Of a stretch of DNA of 64,000 nucleotides, positions 1 through 64,000 are shown one piece after another. Each line of letters starts with the position of its first letter. Within the stretch, counting starts at the first letter, position 1. Source of the DNA: Anadara kagoshimensis (taxonomy: Eukaryota; Mollusca; Bivalvia; Arcoida; Arcidae); contig CM037869.1 in assembly GCA_021292105.1 (NCBI GenBank), forward strand, positions 29,961,536 through 30,025,535, in the 5' to 3' direction. The position numbers were made by a program, and so were the translations under genes. The notes under the pieces were generated by a model. It was given only the letters and a program-made list of their open reading frames with translations. It made no database searches and was not told the DNA's origin.

Positions 1-242
1 ATTTTTACCGGTATTTCACAGGTAACCGGCATATCGTTACAGAATTTACACCCAAAGTTTTCCGTTTTAGAAATTAAAGAATTTGAATTTTATTTCATTA
101 TAAAGTCTTTTTTAACAAAAAATAATAATAGTAATAAAAATTAAAATTAAAAATCATTTTGAGAATATAGTTCAAACATCTATAATTGTAGCTGGTTCAA
201 CGTCACAGAATTTTATTTCATGTGCTCTTCAACGGTAGTTTA

Positions 243-290
243 GAATGAATGAATGAATGAATGAATGAATGAATGAATGAATGATTTATT

Positions 291-341
<51 letters not shown>

Positions 342-345
342 TTTG
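243..345. repeat. Tetranucleotide microsatellites (GAAT)n then (TTTA)n
   Basis: About ten tandem GAAT units run directly into about fifteen TTTA units. These are simple sequence repeats with no coding meaning. Confidence 0.95.
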
Positions 346-1103
346 AATACACAGTCATTAACTATACGAAGTCTTGAAATTAGAAGTATTAATTCACGGC
401 AGTTTCAAAACTAGTGTGGGTACTAGTAATTCAGAATCATAATTTTTATCATAAATCAAGGTAATTAATTAATCTGTTAATGAGATTAACACCATGTAGG
501 TACATTTTCCACGTATAATATACTATCATCTGATCCAATGGGAATTTGGAATTTGCTTCCGTTATCAATAAGTTACCGCGTCTGTTGATAAGGTATGCAG
601 ATTATCAACATTAATTAGCAACCTTTACCTGTGGGTAAAAATATGTAATATACACTTTCGTACAAGTCAAAACTATCACTTTTGAAATAAAGATTCTCGG
701 TTCCAGTAATTTTCTATTACAGAGTTCTGACTTCGAGAAATATTTACAGAATGAAATTATGATAATAAAAAATCAAAATATAAAATTTTCAAAATGAACA
801 GTTAAAATGTTTGTGCGGTTTAAATTTGTTTAATTTATTCAGAACCTCTTAAAATGAAAAAAAAGTTAAATAAGGAAGAAGAAATGTGATATATATAATC
901 AGCGACGTTGAACACAGAATACTTTAAAGACTCTATTAAACGTCACGGGCGTTGATCAAATTAAATATGAAGATTTTTAGAGTAAAGTTTCATTCTTTCG
1001 AAAATTTTTGTTTATTTTACCTTAAAAAAGACTGCCAAACTGATTTTAATACATTATATAAAATTTTACATTAGCCATACACAGATATAAGGAAAACAAA
1101 ACT
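346..1103. other. Gene-free A+T-rich stretch
   Basis: No long open frame, RNA gene or recognisable repeat end is visible between the microsatellite and the first MITE. The first 240 bases of the window are likewise featureless. Confidence 0.5.
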
Positions 1104-1362
1104 GGCCCCGGTTTCACAATCATTCCTTAGCTAAGATTTTCCTTAACTTAAATTTAGCAAATTTTGTTAATCTCTTTTTGAAACTACTGGTGAATATTTT
1201 TATCAAAACTAAATGCAAATGTTTTATTCTAGAGGTGATCTTACAAATGACACATTAAATTCCTCCATATCTTCAAAATTAACAAAATTATAAAGATTTG
1301 AAATTTTGCAAGGTTTAAGTTAAGGAAAATCTTAGCTAAGGAATGATAGTGAAACCGGGGCC
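1104..1362. mobile_element. Palindromic MITE, family A (GGCCCCGGTTTCAC termini)
   Basis: The two ends are near-perfect inverted repeats of about 45 bp: GGCCCCGGTTTCACAATCAT at the left, and its reverse complement ending GTGAAACCGGGGCC at the right. The 259-bp element has no coding capacity, as expected of a MITE. It is the best-preserved copy of a family with further copies or remnants near 2816, 11060, 14699, 16905, 27530, 53975 and 62040. A target-site duplication is not clear, so the transposon superfamily is not assigned. Confidence 0.85.
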
Positions 1363-1889
1363 TGATTATTTAAATATAACCAGATTAAGAATTACATCAC
1401 AGATATTATATTTTCAAATATATTTATAACATATACTGTGGCATTTGAACACATAGATTTGGACAACTGAATGGCCATTGTATATTGGATTTCTATTAAC
1501 ATTTGAAGAAAAATGACTGTGTTTTGCATTTTTATAATTAAATAGCTACATGAGTAGTGTTTCAAATACAGATGCAGCAAGAATTCTCATCACTTAATGT
1601 CTTTAAATTCATTACATTAAAACTTATGGATTGTTTGAATTTTATAATTGTTGTTTTAACATGTTAAACCAATATTGGGCTGTCAAAAGCTATACCATAC
1701 ATATCATGTCTTCCCATCAAGCCAGCCTATTCTGGCATGGCAGTATCTATGTAGCCTTATTCAGTATATGTACTTATGTTTATTATACCTCAACTGCTCC
1801 CCAATACATGTATATATACTGTATAATATAAAGCTAAACCATACTGACACTTCTCTGTCAAGATTTAGTGAAGTTTACATTTGTCCATC
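1363..1889. other. No gene seen
   Basis: Short open frames on both strands have no recognisable protein features. The stretch leads into the 31-bp minisatellite. Confidence 0.4.
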
Positions 1890-2490
1890 AAGATCAATGC
1901 ACAATTGTGCACTGGCCCATCACAGCTATACTGTATATATTCAGGCATATAAAGATTTATACTGTATACACTGGCCTGTCAAAGCTATACTGTATATATA
2001 CAGGCCCGTCAAGATATATACTGTATACAAACATGCCCGTCAAGATATATACTGTATACAAACATGCCCGTCAAGATATACTAGTATACTGTATACATAC
2101 TGGCCTGTCAAAGCTATACTGTATAGGTACAGGCCCGTCAAGATATATACTGTATACAAACATGCCCGTCAAGATATATACTGTATACATACTGGCCCGT
2201 CAAGATATATACTGTATACATACAGGCCAGTCAAGATATATACTGTATACATACAGGCCCGTCAAGATATATACTGTATACATACATGCCAGTCAAGATA
2301 TATACTGTATACAAACAGGCCCGTCAGATATATACTGTATACATACAGGCCCGTCAAGATATATACTGTATACATACATGCCCGTCAAGATATATACTGT
2401 ATACATACTGGCTCCTCAAAGCATAACTGTATATATACTGACCTGTCAAAGCTAGACTGTATACATATTGGCCCTTCAAGATGTGTGCAT
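1890..2490. repeat. 31-bp minisatellite (TATACTGTATACATACAGGC)
   Basis: A roughly 31-bp unit, built from a TATATACTGTATACA core followed by GGCCCGTCAAGA, is repeated about 18 times with point variants; the first copies are the most diverged. Because 31 is not a multiple of three, any frame reads a 31-residue period, which yields open frames of up to 326 codons on the plus strand and shorter ones on the minus strand. Those frames are repeat translations, not genes. Confidence 0.9.
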
Positions 2491-2654
2491 ATAGGCAGGT
2501 CAATAGCTTTATCCCAGTGCATAATTTTGTTAAAATTATTTGCATCCTTATTATTGGTCCATAATTTTACTGTCACACAATATGTAGGCCTATTCTTCAT
2601 GGTATTTATATACAATGTTTTTTGTATAAAATACATATATGCTGGTATTTTGTG

Positions 2655-2790
2655 ACACATACAGCCTGTCCAGTTAGAGCAGCTCCTTTGGGAGAGGATT
2701 TGTTCTGTAAATGGGTTATGGGTTTGAACACAAAGACCTGAGAAATGGTAGTGGTTATTATTGCCTGGTACTATGCCTTTATTCTGTAAA
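2655..2790 (+). mobile_element. tRNA-derived SINE-like element, family 2
   Basis: A possible A box (CAGTTAGAGCAGC) is followed about 45 bp later by a B-box-like GGGTTTGAACAC, the internal promoter of a tRNA-headed SINE. A related copy lies in the opposite direction at 8590-8720, sharing the GTTCAAACCCATAACC segment. Ends are not sharply defined. Confidence 0.5.
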
Positions 2791-2815
2791 AGTGATGGTC
2801 TTAAGACTGCTGACT

Positions 2816-3071
2816 CCAGTTTAACATTCATTCCTTATTTGAGATTTTCCTCAACTTGAATTTAGCAAATTTGAAAGCTGAATACTTTTTTTCTGTATTC
2901 AAGATGTTCATAAATTTAAGGGGACATTTTGAAGACCATTCTTGAGGATTTGTTTACATTTATATTCAAATTTTGTTGAAACTGTATTTTCAGTTGCATA
3001 AAATTGTTTCAAAAGTTGTCAGATTTCAATTAAGGAAATCTTAGTTTAGGAATGACTGTAAAACTGGAACC
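2816..3071. mobile_element. Diverged MITE, family A
   Basis: It starts CCAGTTTAACATTCATTCC and ends GGAATGACTGTAAAACTGG, recognisably the same ends as the 1104 element but with many substitutions. No coding capacity. Confidence 0.65.
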
Positions 3072-3620
3072 AAATATGTTTATCAAACACTATACACTTT
3101 AAATACAAATAATTGATAAACATGTCCATTTAATGGAATTTACTAATTTTCAGTACCAGTAATCTGACTGATTATTAATTTGTTGATTTTGGAAGCAGCA
3201 AGTTTCATTTTAGATATTTGTGTTTAGCATAACTCAGGTGTTGATTGTTTATAAAAACAAACTTTTAGTGAATATGGATGAGGATTTTATATACCACCCT
3301 TCTAGTTGCACTGTTTTGTTATGTGACACTACTGGTGTGAAACCTAATCTTCTTATTGAGTTTCAGCTTGGTTCTTGCTATTTTGCACAATTTGTTCTAC
3401 TTACACTTTGGACAGTGAAACTGCATTGTAAAACATAAAACCAAATTGGCATTTAATTTTCTGCCAAAGATAATGCCTCATTCAGCAAAAAGTTTTTATT
3501 CAAATGTAGTTTCCATATGGTTGTTTATAATTTCTTAACAACACCAAGTACTAAAGCTTAGAACAACTGAAAACCATATCTGTTGCACATTTCTAAATTT
3601 CATTAGGCCTATCAGCCTAT

Positions 3621-3662
<42 letters not shown>

Positions 3663-4639
3663 GACATGCAATGACACTGTTTTTGAACAGATATGGGGAG
3701 CTGTGCCTATCTTCAGAAAGGCACAGGCTGAGTGATTATATTGAGACCATATAATGATAATTTCAAGGCAAAAGTTACAGAAAACATGACAAGCCATTTT
3801 GGCATCCTAGTCATAGGCCTATTACTCGCACACGCTTAATAAACGGTTGTGCATGTTTTCAAGTGTACCACCAATTCACCGATACTTAATATACACCGTA
3901 AGGGGTCAACCAACACAATATTTGTGCACGAGATTGGCCTGTGAAATTCAGATTTGTGAAATGAACGATCGAAGCGGCATATGGCCAAATTTAATATGGA
4001 GACTGAAAGTAGGTCCTAAAATTCGGCATAAATCTTGAGAAATCTGACGAAATAGATGCTAATAATCGCCAAAACTTACTTTATTTCCGCCGTAAATACC
4101 ATTCTGCGTCTTCTGTGTGTCCAAACTATATATAGAACATAGTTAGGAAGCAGTACTAACAAACTTTCTAGGTCAAATTAGACGGAAAATGGACCGACCC
4201 CATCCAAGATTCCGGATTGACGGCGGCGTTTTTTCGCATTTAAAACTTGGACGTTTTTTGTGTACAGGAAATTATTTGATGTATTATATATGGAATTGTA
4301 CCTTGTAAAAAGGTCTTTCATTTGGTATAAATATTGTTTCTGAGCACGAGCTGTGTGAGAAATGGGAAGGAATCTTGTGACGGATAACATTTTGAGTTTT
4401 AGCCTGTGGTTCACGTTTCACTATAAATTACGAAATTAAACTGTAACCGGAATTATAAAAAATAGATTTTGTCGGTTTTCAAATATTCTGAATTTTTTAT
4501 TTTGCCTCCCAATCTATGGTAATCTGTAATACATTCAACACAGTTCCTCATTTTGTGTCGTTCAAAGGTTCGCCATTTTTTGACAAATTTTACATCACAT
4601 TTGCAAGTTCACAAATTTTAATGAATCCCTACGCCGACG
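3072..4639. other. Gene-free stretch with a TG microsatellite
   Basis: It contains a (TG)n run at about 3622-3661 and otherwise unremarkable A+T-rich sequence. Small open frames here (for example 3220-3438 and 4178-4414) show no domain or splice context. Confidence 0.45.
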
Positions 4640-4762
4640 GGGTTGGCGTTCCGACTCAAGCTCCGAACAGCGGCCAACATTCGTATCTCTTTTATGACCG
4701 CTGCAGACAGCCCTTCGGAACATTTCTGAAGTTTAGATTGCGGTACTATTTTCACAGATCAA
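4640..4762 (-). repeat. Dispersed G+C-richer segment, inverted copy at 10935-11060
   Basis: Read on the minus strand it contains GGGCTGTCTGCAGCG followed by CGCTGTTCGGAGCTT. The plus strand at about 10980-11050 carries GGGCTGTCTGCAGCG and CGCTGTTTCGGAGCTTGGTTC. The two are diverged inverted copies of one dispersed element of unknown type. Confidence 0.55.
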
Positions 4763-4793
4763 TACGCGATACCCTGTGTACATTCGATACAAA

Positions 4794-4850
4794 ATGGCGG
4801 CGCCCTGTAAGGTCGTCTTCAAATTTATCCGGAGCCAAATTGCAGAGAAA
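4794..4850 (+). CDS. Candidate first coding exon (MAAPCKVVFKF...)
   Basis: An ATG in a favourable context (ACAAAATGGCGG) opens a 19-codon segment ending AGAGAAA just before a GTAAAC donor-like site, phase 0. The G+C-rich ATGGCGGCG start and basic/hydrophobic residues resemble an animal first exon. If not spliced, the frame continues to a stop at about 4908-4910, giving 38 codons. No following exon was identified, and the adjacent sequence belongs to a dispersed repeat, so this is a weak prediction with no known function. Confidence 0.3.
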
Positions 4851-5221
4851 GTAAACAGTTTCTTAACTTTTCTAGCAGTTTGCCATTATCCCAACCCGTC
4901 TATTATATAATCCATACGATATTAATGTAGCATTGCAGATAGAAACAACAGATAGCTTAACGGAGAGAATCGCTACATAATTTTGTCTTATGCCAGTTAC
5001 GGTGCATCTGAAATTTTATCAGAAACAACCAAAAAATAAGAAATAGAGGCGAAACCCAATATACTGTTAACCAAATTTATATCTTCAATTAATTTAGACA
5101 TTTCGATAACTGATCCTACAGTTTATTTTACCTTTTTACCTTGGACGATAAATACTCATCAGGGACTAAAAAAATAAATAATTTTTGAATTGAAGCTATT
5201 ACCCGCTTAGGATCACCGAAA

Positions 5222-5490
5222 GAGTGAGTTAAGTAATGATAAACGTCCCAGTCAAGAATATTTCACTTATATCGAGACGTCGCCAGCTATAGGCGAAAGT
5301 GCAGAAATTTTGCCTGTGCGTTGCGCCGATGGCATTATACAGCAGGGTTCTTTAGGTAGCTAAGCCCACCGTGACACGGGCCCTCGTTTCTTTTAAGTTC
5401 CCATCTGAAAGAACCGTGACTCATTTTGTAATGCTGAGTGCTTGTCGAAAGTCACTACTCACTTTCAAGTCATTTTGTGGTCTAGGCAGT
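5222..5490 (-). mobile_element. SINE family 1, truncated copy
   Basis: Read on the minus strand, it keeps the body (AGTCACGGTTCTTTC-like, TCACGGTGGGCTTAG) and the 3' tail (GACTGGGACGTTTATCATTA) of the SINE that is complete at 22326-22669. The tRNA-like head is missing, so this is a 5'-truncated insertion. Confidence 0.75.
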
Positions 5491-5834
5491 CACGTTATAT
5501 AATACACTAGCATACAGATTACGTACACACCTCTGCTCTCTTGGTAATCCCATTTTTCTGTATTGATGGTTTTCCCTAGAGGAACTGCAGTTTTGTAATT
5601 TACTCTATTACTCCACTGTAACAACACTAGTGCTGATATGCTATATGGCATTTTAAAACATTTGCATATAAATTTAACTCGCAGGTTGCTGATGTTGTAA
5701 TGTTGTATTAAGTTGCATGGGCATTTTTTCTGCTATTTGCAAACAAAGCAAGTTTATTTTTGTCTAAGGATTAATCTAAGAACAAGTTCAAGCATGTGGA
5801 GATGTGTAAGACTGCAAGTGTATGCATGATCTGC
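5491..5834. other. No gene seen
   Basis: Ordinary A+T-rich sequence without a recognisable gene, RNA or repeat boundary. Confidence 0.4.
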
Positions 5835-6095
5835 CTTGTGCTAGTACACACTCGGGAAACTTTAAATAAGGTGCTAGATCAGTCAGGACACCACAGACAA
5901 GCATTCCACTCCCCTAGTCACATTATCCTGACAACAGGTTGACCAGTCAATACTCTGTTCTCTTAATATCGAGCACCATTAAGAAAGCAGATACAATTTT
6001 GATAGTCCTATGTATGACATGACCAGGGTTCAAATCCACAACCTCCCTTTCTCAAGACGGACACTGCCACTGAACCACTGAAGTGATCATAGATT
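5835..6095 (-). mobile_element. Probable tRNA-derived SINE, third type
   Basis: On the minus strand, a B-box-like GGATTTGAACCCTGG lies downstream of an A-box-like TTCAGTGGTTCAGTGGCAG, the spacing of a tRNA-headed element. The body does not match SINE family 1 elsewhere in the window. Boundaries are approximate. Confidence 0.4.
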
Positions 6096-6984
6096 GTGGT
6101 GACTGAAACATTTTTAAATTCAAAACTTCTTGCTGTACTCTTTGTTGATTAAAGGCGAGTCATCAACTAACAGGTTAACTTGGCGTCAGCGTACTGTTAC
6201 ATTAATAAATGACATCACAGAACAGTTGGGCTTGTAGTAAACATAAGTGATGTTTTATATATATTTTTGTTTACTTTCATCAAGCTTTTTATCCATGTTG
6301 TACAAAGGTTTTAAACAAGACTTGCAGATCCAATATTGATGCATTGGCACCAGGGTGCACAAGTCAAATTGCAATTCCATATTTTATAAGATGTAAGATT
6401 CACATCCAAAATAAATAAAAGTCCATAGCCCATAATTTCATCAAAATCACTGAACCAGAATGAAACTCAAATTTTATATGTAACTCATGATGGTAGACTC
6501 GCATACCAAATATACATTCAATATCTGCAGTAATTAGAAGTCCAGAAAACTGAATTAAACTCAAACTTTATCTGTTACTGATGATGGTAAACTCACATAC
6601 CAAATATAAGTTTAATATCTGCAATGTTCAATCTAGTAATGTTATTGTTGGGGTCATCCTGGTCCAGGTCTTTAAAAACAAGGGTCATATTTTAAAAATA
6701 AAATTGGGTCAACATTATAACATACTTGGTGTAAAGATCAGTATAGTCAAAGAAAATGAAAACAAAGAAAGAGGTTAAAGTGGATTAATTGAAATCTCAC
6801 CTAAAACTAAAAAGATGGACCAGAGTTGGCCCAACAAGAGCATTTTTGTAGAACAAAGTTATTTTAGGGCTAATGGAACAAGGGTCCCTTCTAGATTGAG
6901 CACTGTATTTGCCAGCAATTAGAAAAGTCCAGAAAGCTGCCATTTCAAAGAAATTTTCTAAGTCAACAGCCCATAATTTCATCA
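6096..6984. other. Gene-free stretch with degenerate repeats
   Basis: The phrase CATAGCCCATAATTTCATCA (or CAGCCCATAATTTC) occurs at about 6424 and 6967, and ACTCACATACCAAATATA-type phrases recur near 6495 and 6590. This points to an old internally repetitive element. No gene is supported. Confidence 0.45.
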
Positions 6985-7626
6985 AAAAGAGGCCCATCTT
7001 TCATGCTCACCTGAGGCCGAGTACATATCCCATGCAGAGGTTCAATGGTCAATGACATTAACTGAAGAGAATTCCTATGTGCCTATACAAAAAGTTTATA
7101 GTTTTTGAGATAATTAACCTTTCTGTCTTTGTTTTGCATCTATGACCTTGACCTTTGAACTTATGACCTTCATTCATACATGTATATCAAAATGATTGTT
7201 GTGCAAATGCCTACAATATTCTAATATCCATGTCTATACAAAAAGTTTATAGTGACAAATACATTATTAGGAAATTTCCCCTTTTTTCCCATTTTGGCCC
7301 CTACAGCTACAATTTGTGCAAATCTGAAACCAGGTGTCCTAAGTATGTTTTACATGAAATATCTAAGCTATACCTCTTTTAAGTTCAGAGGAGATGGTTT
7401 TTAAAGATTTTTACAATTTTACCCTTTTAATAGGGCATCCAGGGGACACAATTGCTTTATTTGTGCAAATCTGAAAGTCCCTCACTTAGATATCATTACT
7501 GCCAAATATCATCCAATTTGGCTCAGTAGTTTTGGAGGAGTTGATTGAAATGTGAAAAGTTTACACACGATGCACGACGGACGAAGATACATGGCAATAG
7601 CTCATCTGAGCCACAGATGAGCTAAA
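6985..7626 (-). mobile_element. Copy of the CTCACCTGAG repeat family, short form
   Basis: It starts AGAGGCCCATC...GCTCACCTGAGG and ends GCTCATCTGAGCCACAGATGAGC. The interior has TATACAAAAAGTTTATAGTT and ATGACCTTGACCTTTGAAC, the phrases that make up the larger copies at 18856-20264 and 38647-40448. No open frame of note, so it is a non-autonomous interspersed repeat. Confidence 0.7.
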
Positions 7627-8589
7627 ATTACCTTTAGATGGGTCACACCTGTTGTACACATTTTAAGTGTGAAATCTTATTTGTAAAAAAGTCAAAAAGT
7701 TATAAAAACATTCATTAAAAGATGAAATTTAGATCACAGTGACCTACTTCAATACTTCATACCTTTAAGCTCTAAAAGTTATATATAGATACAATGTATG
7801 AGGGCATTAAAGGAAAACTCATTCAACCATGACAAAGTAAGTCACTGTGACCTATTATCATACTCCATGTGTTACAACTCCAACAATTATACATACCAAC
7901 CAAATTTAAACTGTCTTACTCTATGATCAAAATTCATAAAGCTTAAAGAAACAGACAGACATGAAAGATTGGTCACAGTGACCTACTTTCTTACTTCGTA
8001 CATTACAGCCCCCCCTCCCTGGGGCCTTGGTGGCCTGTAACCACCTAAGTTTTAACCCAGGACATATCCATAGTGTGCAGAACAGTCTAGTGTGAGGGTT
8101 TATCAGTTCACTTGCCCAGGGCTGGTTACAGCACTCTACCTTCTTCCAAATTTCTGAACCTGCTGTCTCAATATAACTAAAAAATTCTTGACAGGAGTGT
8201 AAAATACCATTCAAATAAATAAACCTTACAACTGCAATAGTTATACATGCAAACATTTGTGAAGTTATCAGTTCCCATATCCACTAATAGTTTGTCTTTA
8301 CAAGCATATTCAACACCTGAATTATGCTAAACACAAAAAAGACTTAGGGAATGAAATGACATTTCATCAATAATTCTATGGTGAAAGTTACTGCATCCCA
8401 TATTATGATCAACAATTTTACATTGCACATAGCCAAACCACTGAAACCAGTAATTTCCATTTGAATTAAAATGAACATGCTTTTCAAATAATTTTAATTT
8501 GAGTGGGGATTCTGTATATCTTAACTAAGTGTGGGATTTTTATAACAGCAGTCTCAAGACCATTTTTCAGGATTTTCATATCTGGATTT
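7627..8589. other. Gene-free stretch, some repeat-like text
   Basis: GTGACCTACTT-type phrases recur near 7740 and 7978, and a 109-codon open frame on the minus strand (7927-8256) lacks splice or domain support. No gene is called. Confidence 0.4.
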
Positions 8590-8720
8590 ATGCACAGTGC
8601 ATGTATCAGGCAAAAGTAACTGGTCTTGCACTCTGTGTTCAAACCCATAACCAATTTACAGAGAAAATGCCCTGCCTAAGGAACTACTGTACTATCTCTA
8701 GTGGTAATTTCATGCAAAAT
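8590..8720 (-). mobile_element. SINE-like element, family 2, inverted copy
   Basis: Shares GTTCAAACCCATAACCAATT and flanking text with the 2655-2790 copy read in reverse. This supports a dispersed tRNA-headed family. Confidence 0.45.
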
Positions 8721-9065
8721 ATTACCAGGTGTATGTTTTACTTCCACAGCTAAGTTTTATTCATTTTATATAATGTTCAAATACCACAAGTGTTCAGACA
8801 TCATCATGTAATAAAACATGTACACAGTATATAAATACCATGAAAAGTTGACACATGTTTACATCTTTATGCACAAGTACATGTATGTACCAATAAGGGT
8901 GCATTTTATGTAATGTTCATACTGACATACCAAAAAAGTCTGTAATACATGTTGTAGATATTAACTGTCCAGTATAAGTCTACATAAAAATGGCTGGCAA
9001 GCCTATGTAAAAACTGATGGTCATTACAGATCAAGTATACCTTGGCTTTGACAAACCAGTTAAGT

Positions 9066-10199
9066 CTACAAGTATGTGTACAATTTAGCATTGAATGGCC
9101 ATTGTAAGTCTACACAGATGTTGATAGGCCAGTATGAATACAACATAGCTTTTAAAGGCCATTGTAAGTCTTCACAGATGTGGAGGGGCCAGTATGAATA
9201 CAGCATAGCTTTTAAAGACCACTGTAAGTCTACACAGATGTTGACAGCCAATATGAATACAGTATAGCTTTGAATGGCCATATTTGACCTACACAGATGT
9301 TGAATGGCCAGTATGAATACAGCATAGCTTTTAAAGGCCATTGTAAGCCTACACAGATGTTGATGGGCCAGTATAAATACAGTATAGCTTTGAATAGCCA
9401 TTGTTAGTCTATGCAGATGTCGAGTGGCCGGTATGAATACAGCATAGCTTTGAATAGCCATTTTTGGCCTACACAGCTGTTGACAGGCCTGTATGAATAC
9501 AGCATAGATTTGAATGGCCATTATAAGTCTACACAGAAGTTGACGGGCCAGTATGAATACAGCATAGCTTTGAATAGCCATTGTTAGTCTATGCAGATGT
9601 TGAGTGGCCAGTTTGAATACAGCATAGCTTTGAATAGCCATTGTAAGTCTATGCAGATGTTGAGTGGCCAGTATGAATACAGCATAGCTTTGAATAGCCA
9701 TTTTAAGTCTATGCAGATGTTGGCGGGCCAGTATGAATACAGCATAGCTTTGAAAGGCCCTTTTTGGCCTACACAGCTGTTGACAGGCCAGTATGAATAC
9801 AGCATAGCTTTGACAGGCCATTGTAAGTCTACACAGATGTTGACGGGCCAGTATGAATACAGCATAACTTTGAATAGCCATTGTAAGTCTATGCAGATGT
9901 TGAGTGGCCAGTTTGAATACAGCATAGATTTGAAAGGCCATTGTGAGCCTACACAGATGTTGACGGGCTAGTATGAATACAGCATAGCTTTGAATAGTTA
10001 TTGTAAGACTATGCAGATGTTGGCAGGCCAGTATGAATACAGTATAACTTTGAATGGCCAGTATAAATACAGCACAGCTTTGAAAGGCCATTGTAAGTCT
10101 ACACAGATGTTGAGTGGCCAGATTGAATACAGCATAGCTTTGAATAGCCATTGTAAGTCTATGCAGATGTTGACGAGCCAGTATGAATACAGCAGATGA
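9066..10199. repeat. 60-bp minisatellite, about 19 copies
   Basis: The period is 60 bp: units share ACAGATGTTGACGGGCCAGT followed by ATGAATACAGCATAGCTTTG. Two unit types (TCTACACAGATG versus TCTATGCAGATG) intermix in a higher-order pattern, and one unit near 10041-10075 is partly duplicated. Since 60 is a multiple of three, frames stay open over many units: a 361-codon frame on the minus strand (9066-10151) reads a 20-residue repeat such as AIQSYAVFILARQHLCRLTM, and the plus strand also has open frames. Absence of a splice context and open frames on both strands favour a non-coding array. Confidence 0.92.
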
Positions 10200-10934
10200 T
10201 CCATAGGGACCAGATTCATTATAAATTTTTAAAAAAATACCTATAATATATACTATGGATATTTTTTTATTTTAATTCTGTAATGAATCCGTCCTCCATT
10301 AGACAAAACATCAAGTTTTGTAGGAAATATAAATTTATTTTACAAATAAAAAGTCTTTTAAATCCCCTTCAGTTCCATGAACCGAGGGCAATTTAATGGA
10401 GGGGGCACATTGATAGTCCAATGGGACTGGGTTGCAAGATATAGCAAGCTCATAGAGGATAGACCGAACCCCACGGCCCCATATCGATACGATAAAAGGT
10501 GCGTTGACTACAGTAATAATTCGGTCTACGTAAGGAGTGCAACAAATACCGTGGCAGTTGTATAAACTATAAATACCATATAAAACATGCATTATTGAAA
10601 GGCCATACTCGTTCATTATCCAACAGGAAGATTAGATTTCTCCATTTTCATTTATTGTCTGTAGGTGTTTCGATTTCAAGGCGAATTTGTTCAGCGCACT
10701 GCTTGATGGCATCCATTATATAGCAGTTTCTTTTGCAGTTTAGTTTCGCATTTCACTATTTCACTGCATTTGCGGAAGAAAAAATAATCCCTTTAAAACA
10801 TAACCAATTTCATACAATTCAAATCACTAAATAGAATTTTTGGTGTTCATTAAAATTCGAAGGTTAAAAGAACCCGAAAAAATTATCAATTGCGTAAGAT
10901 ACAGAAATAGTAGACTTTTTGCAATAATTGGTAA
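10200..10934. other. No gene seen
   Basis: Overlapping short frames on both strands at 10335-10616 show no protein family signature. Ordinary intergenic sequence. Confidence 0.4.
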
Positions 10935-11060
10935 CGAGACATTTCCCGAAATTTCAAGATTCTTGAAATTTGGTCGAGGGCTGTCTGCAGCGTCTACCTC
11001 GCGACATACGGAGCTAGGAGGTGGGCGCTGTTTCGGAGCTTGGTTCCGACTGAGAAGTGA
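10935..11060 (+). repeat. Dispersed G+C-richer segment, inverted partner of 4640-4762
   Basis: Contains GGGCTGTCTGCAGCGTC and GCTGTTTCGGAGCTTGGTTC, which match the minus strand of 4640-4762. It directly precedes a half copy of MITE family A. Confidence 0.55.
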
Positions 11061-11185
11061 CCTTAAAAATGAAACCTTAATTTCCTGAATATCTTGAAAA
11101 TTAACAAAAATTATAAAGATTTGAAATGTTGCAAGATTTAAGTTAAGGAAAATCTTAGCTAAGGAATGATTGTGAAACCGGGGCC
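11061..11185. mobile_element. MITE family A, right half only
   Basis: The sequence from ATCTTGAAAATTAACAAAA to GTGAAACCGGGGCC matches the right half of the 1104-1362 element closely. The left half is absent, so the copy is truncated. Confidence 0.8.
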
Positions 11186-11274
11186 AGATTCTGTAAAATA
11201 AAAGTTATATATCATTTAAGTAGAACTAGGCGATGGTTTAAACAGAAGAATGTCAAGATTCATCTAATGCCAAA

Positions 11275-11665
11275 TGCATAGTGACCTGGTTAGCAAACCC
11301 ATGTGATGTCTTGTCACAAGAAAAAGTTCACCAAGTATGAGATCAATCAGCTACATAATGTGTCTTTAAATGCATGGAAACAGAGTTCCTATTTATAGTT
11401 TATGTAACCTTGACCATTGACCTAGTGAACTGATTTCCAATCCCATATGATGTCTCATCACATGCAATAAACTGACCAAGTTTGAGATCAATCGGAGAAA
11501 TGGTGCTTCTTCAAATGCACAGAAACCGAATTTCTATTTATTGTTACTGTGACCTTGACCTTTGACTTAGTGATCTAATTTGCAATCTCATGTAATGTCT
11601 CATCACAGGGAATAAGTTGACTAAAATTAACATCAATCGGACAAACTGCAAGTCTGTCATGCATG
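11275..11665. repeat. Degenerate tandem repeat, about 140-bp unit
   Basis: Three units contain ATGTCTCATCACA followed by TGAGATCAATCGG-like text and GTGACCTTGACCTTTGAC, spaced 136-145 bp apart. The unit length and GACCTTGACC phrases resemble the ~145-bp repeats inside the CTCACCTGAG family. Confidence 0.65.
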
Positions 11666-12607
11666 GAAACCAAAACAGACGCCTGGACAGCACCATAACA
11701 TAGTATGTCCTATCAATATTGATAAGTGTATTAAAAAAATACTATCCAATGACCTTCCAACTAAAGTTTGGTTCAAGCTGATACTACAATTTTTGTCCAA
11801 GTTCATCAAATACCAAAATGGAGGCATTGAATTAGGTTTGTTACATGCATACATGCTAAGCCATATCAAAATGCCATATGAACTCTGCTCAAGTGAGCCA
11901 AAAAATTGTGACAAAACTTTATCATTCTACCTATATGACACAGCTCCTTGTCTAATGTATCTACATCTTTATTTTCATTTTTCTTCATTATCTTTATCTT
12001 CACTTTCAGTGTTAACAGTAAAATGTGTGACTTACAGTATTTCATTTTCATGATGTAAAAATATGTTCTTATTAATTTATTTCAATGTTGAATTGCAGAT
12101 TAAAATGTAGGTGGAACTTTCAGCAAAATTCAAAGAACCAAAGGTGTACTGGAACGATTGATAAAAAGTACATATACCACCACCACCACCGCCGCCGCCG
12201 CCACCCCATCAAATACCATGTATATATACACTTAAGAAAAATGTTCTTAATTACAAAAAATAAAAGTAAAATAAAAAAAAATATTTAATTAACAATAGTG
12301 TAAAAATAAGATAGATAAATAGTTGCATTGAGCTATTTTCAAAAATAAAATTTCACAATATTTTTAGATGTCACAATGTTCCACTTGGAGAAAGTGTATA
12401 ATTTACACATTTGCAGTTTCTTTTTCAACTAAGATCCCTAAAAGGGTCCATTATACAGATGTTAGCGGTTACAAAATAGGCAGTTTATATATAGAGCGAT
12501 ATCATTAAAATATTCCGATTTTACAAAACTTTGGTTACAAAAATAAAATGTGTTTAACAAACTGAGGTAAGTGATTGTAGCTTCAAAATACTGAACAAAG
12601 ACATAAA
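11666..12607. other. Gene-free stretch before the satellite
   Basis: Low-complexity A+T sequence with a short CAC/CGC tract at about 12178-12206. No gene, RNA or transposon end recognised. Confidence 0.45.
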
Positions 12608-13670
12608 ACACACAACCAATCATAACTATATCATAGTCAACACACAACCAATCATAACTATATCATAGTCAACACACAATCAATCATAACTATATCATAG
12701 TCAACACACAACCAATCATAACTATATCATAGTCAACACACAACCAATCATAACTATATCATAGTCAACACACTATCAATCATAACTATATCATAGTCAA
12801 CACACAACCAATCATAACTATATCATAGTCAACACACAACCAATCATAACTATATCATAGTCAACACACAATCAATCATAACTATATCATAGTCAACACA
12901 CAACCAATCATAACTATATCATAGTCAACACACAACCAATCATAACTATATCATAGTCAACACACAACCAATCATGACTATATCATAGTCAACACACAAT
13001 CAATCATAACTATATCATAGTCAACACACGACCAATCATAACTATATCATAGTCAACACACAACCAATCATAACTATATCATAGTCAACACACAACCAAT
13101 CATAACTATATCATAGTCAACACACAACCAATCATAACTATATCATAGTCAACACACAACCAATCATAACTATATCATAGTCAACACACAACCAATCATA
13201 ACTATATCATAGTCAACACACAACCAATCATAACTATATCATAGTCAACACACAACCAATCATAACTATATCATAGTCAACACACAACCAATCATAACTA
13301 TATCATAGTCAACACACAACCAATCATAACTATATCATAGTCAACACACAACCAATCATAACTATATCATAGGCAACACACAACCAATCATAACTATATC
13401 ATAGTCAACACACAATCAATCATAACTATACCATAGTCAACACACAATCAATCATAACTATATCATAGTCAACACACAACCAATCATAACTATATCATAG
13501 TCAACACACGACCAATCATAACTATATCATAGTCAACACACAACCAATCATAACTATATCATAGTCAACACACAACCAATCATAACTATATCATAGTCAA
13601 CACACAACCAATCATAACTATATCATAGTCAACACACAACCAATCATAACTATATCATAGTCAACACACG
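12608..13670. repeat. 32-bp satellite array, about 33 copies
   Basis: The unit joins AACCAATCATAACTATATC to ATAGTCAACACAC and repeats every 32 bp with very little variation: mostly C/T in AACCAATC versus AATCAATC and occasional ACGACC. Such homogeneity implies recent expansion or ongoing homogenisation. It stops within a few bases of the stop codon of the minus-strand caveolin-like exon, so in that gene's direction it occupies the 3' UTR position. Confidence 0.96.
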
Positions 13671-13675
13671 AACGG

Positions 13676-14007
13676 TTACTTGTTTTGTACTTTAATCTGG
13701 CTAAAACATAATCCACATGTCTCACAAAGTGGTGCCAAGCAGCATAATACTATAGAACTGTAAAACTTCTGGCAACAACCATTATAATAGAAAGACACCT
13801 CAACAATAGCGTGAAACACCATATATGCTGGAATGCGATGACAGCAAACCCACATCCCCATTACAAGGCAATGAATATTCCACATAGCGTTGTCAGGAAC
13901 TTGTAGCAGCAGTTCTTCCCACAGTTGAAACATTTATAGCTGTTCTTCCATACGCAGTCGATACTGTGGGCTCCAGCAGGTTCCCCTAGAATATCTTCGA
14001 ACGATAC
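13676..14007 (-). pseudogene. Caveolin-family terminal exon, disrupted
   Basis: Caveolins are hairpin membrane proteins that coat caveolae. Read on the minus strand after a TTTACAG acceptor, the exon begins VSFEDILGEPAGAHSIDCVW, matching the caveolin scaffolding region (the DFEDVIAEPEGTHSFDGIW-type signature), and then YKFLTTLCGIFIAL and WGCGFAVIAFQHIW, the intramembrane hairpin. Vertebrate CAV1 also starts its last coding exon at this protein position. Two lesions are visible: an in-frame TAA (13861-13863) where the family has L in AL-x-WG, and a frameshift at about 13790-13815. The C-terminal LAPLCETCGLCFSQIKV is read in another frame to a stop at 13676-13678. Upstream exons were not found. 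It could be a decayed paralogue, or a real gene with assembly errors. Confidence 0.78.
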
Positions 14008-14698
14008 CTGTAAATTAGAACAGATTATGTACAATTGTCATTGAATAAAAGAACACGACACCATATACAGATAAAATAAAGGAACAGACAGGACAAACAC
14101 ATATCGGACAACTGATTATAAAATGGGTTTTGGAGTCCGTGTCCAATGGCGTCCAGTGGCAAAAGTAAAAACAACAAGACAGAATAATGATTAAACATAT
14201 TAAGACTACTGGCTATAAAGACTAAGGACGGACACTGTTGTCAGTTTTGGTGTATCAAGTGTTTTGAATTGCCAAAAAACCACTTATTTGCGAATAGTGC
14301 AAGAATGTCTGGCATTCAGGGTCATCTATTAAGCTATTTCCAATATCATTTTATGGCCATCATACCAACGGCCATCCGTCGATGTTAACTAAAACATTTA
14401 GGGTTTCTAATTGCGTACTTTGTTAACTTTGTCATATCACGGCTGATTGATCAAATACATCTCAAATAAAAGATTTTATAGACAAATCTCAATGTGGTCC
14501 ACTTTTCTTCACATGATTTGTATTTTATATTTGTACTTTATAATCAGTTTAAGAGTTTTTTCCTGATGTTTATCTGTATTACACATTTCCTTATCGATTC
14601 AAATCAACAAAATATACGTCATTGCCAACGTATCAGCATTGGATAATTTCTTTTTATCGGATTCTAAAATTGTTTAGCCAATAGCTTAGTTTAATAGT
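14008..14698. other. No further caveolin exon seen
   Basis: This would be the intron upstream of the caveolin-like exon. I found no match to the caveolin N-terminal signature on the minus strand here or further right. Confidence 0.4.
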
Positions 14699-14943
14699 CC
14701 CCAGTTTCACAATCATTATTTAACTAAGATTTTCCTCAACTCAAATCTGACAAATTAGAAATCTTAATAATTGTCTTAAATGCTAGAATATTCAGGAATT
14801 GAAAGATCATTTCAAGCTTCAAACATCTCTATTCAGTGTTGTCAAAAACATTATTCATAGTTCCGTAAGACTTTGCCGATCATTGCTAAATTTAAAGTTA
14901 ACGAAAATATTATAGTTAAAGGATACTTGGGAAATTGTGACCA
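14699..14943. mobile_element. Diverged MITE, family A
   Basis: Starts CCCCAGTTTCACAATCATT and ends GGAAATTGTGACCAG. Same inverted-end layout as 1104-1362 with many substitutions. Confidence 0.65.
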
Positions 14944-15061
14944 GTTTAATGTGCTAGATTTAAGACAATCGCAACCAACAGATTTGATCAAAACTTGAAA
15001 AGCGTTTTCGGTACAAAAATGCATGCATTGCGATATTTTTTATTTCCACTAATTTTTAAAC

Positions 15062-15632
15062 GAGTATATACGAAAGCTTGTTAGTGCCACTTTGTAATCT
15101 GATTTTTTTAAAATCGTACCTACGAATTTTAAAATCGTACCTACGAATTTAAAAAGCGTACCTACGAATAAAAAAATCGTGCCTACGAATTTCAAAATCG
15201 TACATACGATTTTTAAAGTCGTATATACGATTTTAAAATTAGTAGGTACGATTTTTTTTATTCGTAGGTACGATTTTTTTTATTCGTACGTACGATTTTT
15301 AAAATCGTATATACGACTTTTAAAATCGTATATACGACTTTTAAAATTGTATGTACGATTTTAAATTCGTAAGTACGATTTTTAAAATCGTATGTACGAT
15401 TTTTAAATTCGTATGTACGATTTTAAAATTTGTAGCTACGATTTTTTTTTAAATTCGTACGTACGATTTTTAAAATCGTATATACGAATTTTAAAATCCG
15501 TAGGTACGATTTTAAAATTCGTAGGTACGATTTTAAATTCGTACGTACGATTTATAAATTCGTAGGTACGATTTAAGAAAAAAAAATATTCAGATAACAA
15601 AGTGGCACGAACAAGCTTTCGTAAGTATACTC
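15062..15632. mobile_element. Fold-back element with an internal array of CGTA..TACGA subrepeats
   Basis: The outer ends form an inverted repeat of about 41 bp (15062-15102 and 15590-15632), sharing ACGAAAGCTTGTT and GTGCCACTTTGT. The interior is a dense array of 18-21 bp subrepeats, CGTACCTACGAATTTTAAAA-like in the left part and TACGATTTTTAAAATCGTA-like in the right part, so the whole 571 bp can fold on itself. No gene is encoded. No clear target-site duplication was seen, so the superfamily is unassigned. Confidence 0.85.
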
Positions 15633-17929
15633 ACCCACACTTATAATTCAATATATTTGTATACCATTCAAATCTAAATATATCGGTGATGTATTTAAAA
15701 GTGTCGATTGGAATGTCGTATCTACGGGTGACATGTTTTCTTTTGAAAAAGAATCTTAAAATATATTATATATTTGAACTGATATCAATGACTTGCTCAT
15801 ATAGATCTTTTGAAGGTTTTCTGTATACAGTACAGGCCTGTCATAAATTTAACACTAAGCTTACGAGTTAGTGCTGAATAGACAGTTCATCTCGACCCTT
15901 CGTAACGTTACCTAGATCTCGGTCATTCGGCTGCCTAGATCTCGACATACTTTCGTCTGCCACTATCTATATCTTTTCGACCACTAGCTAATAGTTCAGC
16001 CACTCACGAATCGGCAGCTAAACTTTGACTCTTTTTCTTTATCTCATTGTTAAACTGTCGACAGGTCTGTACGTACTGTGTGCTGTGTGCGTTGGTTCAC
16101 ATAAGTTTTTTGATTCATCGCCTAGCGATAAGTAATTACAAGTAAGCAAAACTCAATTAAAAACGTGTATTTTCTATAAATATTCTTACTTTAAAACGCA
16201 AAGATCAATAATCTTTTCAGAGATATTGACGAAGCGTTTGACCTAATATTATACAAGTTAATGTTTATACATGCCATGGTAATGGTTTCACAACATTGGC
16301 TAAAATGACGGCGTTCTAATTGTGTATCCGTGGTTAAGAACATTTAAGATCATCCATGTGTATGACCAACAATATAACACATTCGTCCTTGTCTTAATTT
16401 AAATAATTAAAGATCAATTCTGACAGGGCGTCCATAAATGAAGATAAAACAGAAGTGAAATATGAAACGCTTGCTTTTAAACCGGTATAACGAAATTTTG
16501 AACCTCCTACCCACACAATAAATGCTGTACATTGAAATAAAGATTATGATATGTTTTATGGTTGTGTCTTATTAAGGTATCGATTTATATCAATGTCATA
16601 TTATATTTTTAGAATTTTCTGAATGAAATATTCGAAAATTTATAATATGACATCAATTTATACTCGTTATAAATGTAATTGTCACTATATACATGTGAAT
16701 GTCTACCCGTTTGGAAGCGTGCATGCTTGACAAACATTAAATCCCATGCTATTTTATTATTTTTTTTTAATTAAATAAAATGAAAATGAAAACTTTATCC
16801 TATGCACAATGTAATGGTTGTCTTGACGATGATATAAATATATAAAATATATCGCCAAAACGAACGAACAAAAAACATTTTGTAAAACCCAAACGAAATC
16901 TTCCAATCTAAATATAAGTTAATTTGGAATATCTTAGTTCAGAAATAATTGTAAAACCGGGACCAAGAAAGCTTAATTCATTTCACATCCGTAAATGTCC
17001 TTGAATATCACCATAGATTTTAGAGCATAAATACACAAATGAACGAGTTTTCCGTAAGAAACGACCAGAAAAGAATACATGTCTTGTTACGTGACATAGT
17101 CATGGCACGGTTTATCTATTGCCAAGTACATATTTTAAGTTACAGATTTTTTTCACACTCCTTTGTGACCGTTCAAGAAGGCAGAAAACAGGTTCCATCT
17201 CAAACATTTCTCTTGTTTTCTGAAGTAAGAAAATGTCTTTTTACCTGTTTTTATTGAATTTATGAGTGTAATTTTAAGAGTTGTATGTAGACAACATTTA
17301 CTTCTACAATATATTTTTGAGCTTTTGAGCCTAAAATTTGCGGTGAGCAGACCTATCATTTTCCCTTCATATTCTGTTACTTTGGCCAAGGCCCCACTCA
17401 TGTAAACAAAATCAACGTAAAAATCATCCTCGTAAATGTGCAAGCCATTTATAAAAACACTTAATAAGCTGATCCAAGGAAAATTGGCATTTATTCACCT
17501 TAATCCATATACGTTTCTCTTCTTTCTCGCTTCGTTGCTCAGCAATATCCGGTGGACGTTTCTGCACCGTGACCCACAGGGGTTGTAAAATTGTAAATAC
17601 ACGAGTGTCGGGTACAAACTTTTTAGGTTAAAAAGAAGGCTAAAATAAATAAGAAATGTTCAATTTGTGGTAATGTTAAAATAGTACAAATGAACGAAAA
17701 GTGGCAGCTGAAACAAACGTACTTTAAAAAAGCCAGAGACACCAACAAAAACAAGAAACATATAAGAAAAAAGAAGCACAATGGATCATGTGCATGGTAA
17801 CACATATATAGGTACCACTGATTATAAAACTTTATAACGGGCACCATCTTTCACAGAGAACTTCTGCACACATGTATACTTACTCCATACTGCATACATG
17901 AAGGAGGATATAAATACGAAGGAAGATTG
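15633..17929. other. Gene-free stretch with a MITE remnant
   Basis: About 2.3 kb of A+T-rich sequence. A diverged MITE family A end (GAAATAATTGTAAAACCGGG) lies at about 16940-16965. The minus-strand open frame 17153-17443 and its plus-strand partner have no domain or splice support. Confidence 0.45.
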
Positions 17930-18225
17930 AGTCAAGAATATTTCACTTATATCGTGACATCACCAGCTATAAGTGATCTGGTAGATATGATTACCATTGC
18001 AGTGCATGGAGGTTTTTTTTTACCTGACACACCTGCTGTGACACAGGGTATCTGTTTTTAGGTCTCCTTTGACCCCGTGACTTTCATTTCTAAGTTCCGA
18101 GTATGCTGGGTACTTGGCAAAAGAACAACCACAACCTATTTACAAGTCTTGGTCAGATACCGTTAAAGGTTTGAACCCACGACCTCCCACATATGGAGCG
18201 AACACGTTTTTACTCCATGTAGGAT
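17930..18225 (-). mobile_element. SINE family 1, degenerate copy
   Basis: AGTCAAGAATATTTCACTTATATCGTG-type tail and the CCACGACCTCCCACATATGG remnant of the tRNA-like head bracket a heavily diverged body. Reverse orientation. Confidence 0.7.
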
Positions 18226-18855
18226 AAAGGCATAGAACTAATTTTTCACAAATGTGTGACAAATTCCTACATATTTATCACACGTGTGTGAAGAATTCGT
18301 ACGAATTTTTCACACACATGTGACATATTATCTGCGGTTCAACAAAGATACGCCATAGACATCCGTGACGAAGATTATGCCATCAATATAAATGGCGCCA
18401 TTTGAGCTTACACCGACTTGAACAGTATATATATATATATATATATAAAGATGGCTAAAAATAAGAACCCAACTGTGGATACACACTGGACAAAGTGATA
18501 CTCGATATATAGTTAAAGCTTTTTGGTGATGCCAAACCATCTCATTTTTCAGAAAACAATTTTAAGATTTAGATCAAAAACAAATACATTGGTCTGTGTT
18601 CAAACACAATAAAAACGTGAAACGTTGAAAAGTAGCATATTCAGCTAAACACGTTATTTCACACTGTGGAAGTGAAACCGTCTTTTTCAGAAATGTTTCA
18701 GAATTTCAGAATTTTTAGCTAGCTACAGCTGTCACGTGTGAAATCAAAATTGTGAATGAATGGAACGTGGAACTACAGGATGTCAAATATATCCAGGATA
18801 ATTGTGGATATCAAGGTTTCCTACTTATCAACATTATTGTTAAAACGGAACAGAA
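18226..18855. other. Short palindromic text and a dispersed repeat
   Basis: ATTCGTACGAATTTTTCACAC and CACACGTGTGTGAAGAATTC form overlapping dyads at about 18280-18320, and a (TA)n run lies at 18426-18446. The part at 18630-18800 (AAACACGTTATTTCACACTG...TATATCC) belongs to the dispersed repeat best seen at 46555-46735. No gene. Confidence 0.5.
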
Positions 18856-20264
18856 AACAGGAGGCCCATGGGCCTTATACGCTCACCTAGTAACTAATGG
18901 CTAGCTGATAGATTTCAAGAAATCATCAATACTAGAACCCCAATGACCTTTTTTCCTTACATCATAATGACCGTTGTATCAATACCTACAACATGCCTAT
19001 ACAAAAAGTTAATAGTTTGAAGATAATTAACCATTTCAGTATTGTTTCGCATCTGTGACCTTGACCTTTGAACCCATGACCTTTTTCTATACATAAAAAT
19101 GATCGTTGCATCAATACCTACATTCTAATATACATGTCTATACAAAAAGTTTATAGTTTTCGAGATAATTAATCATTTCGGTATTGTTTTGCATCTGTGA
19201 CCTTTACCTTTGAACCCATGACATTTTTCTATACATCAAATTGATTGTAGTATCAATACCTACAACATTCTAATATACATGTCTATACAAAAAGTTTATA
19301 GTTTTCAAGATAATAAACCATTTTGGTATTGTTTCGCATCTTCGACCTTGACCTTTGAACCCATGACATTTTTCTATACATCAAAATGATCGTTGTATCA
19401 ATACCTACAACATTCTAATATACATGCCTATACAAAAAGTTTATAGTTTTCGAGATAATTAACGATTTCGGTATTGTTTTGCATCTGTGACCTTGACCTT
19501 TGAACCCATGACCTTTTTCTATACATTGTATCAATACCTACAACATTCTAATATAGATGCCTATACAAGTTTACAAAAAGTTTATAGTTTTTGAGAAAAT
19601 TAACCATTTTGGTATTGTTTTTTATCTGTGACATTGACCTTTGAACCCATGACCTTTTTCTATACATCAAAATGATCGTTGTATCAATACCTACAACATT
19701 CTAATATACATGCCTATACAAAAAGTTTATGGTTTTCCAAATATAATTTATAATCAGAGGTGAAAAAATAGGTCACGACCGTAACAATTGACCTTGACCT
19801 AATTTTGAAGATACTAACAAGAATATGTCAAAACTGAAAACCCCATGTCATTATCTGGTCAAATAGTCAGGTTATAATAATTTGAATCTATTTTACGATT
19901 TTTTTCAAAATTAAACGCAAAAACGCGTAACCCATTTTTGTCCGAATTTCACAAAATGAACAAACTATAGGCTTAAGACCCTAGAGAAGCCAAATATCAC
20001 ATCAGATTTTTTCTCAAATCAACACTTTCGGAGAAGAAGAATTTTTAAGATTTTTGCACCCCTAGGTCACATTGACCTAGTTATGGTAGCCATGGCAACG
20101 CCACGAACAATCTGAATTGCACCGGCCCATATATACTTCTCACCAAGTTTCATTGAAATCTGTCTTGTAGTTTCAGAGGAGATGTCGAAAATAGGTGTTA
20201 ACGACGCACACACGCACGCTGCGCTATGCCATAAGCTTACATGACCTTTTGGTAAGGTGAGCTT
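18856..20264 (-). mobile_element. CTCACCTGAG-family interspersed repeat with ~145-bp internal tandem units
   Basis: The ends are AACAGGAGGCCCATGGGCC...GCTCACCTAG on the left and GACCTTTTGGTAAGGTGAGC on the right. Inside are about five units of about 145 bp, each containing TGTGACCTTGACCTTTGAAC, a TCAATACCTACAACATTC phrase and CTATACAAAAAGTTTATAG. The same element lies in the opposite direction at 38647-40448. No protein is encoded; the open frame 20067-20291 is repeat sequence. Confidence 0.85.
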
Positions 20265-20402
20265 ATAAAATGACACCCAGTTAAATTTCAATCAAATATA
20301 TCCATATACGTCATGCTTTGATTTAATTTTGTTATTTGATAATCGTATAAATTTATTGACCATAAATTGGATGGTTGGGGTAATTTTGATAATAACTTTA
20401 TA

Positions 20403-20565
20403 CCATCAAACCTGTCTATAAAGTCCACTAAATGGAACCAGTAAAAGGGGCATTTATGGGCAGGTGGCATTTTTATACTGGTTCAAATAACATGGATATA
20501 ATTTTACTGGTCTTTATAAGCAGGTGGTCTTTATATAGATGTGGGCTTTAAGGCAGGTTGGACTG
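20403..20565. mobile_element. TA-flanked MITE, family B (TCAAACCTGTCTATAAAG ends)
   Basis: Left end ATCAAACCTGTCTATAAAG pairs with right end CTTTAAGGCAGGTTGGACTG. The right end is followed by TA. Two more copies follow at 21407-22222 and 22782-22960. The left terminal bases of this copy are altered. Confidence 0.75.
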
Positions 20566-20671
20566 TATACACGTCACAACTTCAATCATATATTAGTCAT
20601 ATGTATAAGTTTTTCTGAATTTCATGATACTGAGTTACATTTCAATCAAAAACACCCATTTAAGTCATACT

Positions 20672-21058
20672 TTGATCTATTACGAAATAACCGGTTTTCA
20701 AAAATCCCCAATTGTAAATGATTTTCGAGAAACCCTCTATGTTGTGCAATATGCATGTCATTCAATAAAAATGTGGATCATACATTGCACAAACACACTT
20801 TGTATATTTGTCACTTCGTATTGATCTATTACTATATAACCGGTTTTCAAAAATCCCCAATTGTAAATGATTTTCGAGAAACCCTCTATGTTGTGCAATA
20901 TGCATGTCATTCAATAAAAACGTTTGGATCATACATTGCATAAACAAACTTTGTATATTTGTCACTTCGTATTGATCTATTACTAAATAACCGGTTTTAA
21001 AAAATCCCCAATTGTAAAAGATTTTCGAGAAACCATCTATGTTGTGCAATACGCAAGT
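20672..21058. repeat. 150-bp tandem repeat, about 2.6 copies
   Basis: Units start TTGATCTATTAC at 20673, 20821 and 20972 and share CGGTTTTCAAAAATCCCCAA and AACCCTCTATGTTGTGC. A remnant (ATTCAATAAAAATGTTTGGA) reappears at about 23290, suggesting the array was once larger or was split by later insertions. Confidence 0.85.
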
Positions 21059-21340
21059 CTAATTATTAAATTGACACAAAATTATCACATATAGGTTAAA
21101 CACGGTAGCTATCTTTTTCAGTAAACAAGACAAGATAAATTGATTATACCCAGTTGATAAAAGTGCGGCAAGGTATGTCTATTTTTTTTAAAATAAAATA
21201 ATATACAATGTATATTTCATTGGCATTTTTTTTAACATATCCATGCTTTAATAATTTTGTTTTTCTTTTTCTCTTGATTGTGTTATTGTTTTTACGCAAT
21301 ACGAATAAGCTAATAAAACAAAAAAAAGTTATATAAATAA

Positions 21341-21406
<66 letters not shown>

Positions 21407-21410
<4 letters not shown>

Positions 21411-22222
21411 AAACCTGTGTTTAAAGGCCCACCAGTAAAAGTGACCTTTATCGGCAGGTGGCCCTTGTATACAGGTGCAAATGATATGAATAAAGAACAA
21501 TTGGGATACAATTCCACTGGCCTTTATAAGCAGGTGGTTCTTATTTAGATGTGGGCTTTAAGGCAGCACTAGAAGGGGGTTTTACCGGAATAATTGCGAA
21601 AATCCGGAATAATCAGACCAAATCCGGAATAAACCAAATTGATCCGGAATAATCGGGTAAAGTCCGGAATAAACCGGTAAAATCCGGAATAATCAGGCAA
21701 AATCCGGAATAATTAGGCAAAATCCGGAATAATTGGACTATTTTGTTACGGTAAGTTTTCCGTAATCTAAAAATTACGGTAAGTGTCTGATTATTCCGGA
21801 AAATGACCGATTATTACGGAAAAAGTCTAATTATTCCGGCAAATGTCCAATTATTACGGGAAATTTTCTAAATAATAATAATTTTTTAAAATTTTTTACC
21901 GTAATAATTGGACATTTGCCGGAATAATTAGATTTTTACCGTAATAATCAGTCTTTTACCGGAATAATCAGACTAGTTACCGTAATAATCAGACTCTTGC
22001 CGGAATTTTTAGAATCCGTAAAATTTACCGTAAAAAAATTCTTATTATTCCGGATTTTGACCAATTATTCCGGATTTTGTCCGATTATTTCAGATTTAGT
22101 CTAAAAATTCCGGAATTGATCTAAACATTCCGGATTTTCGCAAAGATTACGGAAAGTGTCTTACTATTCCGGAATTTCGCAATTATTCCGGTAAAACCCC
22201 CTTCTAGTGCAGGTTGGACTGT
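21407..22222. mobile_element. MITE family B copy interrupted by a CACTA-ended element
   Basis: It begins AGTCAAACCTGTGTTTAAAG and ends CAGGTTGGACTG followed by TA. Removing 21567-22209 and one CAG restores a structure collinear with the 22782-22960 copy. Confidence 0.85.
21567..22209. mobile_element. Non-autonomous CACTA (En/Spm-like) fold-back element
   Basis: The 643-bp element begins CACTAGAAGGGGGTTTTACC and ends with its exact inverse GGTAAAACCCCCTTCTAGTG. It is flanked by the 3-bp direct repeat CAG (21564-21566 and 22210-22212). CACTA...TAGTG ends with 3-bp target duplications are the hallmark of the CACTA/En-Spm superfamily. The uninterrupted target, AAGGCAGGTTGG, is visible at 20550-20562 and 22946-22957. 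The interior is an array of TCCGGAATAATC-like subrepeats, reversed in the right half, and codes for nothing, so movement would need a transposase from elsewhere. Confidence 0.92.
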
Positions 22223-22325
22223 ATGTATATTTTTTTAAAATAAAAAAATATATATTCATTGGCATTTTTTTAACATATCCATGCTTTTATAATTTTGTTT
22301 TTCTTTTTTTTTTCTCTTGAATGTG

Positions 22326-22669
22326 AGTGAGTGAGTGAGTAATGGTGTTTAACGTCCCAGTCAAGAATATTTCACTTATATCGAGACGTCGCCAGCTATA
22401 GGCGAAGGTGCAGAAATTTTGCCTGTGCCTTGCGCTTATGGCATTATACAGCAGAGTTCTTTAGCGTGCCAAGCCCACCGTGACACGAGACCTCGTTTAT
22501 TTTAAGTTCCCATCCGAAAGAACCGTGACTTTCATTTCGTAATGCCGAGTGCTTGGCGAAAGAACAGTCACTACCCACTTTCAAGTCTTGGGTCAGACCC
22601 GGCCGGGGTTCGAACCCACGACCTTCCACTTATGGAGCGAGCACTCTACCAACTGAGCTACCGGAGTGG
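22326..22669 (-). mobile_element. Full-length tRNA-derived SINE, family 1
   Basis: On the minus strand the element starts with a tRNA-like head: CCACTCCGGTAGCTCAGTTG (A box) and, about 40 bp on, GGGTTCGAACCCC (B box), the internal RNA polymerase III promoter. A body of about 270 bp follows, ending TGGGACGTTAAACACCATTA and a CACT-repeat tail. A perfect 15-bp target duplication TTTCTCTTGAATGTG flanks it (22311-22325 and 22670-22684). Paralogous empty sites exist near 21268 and 23054. The conserved body may relate to the bivalve MetaSINE group, but that is a guess from memory. It is not a functional tRNA gene. Confidence 0.93.
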
Positions 22670-22728
22670 TTTCTCTTGAATGTGTTATTGTTTTTACGCA
22701 ATACTAATAAGCTTATAAAACAAAAAAG

Positions 22729-22775
<47 letters not shown>

Positions 22776-22781
22776 TATATA

Positions 22782-22960
22782 CAGTCAAACCTGTCTATAA
22801 AGGCCACCCAGGGGAACCAGTTAAAGTGACCTTTATCGGCAGGTGGCCCTTGTATACAGGTGCAAATGATATAAATAAAGAACAATTGGGATACAATTCC
22901 ACTGGCCTTTATAAGCAGGTGGTCCTTATTTAGATGTGGGCTTTAAGGCAGGTTGGACTG
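22782..22960. mobile_element. MITE family B, intact 179-bp copy
   Basis: CAGTCAAACCTGTCTATAAA at the left and its imperfect inverse CTTTAAGGCAGGTTGGACTG at the right are bracketed by TA dinucleotides (22780-22781, 22961-22962). TA target duplication suggests a Tc1/mariner-like mobiliser. The left end abuts a TA microsatellite. Confidence 0.85.
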
Positions 22961-23429
22961 TATGTATGTTTTTCTAAAATAAATTATATATATTTCATTG
23001 GCATTTTTTTTAACATATCCATGCTTTTATAATTTTGTTTTTCCTTTTTTTCTCTTGAATGTGATATTGTTTTTACGCAATACGAATAAGCTAATAAAAC
23101 AAAAAAAAGTAATATATATATAAAGATGACCGAATATAAATATATTGTAGAAAATACATGTACTTGCTTTCACTTTAATTTTTCCTCTTAATGCATTATT
23201 GTGCTTCATGAAAAAACAAGGTGGGTAAGGTGGGTATTACATTACTTGGAATTTATTACATAACGGGCATAACAGACCTCCTGTTTAGCCAACTATCATT
23301 CAATAAAAATGTTTGGATTATACATTGCACACATAAACTTTGCTATAAAGAATTTACTTAATGAATAGACATTATAAAATTATGAATTTCTTTAGTGGTT
23401 TTATATGGTATGATATTGACCATAAAAAT

Positions 23430-23545
23430 AATTGACCGAGGTGACAACAAAATAAATTGACTGAGGTGACAACAACATAAATTGACTGAGGTGACAACAA
23501 TATAAATTGACCGAGGTGACAACAAAATAAATTGACCGAGGTGAC
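23430..23545. repeat. 25-bp tandem repeat, about five copies
   Basis: ATTGACCGAGGTGACAACAA plus AATAA repeats with a C/T variant. It ends next to the start of segmental copy 1. Confidence 0.9.
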
Positions 23546-23771
23546 GTCATTTATTCAAATAATGCTCTTCTTCCACTAAAGAAAAAGGAAAAAATATATC
23601 GAATTTATTTTCTTTTCGTTTATTTTTTAAGACACAATATGAATCATTTTAAGGTTTCGTTTTTACACTTGTTACAATTGTCATTTTTGTACTATTTATT
23701 TTTTTTTATTGAAAACACAATGACAGACAGCGGTACTAACTCGTGGGAATACGTTACAGGGGCTGACAACG

Positions 23772-23891
23772 GTACTGTCATGTGCTGTTTTTGAATTTCT
23801 TTTAAAATAATGCATTAAAAAACAGCACATGACATGCTGTTTTTGAATGCATTATTTTAATAGAAATTCAAAAACAGCACATGACAGTACT
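23772..23891. mobile_element. Small perfect-arm hairpin insertion
   Basis: GTACTGTCATGTGCTGTTTT is mirrored by AAAACAGCACATGACAGTAC, with arms of about 55 bp and a loop of only a few bases. Segmental copy 3 at about 59240 has the uninterrupted GGTACTGACAATCGTGAATA, so this is an insertion. GTACT at both edges (23772-23776, 23887-23891) is a likely target duplication. Confidence 0.85.
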
Positions 23892-23924
23892 GACGATCGT
23901 GAATAAGTTGGGTTATAGGGACAG

Positions 23925-25270
23925 ATAGCGGTATTAACTGAATACGTGAATACGCGGGTTGCCGGGGACACACAGCAGTACTAATTCCCTTGAAAACGCG
24001 GGTTACCGGGGACAGACAGCAGTACTAATTCCTGTGAATACGGTGGTTGCCGGGGACAGACAGTAGTACTAACTCGTGTGAATACGCATTTTACCGGGGA
24101 CAGACAGCAGTACTTATTCCCTTGAATACTTGATTTACCGGGGACAGACAGCAGTACTTATTCCCTTGAATACTTGATTTACCGGGGACAGACAGCAGTA
24201 CTTATTCCCTTGAATACTTGATTTACCCGGGACAGACAGCAGTACTTATTCCCTTGAATACTTGATTTACCCGGGACAGACAGCAGTACTTATTCCCTTG
24301 AATACTTGATTTACCCGGGACAGACAGCAGTACTTATTCCCTTGAATACTTGATTTACCCGGGACAGACAGCGGTACTTATTCCCTTGAATACTTGATTT
24401 ACCCGGGACAGACAGCAGTACTTATTCCCTTGAATACTTGATTTACCCGGGACAGACAGCAGTACTTATTCCCTTGAATACTTGATTTACCCGGGACAGA
24501 CAGCAGTACTTATTCACTTGAATACGTTGGTAACCGGGGACAGACAGCGGTAGTAATTTCCGTGAATGCGCGGTGAGCCGGAGACAGACAGCGGTACTAA
24601 TTTCCATGGATGCGCGGGGAGCCGGAGACAGACACCGGTAATAATTTCCGTGGATGCGCGAGGTGCCAGGGACAGACAGCGATACTAATTTCTGTGAATA
24701 TTCGGGGTGCCAGGGACAGACAGCGGTACTAATTTCTGTGAATACTAGGGGTGCCTGGTACAGACAGTAGTACTAACTTCTGTGAATACTAGGGGTGCCT
24801 GGGACAGACAGCGGTACTAACTTCTGTGAATATTCGGGGTGCCAGGGACAGACAGCGGTACTAATTTCTGTGAATATTCGGGGTGCCAGGGACAGACAGC
24901 GGTACTAATTTCTGTGAATACTAAGGGTGCCTGGGACAGACAGCGGTACTAACTTCTGTGAATACTCGGGGTGCCAGGGACAGAAAGTGGTACTAACTTC
25001 TGTGAATACTCGGGGTGCCTGGGACAGACAGTGGTACTAACTTCTGTGAATACGCGAGGTGCCAGGGACAGACAGTGGTACTAACTTCTGTGAATACTCG
25101 GGGTGCCTGGGACAGACAGTGGTACTAACTTCTGTGAATACGCGAGGTGCCAGGGACAGACAGTGGTACCAACTTCTGTGAATATTCGGGGTGCCAGGGA
25201 CAGACATTGGTACTAACTCCCGTGAGTCAGACGGCAATATTAAATCTGGTAAATAAGCGACGAACAGACA
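23925..25270. repeat. 44-bp minisatellite upstream of HIT-like gene copy 1
   Basis: Units built on GGGACAGACAGCAGTACT plus TATTCCCTTGAATACTTGAT (or TTCTGTGAATACTCGGGGTG) repeat every 44 bp for about 30 copies. A central block at 24100-24520 is nearly identical, which indicates recent local expansion. The same repeat precedes copies 2 and 3 with different copy numbers. It is not coding: small frames such as 25037-25237 on the minus strand are repeat translations. Confidence 0.93.
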
Positions 25271-25448
25271 ATGGTACTAACATGCACGTTCTTTCTTCGT
25301 ATTCGTGTTTTTGTGCTATCGACTTCATCTCTATACTAATGGTACTTAATTAAGGTATAAGGAGCAAACGGGTTTAATGTCGCAATTGAACATGACAAAT
25401 TTTTATCATAATAAAAACAACAATATTTACATTACAGAGAAACAAATT

Positions 25449-26756
25449 ATGGAAGCTAAAGACACCTTAGAAGTAATTGCAAATGACAAATATTACGTCA
25501 CGTTTGACTGGTTTAAGCCACGCCCACGCATGATAATTTTAGAAAAAAGTGACTCAGAGTTTGAGAGTAAATGTCTGAAATCTATGATCCCAACTTCCGG
25601 TATACCAGTGTTTACTGAGATGTCGGACAACGATAAGAAAGCTTTGATCGATATAACAACGGCAACATACAGTCAAGTGATGAAATTCAAATCTGTGGCG
25701 GACATACCCAGTGTCGGGTCACCAGCGGTTTTGTCACTTCGCTTTGGGTCTTGGTTTGCACAGAAGTCAAAGCCCTTCCATGCGCATATCTGTATAAACA
25801 TAGAATCATATGAGGAGTTTATTACAATTTACAAAGACGATAATGTTCTGAAAGAGAAAATGTATAAAGGTTTACCAGCGTATCTTAAAATTGCTAGAAG
25901 GCAGCCTAGGAATTATACAAACGATGACATCGGGGTTTTTGAAAAAGTTTTCAAGGAAAAGGATGGCGGCCAGTATGATTTATTAAAGAAAGATGCTGGA
26001 CTACAGAGTCTGGCATACAACGAGAACTATATGAGAATTGGTTTTGTATCAGACAAGTACGACAATCTCACACTAATGAAGGTGATGGATGACCTTGTTT
26101 CTTCACATGGCTTCCTGAAAGAAAATGGTGGACACATCTGTATCGACCTCGATAAAGGAGGTAATGTAATATAAAAAACCGTACTAGTCTATTTTCAAAT
26201 CAGAATAAAACATCTTTGAAAAATTGCAAATTTAGTTAAACACGTGAACTTCCACCAGGGAAGTGAAACCGGATGCCTTGGAAGGATACATTAGCTGACC
26301 CCATTAAACTGTTCAACCAAAGAAATCGTTTAACAAATTGTACAATTTTATTTATGTAATTAGTCGACGCTCCTAATGGGGTTGTTCGTTTCATTTAGTT
26401 CTTGTAAACACCTACCAGAGGTGCCTAGATGCTAACTCTAAACAATAAAATTTTACTGTGGCCGACCAGAAAAGTATCTAGAAAAACACCGGGAAATCAT
26501 GAGCACGTAGCGTGCTATATAGAGATCTCTTTCATCTGTCGATAATGTAAGGTTTGCAATTAAACCCTTTTATTTTTGAATAGGTTTCCCTGGATACAGA
26601 ATGCTGATTGACAGTTCCGAAGTAAAACAGGCAAACGTCAGAGGTTATCTTCAACTTCCAGGAGAGTCTTTTGTGACATTGTTGAGAGCATTTGGTATAG
26701 GCCAAGATTGGCTTACAAAATACGACCATACTGAAATGAGCATTGTTTACACTTAG
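25449..26756 (+). CDS. HIT-like protein, copy 1 (triad altered, PFHAHIC)
   Basis: Two coding exons, 25449-26160 and 26584-26756, join in phase 1 across a 423-bp GT-AG intron (GGAG/GTAATG, TTGAATAG/GTTTCC) to give 294 residues. The exon begins after an ATTACAG acceptor at 25437, so an upstream 5' UTR exon probably exists. An in-frame ATG at 25377 lies before that acceptor. If the intron is retained, the frame stops after GGNVI. The region around residue 109 matches the HIT superfamily motif H-x-H-x-H-x-x, where the middle histidine is the usual nucleophile for nucleotide phosphoester substrates. Here the first position is proline (P109; H111 and H113 kept), and copy 3's H98 is arginine. The C-terminal exon, starting FPGYRMLIDSSEV, is conserved in all copies. 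Substrate unknown. This copy may be catalytically weakened or repurposed. Confidence 0.8.
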
Positions 26757-26795
26757 AAACGAAGAACAACTGACCGTCATAAGGACCACTGCTAT

Positions 26796-27377
26796 AGGCG
26801 AACAACATCGACCTGTCCGCTTGACCTTTATTTTAAACGTTACCATGAATGAATATAATTTTATCTACATTAGACTAGTTTCTCTATCCGATTTGACGAA
26901 ATACAAGTTTTATCGAAAACGTATGATACAGAATCTTGTATCATATAACATTGGCGGTAAAGCGCACGTGCACTTTCTCATTGTTACGTCATCAGGGAGT
27001 CTTGGATTTGTCGGTCATAACATAGTTCAGTGGTTTTCTGTGGTAAAATGTCATTTTTTCACATAAAGTATTTTTTTCATTATTTTTTTTATTGGAAATG
27101 TTAGATAAAAATATTATATACACAGTGTGTATGTACAACCCTTCGTATCAGGTCTTGTCCTTTTTTCGTACTGAGTGTTGTACATACACACTGTGTATAT
27201 AATATGTATATATTAAGGGAACGCATGTATTTATTTTGTATCCATAATGAGTAATATTGCACGCGAACACTGTTACTTATTAACTGCGACTTCTGAAACT
27301 AACCTTGTAATGGCTGGATTATCTTCTATTGACATTCCTAATAAAAGGTCAAACGGACAGGTCAATGATGTTTGCCT
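26796..27377. mobile_element. MITE family C with an internal insertion
   Basis: Left end AGGCGAACAACATCGACCTG, with TCCGCTTGACCTTTATTTTA following, pairs with right end TAATAAAAGGTCAAACGGAC...ATGATGTTTGCCT. Copy 3 carries the same element at the same place (61638-61870), while copy 2 lacks it. Here about 360 bp has been added between AATTTTAT and GGAACGCATG. The plus-strand open frames at 26743-27066 and 27247-27435 lie in this element and are not genes. Confidence 0.8.
27111..27205. repeat. Inverted repeat, 29-bp perfect arms
   Basis: ATATTATATACACAGTGTGT...GTACAAC (27111-27139) is exactly mirrored at 27177-27205 around a 37-base spacer. It lies in the part of the family C MITE found only in copy 1. 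Confidence 0.9.
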
Positions 27378-27525
27378 ATGCCTTGTAACGTTTAAACTTT
27401 TGAAATTATTATTTTTATTATATAATTTAACATAGATTTTATAAATATTATAAACTTTTATCAACTTTTGAATATATATTTGTAATACCACTGTGTATGT
27501 ATTAGTATAATTATTTTTAAAAAAT

Positions 27526-27732
27526 GTATGTTTACTTATCATAGGGAAAATTTTGGTAATCTTTTTTGTAACTGCTAGTAAATATTTTTGATAAACTAAT
27601 TATAAATTTAAAAAAAAAAAAAACTTAAATGGTTCTTCAAATTGACATCTTAGATACCTAAATATCTGAAAAATCAAAATTATTAAGATTTGAAATTTTG
27701 CCAAGGAAAATTTCATTTGTTTTGTAGTACTA
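27526..27732. mobile_element. Old MITE family A remnant shared by the segmental copies
   Basis: TAAGATTTGAAATTTTGCCAAGGAAAATT and the preceding text resemble the right half of family A. The corresponding positions in copies 2 (53975-54205) and 3 (62040-62225) carry the same remnant, so it predates the duplication. Confidence 0.5.
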
Positions 27733-28650
27733 GTATATACTGGTATATAGGAAACTTTATGACTATTTTGTCTTCTTTTGGGGCATGTAAGTATAACAGA
27801 AATGCATGGTTTTCCGAGGTGGTCGTAGCTTGAAATGAATCATGTGAGAAGCGTGAAAAGATCTTGGGTTAGAGACTTATATTACAAAACCAAAAGTATA
27901 GTTTACTACATATTTTAGATAATAGTTTGTAACATTCCTAAGACGTTAATGTATAGTGGTCATTTTAAGGACTTGTTTCAATCGTGTTTTAATTTCTTTT
28001 GAAAATGACATAGAAGCAGCAATGGAGGGACGAAAGGGCAGAGGTAAAGTATATCCCCTCCCTTCTTCTTCGAGTCGTGGGTATGTTTTAAAATGCCAAA
28101 ATGTGAATGTATGATACAAAGAGTGGAGAAAGCCAATCGTAGGAAAGCAGACGAATAATTCATTGCTGGCCCGTTTTTTTACTCACTCCAATCACCATCT
28201 TGTGGCGTCATGGTATGCTTTGCAAACGATGGCGTATCGTATTTGCAATTCATCAAATTATTGAATTCAATGGCGGTAATATCAACAATTGTAATACATC
28301 AATGTTTTTGTTTTACAATTAAAATGTACAGTCATGTATTTTTGAAAAGAAATCAACAATGTCTATTTCCACGTTTTAGTTTAAGGATTTATTCATCTGA
28401 GGAGTCCAAAATTCCCACCATTTTTCTTTACTTATTTTTTTGGAAGCATGTGACTATAAAACAATTTATGAATACTTTTTTTCGCTGGGGTAATGATAAT
28501 AAATTTATCATAATCGTCTCAATACTCCAAACAATGAAGCCATGTAAAAATTATATAAAACGTGTAATATCGTTTTTGCGACCTTGGTAACCAGCTCGCA
28601 ACATTTCAATGTACGCACCCTATGACATCAACTGTTGTTTGTTTCATTGG

Positions 28651-29079
28651 CGAACTATTAACATTGATTCATTGATAGAGGAATTTAATAAAGGAAGTCG
28701 CATGTGAGTTTTTTTTTTTTCTTTTTTTTTTTTTTTTTGCCTCTTGGAAAAGTAATTTATACTTTTGACATAATTATAAATAAAAAATAATATTATTTGG
28801 AAGAATGTACACGTTTACTTGACTTCTGTTGTCAATCAGCTCTTTTCATACAGAGAATGCAGGTTGCATTTTCACAAAACCCCGTTTTTTCTGAATTACA
28901 TAATAAGTAGAATCTTACAATGACGTCAGTACAGAATGTTCAGAATTGTGACGTCAAAAAAGTAGCGTAGGAATACGTCAGAAAAAATAGAGACGGATTA
29001 CGACCTTTATGTTTGTACAAAAAGACACTTGTCCTCGGCTCATGATTCTGTTTATATTACGAGAATGGAGTGAGTAGTA
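28651..29079. other. Gene-free stretch between segmental copy 1 and the LINE
   Basis: A poly-T tract at 28710-28738 and several TGACGTCA-like words (28921-28980). No gene. Confidence 0.4.
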
Positions 29080-29210
29080 GTCGTAGTGGACAGACGTGTT
29101 TACCTGAGCTCTGTAAATATCGAATTTAAAATGGATTTTAATGCAAGTTTAGAAAATTTAGTTAGTTATATAGTTATATAAAGCTGAGAAGAAAATTGTT
29201 GAACTTTTAA

Positions 29211-30458
29211 ATGAGCCAATCGAGCCAGCAAAACCAAGATGAAATTGAAAAACGACCCAAAAAGAAAAAGAAAACAAAGAGTGGTCAACAACATGGCGGC
29301 GAACAGGTAGATAATATAAGTAATACTAATTGTTCATTTGTCTGCCCACCTGTACAATCAGGAAACACATAAGGAACTATTGCGATGATGTCTCAACCAG
29401 CTCAGGGTATACCTGCGGTAAATAATAGCGGCTACAATAACGCTACCTTCTCGCACTAACAGTTTTATCCAGGAGTTCCTAATGCACATTATGATTATAC
29501 CACAGTTCAAAATATTCCAAATACACAAAACACACAAGATGTTCATAACAAGCTTGACAATATTGCACATAAAATGGACGCAATTTTAACAAGAATAGTA
29601 AATGTAGAGATTTCCATAAAAACAGTTTCAAATGAAGTCACTGACTTAAAACACAAAGTGAATGAGGTTGAAACCAGTATAAATTTTATAAATGACAAGT
29701 TTGAAAAATGCAATAGTGATATAGGAAAAATTCAAAAAGTAGCAGAGGAAATGAAATCTGACAAAGATGAAATACACAGAGAAATATATAATCTGAAACG
29801 TGACTACAAAGAACTGAGTGAACGTCACATAGAACTCCGGTCTCGGTCAATGAGGGACAATTTAATCTTTCATGGAATCCCCGAAAACGCTAACAAAGAT
29901 AACACTGAACAAGAAGAAAACACGGAAGACATTCTCAAGTAATTTATAACAGATACATTAAAAATTGAAAAACATATTGACTTTCACAGGGTACACAGGA
30001 TGGGACACAAAAGAGGACAGAATAAGTCGCGACCAATTGTTGCAAAATTTGTACAGTTTAAAGATCGTGAAATAGTAAGGAAGGCAGCACCGACAGCATT
30101 GAGAGGCACACATTTTGGAATAAATGAACAGTTCCCAAAAGAAGTGAACAATAAAAGGAAAGAACTGTATCCTTATCTGAAACAAGCCAAACAACAAAGG
30201 AAATAGGCCGTGTTAGTTTATTACAAACTATATATTGACGGACAACTATTCGTACAGAAAGAAAGGCAAAACGCACAAAGGATGGATACACATGAAACAC
30301 AAAAACCAGCGAAAGGGCACAAAAACCAGCGAAAGGTAAAAACGCGCAACAATCCGGAACCCGTACGGGACCCCCGAAGCAAACAGGAACAAATAAAACA
30401 ACCAATCAGCGAAACGATAAGTAGGACAACCATGGAGGTGAACAAGGTGACAATTTAA
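29211..30458 (+). pseudogene. LINE ORF1 (RNA-binding protein type), four premature stops
   Basis: One frame from ATG 29211 to the TAA at 30456-30458 spans 416 codons but is interrupted by TAA near 29364, TAA near 29457, TAA at 29940-29942 and TAG/TAA at 30204-30206, with no frameshift. The N-terminus has a lysine-rich tract (KRPKKKKKTK). Codons from about 125 to 215 form a heptad-rich coiled coil (VTDLKHKVNEVETSI). SMRDNLIFHGIPE marks the RRM-like part, and DFHRVHRMGHKRGQ with RPIVAKFVQFKD the C-terminal domain, as in L1-type ORF1p, which trimerises and coats element RNA. Decay by point mutation alone suggests a fairly young copy. Confidence 0.82.
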
Positions 30459-30469
30459 CTTTATTTAAT

Positions 30470-33400
30470 GAAAACAGTGACCCTATTTCGATATTATCGT
30501 TAAATGTTAGTGGCAAAAAAAGAGACTTCATTACCCCGAATTTCAAGAACTGATTAATGACTTTGATATTTTATGCTTTACAGAAACGAAAACTGACGCC
30601 GTTGATAATGTTACCATACCCAATTTTGAGTGTGTTTGTATCAATATAGATTAACTTTAACACATAGACGATCAGGTGGTATGATAGTATACGTGAAAAG
30701 TTGGTTACATCCATACGTTATACCTGGTAATACTAATAATAAGTATGTATCTTGATTCTATATCAAAGGTAGCATTTTTAAATATAGCTTGTGGTACAGT
30801 ATATATACCCCCAGAAAATTCATTGTACTAATCCCCTGAAATCTTTAACGAAATTGAAAACGATTCAATATCAATATCGATAAATCACAAATACATATGT
30901 CTACTTGGTGACTTTAATAGTCGAACTGCTTGTGCAGACGAATTTTATGTAAGTCACACACATGGTCTAGAAGAACCATGTAATAGTGAAATAGCCGATA
31001 TTTCCTTTTTTAGTGATCTTGGTATCCACATAAATAGGTCAAGCATGGACAGTAAGAAAAACAATTACGATAAGCTATTTTTAAAAATGTGTAAAAACCA
31101 GAACCTATTTATTTTTAATGGGCGTATAGGTAATGATAAAGATATTGGTAGATGCACGTCTAAAGAAAAAAGTGTAGTTGACTATTGTACAGGTACTAAA
31201 GATATGTTTAAACTAGTAAATGACTTTTGTGTTATGGAATTTTCAAAATTTTACTCTGATGTACATAATCCTGTATATGTAAAGTTATGGTTGAAAGATG
31301 TTGCTTCTACACCCACTGTTAATAACTCGAAAGGTAATAATTGTAATACCCAGCATTTTATAAAGTGGGATAATAAAAAAGCCAATGATTTTAAGTATAA
31401 TATTATTATTGATTCTGTAAATACTTTGTATAATATGTTAGATAATTTAAGTTTTGAAGATGTTGATTCCTCAATTATTGATGAGGTTGTAGGTGATATT
31501 TGTAACATTTTTCTAGCTTCTGCAAAAACAACATTTGGTACTTTTTCAAACAGTGGTAAAGTTAAATCTGTAAACAAACCCTGGTTTACCAGAGAATGTG
31601 ACTCTGCTAGAACCAACTACAGGAGAGCAAAGAGGTAATACAAGAAATATGGTTCCGAAATGTTTAAATCTGACCTTCGCAAAAAAGAGCATGAGTATAA
31701 AAAACAATGGATAAGTGTATAAACTTCCATAGAAAGGAAATGAAACGAAACTTATGGGGCTACGCTCTAGTAATCCAAGTGAATACTGGAAAATTTTAAA
31801 TAAAAACACTAGTTGTAACAAGTCATCCCCAATATCAGTAAATGCATTATTTGATTTTTTTAAAGACTTAAACGCAGGGACAAATGTTATTGATGAAAGT
31901 GATTTGATATTTGATTTTAATGATGTTAAATATGATGACAGTTGTTTAAACCAACCGATTACAAGTGAAGAAATTATGAACTGTATTAAAATGTTAAGAA
32001 CACAAAAATTCCCGGGTGATGATTTAGTTATTAATGAATATATTATAAATACTGTAGATTTATTTTTACCAGTGTATGTTAAACTTTTTAATGCTATTTT
32101 TGATACAGGTATTGTTCCGTCTGACTGGTTAAAAGGTATTATTATACCTATATAGATAAACAAAGGTGAAGAGGGTAACCCAAAAAATTATCGACCAATC
32201 ACCTTATTAAGCTGTCTTTGTAAACTGTTTACAAGTATTATCAATACAAGGTTATTTGTTTTCTCAGAAATATATACATTTGTTGAATGAAAACCAATCA
32301 GGTTTTAGAAAGGGCTATTGTACTATTGATAATATCTTTGTATTACAACATCTTTTTGAAATATTACGCCTGTCAGGAAAAAAATTATTTTGTGTTTTTA
32401 AAGATTTTGAAAAGGCTTTTGACAATGTGTGGCGCCCATCATTATGGTCTAAATTAATTACAAATAATATTGATGGAAAATGTTTAAGAGTTATACAAAA
32501 TCTTTATCAAGGGATCAAGTAAAGAATAGACTTAAATAATTGTAGTTCTCAATTTTTTGAATGTAATATCGGTGTTCGTCAAGGACATAGCCTTTCTCCA
32601 CTTTTATTTTCTCTATATTTAAATGATCTAGAATTATTTTTGTCAGAAAAAGAAGTGAAAGGTTTAAGTACTGTATCACAAGAGTTTGAAAGAAGTGCTC
32701 TAAACTATGTTAAATTACTTTGTTTGTTATATGCAGATGATACTGTTTTGCTAGCAGAATCGCAAGAAGATCTACAACTCACGATAGATACTTTCTCACA
32801 ATACTGTTACAAATGGAAACTAAATGTTAACATCAGTAAGACAAAACTACTTGTATTTTCTAAAGTTAGAATTTCAAATAAACTCAATTTATTTTTTAGA
32901 GGTATCAAACTAGATGTAGTTAACGAATTCTCTTATCTTGGTCTAATTTTATCAGGTTATGGTACTTTTAATAAAGCAAAGACAGATCTTGTTCAAAGAG
33001 CACAAAAGGCTATGTTTGGTGTACTTAAAAAATTAGAATACATAATCTATCCATTGATTGTCAATTAGATCTTTTTGATAAAAGTTTTAAACCTACACTA
33101 TTATATGGTTGTGAGTTATGGGGTTTTAGCAAGTTAGACATTATTGAACAACTGCATCTAAAATTTTGTAAACATGTGTTATGTGTTAACAAATATACAT
33201 CGAATAATATGGTATATGGTGAACTTGGAAGAACACCACTCTCTATTGATGTTAAAACTATAGTTATCACTTATTGGGCTAAAATTGTATGGGCACATAA
33301 GAGTAAACTAACAAAGAATATTTATAATTTAATTTACTATCAATCTGTTCATAATAACTGTAATTTCCCTTGGTTAAACTATGTTAAGTGTATTTTAGAA

Positions 33401-33850
33401 GGATGTGGATTAAATCAGATTTTGCTTACACATAATTTTTAGTGTATATTGGTTAAAATGTCATGTTAAACAAATTTTATATGATCAATTTTTACAAAAA
33501 TGGTACAGTGATTTACAGAACTCCCCTCTATGTATTAATCATAGATTATACAAGAGTACTTTATATTTAGAGTCATATTTGTTAAATTTAACATGTAAAA
33601 ATGCAAAACTGTTTTTAGATATAGATTGAATAATGTAAAAATTCCTATTAATTTTGGTAGATATACAAATGTTCCTAGAAATGAAAGAATATGTTATTTA
33701 TGTGATTCAAAGGAAATAGGAGATGAGTTTCAATATATATATTTAACTGCACTGCATTTGTTTCTGAAAGACGAATATACATTCCAAAAGATCTCAGAGT
33801 TCCGAACATTTTCTCCATGCAAAAACGTTTTAATTATAAAGATACTTTGA
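30470..33850 (+). pseudogene. LINE ORF2 (endonuclease and reverse transcriptase), multiply broken
   Basis: The endonuclease part shows ILSLNVSG and FTETKTD near 30500-30600 and CLLGDFNSRTA at about 30900. The reverse transcriptase part shows NYRPITLLSCLCKL (about 32190), NQSGFRKGYCTIDN (32290), CVFKDFEKAFDNVW (32390, catalytic Asp) and LLYADDTVLLAES (32725, YADD active site). Past the RT are YGELGRTPLSID (33220) and a Cys motif RICYLCDSKEIGDEFQYI (33680). Stops or frameshifts separate the pieces, e.g. TAG at 32154, TAA at 32520 and a shift near 33065. ORF2p would nick target DNA and copy element RNA; this copy cannot make it. Confidence 0.88.
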
Positions 33851-34035
33851 TACTATCAAGACTTTGTAAATTTATATCTGTAATTGTAAACAGGGTCACT
33901 CCTCCAGGTATGTAAACTGTCCTCTACTACATAATACTACATGATGTTATTTATTTATTATTTGTATATATATATACATTGTCTCTATACATTGTAAATA
34001 TGTTTATGAGATTAATAAAGAATTTGAATTAGAAC

Positions 34036-34792
34036 GCATTGTTTTCTATAAATATCTTTTTCACAAGTAAACTAAACAAACCAAGTAGCTATAAAGCTTT
34101 AACTCTGATAACTATTTTGTTCGTTTGAACAAATGCAGTTCCATCTACAGCAGTGGAAAAAATATTGAAATAGGTTACGATGAAACATCAACAATGTGCA
34201 TGGCCACGTCAAAGCATCGGGTTCAATGAATTACTGCAACTAATGTTTTGTTAAATTTGTAAAATATAATAATTGACACAGTGTCTTGTGTCGTTTATGA
34301 GGTGATAAACGACGGTGAAGCTCGCACATAAAACAGATTGCACACAATTCTTAATTAAATTATTTAACTCGCCAAAGCTCGTTGCATAAAAATCATTCAA
34401 CTCGTTTAATAATTTTAATATGGCATGAACACTCATGTATGATCCCCTTTACATCCCTACTTTAGCAATTTACTTGTCTCTACCAATTGTTTTTGATTTG
34501 CTCAACTTCCTTTGACTAATACATGCTGGCGGGGGGGGGGTCCTAATTTACTGAATTTGCTTGTTGAAATCTTTTTCAATTTGGATTTCAATGAGACTGA
34601 AATATCATAAGAATACATCCTGAAGTGATGTTCAAATACAAATATTGTAACTAATATCTACTATATTATATCTTATGTTAAAACACGGACCGGAGTTCAA
34701 ATATGGCGGATATAGCAACTATTTGCCGCCTTGTGATACACAGTAAAGTTTAACGCTAAGCTAGTGAATAAGTGCCGAATTAACCGTTCAAC
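34036..34792. other. No gene seen
   Basis: A+T-rich sequence with a G10 run at about 34531. No gene or repeat end recognised. Confidence 0.4.
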
Positions 34793-35031
34793 TTGTTCTT
34801 TTGCCAAACACTCGGCATTACGAAATGAAAGTCACAGTTCTTTCGGATGGGAACTTAAATAAACGAGGTCCCGTGTCACGGTGGGCTTGGGACGCTAAAA
34901 ACACTGCTGTATAATGCCATTAGCGCAACGCACAGACAAGATTTCTGCATCTTCGCCTATAGCTGACGACGTCTTGATATAAGTGAAATATTATTGGCTG
35001 GGACGTTAAACACCATTACTCAACTCAACTT
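34793..35031 (+). mobile_element. SINE family 1, 5'-truncated copy
   Basis: Runs from TTGCCAAACACTCGGCATTA to GGGACGTTAAACACCATTAC and a CAACT tail. It lacks the tRNA-like head. Close in sequence to 22326-22669. Confidence 0.88.
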
Positions 35032-35250
35032 GACCACTCGTTAGAAGCTATATGATGTCACAATCAAAGGCTTAGAAAGATTGTGCATGTACTTAAAACG
35101 GGGAATAAATGTTTTTCGTGTTCAAAAAGTTTATGAATTGTCTTAAACATTTCACTGGTGTGCGAGATGTAATATTTAACACGTGCTGTTAAAGTGTCAT
35201 CGTGCAATGTTTGTTTATATGCAACACGATTAACTGAAGTTGCAGCAAGT

Positions 35251-35500
35251 TTGTCTGTGCGTTGCGCTGATGGCATTATACAGCAGGATTCTTTATCGTG
35301 TCAAGCACACCGTGACATGGTACCTCGTTTATTTTAAGTTCCAATCTGAAAGAACAGCGACTTTTGTTTCGTAATGCCGAGTGCCTAGTGAAAGAACAGT
35401 CACAATCCACTTTAAACTCTTGGGTTAGACCCGGTCGGGTTCAAACCTACGACCTCCCACTTACGGAGGGAACATTTTACAAACTGAGCTGCCGCAGCGG
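35251..35500 (-). mobile_element. SINE family 1, copy lacking the tail
   Basis: Minus-strand head GCTGCGGCAGCTCAGTTTGT and B-box-like GTTTGAACCCGACC are present. The copy stops at the GCGCAACGCACAGACAA segment, so the 3' tail is missing. Confidence 0.85.
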
Positions 35501-37325
35501 TCAACAACATGAACGCAATCACACATGATTAAAATGTTTTACCAGTGTTTACTAATAATAGTCAATATTGAGTAATCACAGTATTCAACTACCTGGAATG
35601 CCTTCTATAATTTGTGTATTGCCATACCAACAATAATACGGTGTAAACACTATTGGTTTCTTACAATGAGCGAAGAAGCAAATACTAAAATATAAAACAT
35701 GTTTAACGGTCATTCTTATAATTATTGTAAATTGAGAAAACCGATCCGTTGTGTTTTGTTGCCAGACTACTTAAGGTGCACCCAAAAATACATTTTACAG
35801 ATACCTGTTAAAACGTAAGTTGTCAAACGTTATGAATTAAACGATTTAAGGGATTTTTTGGTCGATTTTTTTTAGAATTTTGGCAAAAAAAACTGCATCA
35901 AATCTGTTTTTAGTTCAGATTTATAGCACATGGAATCAATCTTGGCGAATTTTTTCACTGGGCTTAGATTCCCATTAATCTTTCGGGCGAAATCTTGAGA
36001 CTATCAATTTGGCGATGTCTAGATATTAGTAAAATATTCTAAACTGGGACATAAATCTACAGATCCATATATTTTTAATTATACGCGTAAACCGGTATGT
36101 TTATATTCTATAAATAGGAGTAGTTTTTAACTTGCTAGAAAAACGATCCATCTCGGGTGCCTGTATACTCAGTCAATAGGATTTAGATATGGTACAAAGG
36201 CCCCACTTTATTATATATATTATATATATGGGTTATGGGACATAATATAGAAATATGCATTACGTCTGGGACATTATACAAAAAGGCCCACAATACAGGT
36301 TTGGTTTGTGGGATATTATATACAAATGTCCCACAATGTCAACATTCCACAATACATATATAGCCAAACTTTAAAAAATGTTGTACCTTGAAATTAATTT
36401 TAAATATCAAATCTACGTTTAAATTTATATACCTTGTTGTTAATTCCAAATACCTCTTACGCCTAGATAAAAAGATCACACAATACGCCTACTGGACAAA
36501 CTTCCCATTAGTGCTCTCTCTCATTAGTGTTAAGATTTGGAAAAAAATTAATTTTTTTCAAATATGTACTAAACTTGATGAATAAAATACCGAAAAGAGC
36601 TCTAAAATATAGTTAATGTGACAACTAAGTAATTTCGAAGATACAATATACAATATACAATTTTGTCAGTTACAATCTATTCTGTATTAAAAATATTTTT
36701 TTTAAAATGGAGTAAAATTAGAGTTTTGGTTAATGTATTTAACGATTATTTATTTTTCGCATAATGACCCCTTCCTGTTGCAAGAAGATGTTTTATGTTA
36801 TCAACTGACGTAGAACCAAAACGTATTTATGTTTTGGACCATATGTTCCCAGACTCTGAGATAATGCTTTGCCAAAGGACAACAGTGTTTGCGTCTGGAA
36901 TTATAAAGGGAGATAAGCATGTCTTTGGCAGTTTCATTCTGTCAAATTTACATAGGTTAAATCTAGTGATATGCCACAAGTAAGTTACTATTAAGCAAAT
37001 CATTAACAAAACTTGTCAAACTTTGTTGTAGCTAACAAACTCATGCCTAGCTATAAGTCACTTTCATGGGGACTTCAGATTTTCTGGTTGGACATGTATA
37101 TCTGTATGTGGAGTTGTATGATTTGGCGATACATATTTTGTACAAAGTTAGCTTATTCTTTGACGTTTTAAATTTAAATCTGTTAATTTTATTTAAACAA
37201 ATGTAATAGTATTATTGTCCAAATTGTTTATGATCATAATCCCAAACCAAAGTGCTTGAAAACTATCAGATTTAGTTGAACATGCCAATCTCCAAAATGT
37301 GCTGATTTTAAAATGAAAGGAAAGC
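35501..37325. other. Gene-free stretch upstream of the discoidin-type gene
   Basis: A+T-rich. At 36190-36360 a block has recurring GGGACATTATA and TGGGATATTATA words. Open frames 36388-36585 and 36795-36983 have no support. Promoter elements could not be identified with confidence. Confidence 0.4.
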
Positions 37326-37672
37326 CATCATACAAATGTTACAGGAACACAAATGTAACATTGCATTATTTTTTACCTTTGATACATCCTGATATAGTTA
37401 TGACAAGTAATTAAAATGATATATTATAAGTTTACAATTTATAATGATGAAAATGATTTGATCATATTATGAAAGATATATTCTGTATGATATGCAACCA
37501 TCATACAAATGTTACAGGAACACAAATGTGACACTATGTTTTATTTTTTACCTTTGATACATGCTAATATAGTTATGACAAGTAATTAAAATGATATATT
37601 AGAAGTTTACAATTTATAATGATGAAAATGATTTGATCATATTATGAAGGATATATATTCGGTATGATATGC
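37326..37672. repeat. Direct tandem duplication, ~172-bp unit, two copies
   Basis: Both copies contain CATCATACAAATGTTACAGG, TTTTTTACCTTTGATACATC and ATGATGAAAATGATTTGATC, at 37326-37497 and 37498-37672, with few differences. The block ends 40 bp before the ATG of the discoidin-type gene, so it covers its likely promoter or 5' UTR. Confidence 0.93.
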
Positions 37673-37712
37673 TACTAAGTGTTATTCAGTTTTCTGGTTC
37701 TATTACGTAAAC

Positions 37713-37773
37713 ATGGAATTTAAAACATTTCTATTCGTATTGTTGATCGGAATTTTCTCTATGACAGGTTTGT

Positions 37774-37852
<79 letters not shown>

Positions 37853-40800
37853 TCCCTCGCTTTTCGTACCACCACGGTTCTCGCTTTCTGTCGTACCACT
37901 AGTTACTCAGTTGGTATTGTGCTTGCTCCGTATATATATATATGTGAGAGGTCGAGAATTCGAACCCCAGCCGAAGTCTTGACTTTAAAATAGGTAGTAA
38001 ATGTTCTTTCGCCATCGGCATTTAAAATTGAAAGTCATGGGGTTCTTTGGAAGAGACCTTTAAACCGATTGCAGTCGTGTCATGTTAAAAAATCCATGAA
38101 TTGTCCTGATCACACTGCACAGGACAAAATTTCTGCCACTCTATCTATATTTGTGACATCTCGATATAAGCGTTATACTCTTGTCTGGCACGTTTAACTA
38201 AATTCGAATAATCAATCTCTCTCGTATTTACTGTGTTAAACCGATTTTTAATAAAACCAACTTATTGTTGCATCTAAACATTTGTTTAAGTTTGTCATGA
38301 CTGCAATAAGAAGGTACGTGGTGGAAGTGACAGAGAAGATTTCTGGCTCGATGTGATTCAGGAACAACGAGAGGCAAGAAAATGTGCTGAAATAAAATTA
38401 AAGAAGATCGGTACGTACACAATTAGGGTTATTGGAACTTTTTTTCAACTCAAATGCATTCTGTAAGTAATAAATATTCAATCCTAGCTCAATTAATTGT
38501 TCTATTCTATATTGATATAAAATATTGATAAGAAATAATGAAAATTATTTAACTGATAAAAAATATTTTCACAACAGTGAAATAAATATATTTTAATCAG
38601 TGAAAAATTTGTATACTTCATTTGGTATTTCGAGGTTTTTGTATTTGCTCACCTGAGCCGAAAGGCTCAGATGAGCTATTGCTATCTATCACCGTCCGTT
38701 CCCGTTGTTCGTCGTCCGTCGTGTGTCGTGCGTGGTGCGTCGTGCGTAAACTTTACATTTTAATCTTCTTCTCCAAAACTACTGAGCCAAATTTGAGGAA
38801 ACATGGTGATTATTATGCCTGGGTAACAGGCTTTCAAATTTGTGTTCGGGGTTTGACCACACCCAAAAATATGGCTGCCGTTACTATAAATAGCCAAAAG
38901 ACAAAAAATCTTCTTCTCTGAAACCAAATTTTAATTAGATTTTTTGATTCAGGATACCTAGATACATTTAAATTGTGTTTTTCATAAAAATTGGATGAAA
39001 AACAGGTACGCGTTTTTTGCGTAAAATTATTTAATTTTTAATATGAGACATAATGGCTGAAGATAATTGTATGAAGATTTCACTGTTGATCTTGTCTTGC
39101 GATATTTTTCCAATTGATGTCAAAGGTCAACCCCATGTCCCAGTTTTTGACCTTTGATAAAAAATGCTATTTTTTAAACATTTCTGGTGATATTGACGTA
39201 GTATTTTTTGTTAATTGTAAGTATTGACATGAGGATCATTTTGATATATTGATTAAGGTTATGGGTTCAAAGGGCAAGGTCACAGATGTACAAGTTTACC
39301 AAAATAGTTAAGTATCTGCAAAACTATGAACTTTTTGTATAGGCATGTATATTAGAATATTGTAGGTAATGGCTTAATGTTCATTTTGATATATGAATAA
39401 AGGTCTTGAGTTCAAAGGTCAAGGTTAAAGATGTAAACAAGTATTGCAACGATTATTTATCTCAAAAACTATAGACATTTTGTATAGGCATGTATATTAG
39501 AATATTGTAGGTAATGGCCCAATGGTAAATTTGGTACATGAATAAAGATCATGAGTTTAAAGGTCAAGGTCACAGATGTAAACAAGTATTGAAATGATTA
39601 TTTATCTCAAAAACTATAGACTTTTTGTATAGGCATGTATATTAGAATATTGTAGGTAATGGCCCAATAATCATTTTGATACATGAATAAAGGTCATGAG
39701 TTCAAAGGTCAAGGTCACTGATGTAAAAAAGTACTGAAATGATTATTTATCTCAAAAACTATAAACTTTTTGTATAGTCATGTATATAAGAATATTTTAG
39801 GTATTATCCTAACGATCATTTTGATATATGAATGAAGGTCATGGTTCAAAGGTCAAGGTCGTAGATGCAAATGAAAATCTGAATGGTTAATTATCTTGAA
39901 AACTATTAACGATTTGTATATGCATGTTTATAGAATATTGTAGGTATTAGCCTAACAACCATTTTGATATATGAATGAAGGTTATGGGTTCCAAGGTCAA
40001 GGTCACGGATGTGAACAAGTTCTGAAATGATTATCTCAAAAACTATAAACTTTTTATGTAAGCATGTATATTAGAATATTTAGGTATTATGCTAATGATC
40101 TTTTTGATAATGAATGAAGGTCATGGGTTCAAAGGTCAAGGTCACAGATGCGAAAGAAAACTTAATGGTTAACTATCTTAAAAACTATTAACTTTTTATA
40201 TAGGCATTTATATTAAAATTTTAAGTATTATCCTAATGACCATTTTGATATATGAATGAAGGTCATGGGTTCGAAGGTCAAGGTCACAGATGCAAAAGAA
40301 TACCTAAATGATTAATTATCTTGAAAACTATTATTTTTTGTATAGGCATGTATGTTAGAATATTGGCCTAATTATCATTTTGATATTTGAATGAAGCTCA
40401 TGGGATCAAAGGTCACAGGTGAGCGTTAAGGCCTATGGGCCTCTTGTTTAATTTAGAGATATTCCTCTTTCACTGAGGGTTTGCAAACGTCGGTCATTGT
40501 GCGTGACGCAGGTTTTTATAGCAAAAGAATATGTAAGAGATAATGGAAACTTTTTTTATATTCGAATACAAATGTATACAATGATCATAATATCGGGTTC
40601 AAAATTAAAGCAAATTGATCAAAAGTTTTACCTCACTGAAACATACATCAGGAATTTAAATTCCGAGGTCTGGGTCTGATGGCCAAAGATCCCTGACCTT
40701 CAATTATAAAACATAATTTTAAACCCCCGATTTGTTTTTTAATTAGAACAGGGCGTTTGTGGTTGTTATAAATTCTTGCTGACTGGTGGAGATATGAACA

Positions 40801-43647
40801 ACTTTTCGATATCTGCATCTAGCACTCATAGTCATTGCACAAATACTTCAAATTACTTCCTCAATGCCAAAGAAGGTGATCTTAAACTTGGTAGTGCTGG
40901 GGCCTGGTGTGTTGGAAGCACAAAATCGATGAAGTTTGTCCAGGTAAAATTTTTTTTTTTCATATGATACCAGACTTAATATTACAGCACCAGAAAGTTG
41001 TTTAGGAACATAATTCCTCATGAGTAGTGTTTGAATGAACGTTGTGAAACCAAACTTTTTACAAAAAGAATGATAAGATTGAATAACAGTACGTTAGACA
41101 TACCCTATAATACCATAATGTTGTCTTTATCTGGTGTGTGCATTACGAACCGTGGCCAACCAAGCCACTTGGTTCTTTATTGTGTTCATTTGGTTTCAGT
41201 ACCTGTAGCGAGTTATATAAATTTTATCATAAAAATCTTTAGTCAAAGTTGTTGTAGTTTGTCCTTGTAACTATGGCGAAGACTTCAAAACATGACAATT
41301 ATCAGTACTGTTTGTGTTAATTTGGTTCCTTTATATGTAATTATATAAAAACCGAAGACGTCGAAACTGACAATAATCGGAGCAAAACCAAGACCAGGAC
41401 GCAACTACTGAAATAAAAGTGTCATATGAAAACTAATTTTATTTTGTTAAAAAAATTGCCCTTACGTTCATTAATAAATTACTCGTTCCTAAAAATGACG
41501 TGTTTGTTCCATCTTCTTTTAATTGTGCTGATGAATGGTTTCTGAAAACCCAGTGTTGTCTCTTGCACAGGCTTTAACATACGTCTAAACTTCGTTGCAT
41601 GTGATTTTCTATTCAAAATATGTTGATCACCCTATACTAATTTATATATATTGTATGTTCTGAATCCCAGCAGGTTTTCCTTAGAGTATAGATACATTTT
41701 TATGTTTTTCTGGGGTTCTGTTACACGCCGATGTCTAATTATATTACTAACACCCATATAAATACTTACAAGAAACTGTTTTAGAACAGTACGTTTATGA
41801 TATCATTTTGTATCTCTGTATCCAGGATTGCCCTGAATATATGACGTCCACTAGTTCCATGTTCCTTTCACACAATTAGCTAGCTAAACAGGAGGTGCTT
41901 ACCCTTCCGGAACACCCGGCCTCAATTCCCTGGTGACAGTGTTCAAGTGTCTAACCTAATTTGTCAGTTTCATAGTCTTTACTTAGCTTCTGGTTTGTGA
42001 TTCGTATATGGATTAGTGTGTTTGTTTTTGATAACTTAGGAAAGATGATGCCGATTTCCCATCAATATTTATCAAAATTAACAGAAGAAATAGAAATGTG
42101 ATATATCTGAAACTGTTTAGATTTTTAGAAAATTACAAACTATTACAAAAATGAGTTGTGTAGGGCATTTATGAATATTTGTCTATGTATTGTATGCTGA
42201 AACCATGTCTTTTAGATATCATTCGTGGACTTCCACAGTATTCAAGGTGTTGCAACACAAGGCAGACCTTCAAAACAGTATGGCCAAAGAGTGACTGCCC
42301 AAAGAGTGACTAAGTACAAGTTGTTCTTCAGCACAGATTGTGTGAATTTTCAATCAAATGAAAAGGTATGGATGAAGCTTAAACATTTGGAACAATACAA
42401 TTTTAAGAAATATTCAATATTTACCGATCGTAAAATAAAACACGAGTCGTACTTATATATAACTTCGTGGCTTCGCAGGTAAACGGGTATACATGCATGT
42501 TATTTTTACAATTTTAACATGACTTAAATAAAATCATTAAAACAATCTTTTTCTCGGAAGTACATTTTACTATTTACTTGCAAAAAGGTTCATTTAAACA
42601 ATTCGGCTGTTGAGGGTAGGTGGCATTAGAATGAAAAGATGTCAAATATAACCGTTGTTCGTCACACATAACATGACGCCATAAGGTAAGGGTCTATATC
42701 GTTTGTTATACTACGGTTTGATTTTTCATATTTGATATGAAGGAAAACGCAGATCGTAATAAACTTGTGGGTGTATATTAACTTAATAGTGAATCTCAGT
42801 AAGTTATCATTAAGCATTGACATTAAAAATCGCAGTTAGCTTGTGAAACGTTTTACCCGTGGTGTAGTTGAGTAAGTGTGTTAGGAGGGGATGAAATTGA
42901 TTTTTACCCATGGTATAGTTGAGTACGGGTGTGTGGGGGGGTTGAAATTGATGTTTACCCGTGGTGTAGTTAAGTAAGTGTATTAGGAGGGTTGAAATTG
43001 ATTTTTACCCGTGGTGTAGTTGAGTAAGGGTGTGTGTGGGGGTGTTGTAATTGATTTTTACCTGTGGTGTATTTAAGTATTTAAGTGTTGGGAGGGGCTG
43101 AAATTCATTTTGTAAAATATATCAAAATCATTTTTTAACTTTCCGTAACACTAAGCCACATTTTAAATGGTAGAAGTTACTGCGTCTAATACAATTTTCA
43201 ATTTTTCGTAGAAACAAAAATGAGATAAGACCCTTGTTTACGATAATTAAAGCAAATTTCCTTTGACTCAAATCAGTAATGTTTTATTTATTTCATACGA
43301 TTATCTCATAATGATTAATGTATGTGATTTAAACATGGGCTGGTATGTTTGTTTTGTTTGCTTTTTATTATTCACAATTTCAAAGCATGTTTGACTTGTC
43401 CGAGTGAATTGAATTAAACCTTATGATTTAAAGTTTTATGATATAGTGAAATAAAGTCCACCATTTAGATATTTAAACTTAGTTATATTTTCTTGTTTTT
43501 CAGGAATATGCTGGTAACTTTGACCAAGAAGCAGTCGTTGTACATTTGTTTGACCCACCAGTCAAAGCCAAATGTATCAGGATCAACCCTACAAAATATC
43601 ATGAACATATGTCAATGAGGTTTGATATCATCGGATGCAAAATATAA
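37713..43647 (+). CDS. Secreted F5/8 type C (discoidin) domain protein, five exons
   Basis: Exons 37713-37767, 38291-38410, 40747-40943, 42216-42365 and 43504-43647 all have GT-AG borders and join in frame (phases 1, 1, 0, 0) into 221 residues. Exon 1 encodes a signal peptide (MEFKTFLFVLLIGIFSMT). Exon 2 gives a charged helix after CHDC (DFWLDVIQEQREARKCAEIK). Exons 3-5 form one F5/8C domain (about 72-220): FSISASSTH, GAWCVGS, IQGVATQGR, VTKYKLFFSTD, then FDPPVKAKCIRINPTKYHEH and SMRFDIIGC. Such domains bind sugars or phospholipid outside the cell. There are ten cysteines after the signal peptide and two N-glycosylation sequons (NFS, NTS). An AATAAA lies at about 43709. Ligand unknown; the short N-terminal helix may mediate oligomerisation (inference). 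Confidence 0.92.
37777..37852. repeat. (CA)n and (CT)n microsatellite in intron 1
   Basis: A CA run followed by CT and CA again, starting about ten bases past the exon 1 donor of the discoidin-type gene. Confidence 0.95.
37945..38205 (+). mobile_element. SINE family 1, diverged copy in intron 1
   Basis: TCGAGAATTCGAACCCCAG (B box) then AGTCTTGACTTTAAAATAGG and a GACATCTCGATATAAG...GGCACGTTTAACTAAA tail. It lies in the same direction as the host gene. Confidence 0.75.
38647..40448 (+). mobile_element. CTCACCTGAG-family repeat filling intron 2
   Basis: Starts GCTCACCTGAGCCGAAAGGC, with CGTCGTCCGTCGTGTGTCGT soon after, and ends GGTGAGCGTTAAGGCCTATG and GGCCTCTTGTTT. About eight ~147-bp tandem units occupy the interior, each with AAAGGTCAAGGTCACAGATG, ATCTCAAAAACTATAGACTT and GGCATGTATATTAGAATATT. 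Opposite orientation to the 18856-20264 copy. It makes up most of intron 2 of the discoidin-type gene and has no coding capacity. Confidence 0.87.
41815..41985 (-). repeat. Dispersed repeat D in intron 3
   Basis: Contains AGTTCCATGTTCCTTTCACA, GCTAGCTAAACAGGAGGTGC and CTTCCGGAACACC. Reverse complements of these phrases occur at 46555-46735, and relatives near 18640, 26240, 45390-45560, 51970 and 55915. The element type is not known. Confidence 0.65.
42855..43110. repeat. Tandem repeat, ~56-bp unit, in intron 4
   Basis: TTTTACCCGTGGTGTAGTTG, a variable G-rich stretch (GTGTGTGGGGGGG, GTGTTAGGAGG) and TTGAAATTGATTTTTACC repeat about four and a half times. The G-rich top strand contains repeated runs of four or more G. 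Confidence 0.85.
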
Positions 43648-43759
43648 AAAAATCGAAAACTAACAGATAACAGATACATCATGAGTTTATATCTCTTAAA
43701 TACATAGATTGAATAAATTATATATGAATGCATTAAGGCTTGTTGTATTAATACACATT

Positions 43760-43965
43760 CCAGAATTGACCTGTCCGTTTGTATTCCACAAATACATGGA
43801 CAAAGTTAGGATTTGCAGTTGATACATAAACAACACATGCTTACAATATTATACACGAAATAAACATGTGTTTTCCCTATACATAAATAAACACCTCCAG
43901 AATAAATATTTGAATTAAAGGTCAAGAAACCAAGTCAATGTTGTTTACCTACATGTATATATGGT
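43760..43965. mobile_element. MITE family C copy
   Basis: Left end GAATTGACCTGTCCGTTTGT, right end ATTAAAGGTCAAGAAACC...GTCAATGTTGTTTACC. It lies just past the discoidin-type gene. Confidence 0.7.
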
Positions 43966-43982
43966 AACTCGGGGTAATTATA

Positions 43983-44215
43983 GGAAAACAACATTGACCA
44001 GTCCGCTTAACCTTTTATTAGGAATATTCATATAGACGCATCCATCCAATAAATGGGTAGTATTAGGATCCACTGTCAATAGAATGTACCCAAGGTACAT
44101 GATTAGTGTAGACAAAATTAATCTACGTGATTCCTAAACATAAATGCACTCGTCCACAATAAATATTCAAATTAAAGGTCAAGCGGATAGGTCAAAGTTG
44201 TTTACCTATATTTGA
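43983..44215. mobile_element. MITE family C copy, adjacent
   Basis: GGAAAACAACATTGACCAGT and CCGCTTAACCTTTTATTAGG at the left mirror AAATTAAAGGTCAAGCGGAT...AAAGTTGTTTACC at the right. It follows the previous copy by under 20 bp. Confidence 0.78.
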
Positions 44216-46554
44216 AATCGTATGTACATACACTATTAAAACATTTGATAAAGACTTTGATTTAGGTAATCTGATCAAAAATTGATCACGTTCAAGAATT
44301 ACCCTGGATGTATTTGGCGTCCTAAAGTCCTTTCACTCTACCAATTTTGATTACACACGTGGCAGATGTATCGAACTAAACGGTATGTTTATCCGTCCTG
44401 GACATCCGGCCTTAAGTTTCGATGGAAGTTCTCTCGGTTGACCTATTTGGCAGCTTCAAAGTTTTTGCTTTGCTTTGCTTTGCTTTGAGATTGTAGATTG
44501 GACATACCTTAGTATGTTTGTTTTGGAATACACAATTCATGTTTTTCGTCATATCTTACTAAGAATATCCTCTAAAATAATTTATAGTTTTAGATTGGAT
44601 TTAATGTAGCATCCCATAAACTATTATTTTTAGATATTTTCTAGAATATTACCTAAAGAAAACCACAGGTCTAAGAAACTATTGATCTTCTTTTTTTCAC
44701 GTAACTGCGTATGCGTAAGGTCGTGGGTCTGACCAAGAGTTGAAAAGAAGTAGTGACAGTTTTTCTCACCAAGCGTTCGATAGACAGAAATGAAAATAGA
44801 ATGTCCCGTATAACAGAGCGCAATACAAACTTCAAAATTCCTGCTACTTCACTTACAACTTTAGACGCCTCAATATTAGCTTGGAGGTAAAGTCTCATTT
44901 AATCAATCAATCATTTACATTACATCCCTGCTTAGATGAGGATTACAATCATTTTGGCATCATTATGTTTCTCGCAACTGCAAGTATGTCATTTATAGGT
45001 TTTATCTTATTTTATCTTAATTTATTTATTTAATACTCCCTATGAAAAGTATTTCCTTATATTAGCTTAATTTGGTAGAATATATTTCGGTCTTTTGGAT
45101 ACTTTTTATAAAAATTTGAAGAAAAATGTTTTTAAATTCAGCAATACTGATGAGGAATTGTATTACAAATGTAATGCTGTAAAAATAACAATAGTATAAT
45201 TTTTATCATGATTGGTAAATTGCAATCAATTTTTAAAGAAGTTTTAAAAACATGTTCTTTTCTATCAAAGAACTTAAAAAAACTTTATTCCAACGTTTCG
45301 ATACAGGTTTTTCATCTAAACAATCGTCATCGTGGTTTCGATAAAAAATTCTGAAATAGTCATTACAGTATTGTTGATAACTATGACGTCTCTGTATCCA
45401 ATCGTTTTAATTGATGTCCCATAGTTCAATGTTCCTTTTATTCTCATTTTTGATTACACACGTGGTTGGTGTAGGTGGCTAAACAACCCAAAAGTAAAAA
45501 GTTTGAAACTGGTATATTAAATTAAACACGTTAAGTCTCACAAGGAAAATGAACCGGTGATCCGGATTGGCAAGCACATTTATTAATAGATGACATTTAA
45601 AAGCGACTTGTTTTTCAAAAGAAGAAAGAAATTGCATCAGAATAAGAGCTCACAAAACTAAGAAAACGGCACAATACAAATCTACAATAGAAACAGCCAA
45701 AAAAGACAAAATATGAAAAAATGAACACATATTAGGAACTTTAGATTTTGGACATATATTGTGTCCAATGGTATGGTAGAGGTTCTAATGAAGGGTTTAG
45801 CAACCGAAACACTTAATAAACAATCTGTATTATATTCGATAATGTTTCTTATGATGGGTTCAACAACCTTCGCACTTCTTTCACAATCAGTGTTCTATAA
45901 CTGATATGTGTGTTCGGTTAAAATGATGTTTTAAGCAAAAGTCAATTTTACATCATTTCATTTATATCAATGCTATCAGTTTTTGAATAGTACTGAAAGA
46001 AATTCACAGAGCTTCGATAAGCAAACTGGCAATCTTTTTGTACTAGGATATACCGGTACCTATATTGAATAAATTTTAACCTAGTAAGTGGAATGTTTCT
46101 CATTCATATACCACCTATTTACTAGTATACCGTTTTGAAATCGAATATGCAAGTTATTTAGTGGTAATAACTCCCTATTAAATATATGGAATCATGCACG
46201 AGAGTTATCTAGTATTACTTCAGCAATATACTAGAATACTGATTAACAAGACTTGATAAATAGTTTGAGACGATGCAAGCAACTGATACAATGATAGAGT
46301 GGAATCCGGTCTTAAAGTTAAAGCACTTATCATGGTTAAATTACATTATACAAAATCGGGCTGATATAAACATTTACAAACGGGAAATATAATTAAATAT
46401 TATTTATTCAAGGAGTGTTATTCTTTCCGTGAATTTAGTTGACCGATTTACTAGATTTAATACTTACTTTGCATGAAAAACTATTTATATAATCAAAAAC
46501 AACCATACTTATCCATGTCCGAATCACAGTCCAGAAGCAAAGTAAAAACTTAAA
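44216..46554. other. Gene-free stretch
   Basis: About 2.3 kb with a degenerate SINE family 1 trace at 44680-44890 (GTAAGGTCGTGGGTCTGACC) and dispersed repeat D text at 44370-44460 and 45390-45560. A TTGCTT run lies at about 44465. The minus-strand frame 44671-44898 is SINE sequence. Confidence 0.5.
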
Positions 46555-46735
46555 CTAAAACTGACAAGTTGAGTTAAACATGTGAACGTCCACCTGGCAA
46601 GTGAGGTCTGGTACTTCGGAAGAGTAAGTATACCCTGTATAGCTAGCTACACCCGCCACGTATGTAATCAAAATTGTGTGAAAGGAACATGGAACTATGG
46701 GTCGTCAAATATATCCAGCTGGACATAGAGACATC
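46555..46735 (+). repeat. Dispersed repeat D
   Basis: AGTTAAACATGTGAACGTCC, CTTCGGAAGAGTAAGTATAC, GCTAGCTACACCCGCCACGT and GTGTGAAAGGAACATGGAAC in order. The same set occurs in reverse at 41815-41985 and in part downstream of each HIT-like gene. Confidence 0.65.
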
Positions 46736-47494
46736 AAACTTATCAACAATTCTGTGATGATGGCCATAAAACTTTTTGAAAGCATTGTAAGCGTTATGGT
46801 GTATCGCTGGGTATGATGGCAACACCATTTAGTTATGACAGTACCAGGTGGATAGAGTCGGAAACCTGCTACCTGATATTAACACTGATATATTGAAGCT
46901 GGCAATGGAAAGGTGAAAATTTTATGTATAATATAACGTATCCGGATAACATTTTGTCCAATATCAAACAAACAAAGCACTGATAGAACTTTAGCTATTG
47001 TATTAGAATCTACGCGGTAATACAAGAATATTGTGGTGGTTGAAATTGCAAATGCATAAAACAGTGTTTGATCTCCTTGGGTCAGTTGTTGGAAGCTTGA
47101 TTAGTTTAATCAATGATTAACATAACTGAATCAATAAAAATCAACAAACAATTATTACACTGATATTTTGATAACAGTGTGCCTTAATGTTCTGCGATTT
47201 TATCAATTTTTAAAATTTTCAATTTTAATTTCACGAATTTGAAATTATAAAAAATTCAAATTTTGATTATACCACTAAATAAACTTTTCAAACTTTTAAT
47301 AACTGGTCCCGAAATTTTAATAGCTGCAAAAGATTTAACACTTTTATACCATAATACTGGTTGCAATGAAATGATTTACAGGATTTCATAAAGAATACGT
47401 CTGTGATATATATAATACACTGTCCTCAAAAATTATCATACAAGTTTCAAAACAGACTCTAAATATTCACAATTTTTTACTGTTGAAAACATCA

Positions 47495-47496
<2 letters not shown>

Positions 47497-47559
<63 letters not shown>

Positions 47560-47595
47560 ATCTATCTATCTATCTATCTCTCTCTCTCACTCTCT
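47497..47595. repeat. (CT)n and (TATC)n microsatellite
   Basis: A long CT run continuing into TATC units and CT again. Confidence 0.95.
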
Positions 47596-47611
47596 AAAAG
47601 GAATTCATTAT

Positions 47612-47765
47612 ATAGAGGATCTTAGACGAGTGAGGGTTTAATATGAAATTTATTAAACGAGTTTAATAATTAAAGATTCCACGAGCCTTGGCAAGTGGCA
47701 TATTTATTTATTGAACGAGTTTAATAAATTTTATATTAAACCCTCACACGTCTAAGATTCGATAT
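47612..47765. mobile_element. Fold-back MITE, ~150 bp
   Basis: GATCTTAGACGAGTGAGGGT and TTAATATGAAATTTATTAAA at the left mirror TTTAATAAATTTTATATTAA and ACCCTCACACGTCTAAGATT at the right. No coding capacity. Confidence 0.85.
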
Positions 47766-48753
47766 ATCACATAACTCAAAAAACCGAGACACAATGACAT
47801 GTACATATTATTTGATGCCATATAGAAACAGACGATTTCTATTTAGGTCAGACAAATCACCTCCAAATTAACTGCGCAAGTGAGAATATAGTTCTATTTT
47901 TAAGTAATTCCGTAAAATGATAAAGACAAAATCAGTATGTAATTTCAAATTATGTTAATTTTTTTTCGAATGCATCAAAATTACTTTTCAAAGAATTGGA
48001 AAGCCTTTAAAAGTCTAAAAATAAACAACAGACTGACACAGTTTTCATAAGACGTCATTAGGCGCCACCACTACGTAAATGATGTCACTGTTGTGTTCCA
48101 CATATCATTACATCACAGAATGTAGCAAACCTTTTGGGAATATTTTCTTTGATTATACCAATTCCTTCTCCATCTACTTTTATGGTATCACCAACATCAA
48201 ATGCAGTTATTTTGGCCTGACGTAGTAAAAGTTGTAAAAAAGAAGTACATAAATGGCGTCGGAATATTTTCGAGAAGATCACGATTTATCCAATGATAAG
48301 CGTGAAAACTGATTACGTCACAATCAAGTGATATTACATGGAGAGTTGTGTGATATAAAAGATTATATTGTACTGTGTATGTATGTATGTATGTCAGAAT
48401 GTTGTAAAGGTATGGTGAATGTGAATAAAAGATAATATAAAAAGAAAACAGCATTATGCTAAAGCTGGGTGTTTTTTAAAATAGTGATTTTATCTTGATA
48501 AAAAAAATTTTTGCCAAATTTAAAATTTTCTAATTTGTTTTTATACTTTTCTCTATATTTCAGAACATTCCAAGAAAATTGATTTTTAATAAAGATAGCA
48601 ACTTTATTACATACATTTAGATGATAAAGTTAAGACTTCAACTTCAGCTTCAACTTCAATATATTTCAATTGTATGAACAAAATTTGATATGATGATTGT
48701 AATGTAAACCAATGGCAAAAAAAAAAAAACTTTTAAAGTTCATTGTGTAAAAA

Positions 48754-48787
<34 letters not shown>

Positions 48788-49069
48788 TCTCCCTATTTAT
48801 ATGTCCAAAAACGAGGTCTTAAATATTTAATAATTGTGAAAAAGGAAATAAATGTTTATTAATTTAAATTTTTATATTTTTTAATTCTTAAATCATGAAA
48901 TTTAAACAAACACAGGAAACAAAACAACATTTTAAATAGAACGAACGGAAATCACCTTATTGTTATTGTTTTTATTGTTTTCATAAGTTCATTGCCTCCG
49001 CTTCATTTCGATGCTCACCATATCATTCAAAAATTAGTAAAAACTGTGAGTATTTATATAATAATTTTA

Positions 49070-49409
49070 ACTGTAAATAAACTTTTATTCGCGGATATTA
49101 ATTTCGCGATTCTCTTACCAAAACCATTTCGCGGCTATTAACTTTCGCGATATAGACTTTAGCTAAATATTTGGTATAAATAAAACCATTTTCGAAAACA
49201 TATTTGCCACAGTAATTTTTCAAAACCATTTTGGAAAACAAATTTGCGACTTTTAATTTACAAAAACCATTTTCGGAAACAAATTTGCGACGATTAATTT
49301 ACAAAAACCATTTTCGGAAACAAATTTGCGACGATTAACTTTCGCGATTATTTTGTCCTCGCGAAACACGCGAAATTTAATCGCATCCGAATAAATGTTT
49401 GTTTACAGT
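49070..49409. mobile_element. MITE with TTCGCG-rich ends and internal ~45-bp repeats
   Basis: Left ACTGTAAATAAACTTTTATT with CGCGG pairs with right CCGAATAAATGTTTGTTTAC followed by AGT. Inside, AAACCATTTTCGGAAACAAA plus TTTGCGACGATTAATTTAC repeats about three times. Segmental copy 3 has no such insert near 58890, so it arrived after the copies separated. Confidence 0.8.
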
Positions 49410-50196
49410 ATATGAAATAACGTTTTACAGGATTGTGCTGTATATAATGTTTACATTAGGACATGCCAATTCGTTACATAGTTTATCGTCGCTTGAAGGT
49501 ATGTTATGGGACTTCAAATGGTCGAATTAATCCCTTTTTGGGTGAAAACATCAATCATTTTAAGGTTTAATTTTTTTTTTTTTTTTTTTTTTTTTGGTTC
49601 TTTTTAAAATTACAATCAGGTTTTCATCATAATTTGTTACAATTGTTGATACTGTATGCTCTTTTTGACTGTTTATTAAATGCCAAGTTCAATATTTTTA
49701 ACATAAGATGTTCTCTTTTTTATTTCAACTTCTTTTTGATTTACCTGAACAAGTAAGCAGCTAGGTTTTAAGGCGGGTGAATGTTTAACAAAGAAAAAAA
49801 TCTGGTATGGCCTTATTGTAAATAAAGTATTTCAGAAGTACTTTGTTTTTACGATTTATCCTATACAATGCTTTACACTACACAAATTTGACAATCGATT
49901 TACTGCAATTTTTCCAATTACGATTTATTTAATGTAAATAATGTTATATGTATCATCTCATTAACTCCTATTAATTATCTCGTACTAACTCCTGCCAAAA
50001 CTCGGGAAGGGCGAGCCCTGGTAAAATAATGAACATGCCTATTCTTTAAAAAGTCGTAGCAGATTTAAAACCGTAGTTGAGTCAAGTTTCGATTTTTGGT
50101 CAAGTGTTTAAGTATGCGTTTATTTTATTGAGTTTATACGGGTAATCCGGAAATATACGTACACGAAAATCGTGTTATGCAAACCGAGTATATGAT
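49410..50196. other. Non-coding part of segmental copy 2
   Basis: A 26-base T tract at about 49569-49595 is followed by A+T-rich sequence. No gene. Confidence 0.4.
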
Positions 50197-50420
50197 GGAA
50201 GAGGGTTTAACATACCAGTCAAGAATTCCTCAATATATCGAGACGTCACATAGAAGAAATGGCAGAAATTTTTACCTTTGCAATGTATTCAGGGACAATG
50301 TAAAGGGAGTTTTTAACGTGTCGTTACAGGGGCATCGGGTTTTAAAATTCTGACTTTTATTTCTGAATGCCAAGGACAATCACTTCCTATTTTCAAGTCT
50401 TGGTTTACACCCAGGCTGGG
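50197..50420 (-). mobile_element. SINE family 1, diverged copy
   Basis: CAGTCAAGAATTCCTCAATATATCGAGACG tail text and TTTCAAGTCTTGGTTTACAC near the head side mark a reverse-oriented, truncated copy. The open frame 50367-50615 starts inside it. Confidence 0.7.
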
Positions 50421-50799
50421 GTTTGGTATAATTTTAAATCACATACTTGTAAACAGAGCTATCAGTCAACTATTTATAAAAATAAAAGTCTATTATGTAC
50501 AAGGGTCGGTATCTACCCTCTGAATTCATTTATTGTGCAAGAGAAGTGTATTTTGTTATTGTCCGATTTCTATTGTCACCTTTCGTATTTCCGTGATGTT
50601 GTTCATACATGTTGAAAATGTTAAAAAGATAATTGTCCTTTTTATTGTCACGTTCCTTTTCTGAAACGGAATATCCAGTTAATATGTAAATGTGTAAGGC
50701 ATCGGTATGAACTACAGTGAATACGCGTGACCTGGAAAAGGCACCGGTTATAGTAATATAAACCCCAAAGTCGATAAATAAACACCCATGCACCAGATA

Positions 50800-50945
50800 G
50801 AGGGACAATGATGAGAGACAGTAGTATTAACTCCCGTGAATACTGGGGATGCAACGGACAGACAGCGGTGCGAGCTCACGTGAATACGCAGGCAGCAAGG
50901 GACAGAACGTTTTTACTTCCGTGATTAAGTCAATACGCCGTATAA
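50800..50945. repeat. 44-bp minisatellite, short array of copy 2
   Basis: About three diverged units (GAGACAGTAGTATTAACTCC, GGACAGACAGCGGTGCGAGC) correspond to the large arrays in copies 1 and 3. Confidence 0.8.
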
Positions 50946-51220
50946 CAGAAATACTTGTACGTTTCTTTCTTCGTGAAGTCTCGATATAAGTAAAATATTC
51001 CTGACTAGGACGTTAAACAACATTTCTCAACTCAGTCCTTATCTTCGTATGCGTGTTTTTGCGTTGTATATTTCACCTTCACTTTCCCATTAATAGTACC
51101 TAGTTAAGGTAAAAAGAGTCAACGGGTAAATGTGATAGATTTATATTATATGTACTGCATGTGATACTAAAATATAAAATTATGAAAAACAACAATATTT
51201 GCTTTACAGATAAATAAATT

Positions 51221-53085
51221 ATGGAAGCTAAAACCGACTTAGAAATTATTGCAAATGACAATTATTACGTCACGTTTGACTGGTACACGCCACGCCCACA
51301 CATGATAATTTTAGGAAAAAAGGACACAGGGTCCGAAAGTAAATGTCTCAAATCTATGATCCCAACTTTCGGTACACCGATATTTACTGAGATGTCGGAC
51401 AAGGAGAAGGAAGCGTTAATCACCATAGCAACGAAAACGTGCATTGAAGTGATGAAATTAAAACCTGTGAAGGGTATACCGGGTATCGGGTCACCAGCGG
51501 TTTTGTCACTTCACTTCGGGTCTTGGTTTGCACAGAAATCAAAGCACTTCCATGCGCATGTCTGTATGAACACGGAAGCATATCAAAAATGGATTAAGAC
51601 ATACGCAGATAATCCTATTTTAAAAAGGAAACTAAAATATGGTTTAGCATCGTATCTTCAAAAAGCTGGAGATCAGCCAAAGGATTATACAATCGATAAC
51701 ATTAAGGCCAGTATGACTTATTAAAGAAAGATGCTGGACTACAGAGTCTGGCTTACAACGAGAACTACATGCGGATTGGTTTTGTATCAGACAAGTACGA
51801 CAATCTCACACTAATGGAGGTGATGGATGACCTTGTTTCTTCACATGACTTCCTGAAAGAAACTGGCGGACACATCTGTATCGACCTCGGTAAAGAAGGT
51901 AATGTAATATGAAAAATCGCACTAGTCTATGTTCAAACCAGAAATTAAAAAACAAAGTAAAATCTTTTAAAAACTGCCAAAAGTTATACATGTGACCTTC
52001 CACCAGTAAAGTGAGACCGTTGCTCCGGAAGAGTAAGTATCTCCTGTTTAGCTTCATGTACCTACACCTGTTACGAAGAGATGTTTAGTTACAGTAGCTT
52101 CATTAGCATGCTGATTCTTGACATGAAGTTTAAAAACTATATACCTTTTTGATCATGCTAAAAACTTGGCCCAAAGGGTCTCTGTGACCTTTGAAGCAGA
52201 TCAAGGTCAAATCTATTCTAAACTTTAAAGAACTCCAGGCAGTTATTCTATTAATGAAATTTGATGTCTACAGGCCTTATGGTTCATAAGAAGTCATATT
52301 CAGCGTTTTTCCTTAAAAGGGCATGGTGACAATGAATGAATATCAAGTTCTAATCTATTCTCAAACTTTGTAGAATTCAACACAACGATTAATTATCTGA
52401 AGTTTGATGTCTATAGATCTATTGCTTCATAAAAAAAGTCATTTTATCATTTCTTCATACAAGGTCACAGTGACATTGAACAAAGGTCAAGGTCAAATCT
52501 ATTTATTAACTTTTTAGAACTCAATACACTGATAATATATCTGAGGTTTATAATGTCTTTAATCCTTTTGGTTCATGAAAATATGTCGTTTTTAATGTTT
52601 TTACATACAAAGTCATGGTGACTTATACTAACGTCAAGGTAAAATCTATTGAAAAAACTTTGTAGTACTCAACAAACTTATTCTATATATGAAACGTGAT
52701 GTCTATAGACCTTTTTGTTAATGAGAAGGTGTCTACAGTATATAACTACATTTCACAAATTATCATATAGGATTATTGGCTTATATGTACGCTACGTCAC
52801 TGATAAAGGTCCTAACCCGAAAAGCACCGAGAGTTCACGAGCACGTATCGCTCCATATGAATCTTCATCTGTCTTTATTATATTATTTTTAACTAAACCC
52901 TTTATCTTTGAACAGGTTTCCCTGGATACAGAATGTTGATTGATAGTTCCGAAGTACAACAGGCAAAGGTCAGAGGTTATCTTCAACTTCCAGGAGATTC
53001 TTTTGCTAAGCTGTTGACAGTGTTTGGTATTGCCAAGGGATGGCTTACACAAAACCAACCTCAAATGGGCATCGTTTACACTTAG
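51221..53085 (+). pseudogene. HIT-like gene copy 2, frameshifted by a 34-bp deletion
   Basis: Exons 51221-51898 and 52916-53085 retain the splice sites of the other copies (GAAG/GTAATG, TTGAACAG/GTTTCC). The triad HFHAHVC is intact near residue 110. At about 51705 the text AACATTAAG/GCCAGTATG lacks 34 bases present in copies 1 and 3 (the stretch for VFEKVFKxKDGG), so the frame ends at TAA 51722-51724 after 167 residues. Downstream, KKDAGLQSLAYNENYMRIGF and the C-terminal exon (one codon shorter) are well kept in the shifted frame. That points to a recent break, a real short product, or an assembly error. The 1017-bp intron contains an inserted repeat. Confidence 0.82.
52070..52725. repeat. 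Tandem ~145-bp repeat inserted in the copy 2 intron
   Basis: CAAGGTCAAATCTATT, TTTGATGTCTATAGACCT-like and AGAAGTCAT phrases recur four times at 140-150 bp spacing. It accounts for the longer intron relative to copies 1 and 3 (423 and 539 bp). GGTCAAGGTCA text suggests relation to the CTCACCTGAG family. Confidence 0.7.
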
Positions 53086-53565
53086 TAACGAAAGGCAACT
53101 GGCAGTCATAAAGAGAACTTCTGTCACTATCAGTGTCTATATGTTACTTTTAGACTTTTTAAATAAGTAGTCTTTATTATATAATTTAACATAGATTTCC
53201 TAAATATTATGTACTTATATCAAATATCAACTCAAATAAATAAATAAATAAAAGTTAAACATTTAAGCATTGATCTTTCCAGAAATGGCGTTTATAGTGC
53301 TATAACTTTCATTGCAGTGCAAAGCAAACTGTTCATAACCTTTGCACGGCTTTGGAAGTAAAAGAACTACAGACGCCATTTCTAGACAGAGACAATTCAA
53401 AAAAATCTTATTTTGAACTTTAAATCTTTTTATAAATTTAAAACACTGTCGTGTACAACATGCATTTCCAATTGTAGGAACAGCCAATCTATGACATCGC
53501 GCGTATAAGCAGTAACAAGAAAAAGGTGATGTCAGTGTATCAAATGTAGTTATATAGTCCTATAA

Positions 53566-53690
53566 TTAAGAAATAAGGTAATTTTCCAGTCTTTATGAAC
53601 TTGTAAAGTATAATGGACAGCGAAGACTTTTGTGCAGCCCATTATACTTTGAATGTTCATAAAGAAATTGGAAAAACACCTTATTTCTTA
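53566..53690. mobile_element. Fold-back MITE, ~125 bp
   Basis: AAGAAATAAGGTAATTTTCC and AGTATAATGG at the left mirror CCATTATACT and GGAAAAACACCTTATTTCTT at the right. Found only in the copy 2 flank. Confidence 0.85.
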
Positions 53691-53974
53691 TATTTACAAT
53701 TTTTATAAAAATAATTTTTTCTTACATTTTCCATATAAATTTGAAAAATATTGAAATGCGCTGTTGGTGCACCTTCTCATAAAAATGGGACATTTGACAT
53801 TTGACACCTGACGTCTGAGGTATTGTCGATGTCAAATACTGTATTGAAGCAAAGATATTGCAATTGTTAATATTTACATTTGGTATCAAACAGCTGATTT
53901 TGGTATTATATAACATGACAAATGTAAATATATATGTTTATTTACAATATTGTGAAGCTACAAATCTGGTTTGG

Positions 53975-54205
53975 CCTCGGTTTTACGGACATTTCTTTAC
54001 TGATATTTTCCTTAACTTAAAATGTTGGTTATCTTTTTTTAACAATTGGTAAATTTTTTTTTTTTGTAAAATAAACTATTTAAAATTTAAAAAGAAACTT
54101 GAAGTGGTCTTCAAAATGACATCTTAGATACTTAAATACCTGAATAAAAAATTAACATTTGAAATTTTTCCAGCGTCAATATAAGGAAAATCTTAATTGT
54201 TTTGT
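53975..54205. mobile_element. MITE family A remnant in copy 2
   Basis: GGCCTCGGTTTTACGGACAT and TTTTCCTTAACTTAAAATG give the left end. The right half corresponds to copies 1 (27526) and 3 (62040), where the left end is harder to see. Confidence 0.6.
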
Positions 54206-54744
54206 GGTATACTCATTTATAGGAAATATATTGGCCTTCTTCTTTTGGGGCATGTAAGTATAACAGAAAATGCATGATTTTTTCAATTGTTCGAAGTGAA
54301 GGGTTTAAACATGAGAAGCGTAATCTTTATGCGACAACAGCATGAATAAGAGACTTATAATGCAAAGCCAAAAGTTTATTTTGCTCTTTCAGAAAATAAA
54401 TTGTACAATACCTGGCAAATTTAGTTATAGTTTTGATTTTAAGGACTTGGTTCAAACTTGTTTTTAAGTAGCTGTGTTAAGTAGTTGCTGAGAAAACTGT
54501 TACAAAAAGTTTTGTTTTGGACAGACGGAGGGAAGTACAGAGGTAAACCAGTATACCCCTTTTTCTTTGAAGCGGAAGTATATGTTTAAAATGTCAAACG
54601 CAAATGTATGCTACAAAGAGTAGAGAAAGCCAATCATTATAAAGCTGACGATATATTTATGTCTGTTACGTTTTGCTGACTCACTACCATCATAATCTTA
54701 TGGTGTCATGCCATATGCTTTGCAAACAATGGCGTTACGTAATT

Positions 54745-55440
54745 TTATTTCATAAAATTTAACGCCATTTTTTATATATTTATTACTTATTGAATCAGAT
54801 TTTATTATATACATAAATCAACTGACTGGCCTGTAATTAAAGGCAAAGCAAAAATGTCAACACATATCGTTCAAAGGGTGGTAGAGATGGGCTGTATTTA
54901 AACACTTATTGCACATATTTTTGAACTAATAGTTGTATCAATTAATTAAAATACTTTAATGAATAATTTCAATATCTAATTATAGTTTGTGAAGACATAT
55001 CGGACATTTTAGTCTGTAACAGCCGAAACCCTTTTGTCAGGGAAGCAGAAGTTAGATGGGGTATACTTCTGTAATGAACTTTAGATTGTTCACATTTACT
55101 CTTAATTCAAATTATTTATTTATTATCAGACTTAAAAATCGGAATTTCAGTCACTTGAATTCTTGAATGCAACAATCACTACAGCGCCATGTCATCCGAA
55201 TTCAGTGAATAAAATGAGTTTAAAATATTTTTAATTTCCTATATTTTTTACAACACATAAAAGATGCACGAATGGCATTTTTGTAAGAGAAATTATCATT
55301 CTCAATTGATCAGTTAAAATAATCTCAAAGCGTTTAACCGTGTATTTCGGCATCATTGTTTACAATCGAAGCAGCAAATAAGTGTCCCTAATTAAAGTCA
55401 CATGATAATAAAAGTCACATGACACTTCTTCCGGAGCATA
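54745..55440. other. Insertion of unknown type in segmental copy 2
   Basis: Roughly 700 bp separate GCTTTGCAAACAATGGCG from GGCGTATTGAATTCAATGGC, which lie close together in copies 1 and 3. No gene or clear ends recognised. Confidence 0.5.
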
Positions 55441-55814
55441 TCTGAGAAACGGCGTATTGAATTCAATGGCACTAATCTTAACAAAGAATTTTATAAATGA
55501 ACCTTGCTTTACAAATAAAATGTATATTTACTTCTAAAAACTTAGTTCACAGTGTTTATTTCTATGCTTTTGATTAAAGGATGTATTCTTCTGAGGAGTT
55601 GAAAATTTCTCGCAGTAAATGTTTTACATACCATTTGGAAGGATATGGTTTTAAGCAAGTCTTTATGCAAACATAATCATAATTTTTGATAGGGGACTAC
55701 TTTTTTGCCAGCATACTTTATCTGACGTCATGACCTTGTCAATGATAGAACCTGAAAATAACATAGACAAAACTACCTGTCATAACTACATGTTTTAAAA
55801 CATTTTTATGAGAT

Positions 55815-55915
55815 CCATCTACGCCCCAGTGAAGAACATTTCATTCATATCGAGACGTTAACAAGCTACAGGTAAAGTGACAGAAACTTATATCTTTGCA
55901 GTGCGCTCAGAGCAA
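55815..55915 (-). mobile_element. SINE family 1 tail fragment
   Basis: CCCCAGTGAAGAACATTTCA and TTCATATCGAGACGTTAAC match the tail end of the family in reverse. The rest is absent. A dispersed repeat D fragment follows (55915-55990). Confidence 0.6.
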
Positions 55916-55990
55916 ACAGATAGCTAAACAGAAGGTGCTAATTATTCCGGATCACCTGGTCTCACTTCCCTGGTGGAGAGTCATCTAATT

Positions 55991-56884
55991 TGCCATTTTC
56001 AAAAATTTTACTTTGCTGTGGAATTGTAGTTTGGACATGGATTGGTATGTTTGTTATTGATCTTCAAAAGGCTATCAGATCTGACTCTATTCAAAGTGTA
56101 TGTGACTTATTGTCAATATTCATAGAGGTCTACTGGAGAAAACTGATGTCCTTCAAGAAACTGTGTAATGTAACTACGATGGTGAATATTAGACGTCAAG
56201 TTTTCAAGTTTTACTTCTAAAGGAAAAGATGTACATTTTGTCATCAACTCTTTTATTTCTTTTGAAAGAAACGTGTATGTTGTCACTGCAAGATTTGACA
56301 TGTCATTTTCATATTTCTCTTAAGTTATTATTACCTTTTAAGAAAGTCGACATCTTTCTCATTGTCGCATTTCTTTCTGAAATAAAATATTAAATAACAT
56401 GTAATTTGTAACAGTTTTGCAAAGAAATATGACAATCAGAAAGGTGATAATATTGTAATCAATTTTCTAAAATTGTAAGAACACCGTTTGAGAAATATGA
56501 AAACTGGCAACAGAAACTTGACACTGACAAAATACAATCTCCACAAAGGAATGTAACAATAACAAAAGAGGCAATTTTTGTCGTCAACTTTCTAAAATGG
56601 TAAGAATAACGTTAGAGAAATATGAAAACTGACAACAGAAACTGGGCAATGACAAAACAATTTTCTACAAAGAAATTTGACAATTACAAAAGATGCAATG
56701 TTTATGGTCAACTTTCGAAAATGGTAAGGAGGTAAGACTAACGTTAGAAAATTATGAAAACTGACAACATAAATTAAGTTAAATACCAGGAAAGTGGACT
56801 TGGTGCACCAGATGGGTAAGTCTTATAAACTTATAGAATAGGTATCAAGAATACAATGAGGATCAAGACTTCATTAGAGTTTTA
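55991..56884. other. Gene-free stretch with a degenerate tandem repeat
   Basis: ATATGAAAACTGACAACAGAAA and TCAACTTTCTAAAATGGTAAGA phrases recur three times between 56440 and 56780 at about 120-bp spacing. The 76-codon frame 55990-56220 has no support. Confidence 0.5.
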
Positions 56885-57130
56885 ATCTTAACCTACTCTC
56901 GGCTATTCAGAAGTCGTGGGTTCGAACCCCGACCGGATCTGACCAAAGACTTTAAAGTGGTTAGTGACTGTTCTATCGCCAAGAAATTAAAGTCGCTGTT
57001 CTCTCGGATTGAGATTTTTTGAATAAACGAGGTCTCGTTTCACGATAAAGAACCCTGTTGAACACCGAGCTATCAAAAATGCGTCGAATTTTCCAGGTGT
57101 CGATTCACCGTTATATCGATAGCTGGTGAC
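56885..57130 (+). mobile_element. SINE family 1 copy
   Basis: GTCGTGGGTTCGAACCCCGA (B box) is followed by ACCAAAGACTTTAAAGTGGT and ATAAACGAGGTCTCG. The A-box part is degraded and the tail is not recognisable. Confidence 0.8.
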
Positions 57131-57490
57131 TGTGGGAAAATATATCATAACTGTCGAAAAATGCTTTAATTTTGTGCGATTTTCTCTATTTTTTAAATTT
57201 TTATCTTAATTTCGCAACAAAATTGAAATTATTGATAAACTGGTGTGTATATGTACAGTTCCTGGAACTTCCTGCATCTTGGGTTTGCTATCTCTTTTCC
57301 ACAACATCCGATTTTACGTGAAGGAGGTTACCTTTATAAATTTTGGCTATAACGAATGCCACTTGTTTGAAAAAATAAATTCAAATTTATAATTATAGTT
57401 TCCAGGTTTATGCTGGTTATGTTATCAACACAATAAACACACAAACACGCATACACTACACTGCCATCCATACATAACTTTACAAATATA

Positions 57491-58404
57491 CAGTAAAACC
57501 TCTCTAAACCGGACAAGCTCCGGACCATAGATTTTGTCCGGTTAGGGAGGTGTCCGGTTTAGAGAGGTTTTGACATTTTAACTGGTTTATCTCACCTTAA
57601 CTAAATAAATCTAGAAAGATGTGATACATGTAAGAGAAGCCACACAATCAACAACACTACATGTTAATGTTACTTAAACATCTCATTATATGATATGCTA
57701 TATGTAAGAGCACTGTTTAGTTTTAAATCACCATTAATTCCCTTTCTTAATAGGATTCTAATTAGGATACTCATGGCAACACAACACTACCATTATCAAT
57801 CCCTGACTAGACAACAATAGTGTTGACACCTTTCCAGTCTCCTTGATTCATAAGGTGTTACTGGATAATAATTAACAAAATAACTGATAATAAGATGAGG
57901 TTATATAGAAGTGATTATCTTAAGTTATTGGGTCAATTAATAAATAAATCAATAAACAAATTTAGATTATAAAGAAAAATCACAAAAGAAAGAATAGATA
58001 AAAATATATAGATGAAAAATAATTACAAAATAAATATATGAGTAATTAAATTAAATACCAAATATTTTGAATAAGAATTAAAAAAAAAACTTATGTTTTT
58101 TTTAAGTGTCCATAATTGAATATCTTTATAAACCTATTTAAAACTAATATATTTAAATAAGGAAAAAAGTAATTACAAAAAAAAAAAAAAAAATCAAAAT
58201 GTTGTCCGGTTTAGAGAGGTTCAATTTTAAGGATATAAGCAACTTGGGACTAAAAAGTTTGTCCGGTGTCCGGAATAGAGAGTATCAGGTTTAGAGAGGT
58301 TCTTGTTTGTTGAAATAAAAAAGGATAAATTCGGGACCAAATATTCTGTCCGGAATAGAGAGTTGTCCGGTTTAGAGAGTGTCCAGTTTAGGGAGGTTTC
58401 ACTG
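57491..58404. mobile_element. TA-flanked transposon remnant (pogo/Tigger-like ends)
   Basis: The left end CAGTAAAACCTCTCTAAACC and the right end GGTTTCACTG after GTCCAGTTTAGGGA are inverted repeats, flanked by TA on both sides (57489-57490, 58405-58406). CAGT-AAACCTC ends with TA targets resemble pogo/Tigger members of Tc1/mariner (knowledge-based inference). Subterminal blocks repeat GTCCGGTTTAGAGAGGTT several times near both ends. The A+T-rich middle has no transposase frame. Confidence 0.8.
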
Positions 58405-59189
58405 TATCTTTATTATAGGTTACATTATAAATATAATATCTAATTTTGCTCATACAATTAGAAAATATTGAAGTTGAAATTGAAGTCATAAACTTTATGA
58501 TCTAAATGTATGTAATATAAAGATGTTTTTCTTGAAAATCAATTGTATTGAAATTTTCTGAAATTTGGACAAACATATAAAAAGTGTATTATAAGTGTGT
58601 GTGTGGGTGGGTGTGTGTGTGATCTATCCTTGTTTATATGTCCAAAAACGAGGTTTTAAATATCAGATAATTGTGAAAAAGGAAATACTTGTTTACTCAT
58701 TTATAAAGATTTTAATTTTTTTATTTTTAAATCGTAAAGTTGCAATAAAAACAGGAAACAAACAATATTGTAAAAAGAACAAACGGAAATCACCTTATTT
58801 TTATTGTTTTAATATTTTTTCATAAGTTCATTGCCTCCGCTTCATTTGGATACTCACCATATCTTTCAAAACTTAGTAAAAACTGTGAGTATAAATATAA
58901 TACCTCATTCATCTTTATATAAAATAACTTTTAACATGCTTGTGCCAGATATAATGTTTGTATTAGATCTTGCCAGTTCGTTACCCCATAAAGCTTCTGC
59001 TTGCGGGTAAATTCTGGGACTTCAAATTAAAAAAAAAACCAAGAAAACAGAAAAAGAAAAAGGAAAAAATATATCGAATGGTTTTTTTTTTTCGTTTCTT
59101 TTTTTTTGGGGGGGGACATAATATGAATCATTTTAAGGTATCATTTTCACACTTGTTACAATTGTCATTTTTGTACTGTTTATTTTATG

Positions 59190-59990
59190 GCAAACACAAT
59201 GACAAACAGCGGTACTAACTCTTATGAATGCGCTTAGTTACAAGGGCTGACAACGGTACTGACAATCGTGAATACGCTGGGTTATAGAGACAGACAACGG
59301 TATTACCTGACGTGAATACACGATTTACCGGGGACAGACCCTTGAATACGCGGGTTGCCGGGGACAGACAGTTGTACTAACTCCCATGAATACGCGATTT
59401 ACCGGGGACAGACAACGGTACTAATTCTTGTGAATACGGTGGTTGCCAGGGTCAAACAACGTTACTAACTCCTGTGAATACACGGGTGTCAGGGACAGTG
59501 GCACTAACTCACGTTTATACGCGGGTTGCCGGGGACAGACAGCGGTGCTAATTCCTGTGAATTTGGTGGTTACAATGGGTAAAAGGTGATATTTATTTCC
59601 GTGAATACGCGCGGTGCCGGGGACAGAGAGTAGTACTAACTTTCGTGAATACGCGATTTAACGGCGACAGACAGCGGTACTAATCCCTGTAAAAACGCGG
59701 GTGCCAGGGACCTACGTTGGCACTAACTAACGTTTATACGCGGGTTGCCGGAGACAGACAGTGGTACTAATTCCTGTGAATTTGGTGGTTGCAATGGACA
59801 TACAGTGGTTTTTATTTCCGTGAATACGCGAGATGCCGGGGACAGACAGCGGTACTAATTATTGCGAATACTCGGGATGCCAGGGACAGACAGTGGTACT
59901 TATTTCTTTGAATATTCGCGGTTCCAGAGACAGACGGCAATATTAAATCGGGTACATAAGCGGCGGACAGACAATGGTACTAACATGCAC
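59190..59990. repeat. 44-bp minisatellite upstream of copy 3
   Basis: About 17 units built on GGGACAGACAGCGGTACTAA and TTCCTGTGAATACGCGGGTT, more diverged from one another than the central block of copy 1. Confidence 0.9.
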
Positions 59991-60170
59991 GTTCTTTTCT
60001 TCGTGTTTTTGCGCTATCGACTTCGCACTAATAGTACTTAATTAAGGTATAAAGAGCCAATGAGCAAACGGTCGAAATCGAACATGACAGATTTTTATTA
60101 TGTGTACTGCATGATATACTAAAATAAAAACAAATTAAAAAACAATATTTGCATTACAGAGAAACGAATT

Positions 60171-61594
60171 ATGCAAGCTAAAGACGTCTTAGAGGTTATT
60201 GCAAATGACAAATATTACGTCACGTTTGACTGGTACACGCCACGACCACACATGATAATTTTAGGAAAAAATGGCTCAGAGTTTGAGAGTAAATGTCTGA
60301 AATCTATGGTCCCAACTTCCGGTAAACCGATGTTTTCTGAGATGTCGGACAACGAGAAGAAAGCTTTGATCGATATAGCAGCGGCAACGTGCAGTAATGT
60401 GATGAAATTCAAATCTGTGGCGGACATACCCGGTGTCGGGTCACCAGCGGTTTTGTCACTTCACTTTGGGTCTTGGTTTGCACAGAAGTCAAAGCACTTT
60501 CATGCGCATGTCTGTATAAACATAGAACCATATGAGGAATTTATTACAATTTACGAAAAAAATGATGTTCTGAAAAAGAAAATGTTTAAAGGTTTAAATG
60601 CGTACCTTAAACTTGCTAGTAGGCAGCCGAAGGATTATACAAACGCCAACATCGAGGTTTTTGAAAAAGTTTTCAAGGTAAAGGATGGCGGCCAGTATGA
60701 CTTATTAAAGAAAGATGCTGGACTAAAGAGTCTGGCTTACAACGAGAACTACATGCGGATTGGTTTTGTATCGGACAAGTACGACAATCTCACACTAATG
60801 AAGGTGATGGATGACCTTGTTTCTTCACATGGCTTCCTGAAAGAAAATGGCGGACACATCGTTATCGACCTTGGTAAAGGAGGTAATGTAATATAAAACA
60901 ACAATCGCACTAGTCTATGTGTAGAATAAAAATAAATAACAAATAAATCAAAGAATTATTTTTGAAAACGTAAATTTAGTTAAACAAGTGAACTTCCTCC
61001 AGTGAAATGAGACCGGATGCCTCGGAATGGTACATTGGCTGACCCCATTAGAATGTTTTCACTGTTTAACTGAAGAAATTGTTAGCCAATTGTATTTTTA
61101 TGAAATAAGTCGGCATTCTTAATCGAATTGTATATTTTTTAGTTCTGAAATACAACACCTACCAAGGACTTCTAGTTGCCAATTGTAAACAATAAATGAT
61201 TTACTGTGGCCGAACAGAAAAGTACATAGAATTACAGGATATTGTATTTTTTAAAAATTTTATTTGTGGTTCCAGGACATCACCTTATGGCACATTTAAT
61301 CAATTAAGGTCAAAACCCTAAAATCACCGGGAGATCACGAACACGTGACATGCTATATATAGATCACTTTTATCTGTCGTTATTTTAAGGTTTGTAATTA
61401 AACCCTTTTATTTTTGAACAGGTTTCCCTGGATACAGAATGCTGATTGATAGTTCCGAAGTAGAACAAGCAAAGGTCAGAGGTTATCTTCAACTTCCAGG
61501 AGATTCCTTTGGGACGCTGTTGAGAGCATTTGGTATAGGCCAGGAATGGCTTAAAAAATACGATCATACTGAAATGAGCATTGTTTACACTTAG
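60171..61594 (+). CDS. HIT-like protein, intact copy 3
   Basis: Exons 60171-60882 and 61422-61594 join in phase 1 over a 539-bp GT-AG intron to give 294 residues, the same length as copy 1. A GCATTACAG acceptor ends at 60159, 11 bases before the ATG, implying an upstream non-coding exon. Residues 109-115 are HFHAHVC, a complete histidine triad. Upstream come YYVTFDWYTPRPHMIIL and GSPAVLSLHFGSWFAQKSK; downstream YNENYMRIGFVSDKYDNLTL and the exon 2 part GFPGYRMLIDSSEV and VRGYLQLPGDSFGTLL. HIT enzymes hydrolyse or transfer nucleotide phosphoester groups through a histidyl intermediate. The protein is longer than HINT-type members, with an added C-terminal region I do not recognise. No signal peptide, so likely intracellular. 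Best candidate for the functional member of the cluster. Confidence 0.85.
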
Positions 61595-61637
61595 TAACGA
61601 AGGACAACTGACCGTCATAAGGACCACTGCTATATAT

Positions 61638-61870
61638 AGGCGAACAACATCGACCTGTCCGCTTGACCTTTATTTTAAATGTTACCATGAATGAATATAA
61701 TTTTATTTATGGAACGCATGTGTTTAATTCGTATACATAATGAGTAACATTACACACAAACACTGTTACTTATTAGCTGCGACTACTGATACTATCCACG
61801 TAGCGGTTGGATTATCTTCTATGATATTCCTAATAAAAGGTCAAACGGACAGGTCAATGATGTTTGCCTA
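61638..61870. mobile_element. MITE family C in copy 3 flank
   Basis: AGGCGAACAACATCGACCTG at the left, AGGTCAAACGGACAGGTCAA and TGATGTTTGCC at the right. Same position as the 26796-27377 element of copy 1, minus the internal insertion. Confidence 0.83.
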
Positions 61871-63210
61871 TGCCTTGTAACGTTCAAACTTTTAAATTAA
61901 TAATTTTTATTATATAATTTAACATAGATTTTCATAAATATTATAAACTTTTATGAATTTTTGAATGTATATTTGTAATACAACTGTGTATGTATTAGTA
62001 TATTATTTTTTTTTAAATGGAACATATGCACGTATGTTTACTTATCATAGGGAAAAACTTGGTAATCTTTTTTGGAATTGCTAGTAAATATTTTTGATAA
62101 ACTAATTACAAAAATGTAAAAATCTTGAAGTGATCTTGAAATTGACATCTAAGATACCTGAATATCTGAAAAATCAAAATTAATAAGATTTGAAATTTTG
62201 CCAAGGAAAATTTTATTTGTTTTGTAGTATATATCAGTATATAGGAAATTAATGGCTAATTTGTCTTTTATTGGGGCATGGAAGTATAACAGAAAATGCT
62301 TGGTTTTCCGAGGTGGTTTTTGCTTAAAATGGATCATGTGAGAAGAGTTATCTTTACATGAAAAGATCTTGGGTTAGAGACTTTTGTTCACTGTTTCAAA
62401 AAATAATTTGTACCATAACTGACAATTTCACGTATATTTCTAATTTTAAGAACTTGTTTCAACCATGTTTTAATTTCTTTTGACAAACGCCCACAAGCAA
62501 TGGACAGTACAGACAGAAGAGTATACCACCTTCCCTCTTTTTCGAAGCGGGTGCTAAAACTCGAGTCTTTGATACAAAGAATGGAGAAAGCCAACCATTA
62601 TAAGGCAGACGATATGTTTATGGCTGATCCGTTTTGTTGACTCACTATTATCATAACCTTGTGACGACATGATGCTTTGCAAACGATGGCGTGGCGTTAT
62701 TGAATTAATTGAATTTAATATCAACAACCGAATTTTATAAATGAACATTGTTTTACAAATAAAATTTACATGTTCTTTTAAAAAAAATCACAATGTTTAT
62801 CTAATTTTGATTTAACATGTTTTCTTCTGAGAGTCCAAAATTTCCTGAATTAAACTTTTCTTTACTTATTTTTGGAAGGATATGACCATAAAACAATGAT
62901 TTATGAATCTTATTTCGCTGGGTAATGTTTAAAAATTGTATACCTGTATAATCTTCTCAATACAATAAAGCAATGTAATAAAATCATATTACACACATGT
63001 AATATCGTGTTCCAGACCTTGCGTAACCATTTGCACATGTGACATCACTACATCAACTGTTGTTTGTTTTAATGGAAATGAACAATTATTCAAAATACAT
63101 GTATATAATAAAAAATTACAAAATGACGGGTTCTTTATAAATTCAGTTACAAAGACCGTATGCATCAATTTGTTTTGATTTTTTGCAAGGATTGCGTTGT
63201 ATTACACTTC

Positions 63211-63262
63211 ATGATGATGATGACGATGATGATGATGTCATGATGATGATGATGATGATGAT
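63211..63262. repeat. (ATG)n/(GAT)n microsatellite
   Basis: Two runs of GAT units. The apparent Asp- and Met-rich open frame across it is an artefact of the repeat. Confidence 0.93.
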
Positions 63263-63561
63263 ACGCTTGTTGCTGTCAATTAAGCAAAAAAATGTGCTTT
63301 TAAAATTCAACAACATTTCCAGTATTTTAATATCTATTTTTAAAAATCCCTCTCGGAAGATTGAAGCTTTTCTGGAAGTCCCGGTACTTTGAATAGAACT
63401 ATACTCACACAGACCTGCAGCTGCATGTGAAAGTTTGTAAGTTCACAAAGTGGTTTCCATGGCTACCTGCTTCGGTTTTCTCCACCATACCAGAAAGAAA
63501 TAAACACCTTGATATAATCTCTCTCTCTCTCTCTCATGCTGCTACGGTAAGTAAAAGTATA

Positions 63562-63670
63562 GGGCTGGGTAACTCGAAGCTCTCTTAGCAGTTACGAATA
63601 CTTAACGCCTTTGTGTTATATATGCATTAAGTGATCGTAACTGCTGAGAGAGTTTCGAGTTACCCAGCCC
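63562..63670. mobile_element. Fold-back MITE, ~110 bp
   Basis: GGGCTGGGTAACTCGAAGCT at the left mirrors GTTTCGAGTTACCCAGCCC at the right. The arms extend through TTAGCAGTTACGA / TCGTAACTGCTGAG. Confidence 0.87.
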
Positions 63671-64000
63671 AGAGCTAGAATTTCCGAAATAGCCCCATTC
63701 TTTAGATTGAAGTCTTATTCCACAGTTAGGGAAAAAACTTCCATAAATGCTTTGAAAGTAGAGGAATATAACAGGTGATGCATCGATATAAGTGAAACAA
63801 TTTGACACAAATGAGTAAAACAATGACTTCAACACATGAAATGCCCGAATTTTGAAGACCACGGTTGTTTGTTGATAAAGAGTTCTACAGTTCTATCCCC
63901 TGCTGGTGCGTTAGAAGAATGAACATTCCCGGTAGTCATTAGGTTTTATAGCTTGATAGAATTTGTAAGGCTAGAAGGTGGTGCCTTATACTTTCGATTG
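63671..64000. other. No gene seen at the right edge
   Basis: An 86-codon minus-strand frame (63602-63862) overlaps the palindrome and has no recognisable features. Confidence 0.4.

What the first reader, a model, noticed from the sequence alone, without database searches (positions are those of the whole stretch)
23570..63095. Three-copy cluster of HIT-like genes at three different stages of decay
Copy 3 keeps the complete triad HFHAHVC, copy 1 is full length but has P instead of the first H (and R for H98), and copy 2 has a 34-bp frame-shifting deletion with an intact triad. The splice sites match in all three. The family (HIT-like core plus a conserved C-terminal exon starting GFPGYRMLIDSSEV) is one I cannot name and may be undescribed in function.
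Basis: partly seen in the sequence, partly recalled or inferred. Interest (0 to 1): 0.8.

Follow-up and report, generated by a model that had tools for sequence, protein, structure and literature searches.

The report
Tandem HIT-like gene cluster with pseudogenes
An animal chromosome carries a tandem cluster of nine copies or fragments of an unnamed gene that looks like a distant relative of histidine-triad (HIT) nucleotide-cleaving enzymes; some copies are intact, one has lost part of its predicted active site, and others are broken.

Summary
Copy 3 is open with HFHAHVC; copy 1 is open with H98R and H109P; copy 2 lacks 34 bp after window 51705. The cluster is larger than reported: nine loci on one chromosome (29.925-30.076 Mb), none found elsewhere in the 1.1-Gb genome. 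Five are open, two frame-shifted, two 5'-truncated with no HIT core detected. Copy 8 has copy 3's coding sequence. Copy 1 also lost H27: 3 of 5 otherwise invariant histidines are gone, but not the two matching HIT nucleophile and proton donor. Between copies 1 and 3, residues 1-170 look neutral and 171-294 constrained, so 'decay' is unproven for copy 1. HIT membership is plausible, not established: no Pfam HIT match, low-confidence models, a weak collinear profile alignment (3 of 300 shuffles score higher). Best reading: a fast-turning-over family of divergent HIT-like nucleotide hydrolases with an unnamed C-terminal part.

The parts
25449..26160 (+). copy 1, coding exon A (237 codons and the first base of the next); H27R, H98R, H109P against the other copies
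26584..26756 (+). copy 1, last coding exon with stop (GFPGYRMLIDSSEV...)
51221..51898 (+). copy 2, exon A, triad intact; 34 bp missing between 51705 and 51706 shifts the frame
52916..53085 (+). copy 2, last coding exon
60171..60882 (+). copy 3, coding exon A with complete H109-F-H111-A-H113-V-C and H27
61422..61594 (+). copy 3, last coding exon with stop
23945..25225 (+). 44-bp minisatellite (29 units, 90% matches, 49% GC), ending 0.2 kb before the copy 1 ATG
   Evidence: all 42 genome-wide matches to a 21-base piece of the unit (up to 2 mismatches) lie in the five arrays of this cluster
59339..59935 (+). the same 44-bp minisatellite, degenerate (about 13 units, 65% matches), ending 0.2 kb before the copy 3 ATG

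Best explanation
A tandemly duplicating family of divergent HIT-like proteins (293-294 aa, two coding exons), found at one place in this genome. SHOWN: nine loci in 151 kb; five open (c1, c3, c4, c6, c8), c2 and the minus-strand copy m frame-shifted, c5 and c7 5'-truncated; a co-duplicated cluster-specific upstream minisatellite; low pN/pS in residues 171-294 between c1 and c3. INFERRED: residues 6-117 form a HIT-type core in which central H111 would attack the phosphorus of a nucleotide conjugate (P-N or P-O bond), giving a nucleotidyl-histidine that water resolves, with H113 as proton donor, H27 in the role of HINT1 H51, and H98 where HINT1 has N99. The remaining C-terminal residues (118-294), with no counterpart in single-domain HIT proteins, would set substrate or partner. 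c3, c4, c6 and c8 should be catalytically competent. c1, which lost H27, H98 and H109 but kept H111 and H113, is either a binding-only (pseudoenzyme) copy, an altered-specificity enzyme, or an early pseudogene. c2 could at most make a truncated HIT-only product.
For: Cluster. Gene models and shared splice phase, including the 48%-identity copy m. Selection: (residues 171-294 P 1.3e-5; N/S ratio differs between the two parts, P 0.0019); against the old copy m, NG86 omega over residues 1-163 is 0.14-0.21 for c1, c3, c4 and c6, with dS near 2 or more and so unreliable. HIT-like core: hhalign of the paralogue profile against 87 HIT proteins (80 loci of prokaryote genomes, 6 of viral contigs, one of contig C22) is collinear over residues 6-117 at relaxed settings; score 19.83, exceeded by 3 of 300 column shuffles; longer profile 20.47, exceeded by 2 of 60. 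In that alignment G100, Q105 and the triad fall on the HIT positions. Both AlphaFold2 models, of low confidence, place strands at about 15-21 and 27-31, a helix at 60-80 and strands at 93-99 and 110-115, the HIT order as I recall it. Catalytic roles: passages of PMC7157772 and PMC6648240.
Against: No Pfam HIT match at E<=10; a PF01230 search of the genome did not list the cluster among its 10 matches. pLDDT 39.5 and 42.9; no HIT structure among 17 Foldseek hits or the 50 shown of 193; the second model adds strands at 43-46 and 54-57. hhalign at default aligns only residues 47-114; global mode E 0.15; with m as reference the score is 15.94. With H27 and the triad masked the score is 15.74, exceeded by 9 of 200 shuffles, and the triad strand no longer aligns; with H27 alone masked its register slips by one, so the H27-H51 pairing rests on that residue itself. 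Q105 is K in m. Residues 1-163 have omega 0.48-0.99 (NG86) or 0.61-1.55 (YN00, where returned) among c1, c2, c3, c4, c6: weak constraint for an enzyme core; and residues 164-213 are poorly kept against m (dN 0.57-0.60, dS not computable), so the C-terminal part is not uniformly conserved over long times. A PADLOC Specificity_I profile reaches E 5.5e-4 in 3 of 6 rows. No transcript or protein evidence.
Confidence: 0.5

Rival explanations
1. The core is not HIT: the HxHxH strand is a metal-binding or structural site of an unrelated fold, and the resemblance to HIT is convergence of one short motif.
For: No Pfam, NCBIfam or PDB sequence match to HIT; with the four histidines masked 9 of 200 shuffles score higher; models uninformative.
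Against: The N-terminal part aligns collinearly with HIT strands 1 and 2, and this holds roughly when the triad is masked; G100 and Q105 of copy 3 fall on the HIT G and Q positions.
Confidence: 0.33
2. Copy 1 is simply an early pseudogene in neutral drift.
For: Residues 1-170 against copy 3: pN 0.102, pS 0.112, P 0.72; with copy 2 as outgroup the copy 1 branch has 21 N and 5 S changes over codons 1-163, close to the neutral site ratio of about 4:1; three histidines lost that are invariant in the other five rows.
Against: Open frame of 294 codons, intact splice sites, and few replacements in residues 171-294 (P 1.3e-5), although that constraint could lie on the copy 3 branch or reflect conversion. 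The open copies c4 and c6 are as rich in replacements as copy 1 in the same test (18 N to 6 S and 20 N to 6 S), so this richness does not mark copy 1 as a pseudogene.
Confidence: 0.35
3. Part of the copy number (c3/c8; c4-c5/c6-c7) is a haplotype wrongly placed in tandem by the assembly, not true duplication.
For: Paired blocks run for many kb at 94-98% identity, a range known for alleles of very heterozygous marine animals (recalled).
Against: No N gaps in the 184 kb examined; c1, c2, c3, c4/c6 and m differ clearly from each other.
Confidence: 0.3

Closest known systems
HINT/HinT branch of the HIT superfamily (PF01230)
   Same: HxHxHxx strand, an H before the second strand, weak collinear profile alignment
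   Different: Not recognised by PF01230; about 16-residue insertion after strand 2; about 175 extra C-terminal residues; core in one exon, whereas a HINT-like gene of this genome on C12 matches PF01230 in two separate pieces 1.2 kb apart
MccH clade of HIT hydrolases (bacterial; PMC7157772, passages seen)
   Same: Precedent for HIT enzymes that replace the N-terminal His together with one triad His; copy 1 shows an analogous double replacement
   Different: MccH replaces the third triad His (by K), copy 1 the first (by P); no sequence closeness shown
Aprataxin, DcpS and CwfJ-type HIT proteins
   Same: HIT core with extra domains (recalled)
   Different: No Pfam hit to any of them at E<=10 in the proteins scanned

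Membership tests
HIT superfamily | H-phi-H-phi-H-phi-phi motif | tested here: met
   HFHAHVC in c3, c4, c6, c2 and m (c8 has c3's coding sequence); copy 1 has PFHAHIC and does not meet it. A at the fourth place is small
HIT superfamily | Pfam HIT profile above its cut-off | tested here: not met
   cluster not among the 10 matches of PF01230 in the genome
HIT superfamily | collinear profile similarity over the whole domain | tested here: inconclusive
   hhalign E 0.008, 3 of 300 shuffles higher; histidines masked, 9 of 200 higher
HIT superfamily | HIT alpha/beta fold | tested here: inconclusive
   pLDDT 39.5 and 42.9; no HIT structure among the matches listed
HIT superfamily | nucleotide hydrolase or transferase activity through the central His | not testable with these tools

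The most novel reading that the evidence does not exclude
An undescribed animal HIT-plus-C-terminal-domain family in which one tandem copy (copy 1) has dismantled its phosphate-binding histidines while selection keeps the C-terminal part, giving a pseudoenzyme or re-targeted hydrolase beside active sisters, under a private upstream minisatellite that travels with the plus-strand copies that are not 5'-truncated and drives their copy-number turnover.
Probability: 0.18. Interest if true: 0.6.

Novelty: new variant of a known kind. Interest (0 to 1): 0.35.

Why it matters
If the HIT assignment is right, this is a HIT lineage that the Pfam HIT model does not detect, with active-like and active-site-stripped copies side by side in one genome: a natural mutant series for asking which histidines a HIT protein needs and what the unnamed C-terminal part does. 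If wrong, it is an ordinary case of tandem gene turnover.

Tried and rejected
Relatives: scans of prokaryote genome contigs and viral contigs, and tblastn of phage and plasmid records, gave none. No collection of other animal genomes was available, so nothing is known here about other animals. PDB by sequence: best E 0.14 (KIF2C) for the protein, 0 hits for the profile. PHROGs: best E 0.037, families of unknown function. NCBIfam: DNA polymerase III gamma/tau, E 0.03, taken as chance. PADLOC Specificity_I, E 5.5e-4 at best, residues 2-87 of row 1: taken as chance because only 3 of 6 rows match and the score is 15.7 bits, but it is a lower E-value than any HIT profile gave. The stretches with internal stops that one search shows for c5 (residues 110-239) and c7 (148-239) are probably over-extended: blastn against copy 2 and copy 3 and tblastn find these loci only from about residue 185 on. 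Literature: five searches on HIT genes with mollusc, bivalve, oyster, scallop or pseudoenzyme terms listed no paper on such a family; listings only, 10 of 29 shown, and three listed mollusc papers that contain 'histidine triad' (PMC3510179, PMC4531390, PMC11817969) were not opened. The His-loss test (P 0.03) was devised after seeing the losses.

Full report
WHAT IS THERE. The window is G000:C13:29961536-30025535 of a 1.115-Gb eukaryote genome held as 36 contigs. The three copies are real. Copy 3 has coding exon A at 60171-60882 and last exon at 61422-61594, copy 1 at 25449-26160 and 26584-26756; both give 294 aa. Copy 2 lies at 51221-51898 and 52916-53085 and lacks 34 bp after 51705. Donor (AG|GTAATG) and acceptor (AG|GTTTCC) are shared. 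The ATG sits about 11 bases after another AG that all seven copies shown share, so a non-coding first exon is likely (inference).

THE CLUSTER IS LARGER. A pattern for the last exon finds 8 plus-strand places. A protein search gives 19 exon matches, all on C13, which resolve into nine loci: m (minus strand, 29.925-29.928 Mb, 48% identity), c1, c2, c3, c4 (30048772), c5 (30053064), c6 (30061462), c7 (30065871) and c8 (30074974). A search with m adds one chance-level place elsewhere (E 1.6). c1, c3, c4, c6 and c8 are open with 293 or 294 codons. m shifts frame near the end of exon A. c5 and c7 match copy 2 (99.1% and 98.6% over 347 bp) only from about residue 185 on; no HIT-like core was detected in the 0.7 kb before that. 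c3 and c8 have identical coding sequence and sit in paired blocks 52-53 kb apart at 94-98% identity (between 30016030-30043293 and 30069328-30095338); c4-c5 and c6-c7 form a second pair about 12.7 kb apart. There are no N runs in the 184 kb, but a misplaced haplotype cannot be excluded.

SELECTION. Copy 1 against copy 3: residues 1-170, N 41.5 and S 11.5 (pN 0.102, pS 0.112, Fisher P 0.72); residues 171-294, N 10 and S 15 (pN 0.034, pS 0.191, P 1.3e-5); the N/S ratios of the two parts differ with P 0.0019 (counts rounded for the tests). With copy 2 as outgroup, codons 1-163 have 21 N and 5 S on the copy 1 branch and 12 N and 6 S on the copy 3 branch, 8 ambiguous; the c4 and c6 branches have 18 N, 6 S and 20 N, 6 S, so many replacements in the HIT-like part are not peculiar to copy 1. 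Against the old copy m, NG86 omega over residues 1-163 is 0.14-0.21 for c1, c3, c4 and c6, with dS near saturation; for c2 no dS could be computed; over residues 164-213 dN is 0.57-0.60 and dS not computable. Over long times the HIT-like part (dN 0.365-0.400) is thus better kept than residues 164-213, while the last exon keeps 57% identity. Introns of c3 and c4 are 81% identical while their exons are mostly 94-100%, which suggests conversion between exons and makes dating unsafe.

ACTIVE SITE. Of 158 columns filled in all six aligned rows, 72 are invariant in the five rows other than copy 1; copy 1 departs at 12 of the 72, including 3 of the 5 histidines (H27R, H98R, H109P) and neither H111 nor H113 (hypergeometric P 0.03, post hoc). 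By the hhalign register and my counting on the HINT1 chain printed, these places match HINT1 H51, N99 and H110; the H27 match depends on that residue itself. PMC7157772 (passages) states that the central His is the nucleophile, that the third His gives the proton, that an N-terminal His supports the third, and that the MccH clade replaces the N-terminal and third His yet hydrolyses phosphoramidates. PMC6648240 (passages) notes that H51, H112 and H114 of HINT1 are mutated in a human neuropathy. So copy 1 is probably impaired or altered, but inactivity is not shown.

IS IT HIT? Against: no Pfam HIT match, low model confidence, no HIT structure among the Foldseek matches listed (all 17; 50 of 193), default alignment limited to residues 47-114 and a weak global score. 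For: the motif, a collinear alignment over residues 6-117 at relaxed settings, and the order of strands and helix. Shuffles that score higher: 2 of 60, 3 of 300 and, with the histidines masked, 9 of 200. I put the HIT assignment at about 0.6 and do not file the family as an established member.

UPSTREAM REPEAT. A 44-bp minisatellite ends about 0.2 kb before the ATG of c1 (29 units, 90% matches) and of c3 (more degenerate); similar arrays precede c4, c6 and c8, and one remnant place lies about 0.4 kb before copy 2. A 21-base pattern from the unit, up to 2 mismatches, has 42 matches in the genome, all in the five arrays and all on the plus strand, with 0 control matches. It co-duplicated with the genes and could be a promoter element or a seed of unequal crossing-over; neither is tested.

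ORGANISM. Not named. An intronless HIT gene on contig C22 resembles Mycoplasma, and some of the best matches are strains that I recall as coming from molluscs (titles), hinting at a mollusc host with a mollicute associate; this is inference.

VERDICT. Real, under-counted, and ordinary in kind (tandem birth and death), with one unusual member (copy 1) and an unnamed, possibly HIT-derived protein.

Noticed in passing
window 23945-25225 and 59339-59935: 44-bp GC-rich minisatellite private to this cluster, upstream of c1, c3, c4, c6 and c8 in one orientation.
   Followed up: partly
L040 (G000 contig C22, 276308-276598): Intronless bacterial-type HIT gene closest to Mycoplasma records (best four 54-57% identity): C22 is probably a mollicute symbiont or contaminant contig in the assembly.
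   Followed up: partly
window 12607-13669: 32-bp tandem array, 33 units at 97% match, with strong GC skew (-0.44 in the 12-14 kb bin).
   Followed up: no
window 9066-10271 (minus): 401-codon frame kept open through a 60-bp tandem array; weak Pfam matches only.
   Followed up: no
window 18991-19737 and 39234-40420: 145-bp repeat arrays of one family in opposite orientation about 20 kb apart.
   Followed up: no
window 32211-33068: Reverse transcriptase fragments (PF00078) in two adjacent open stretches, probably a decayed retroelement.
   Followed up: no
window 29460-29942: 160-codon open frame that matches many coiled-coil profiles weakly (best HAUS1, below its cut-off).
   Followed up: no
window 60883-61421 (c3 intron) against the c4 intron: Introns 81% identical (c3 has about 120 extra bp) while the neighbouring exons are mostly 94-100%: a sign of exon gene conversion.
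   Followed up: partly
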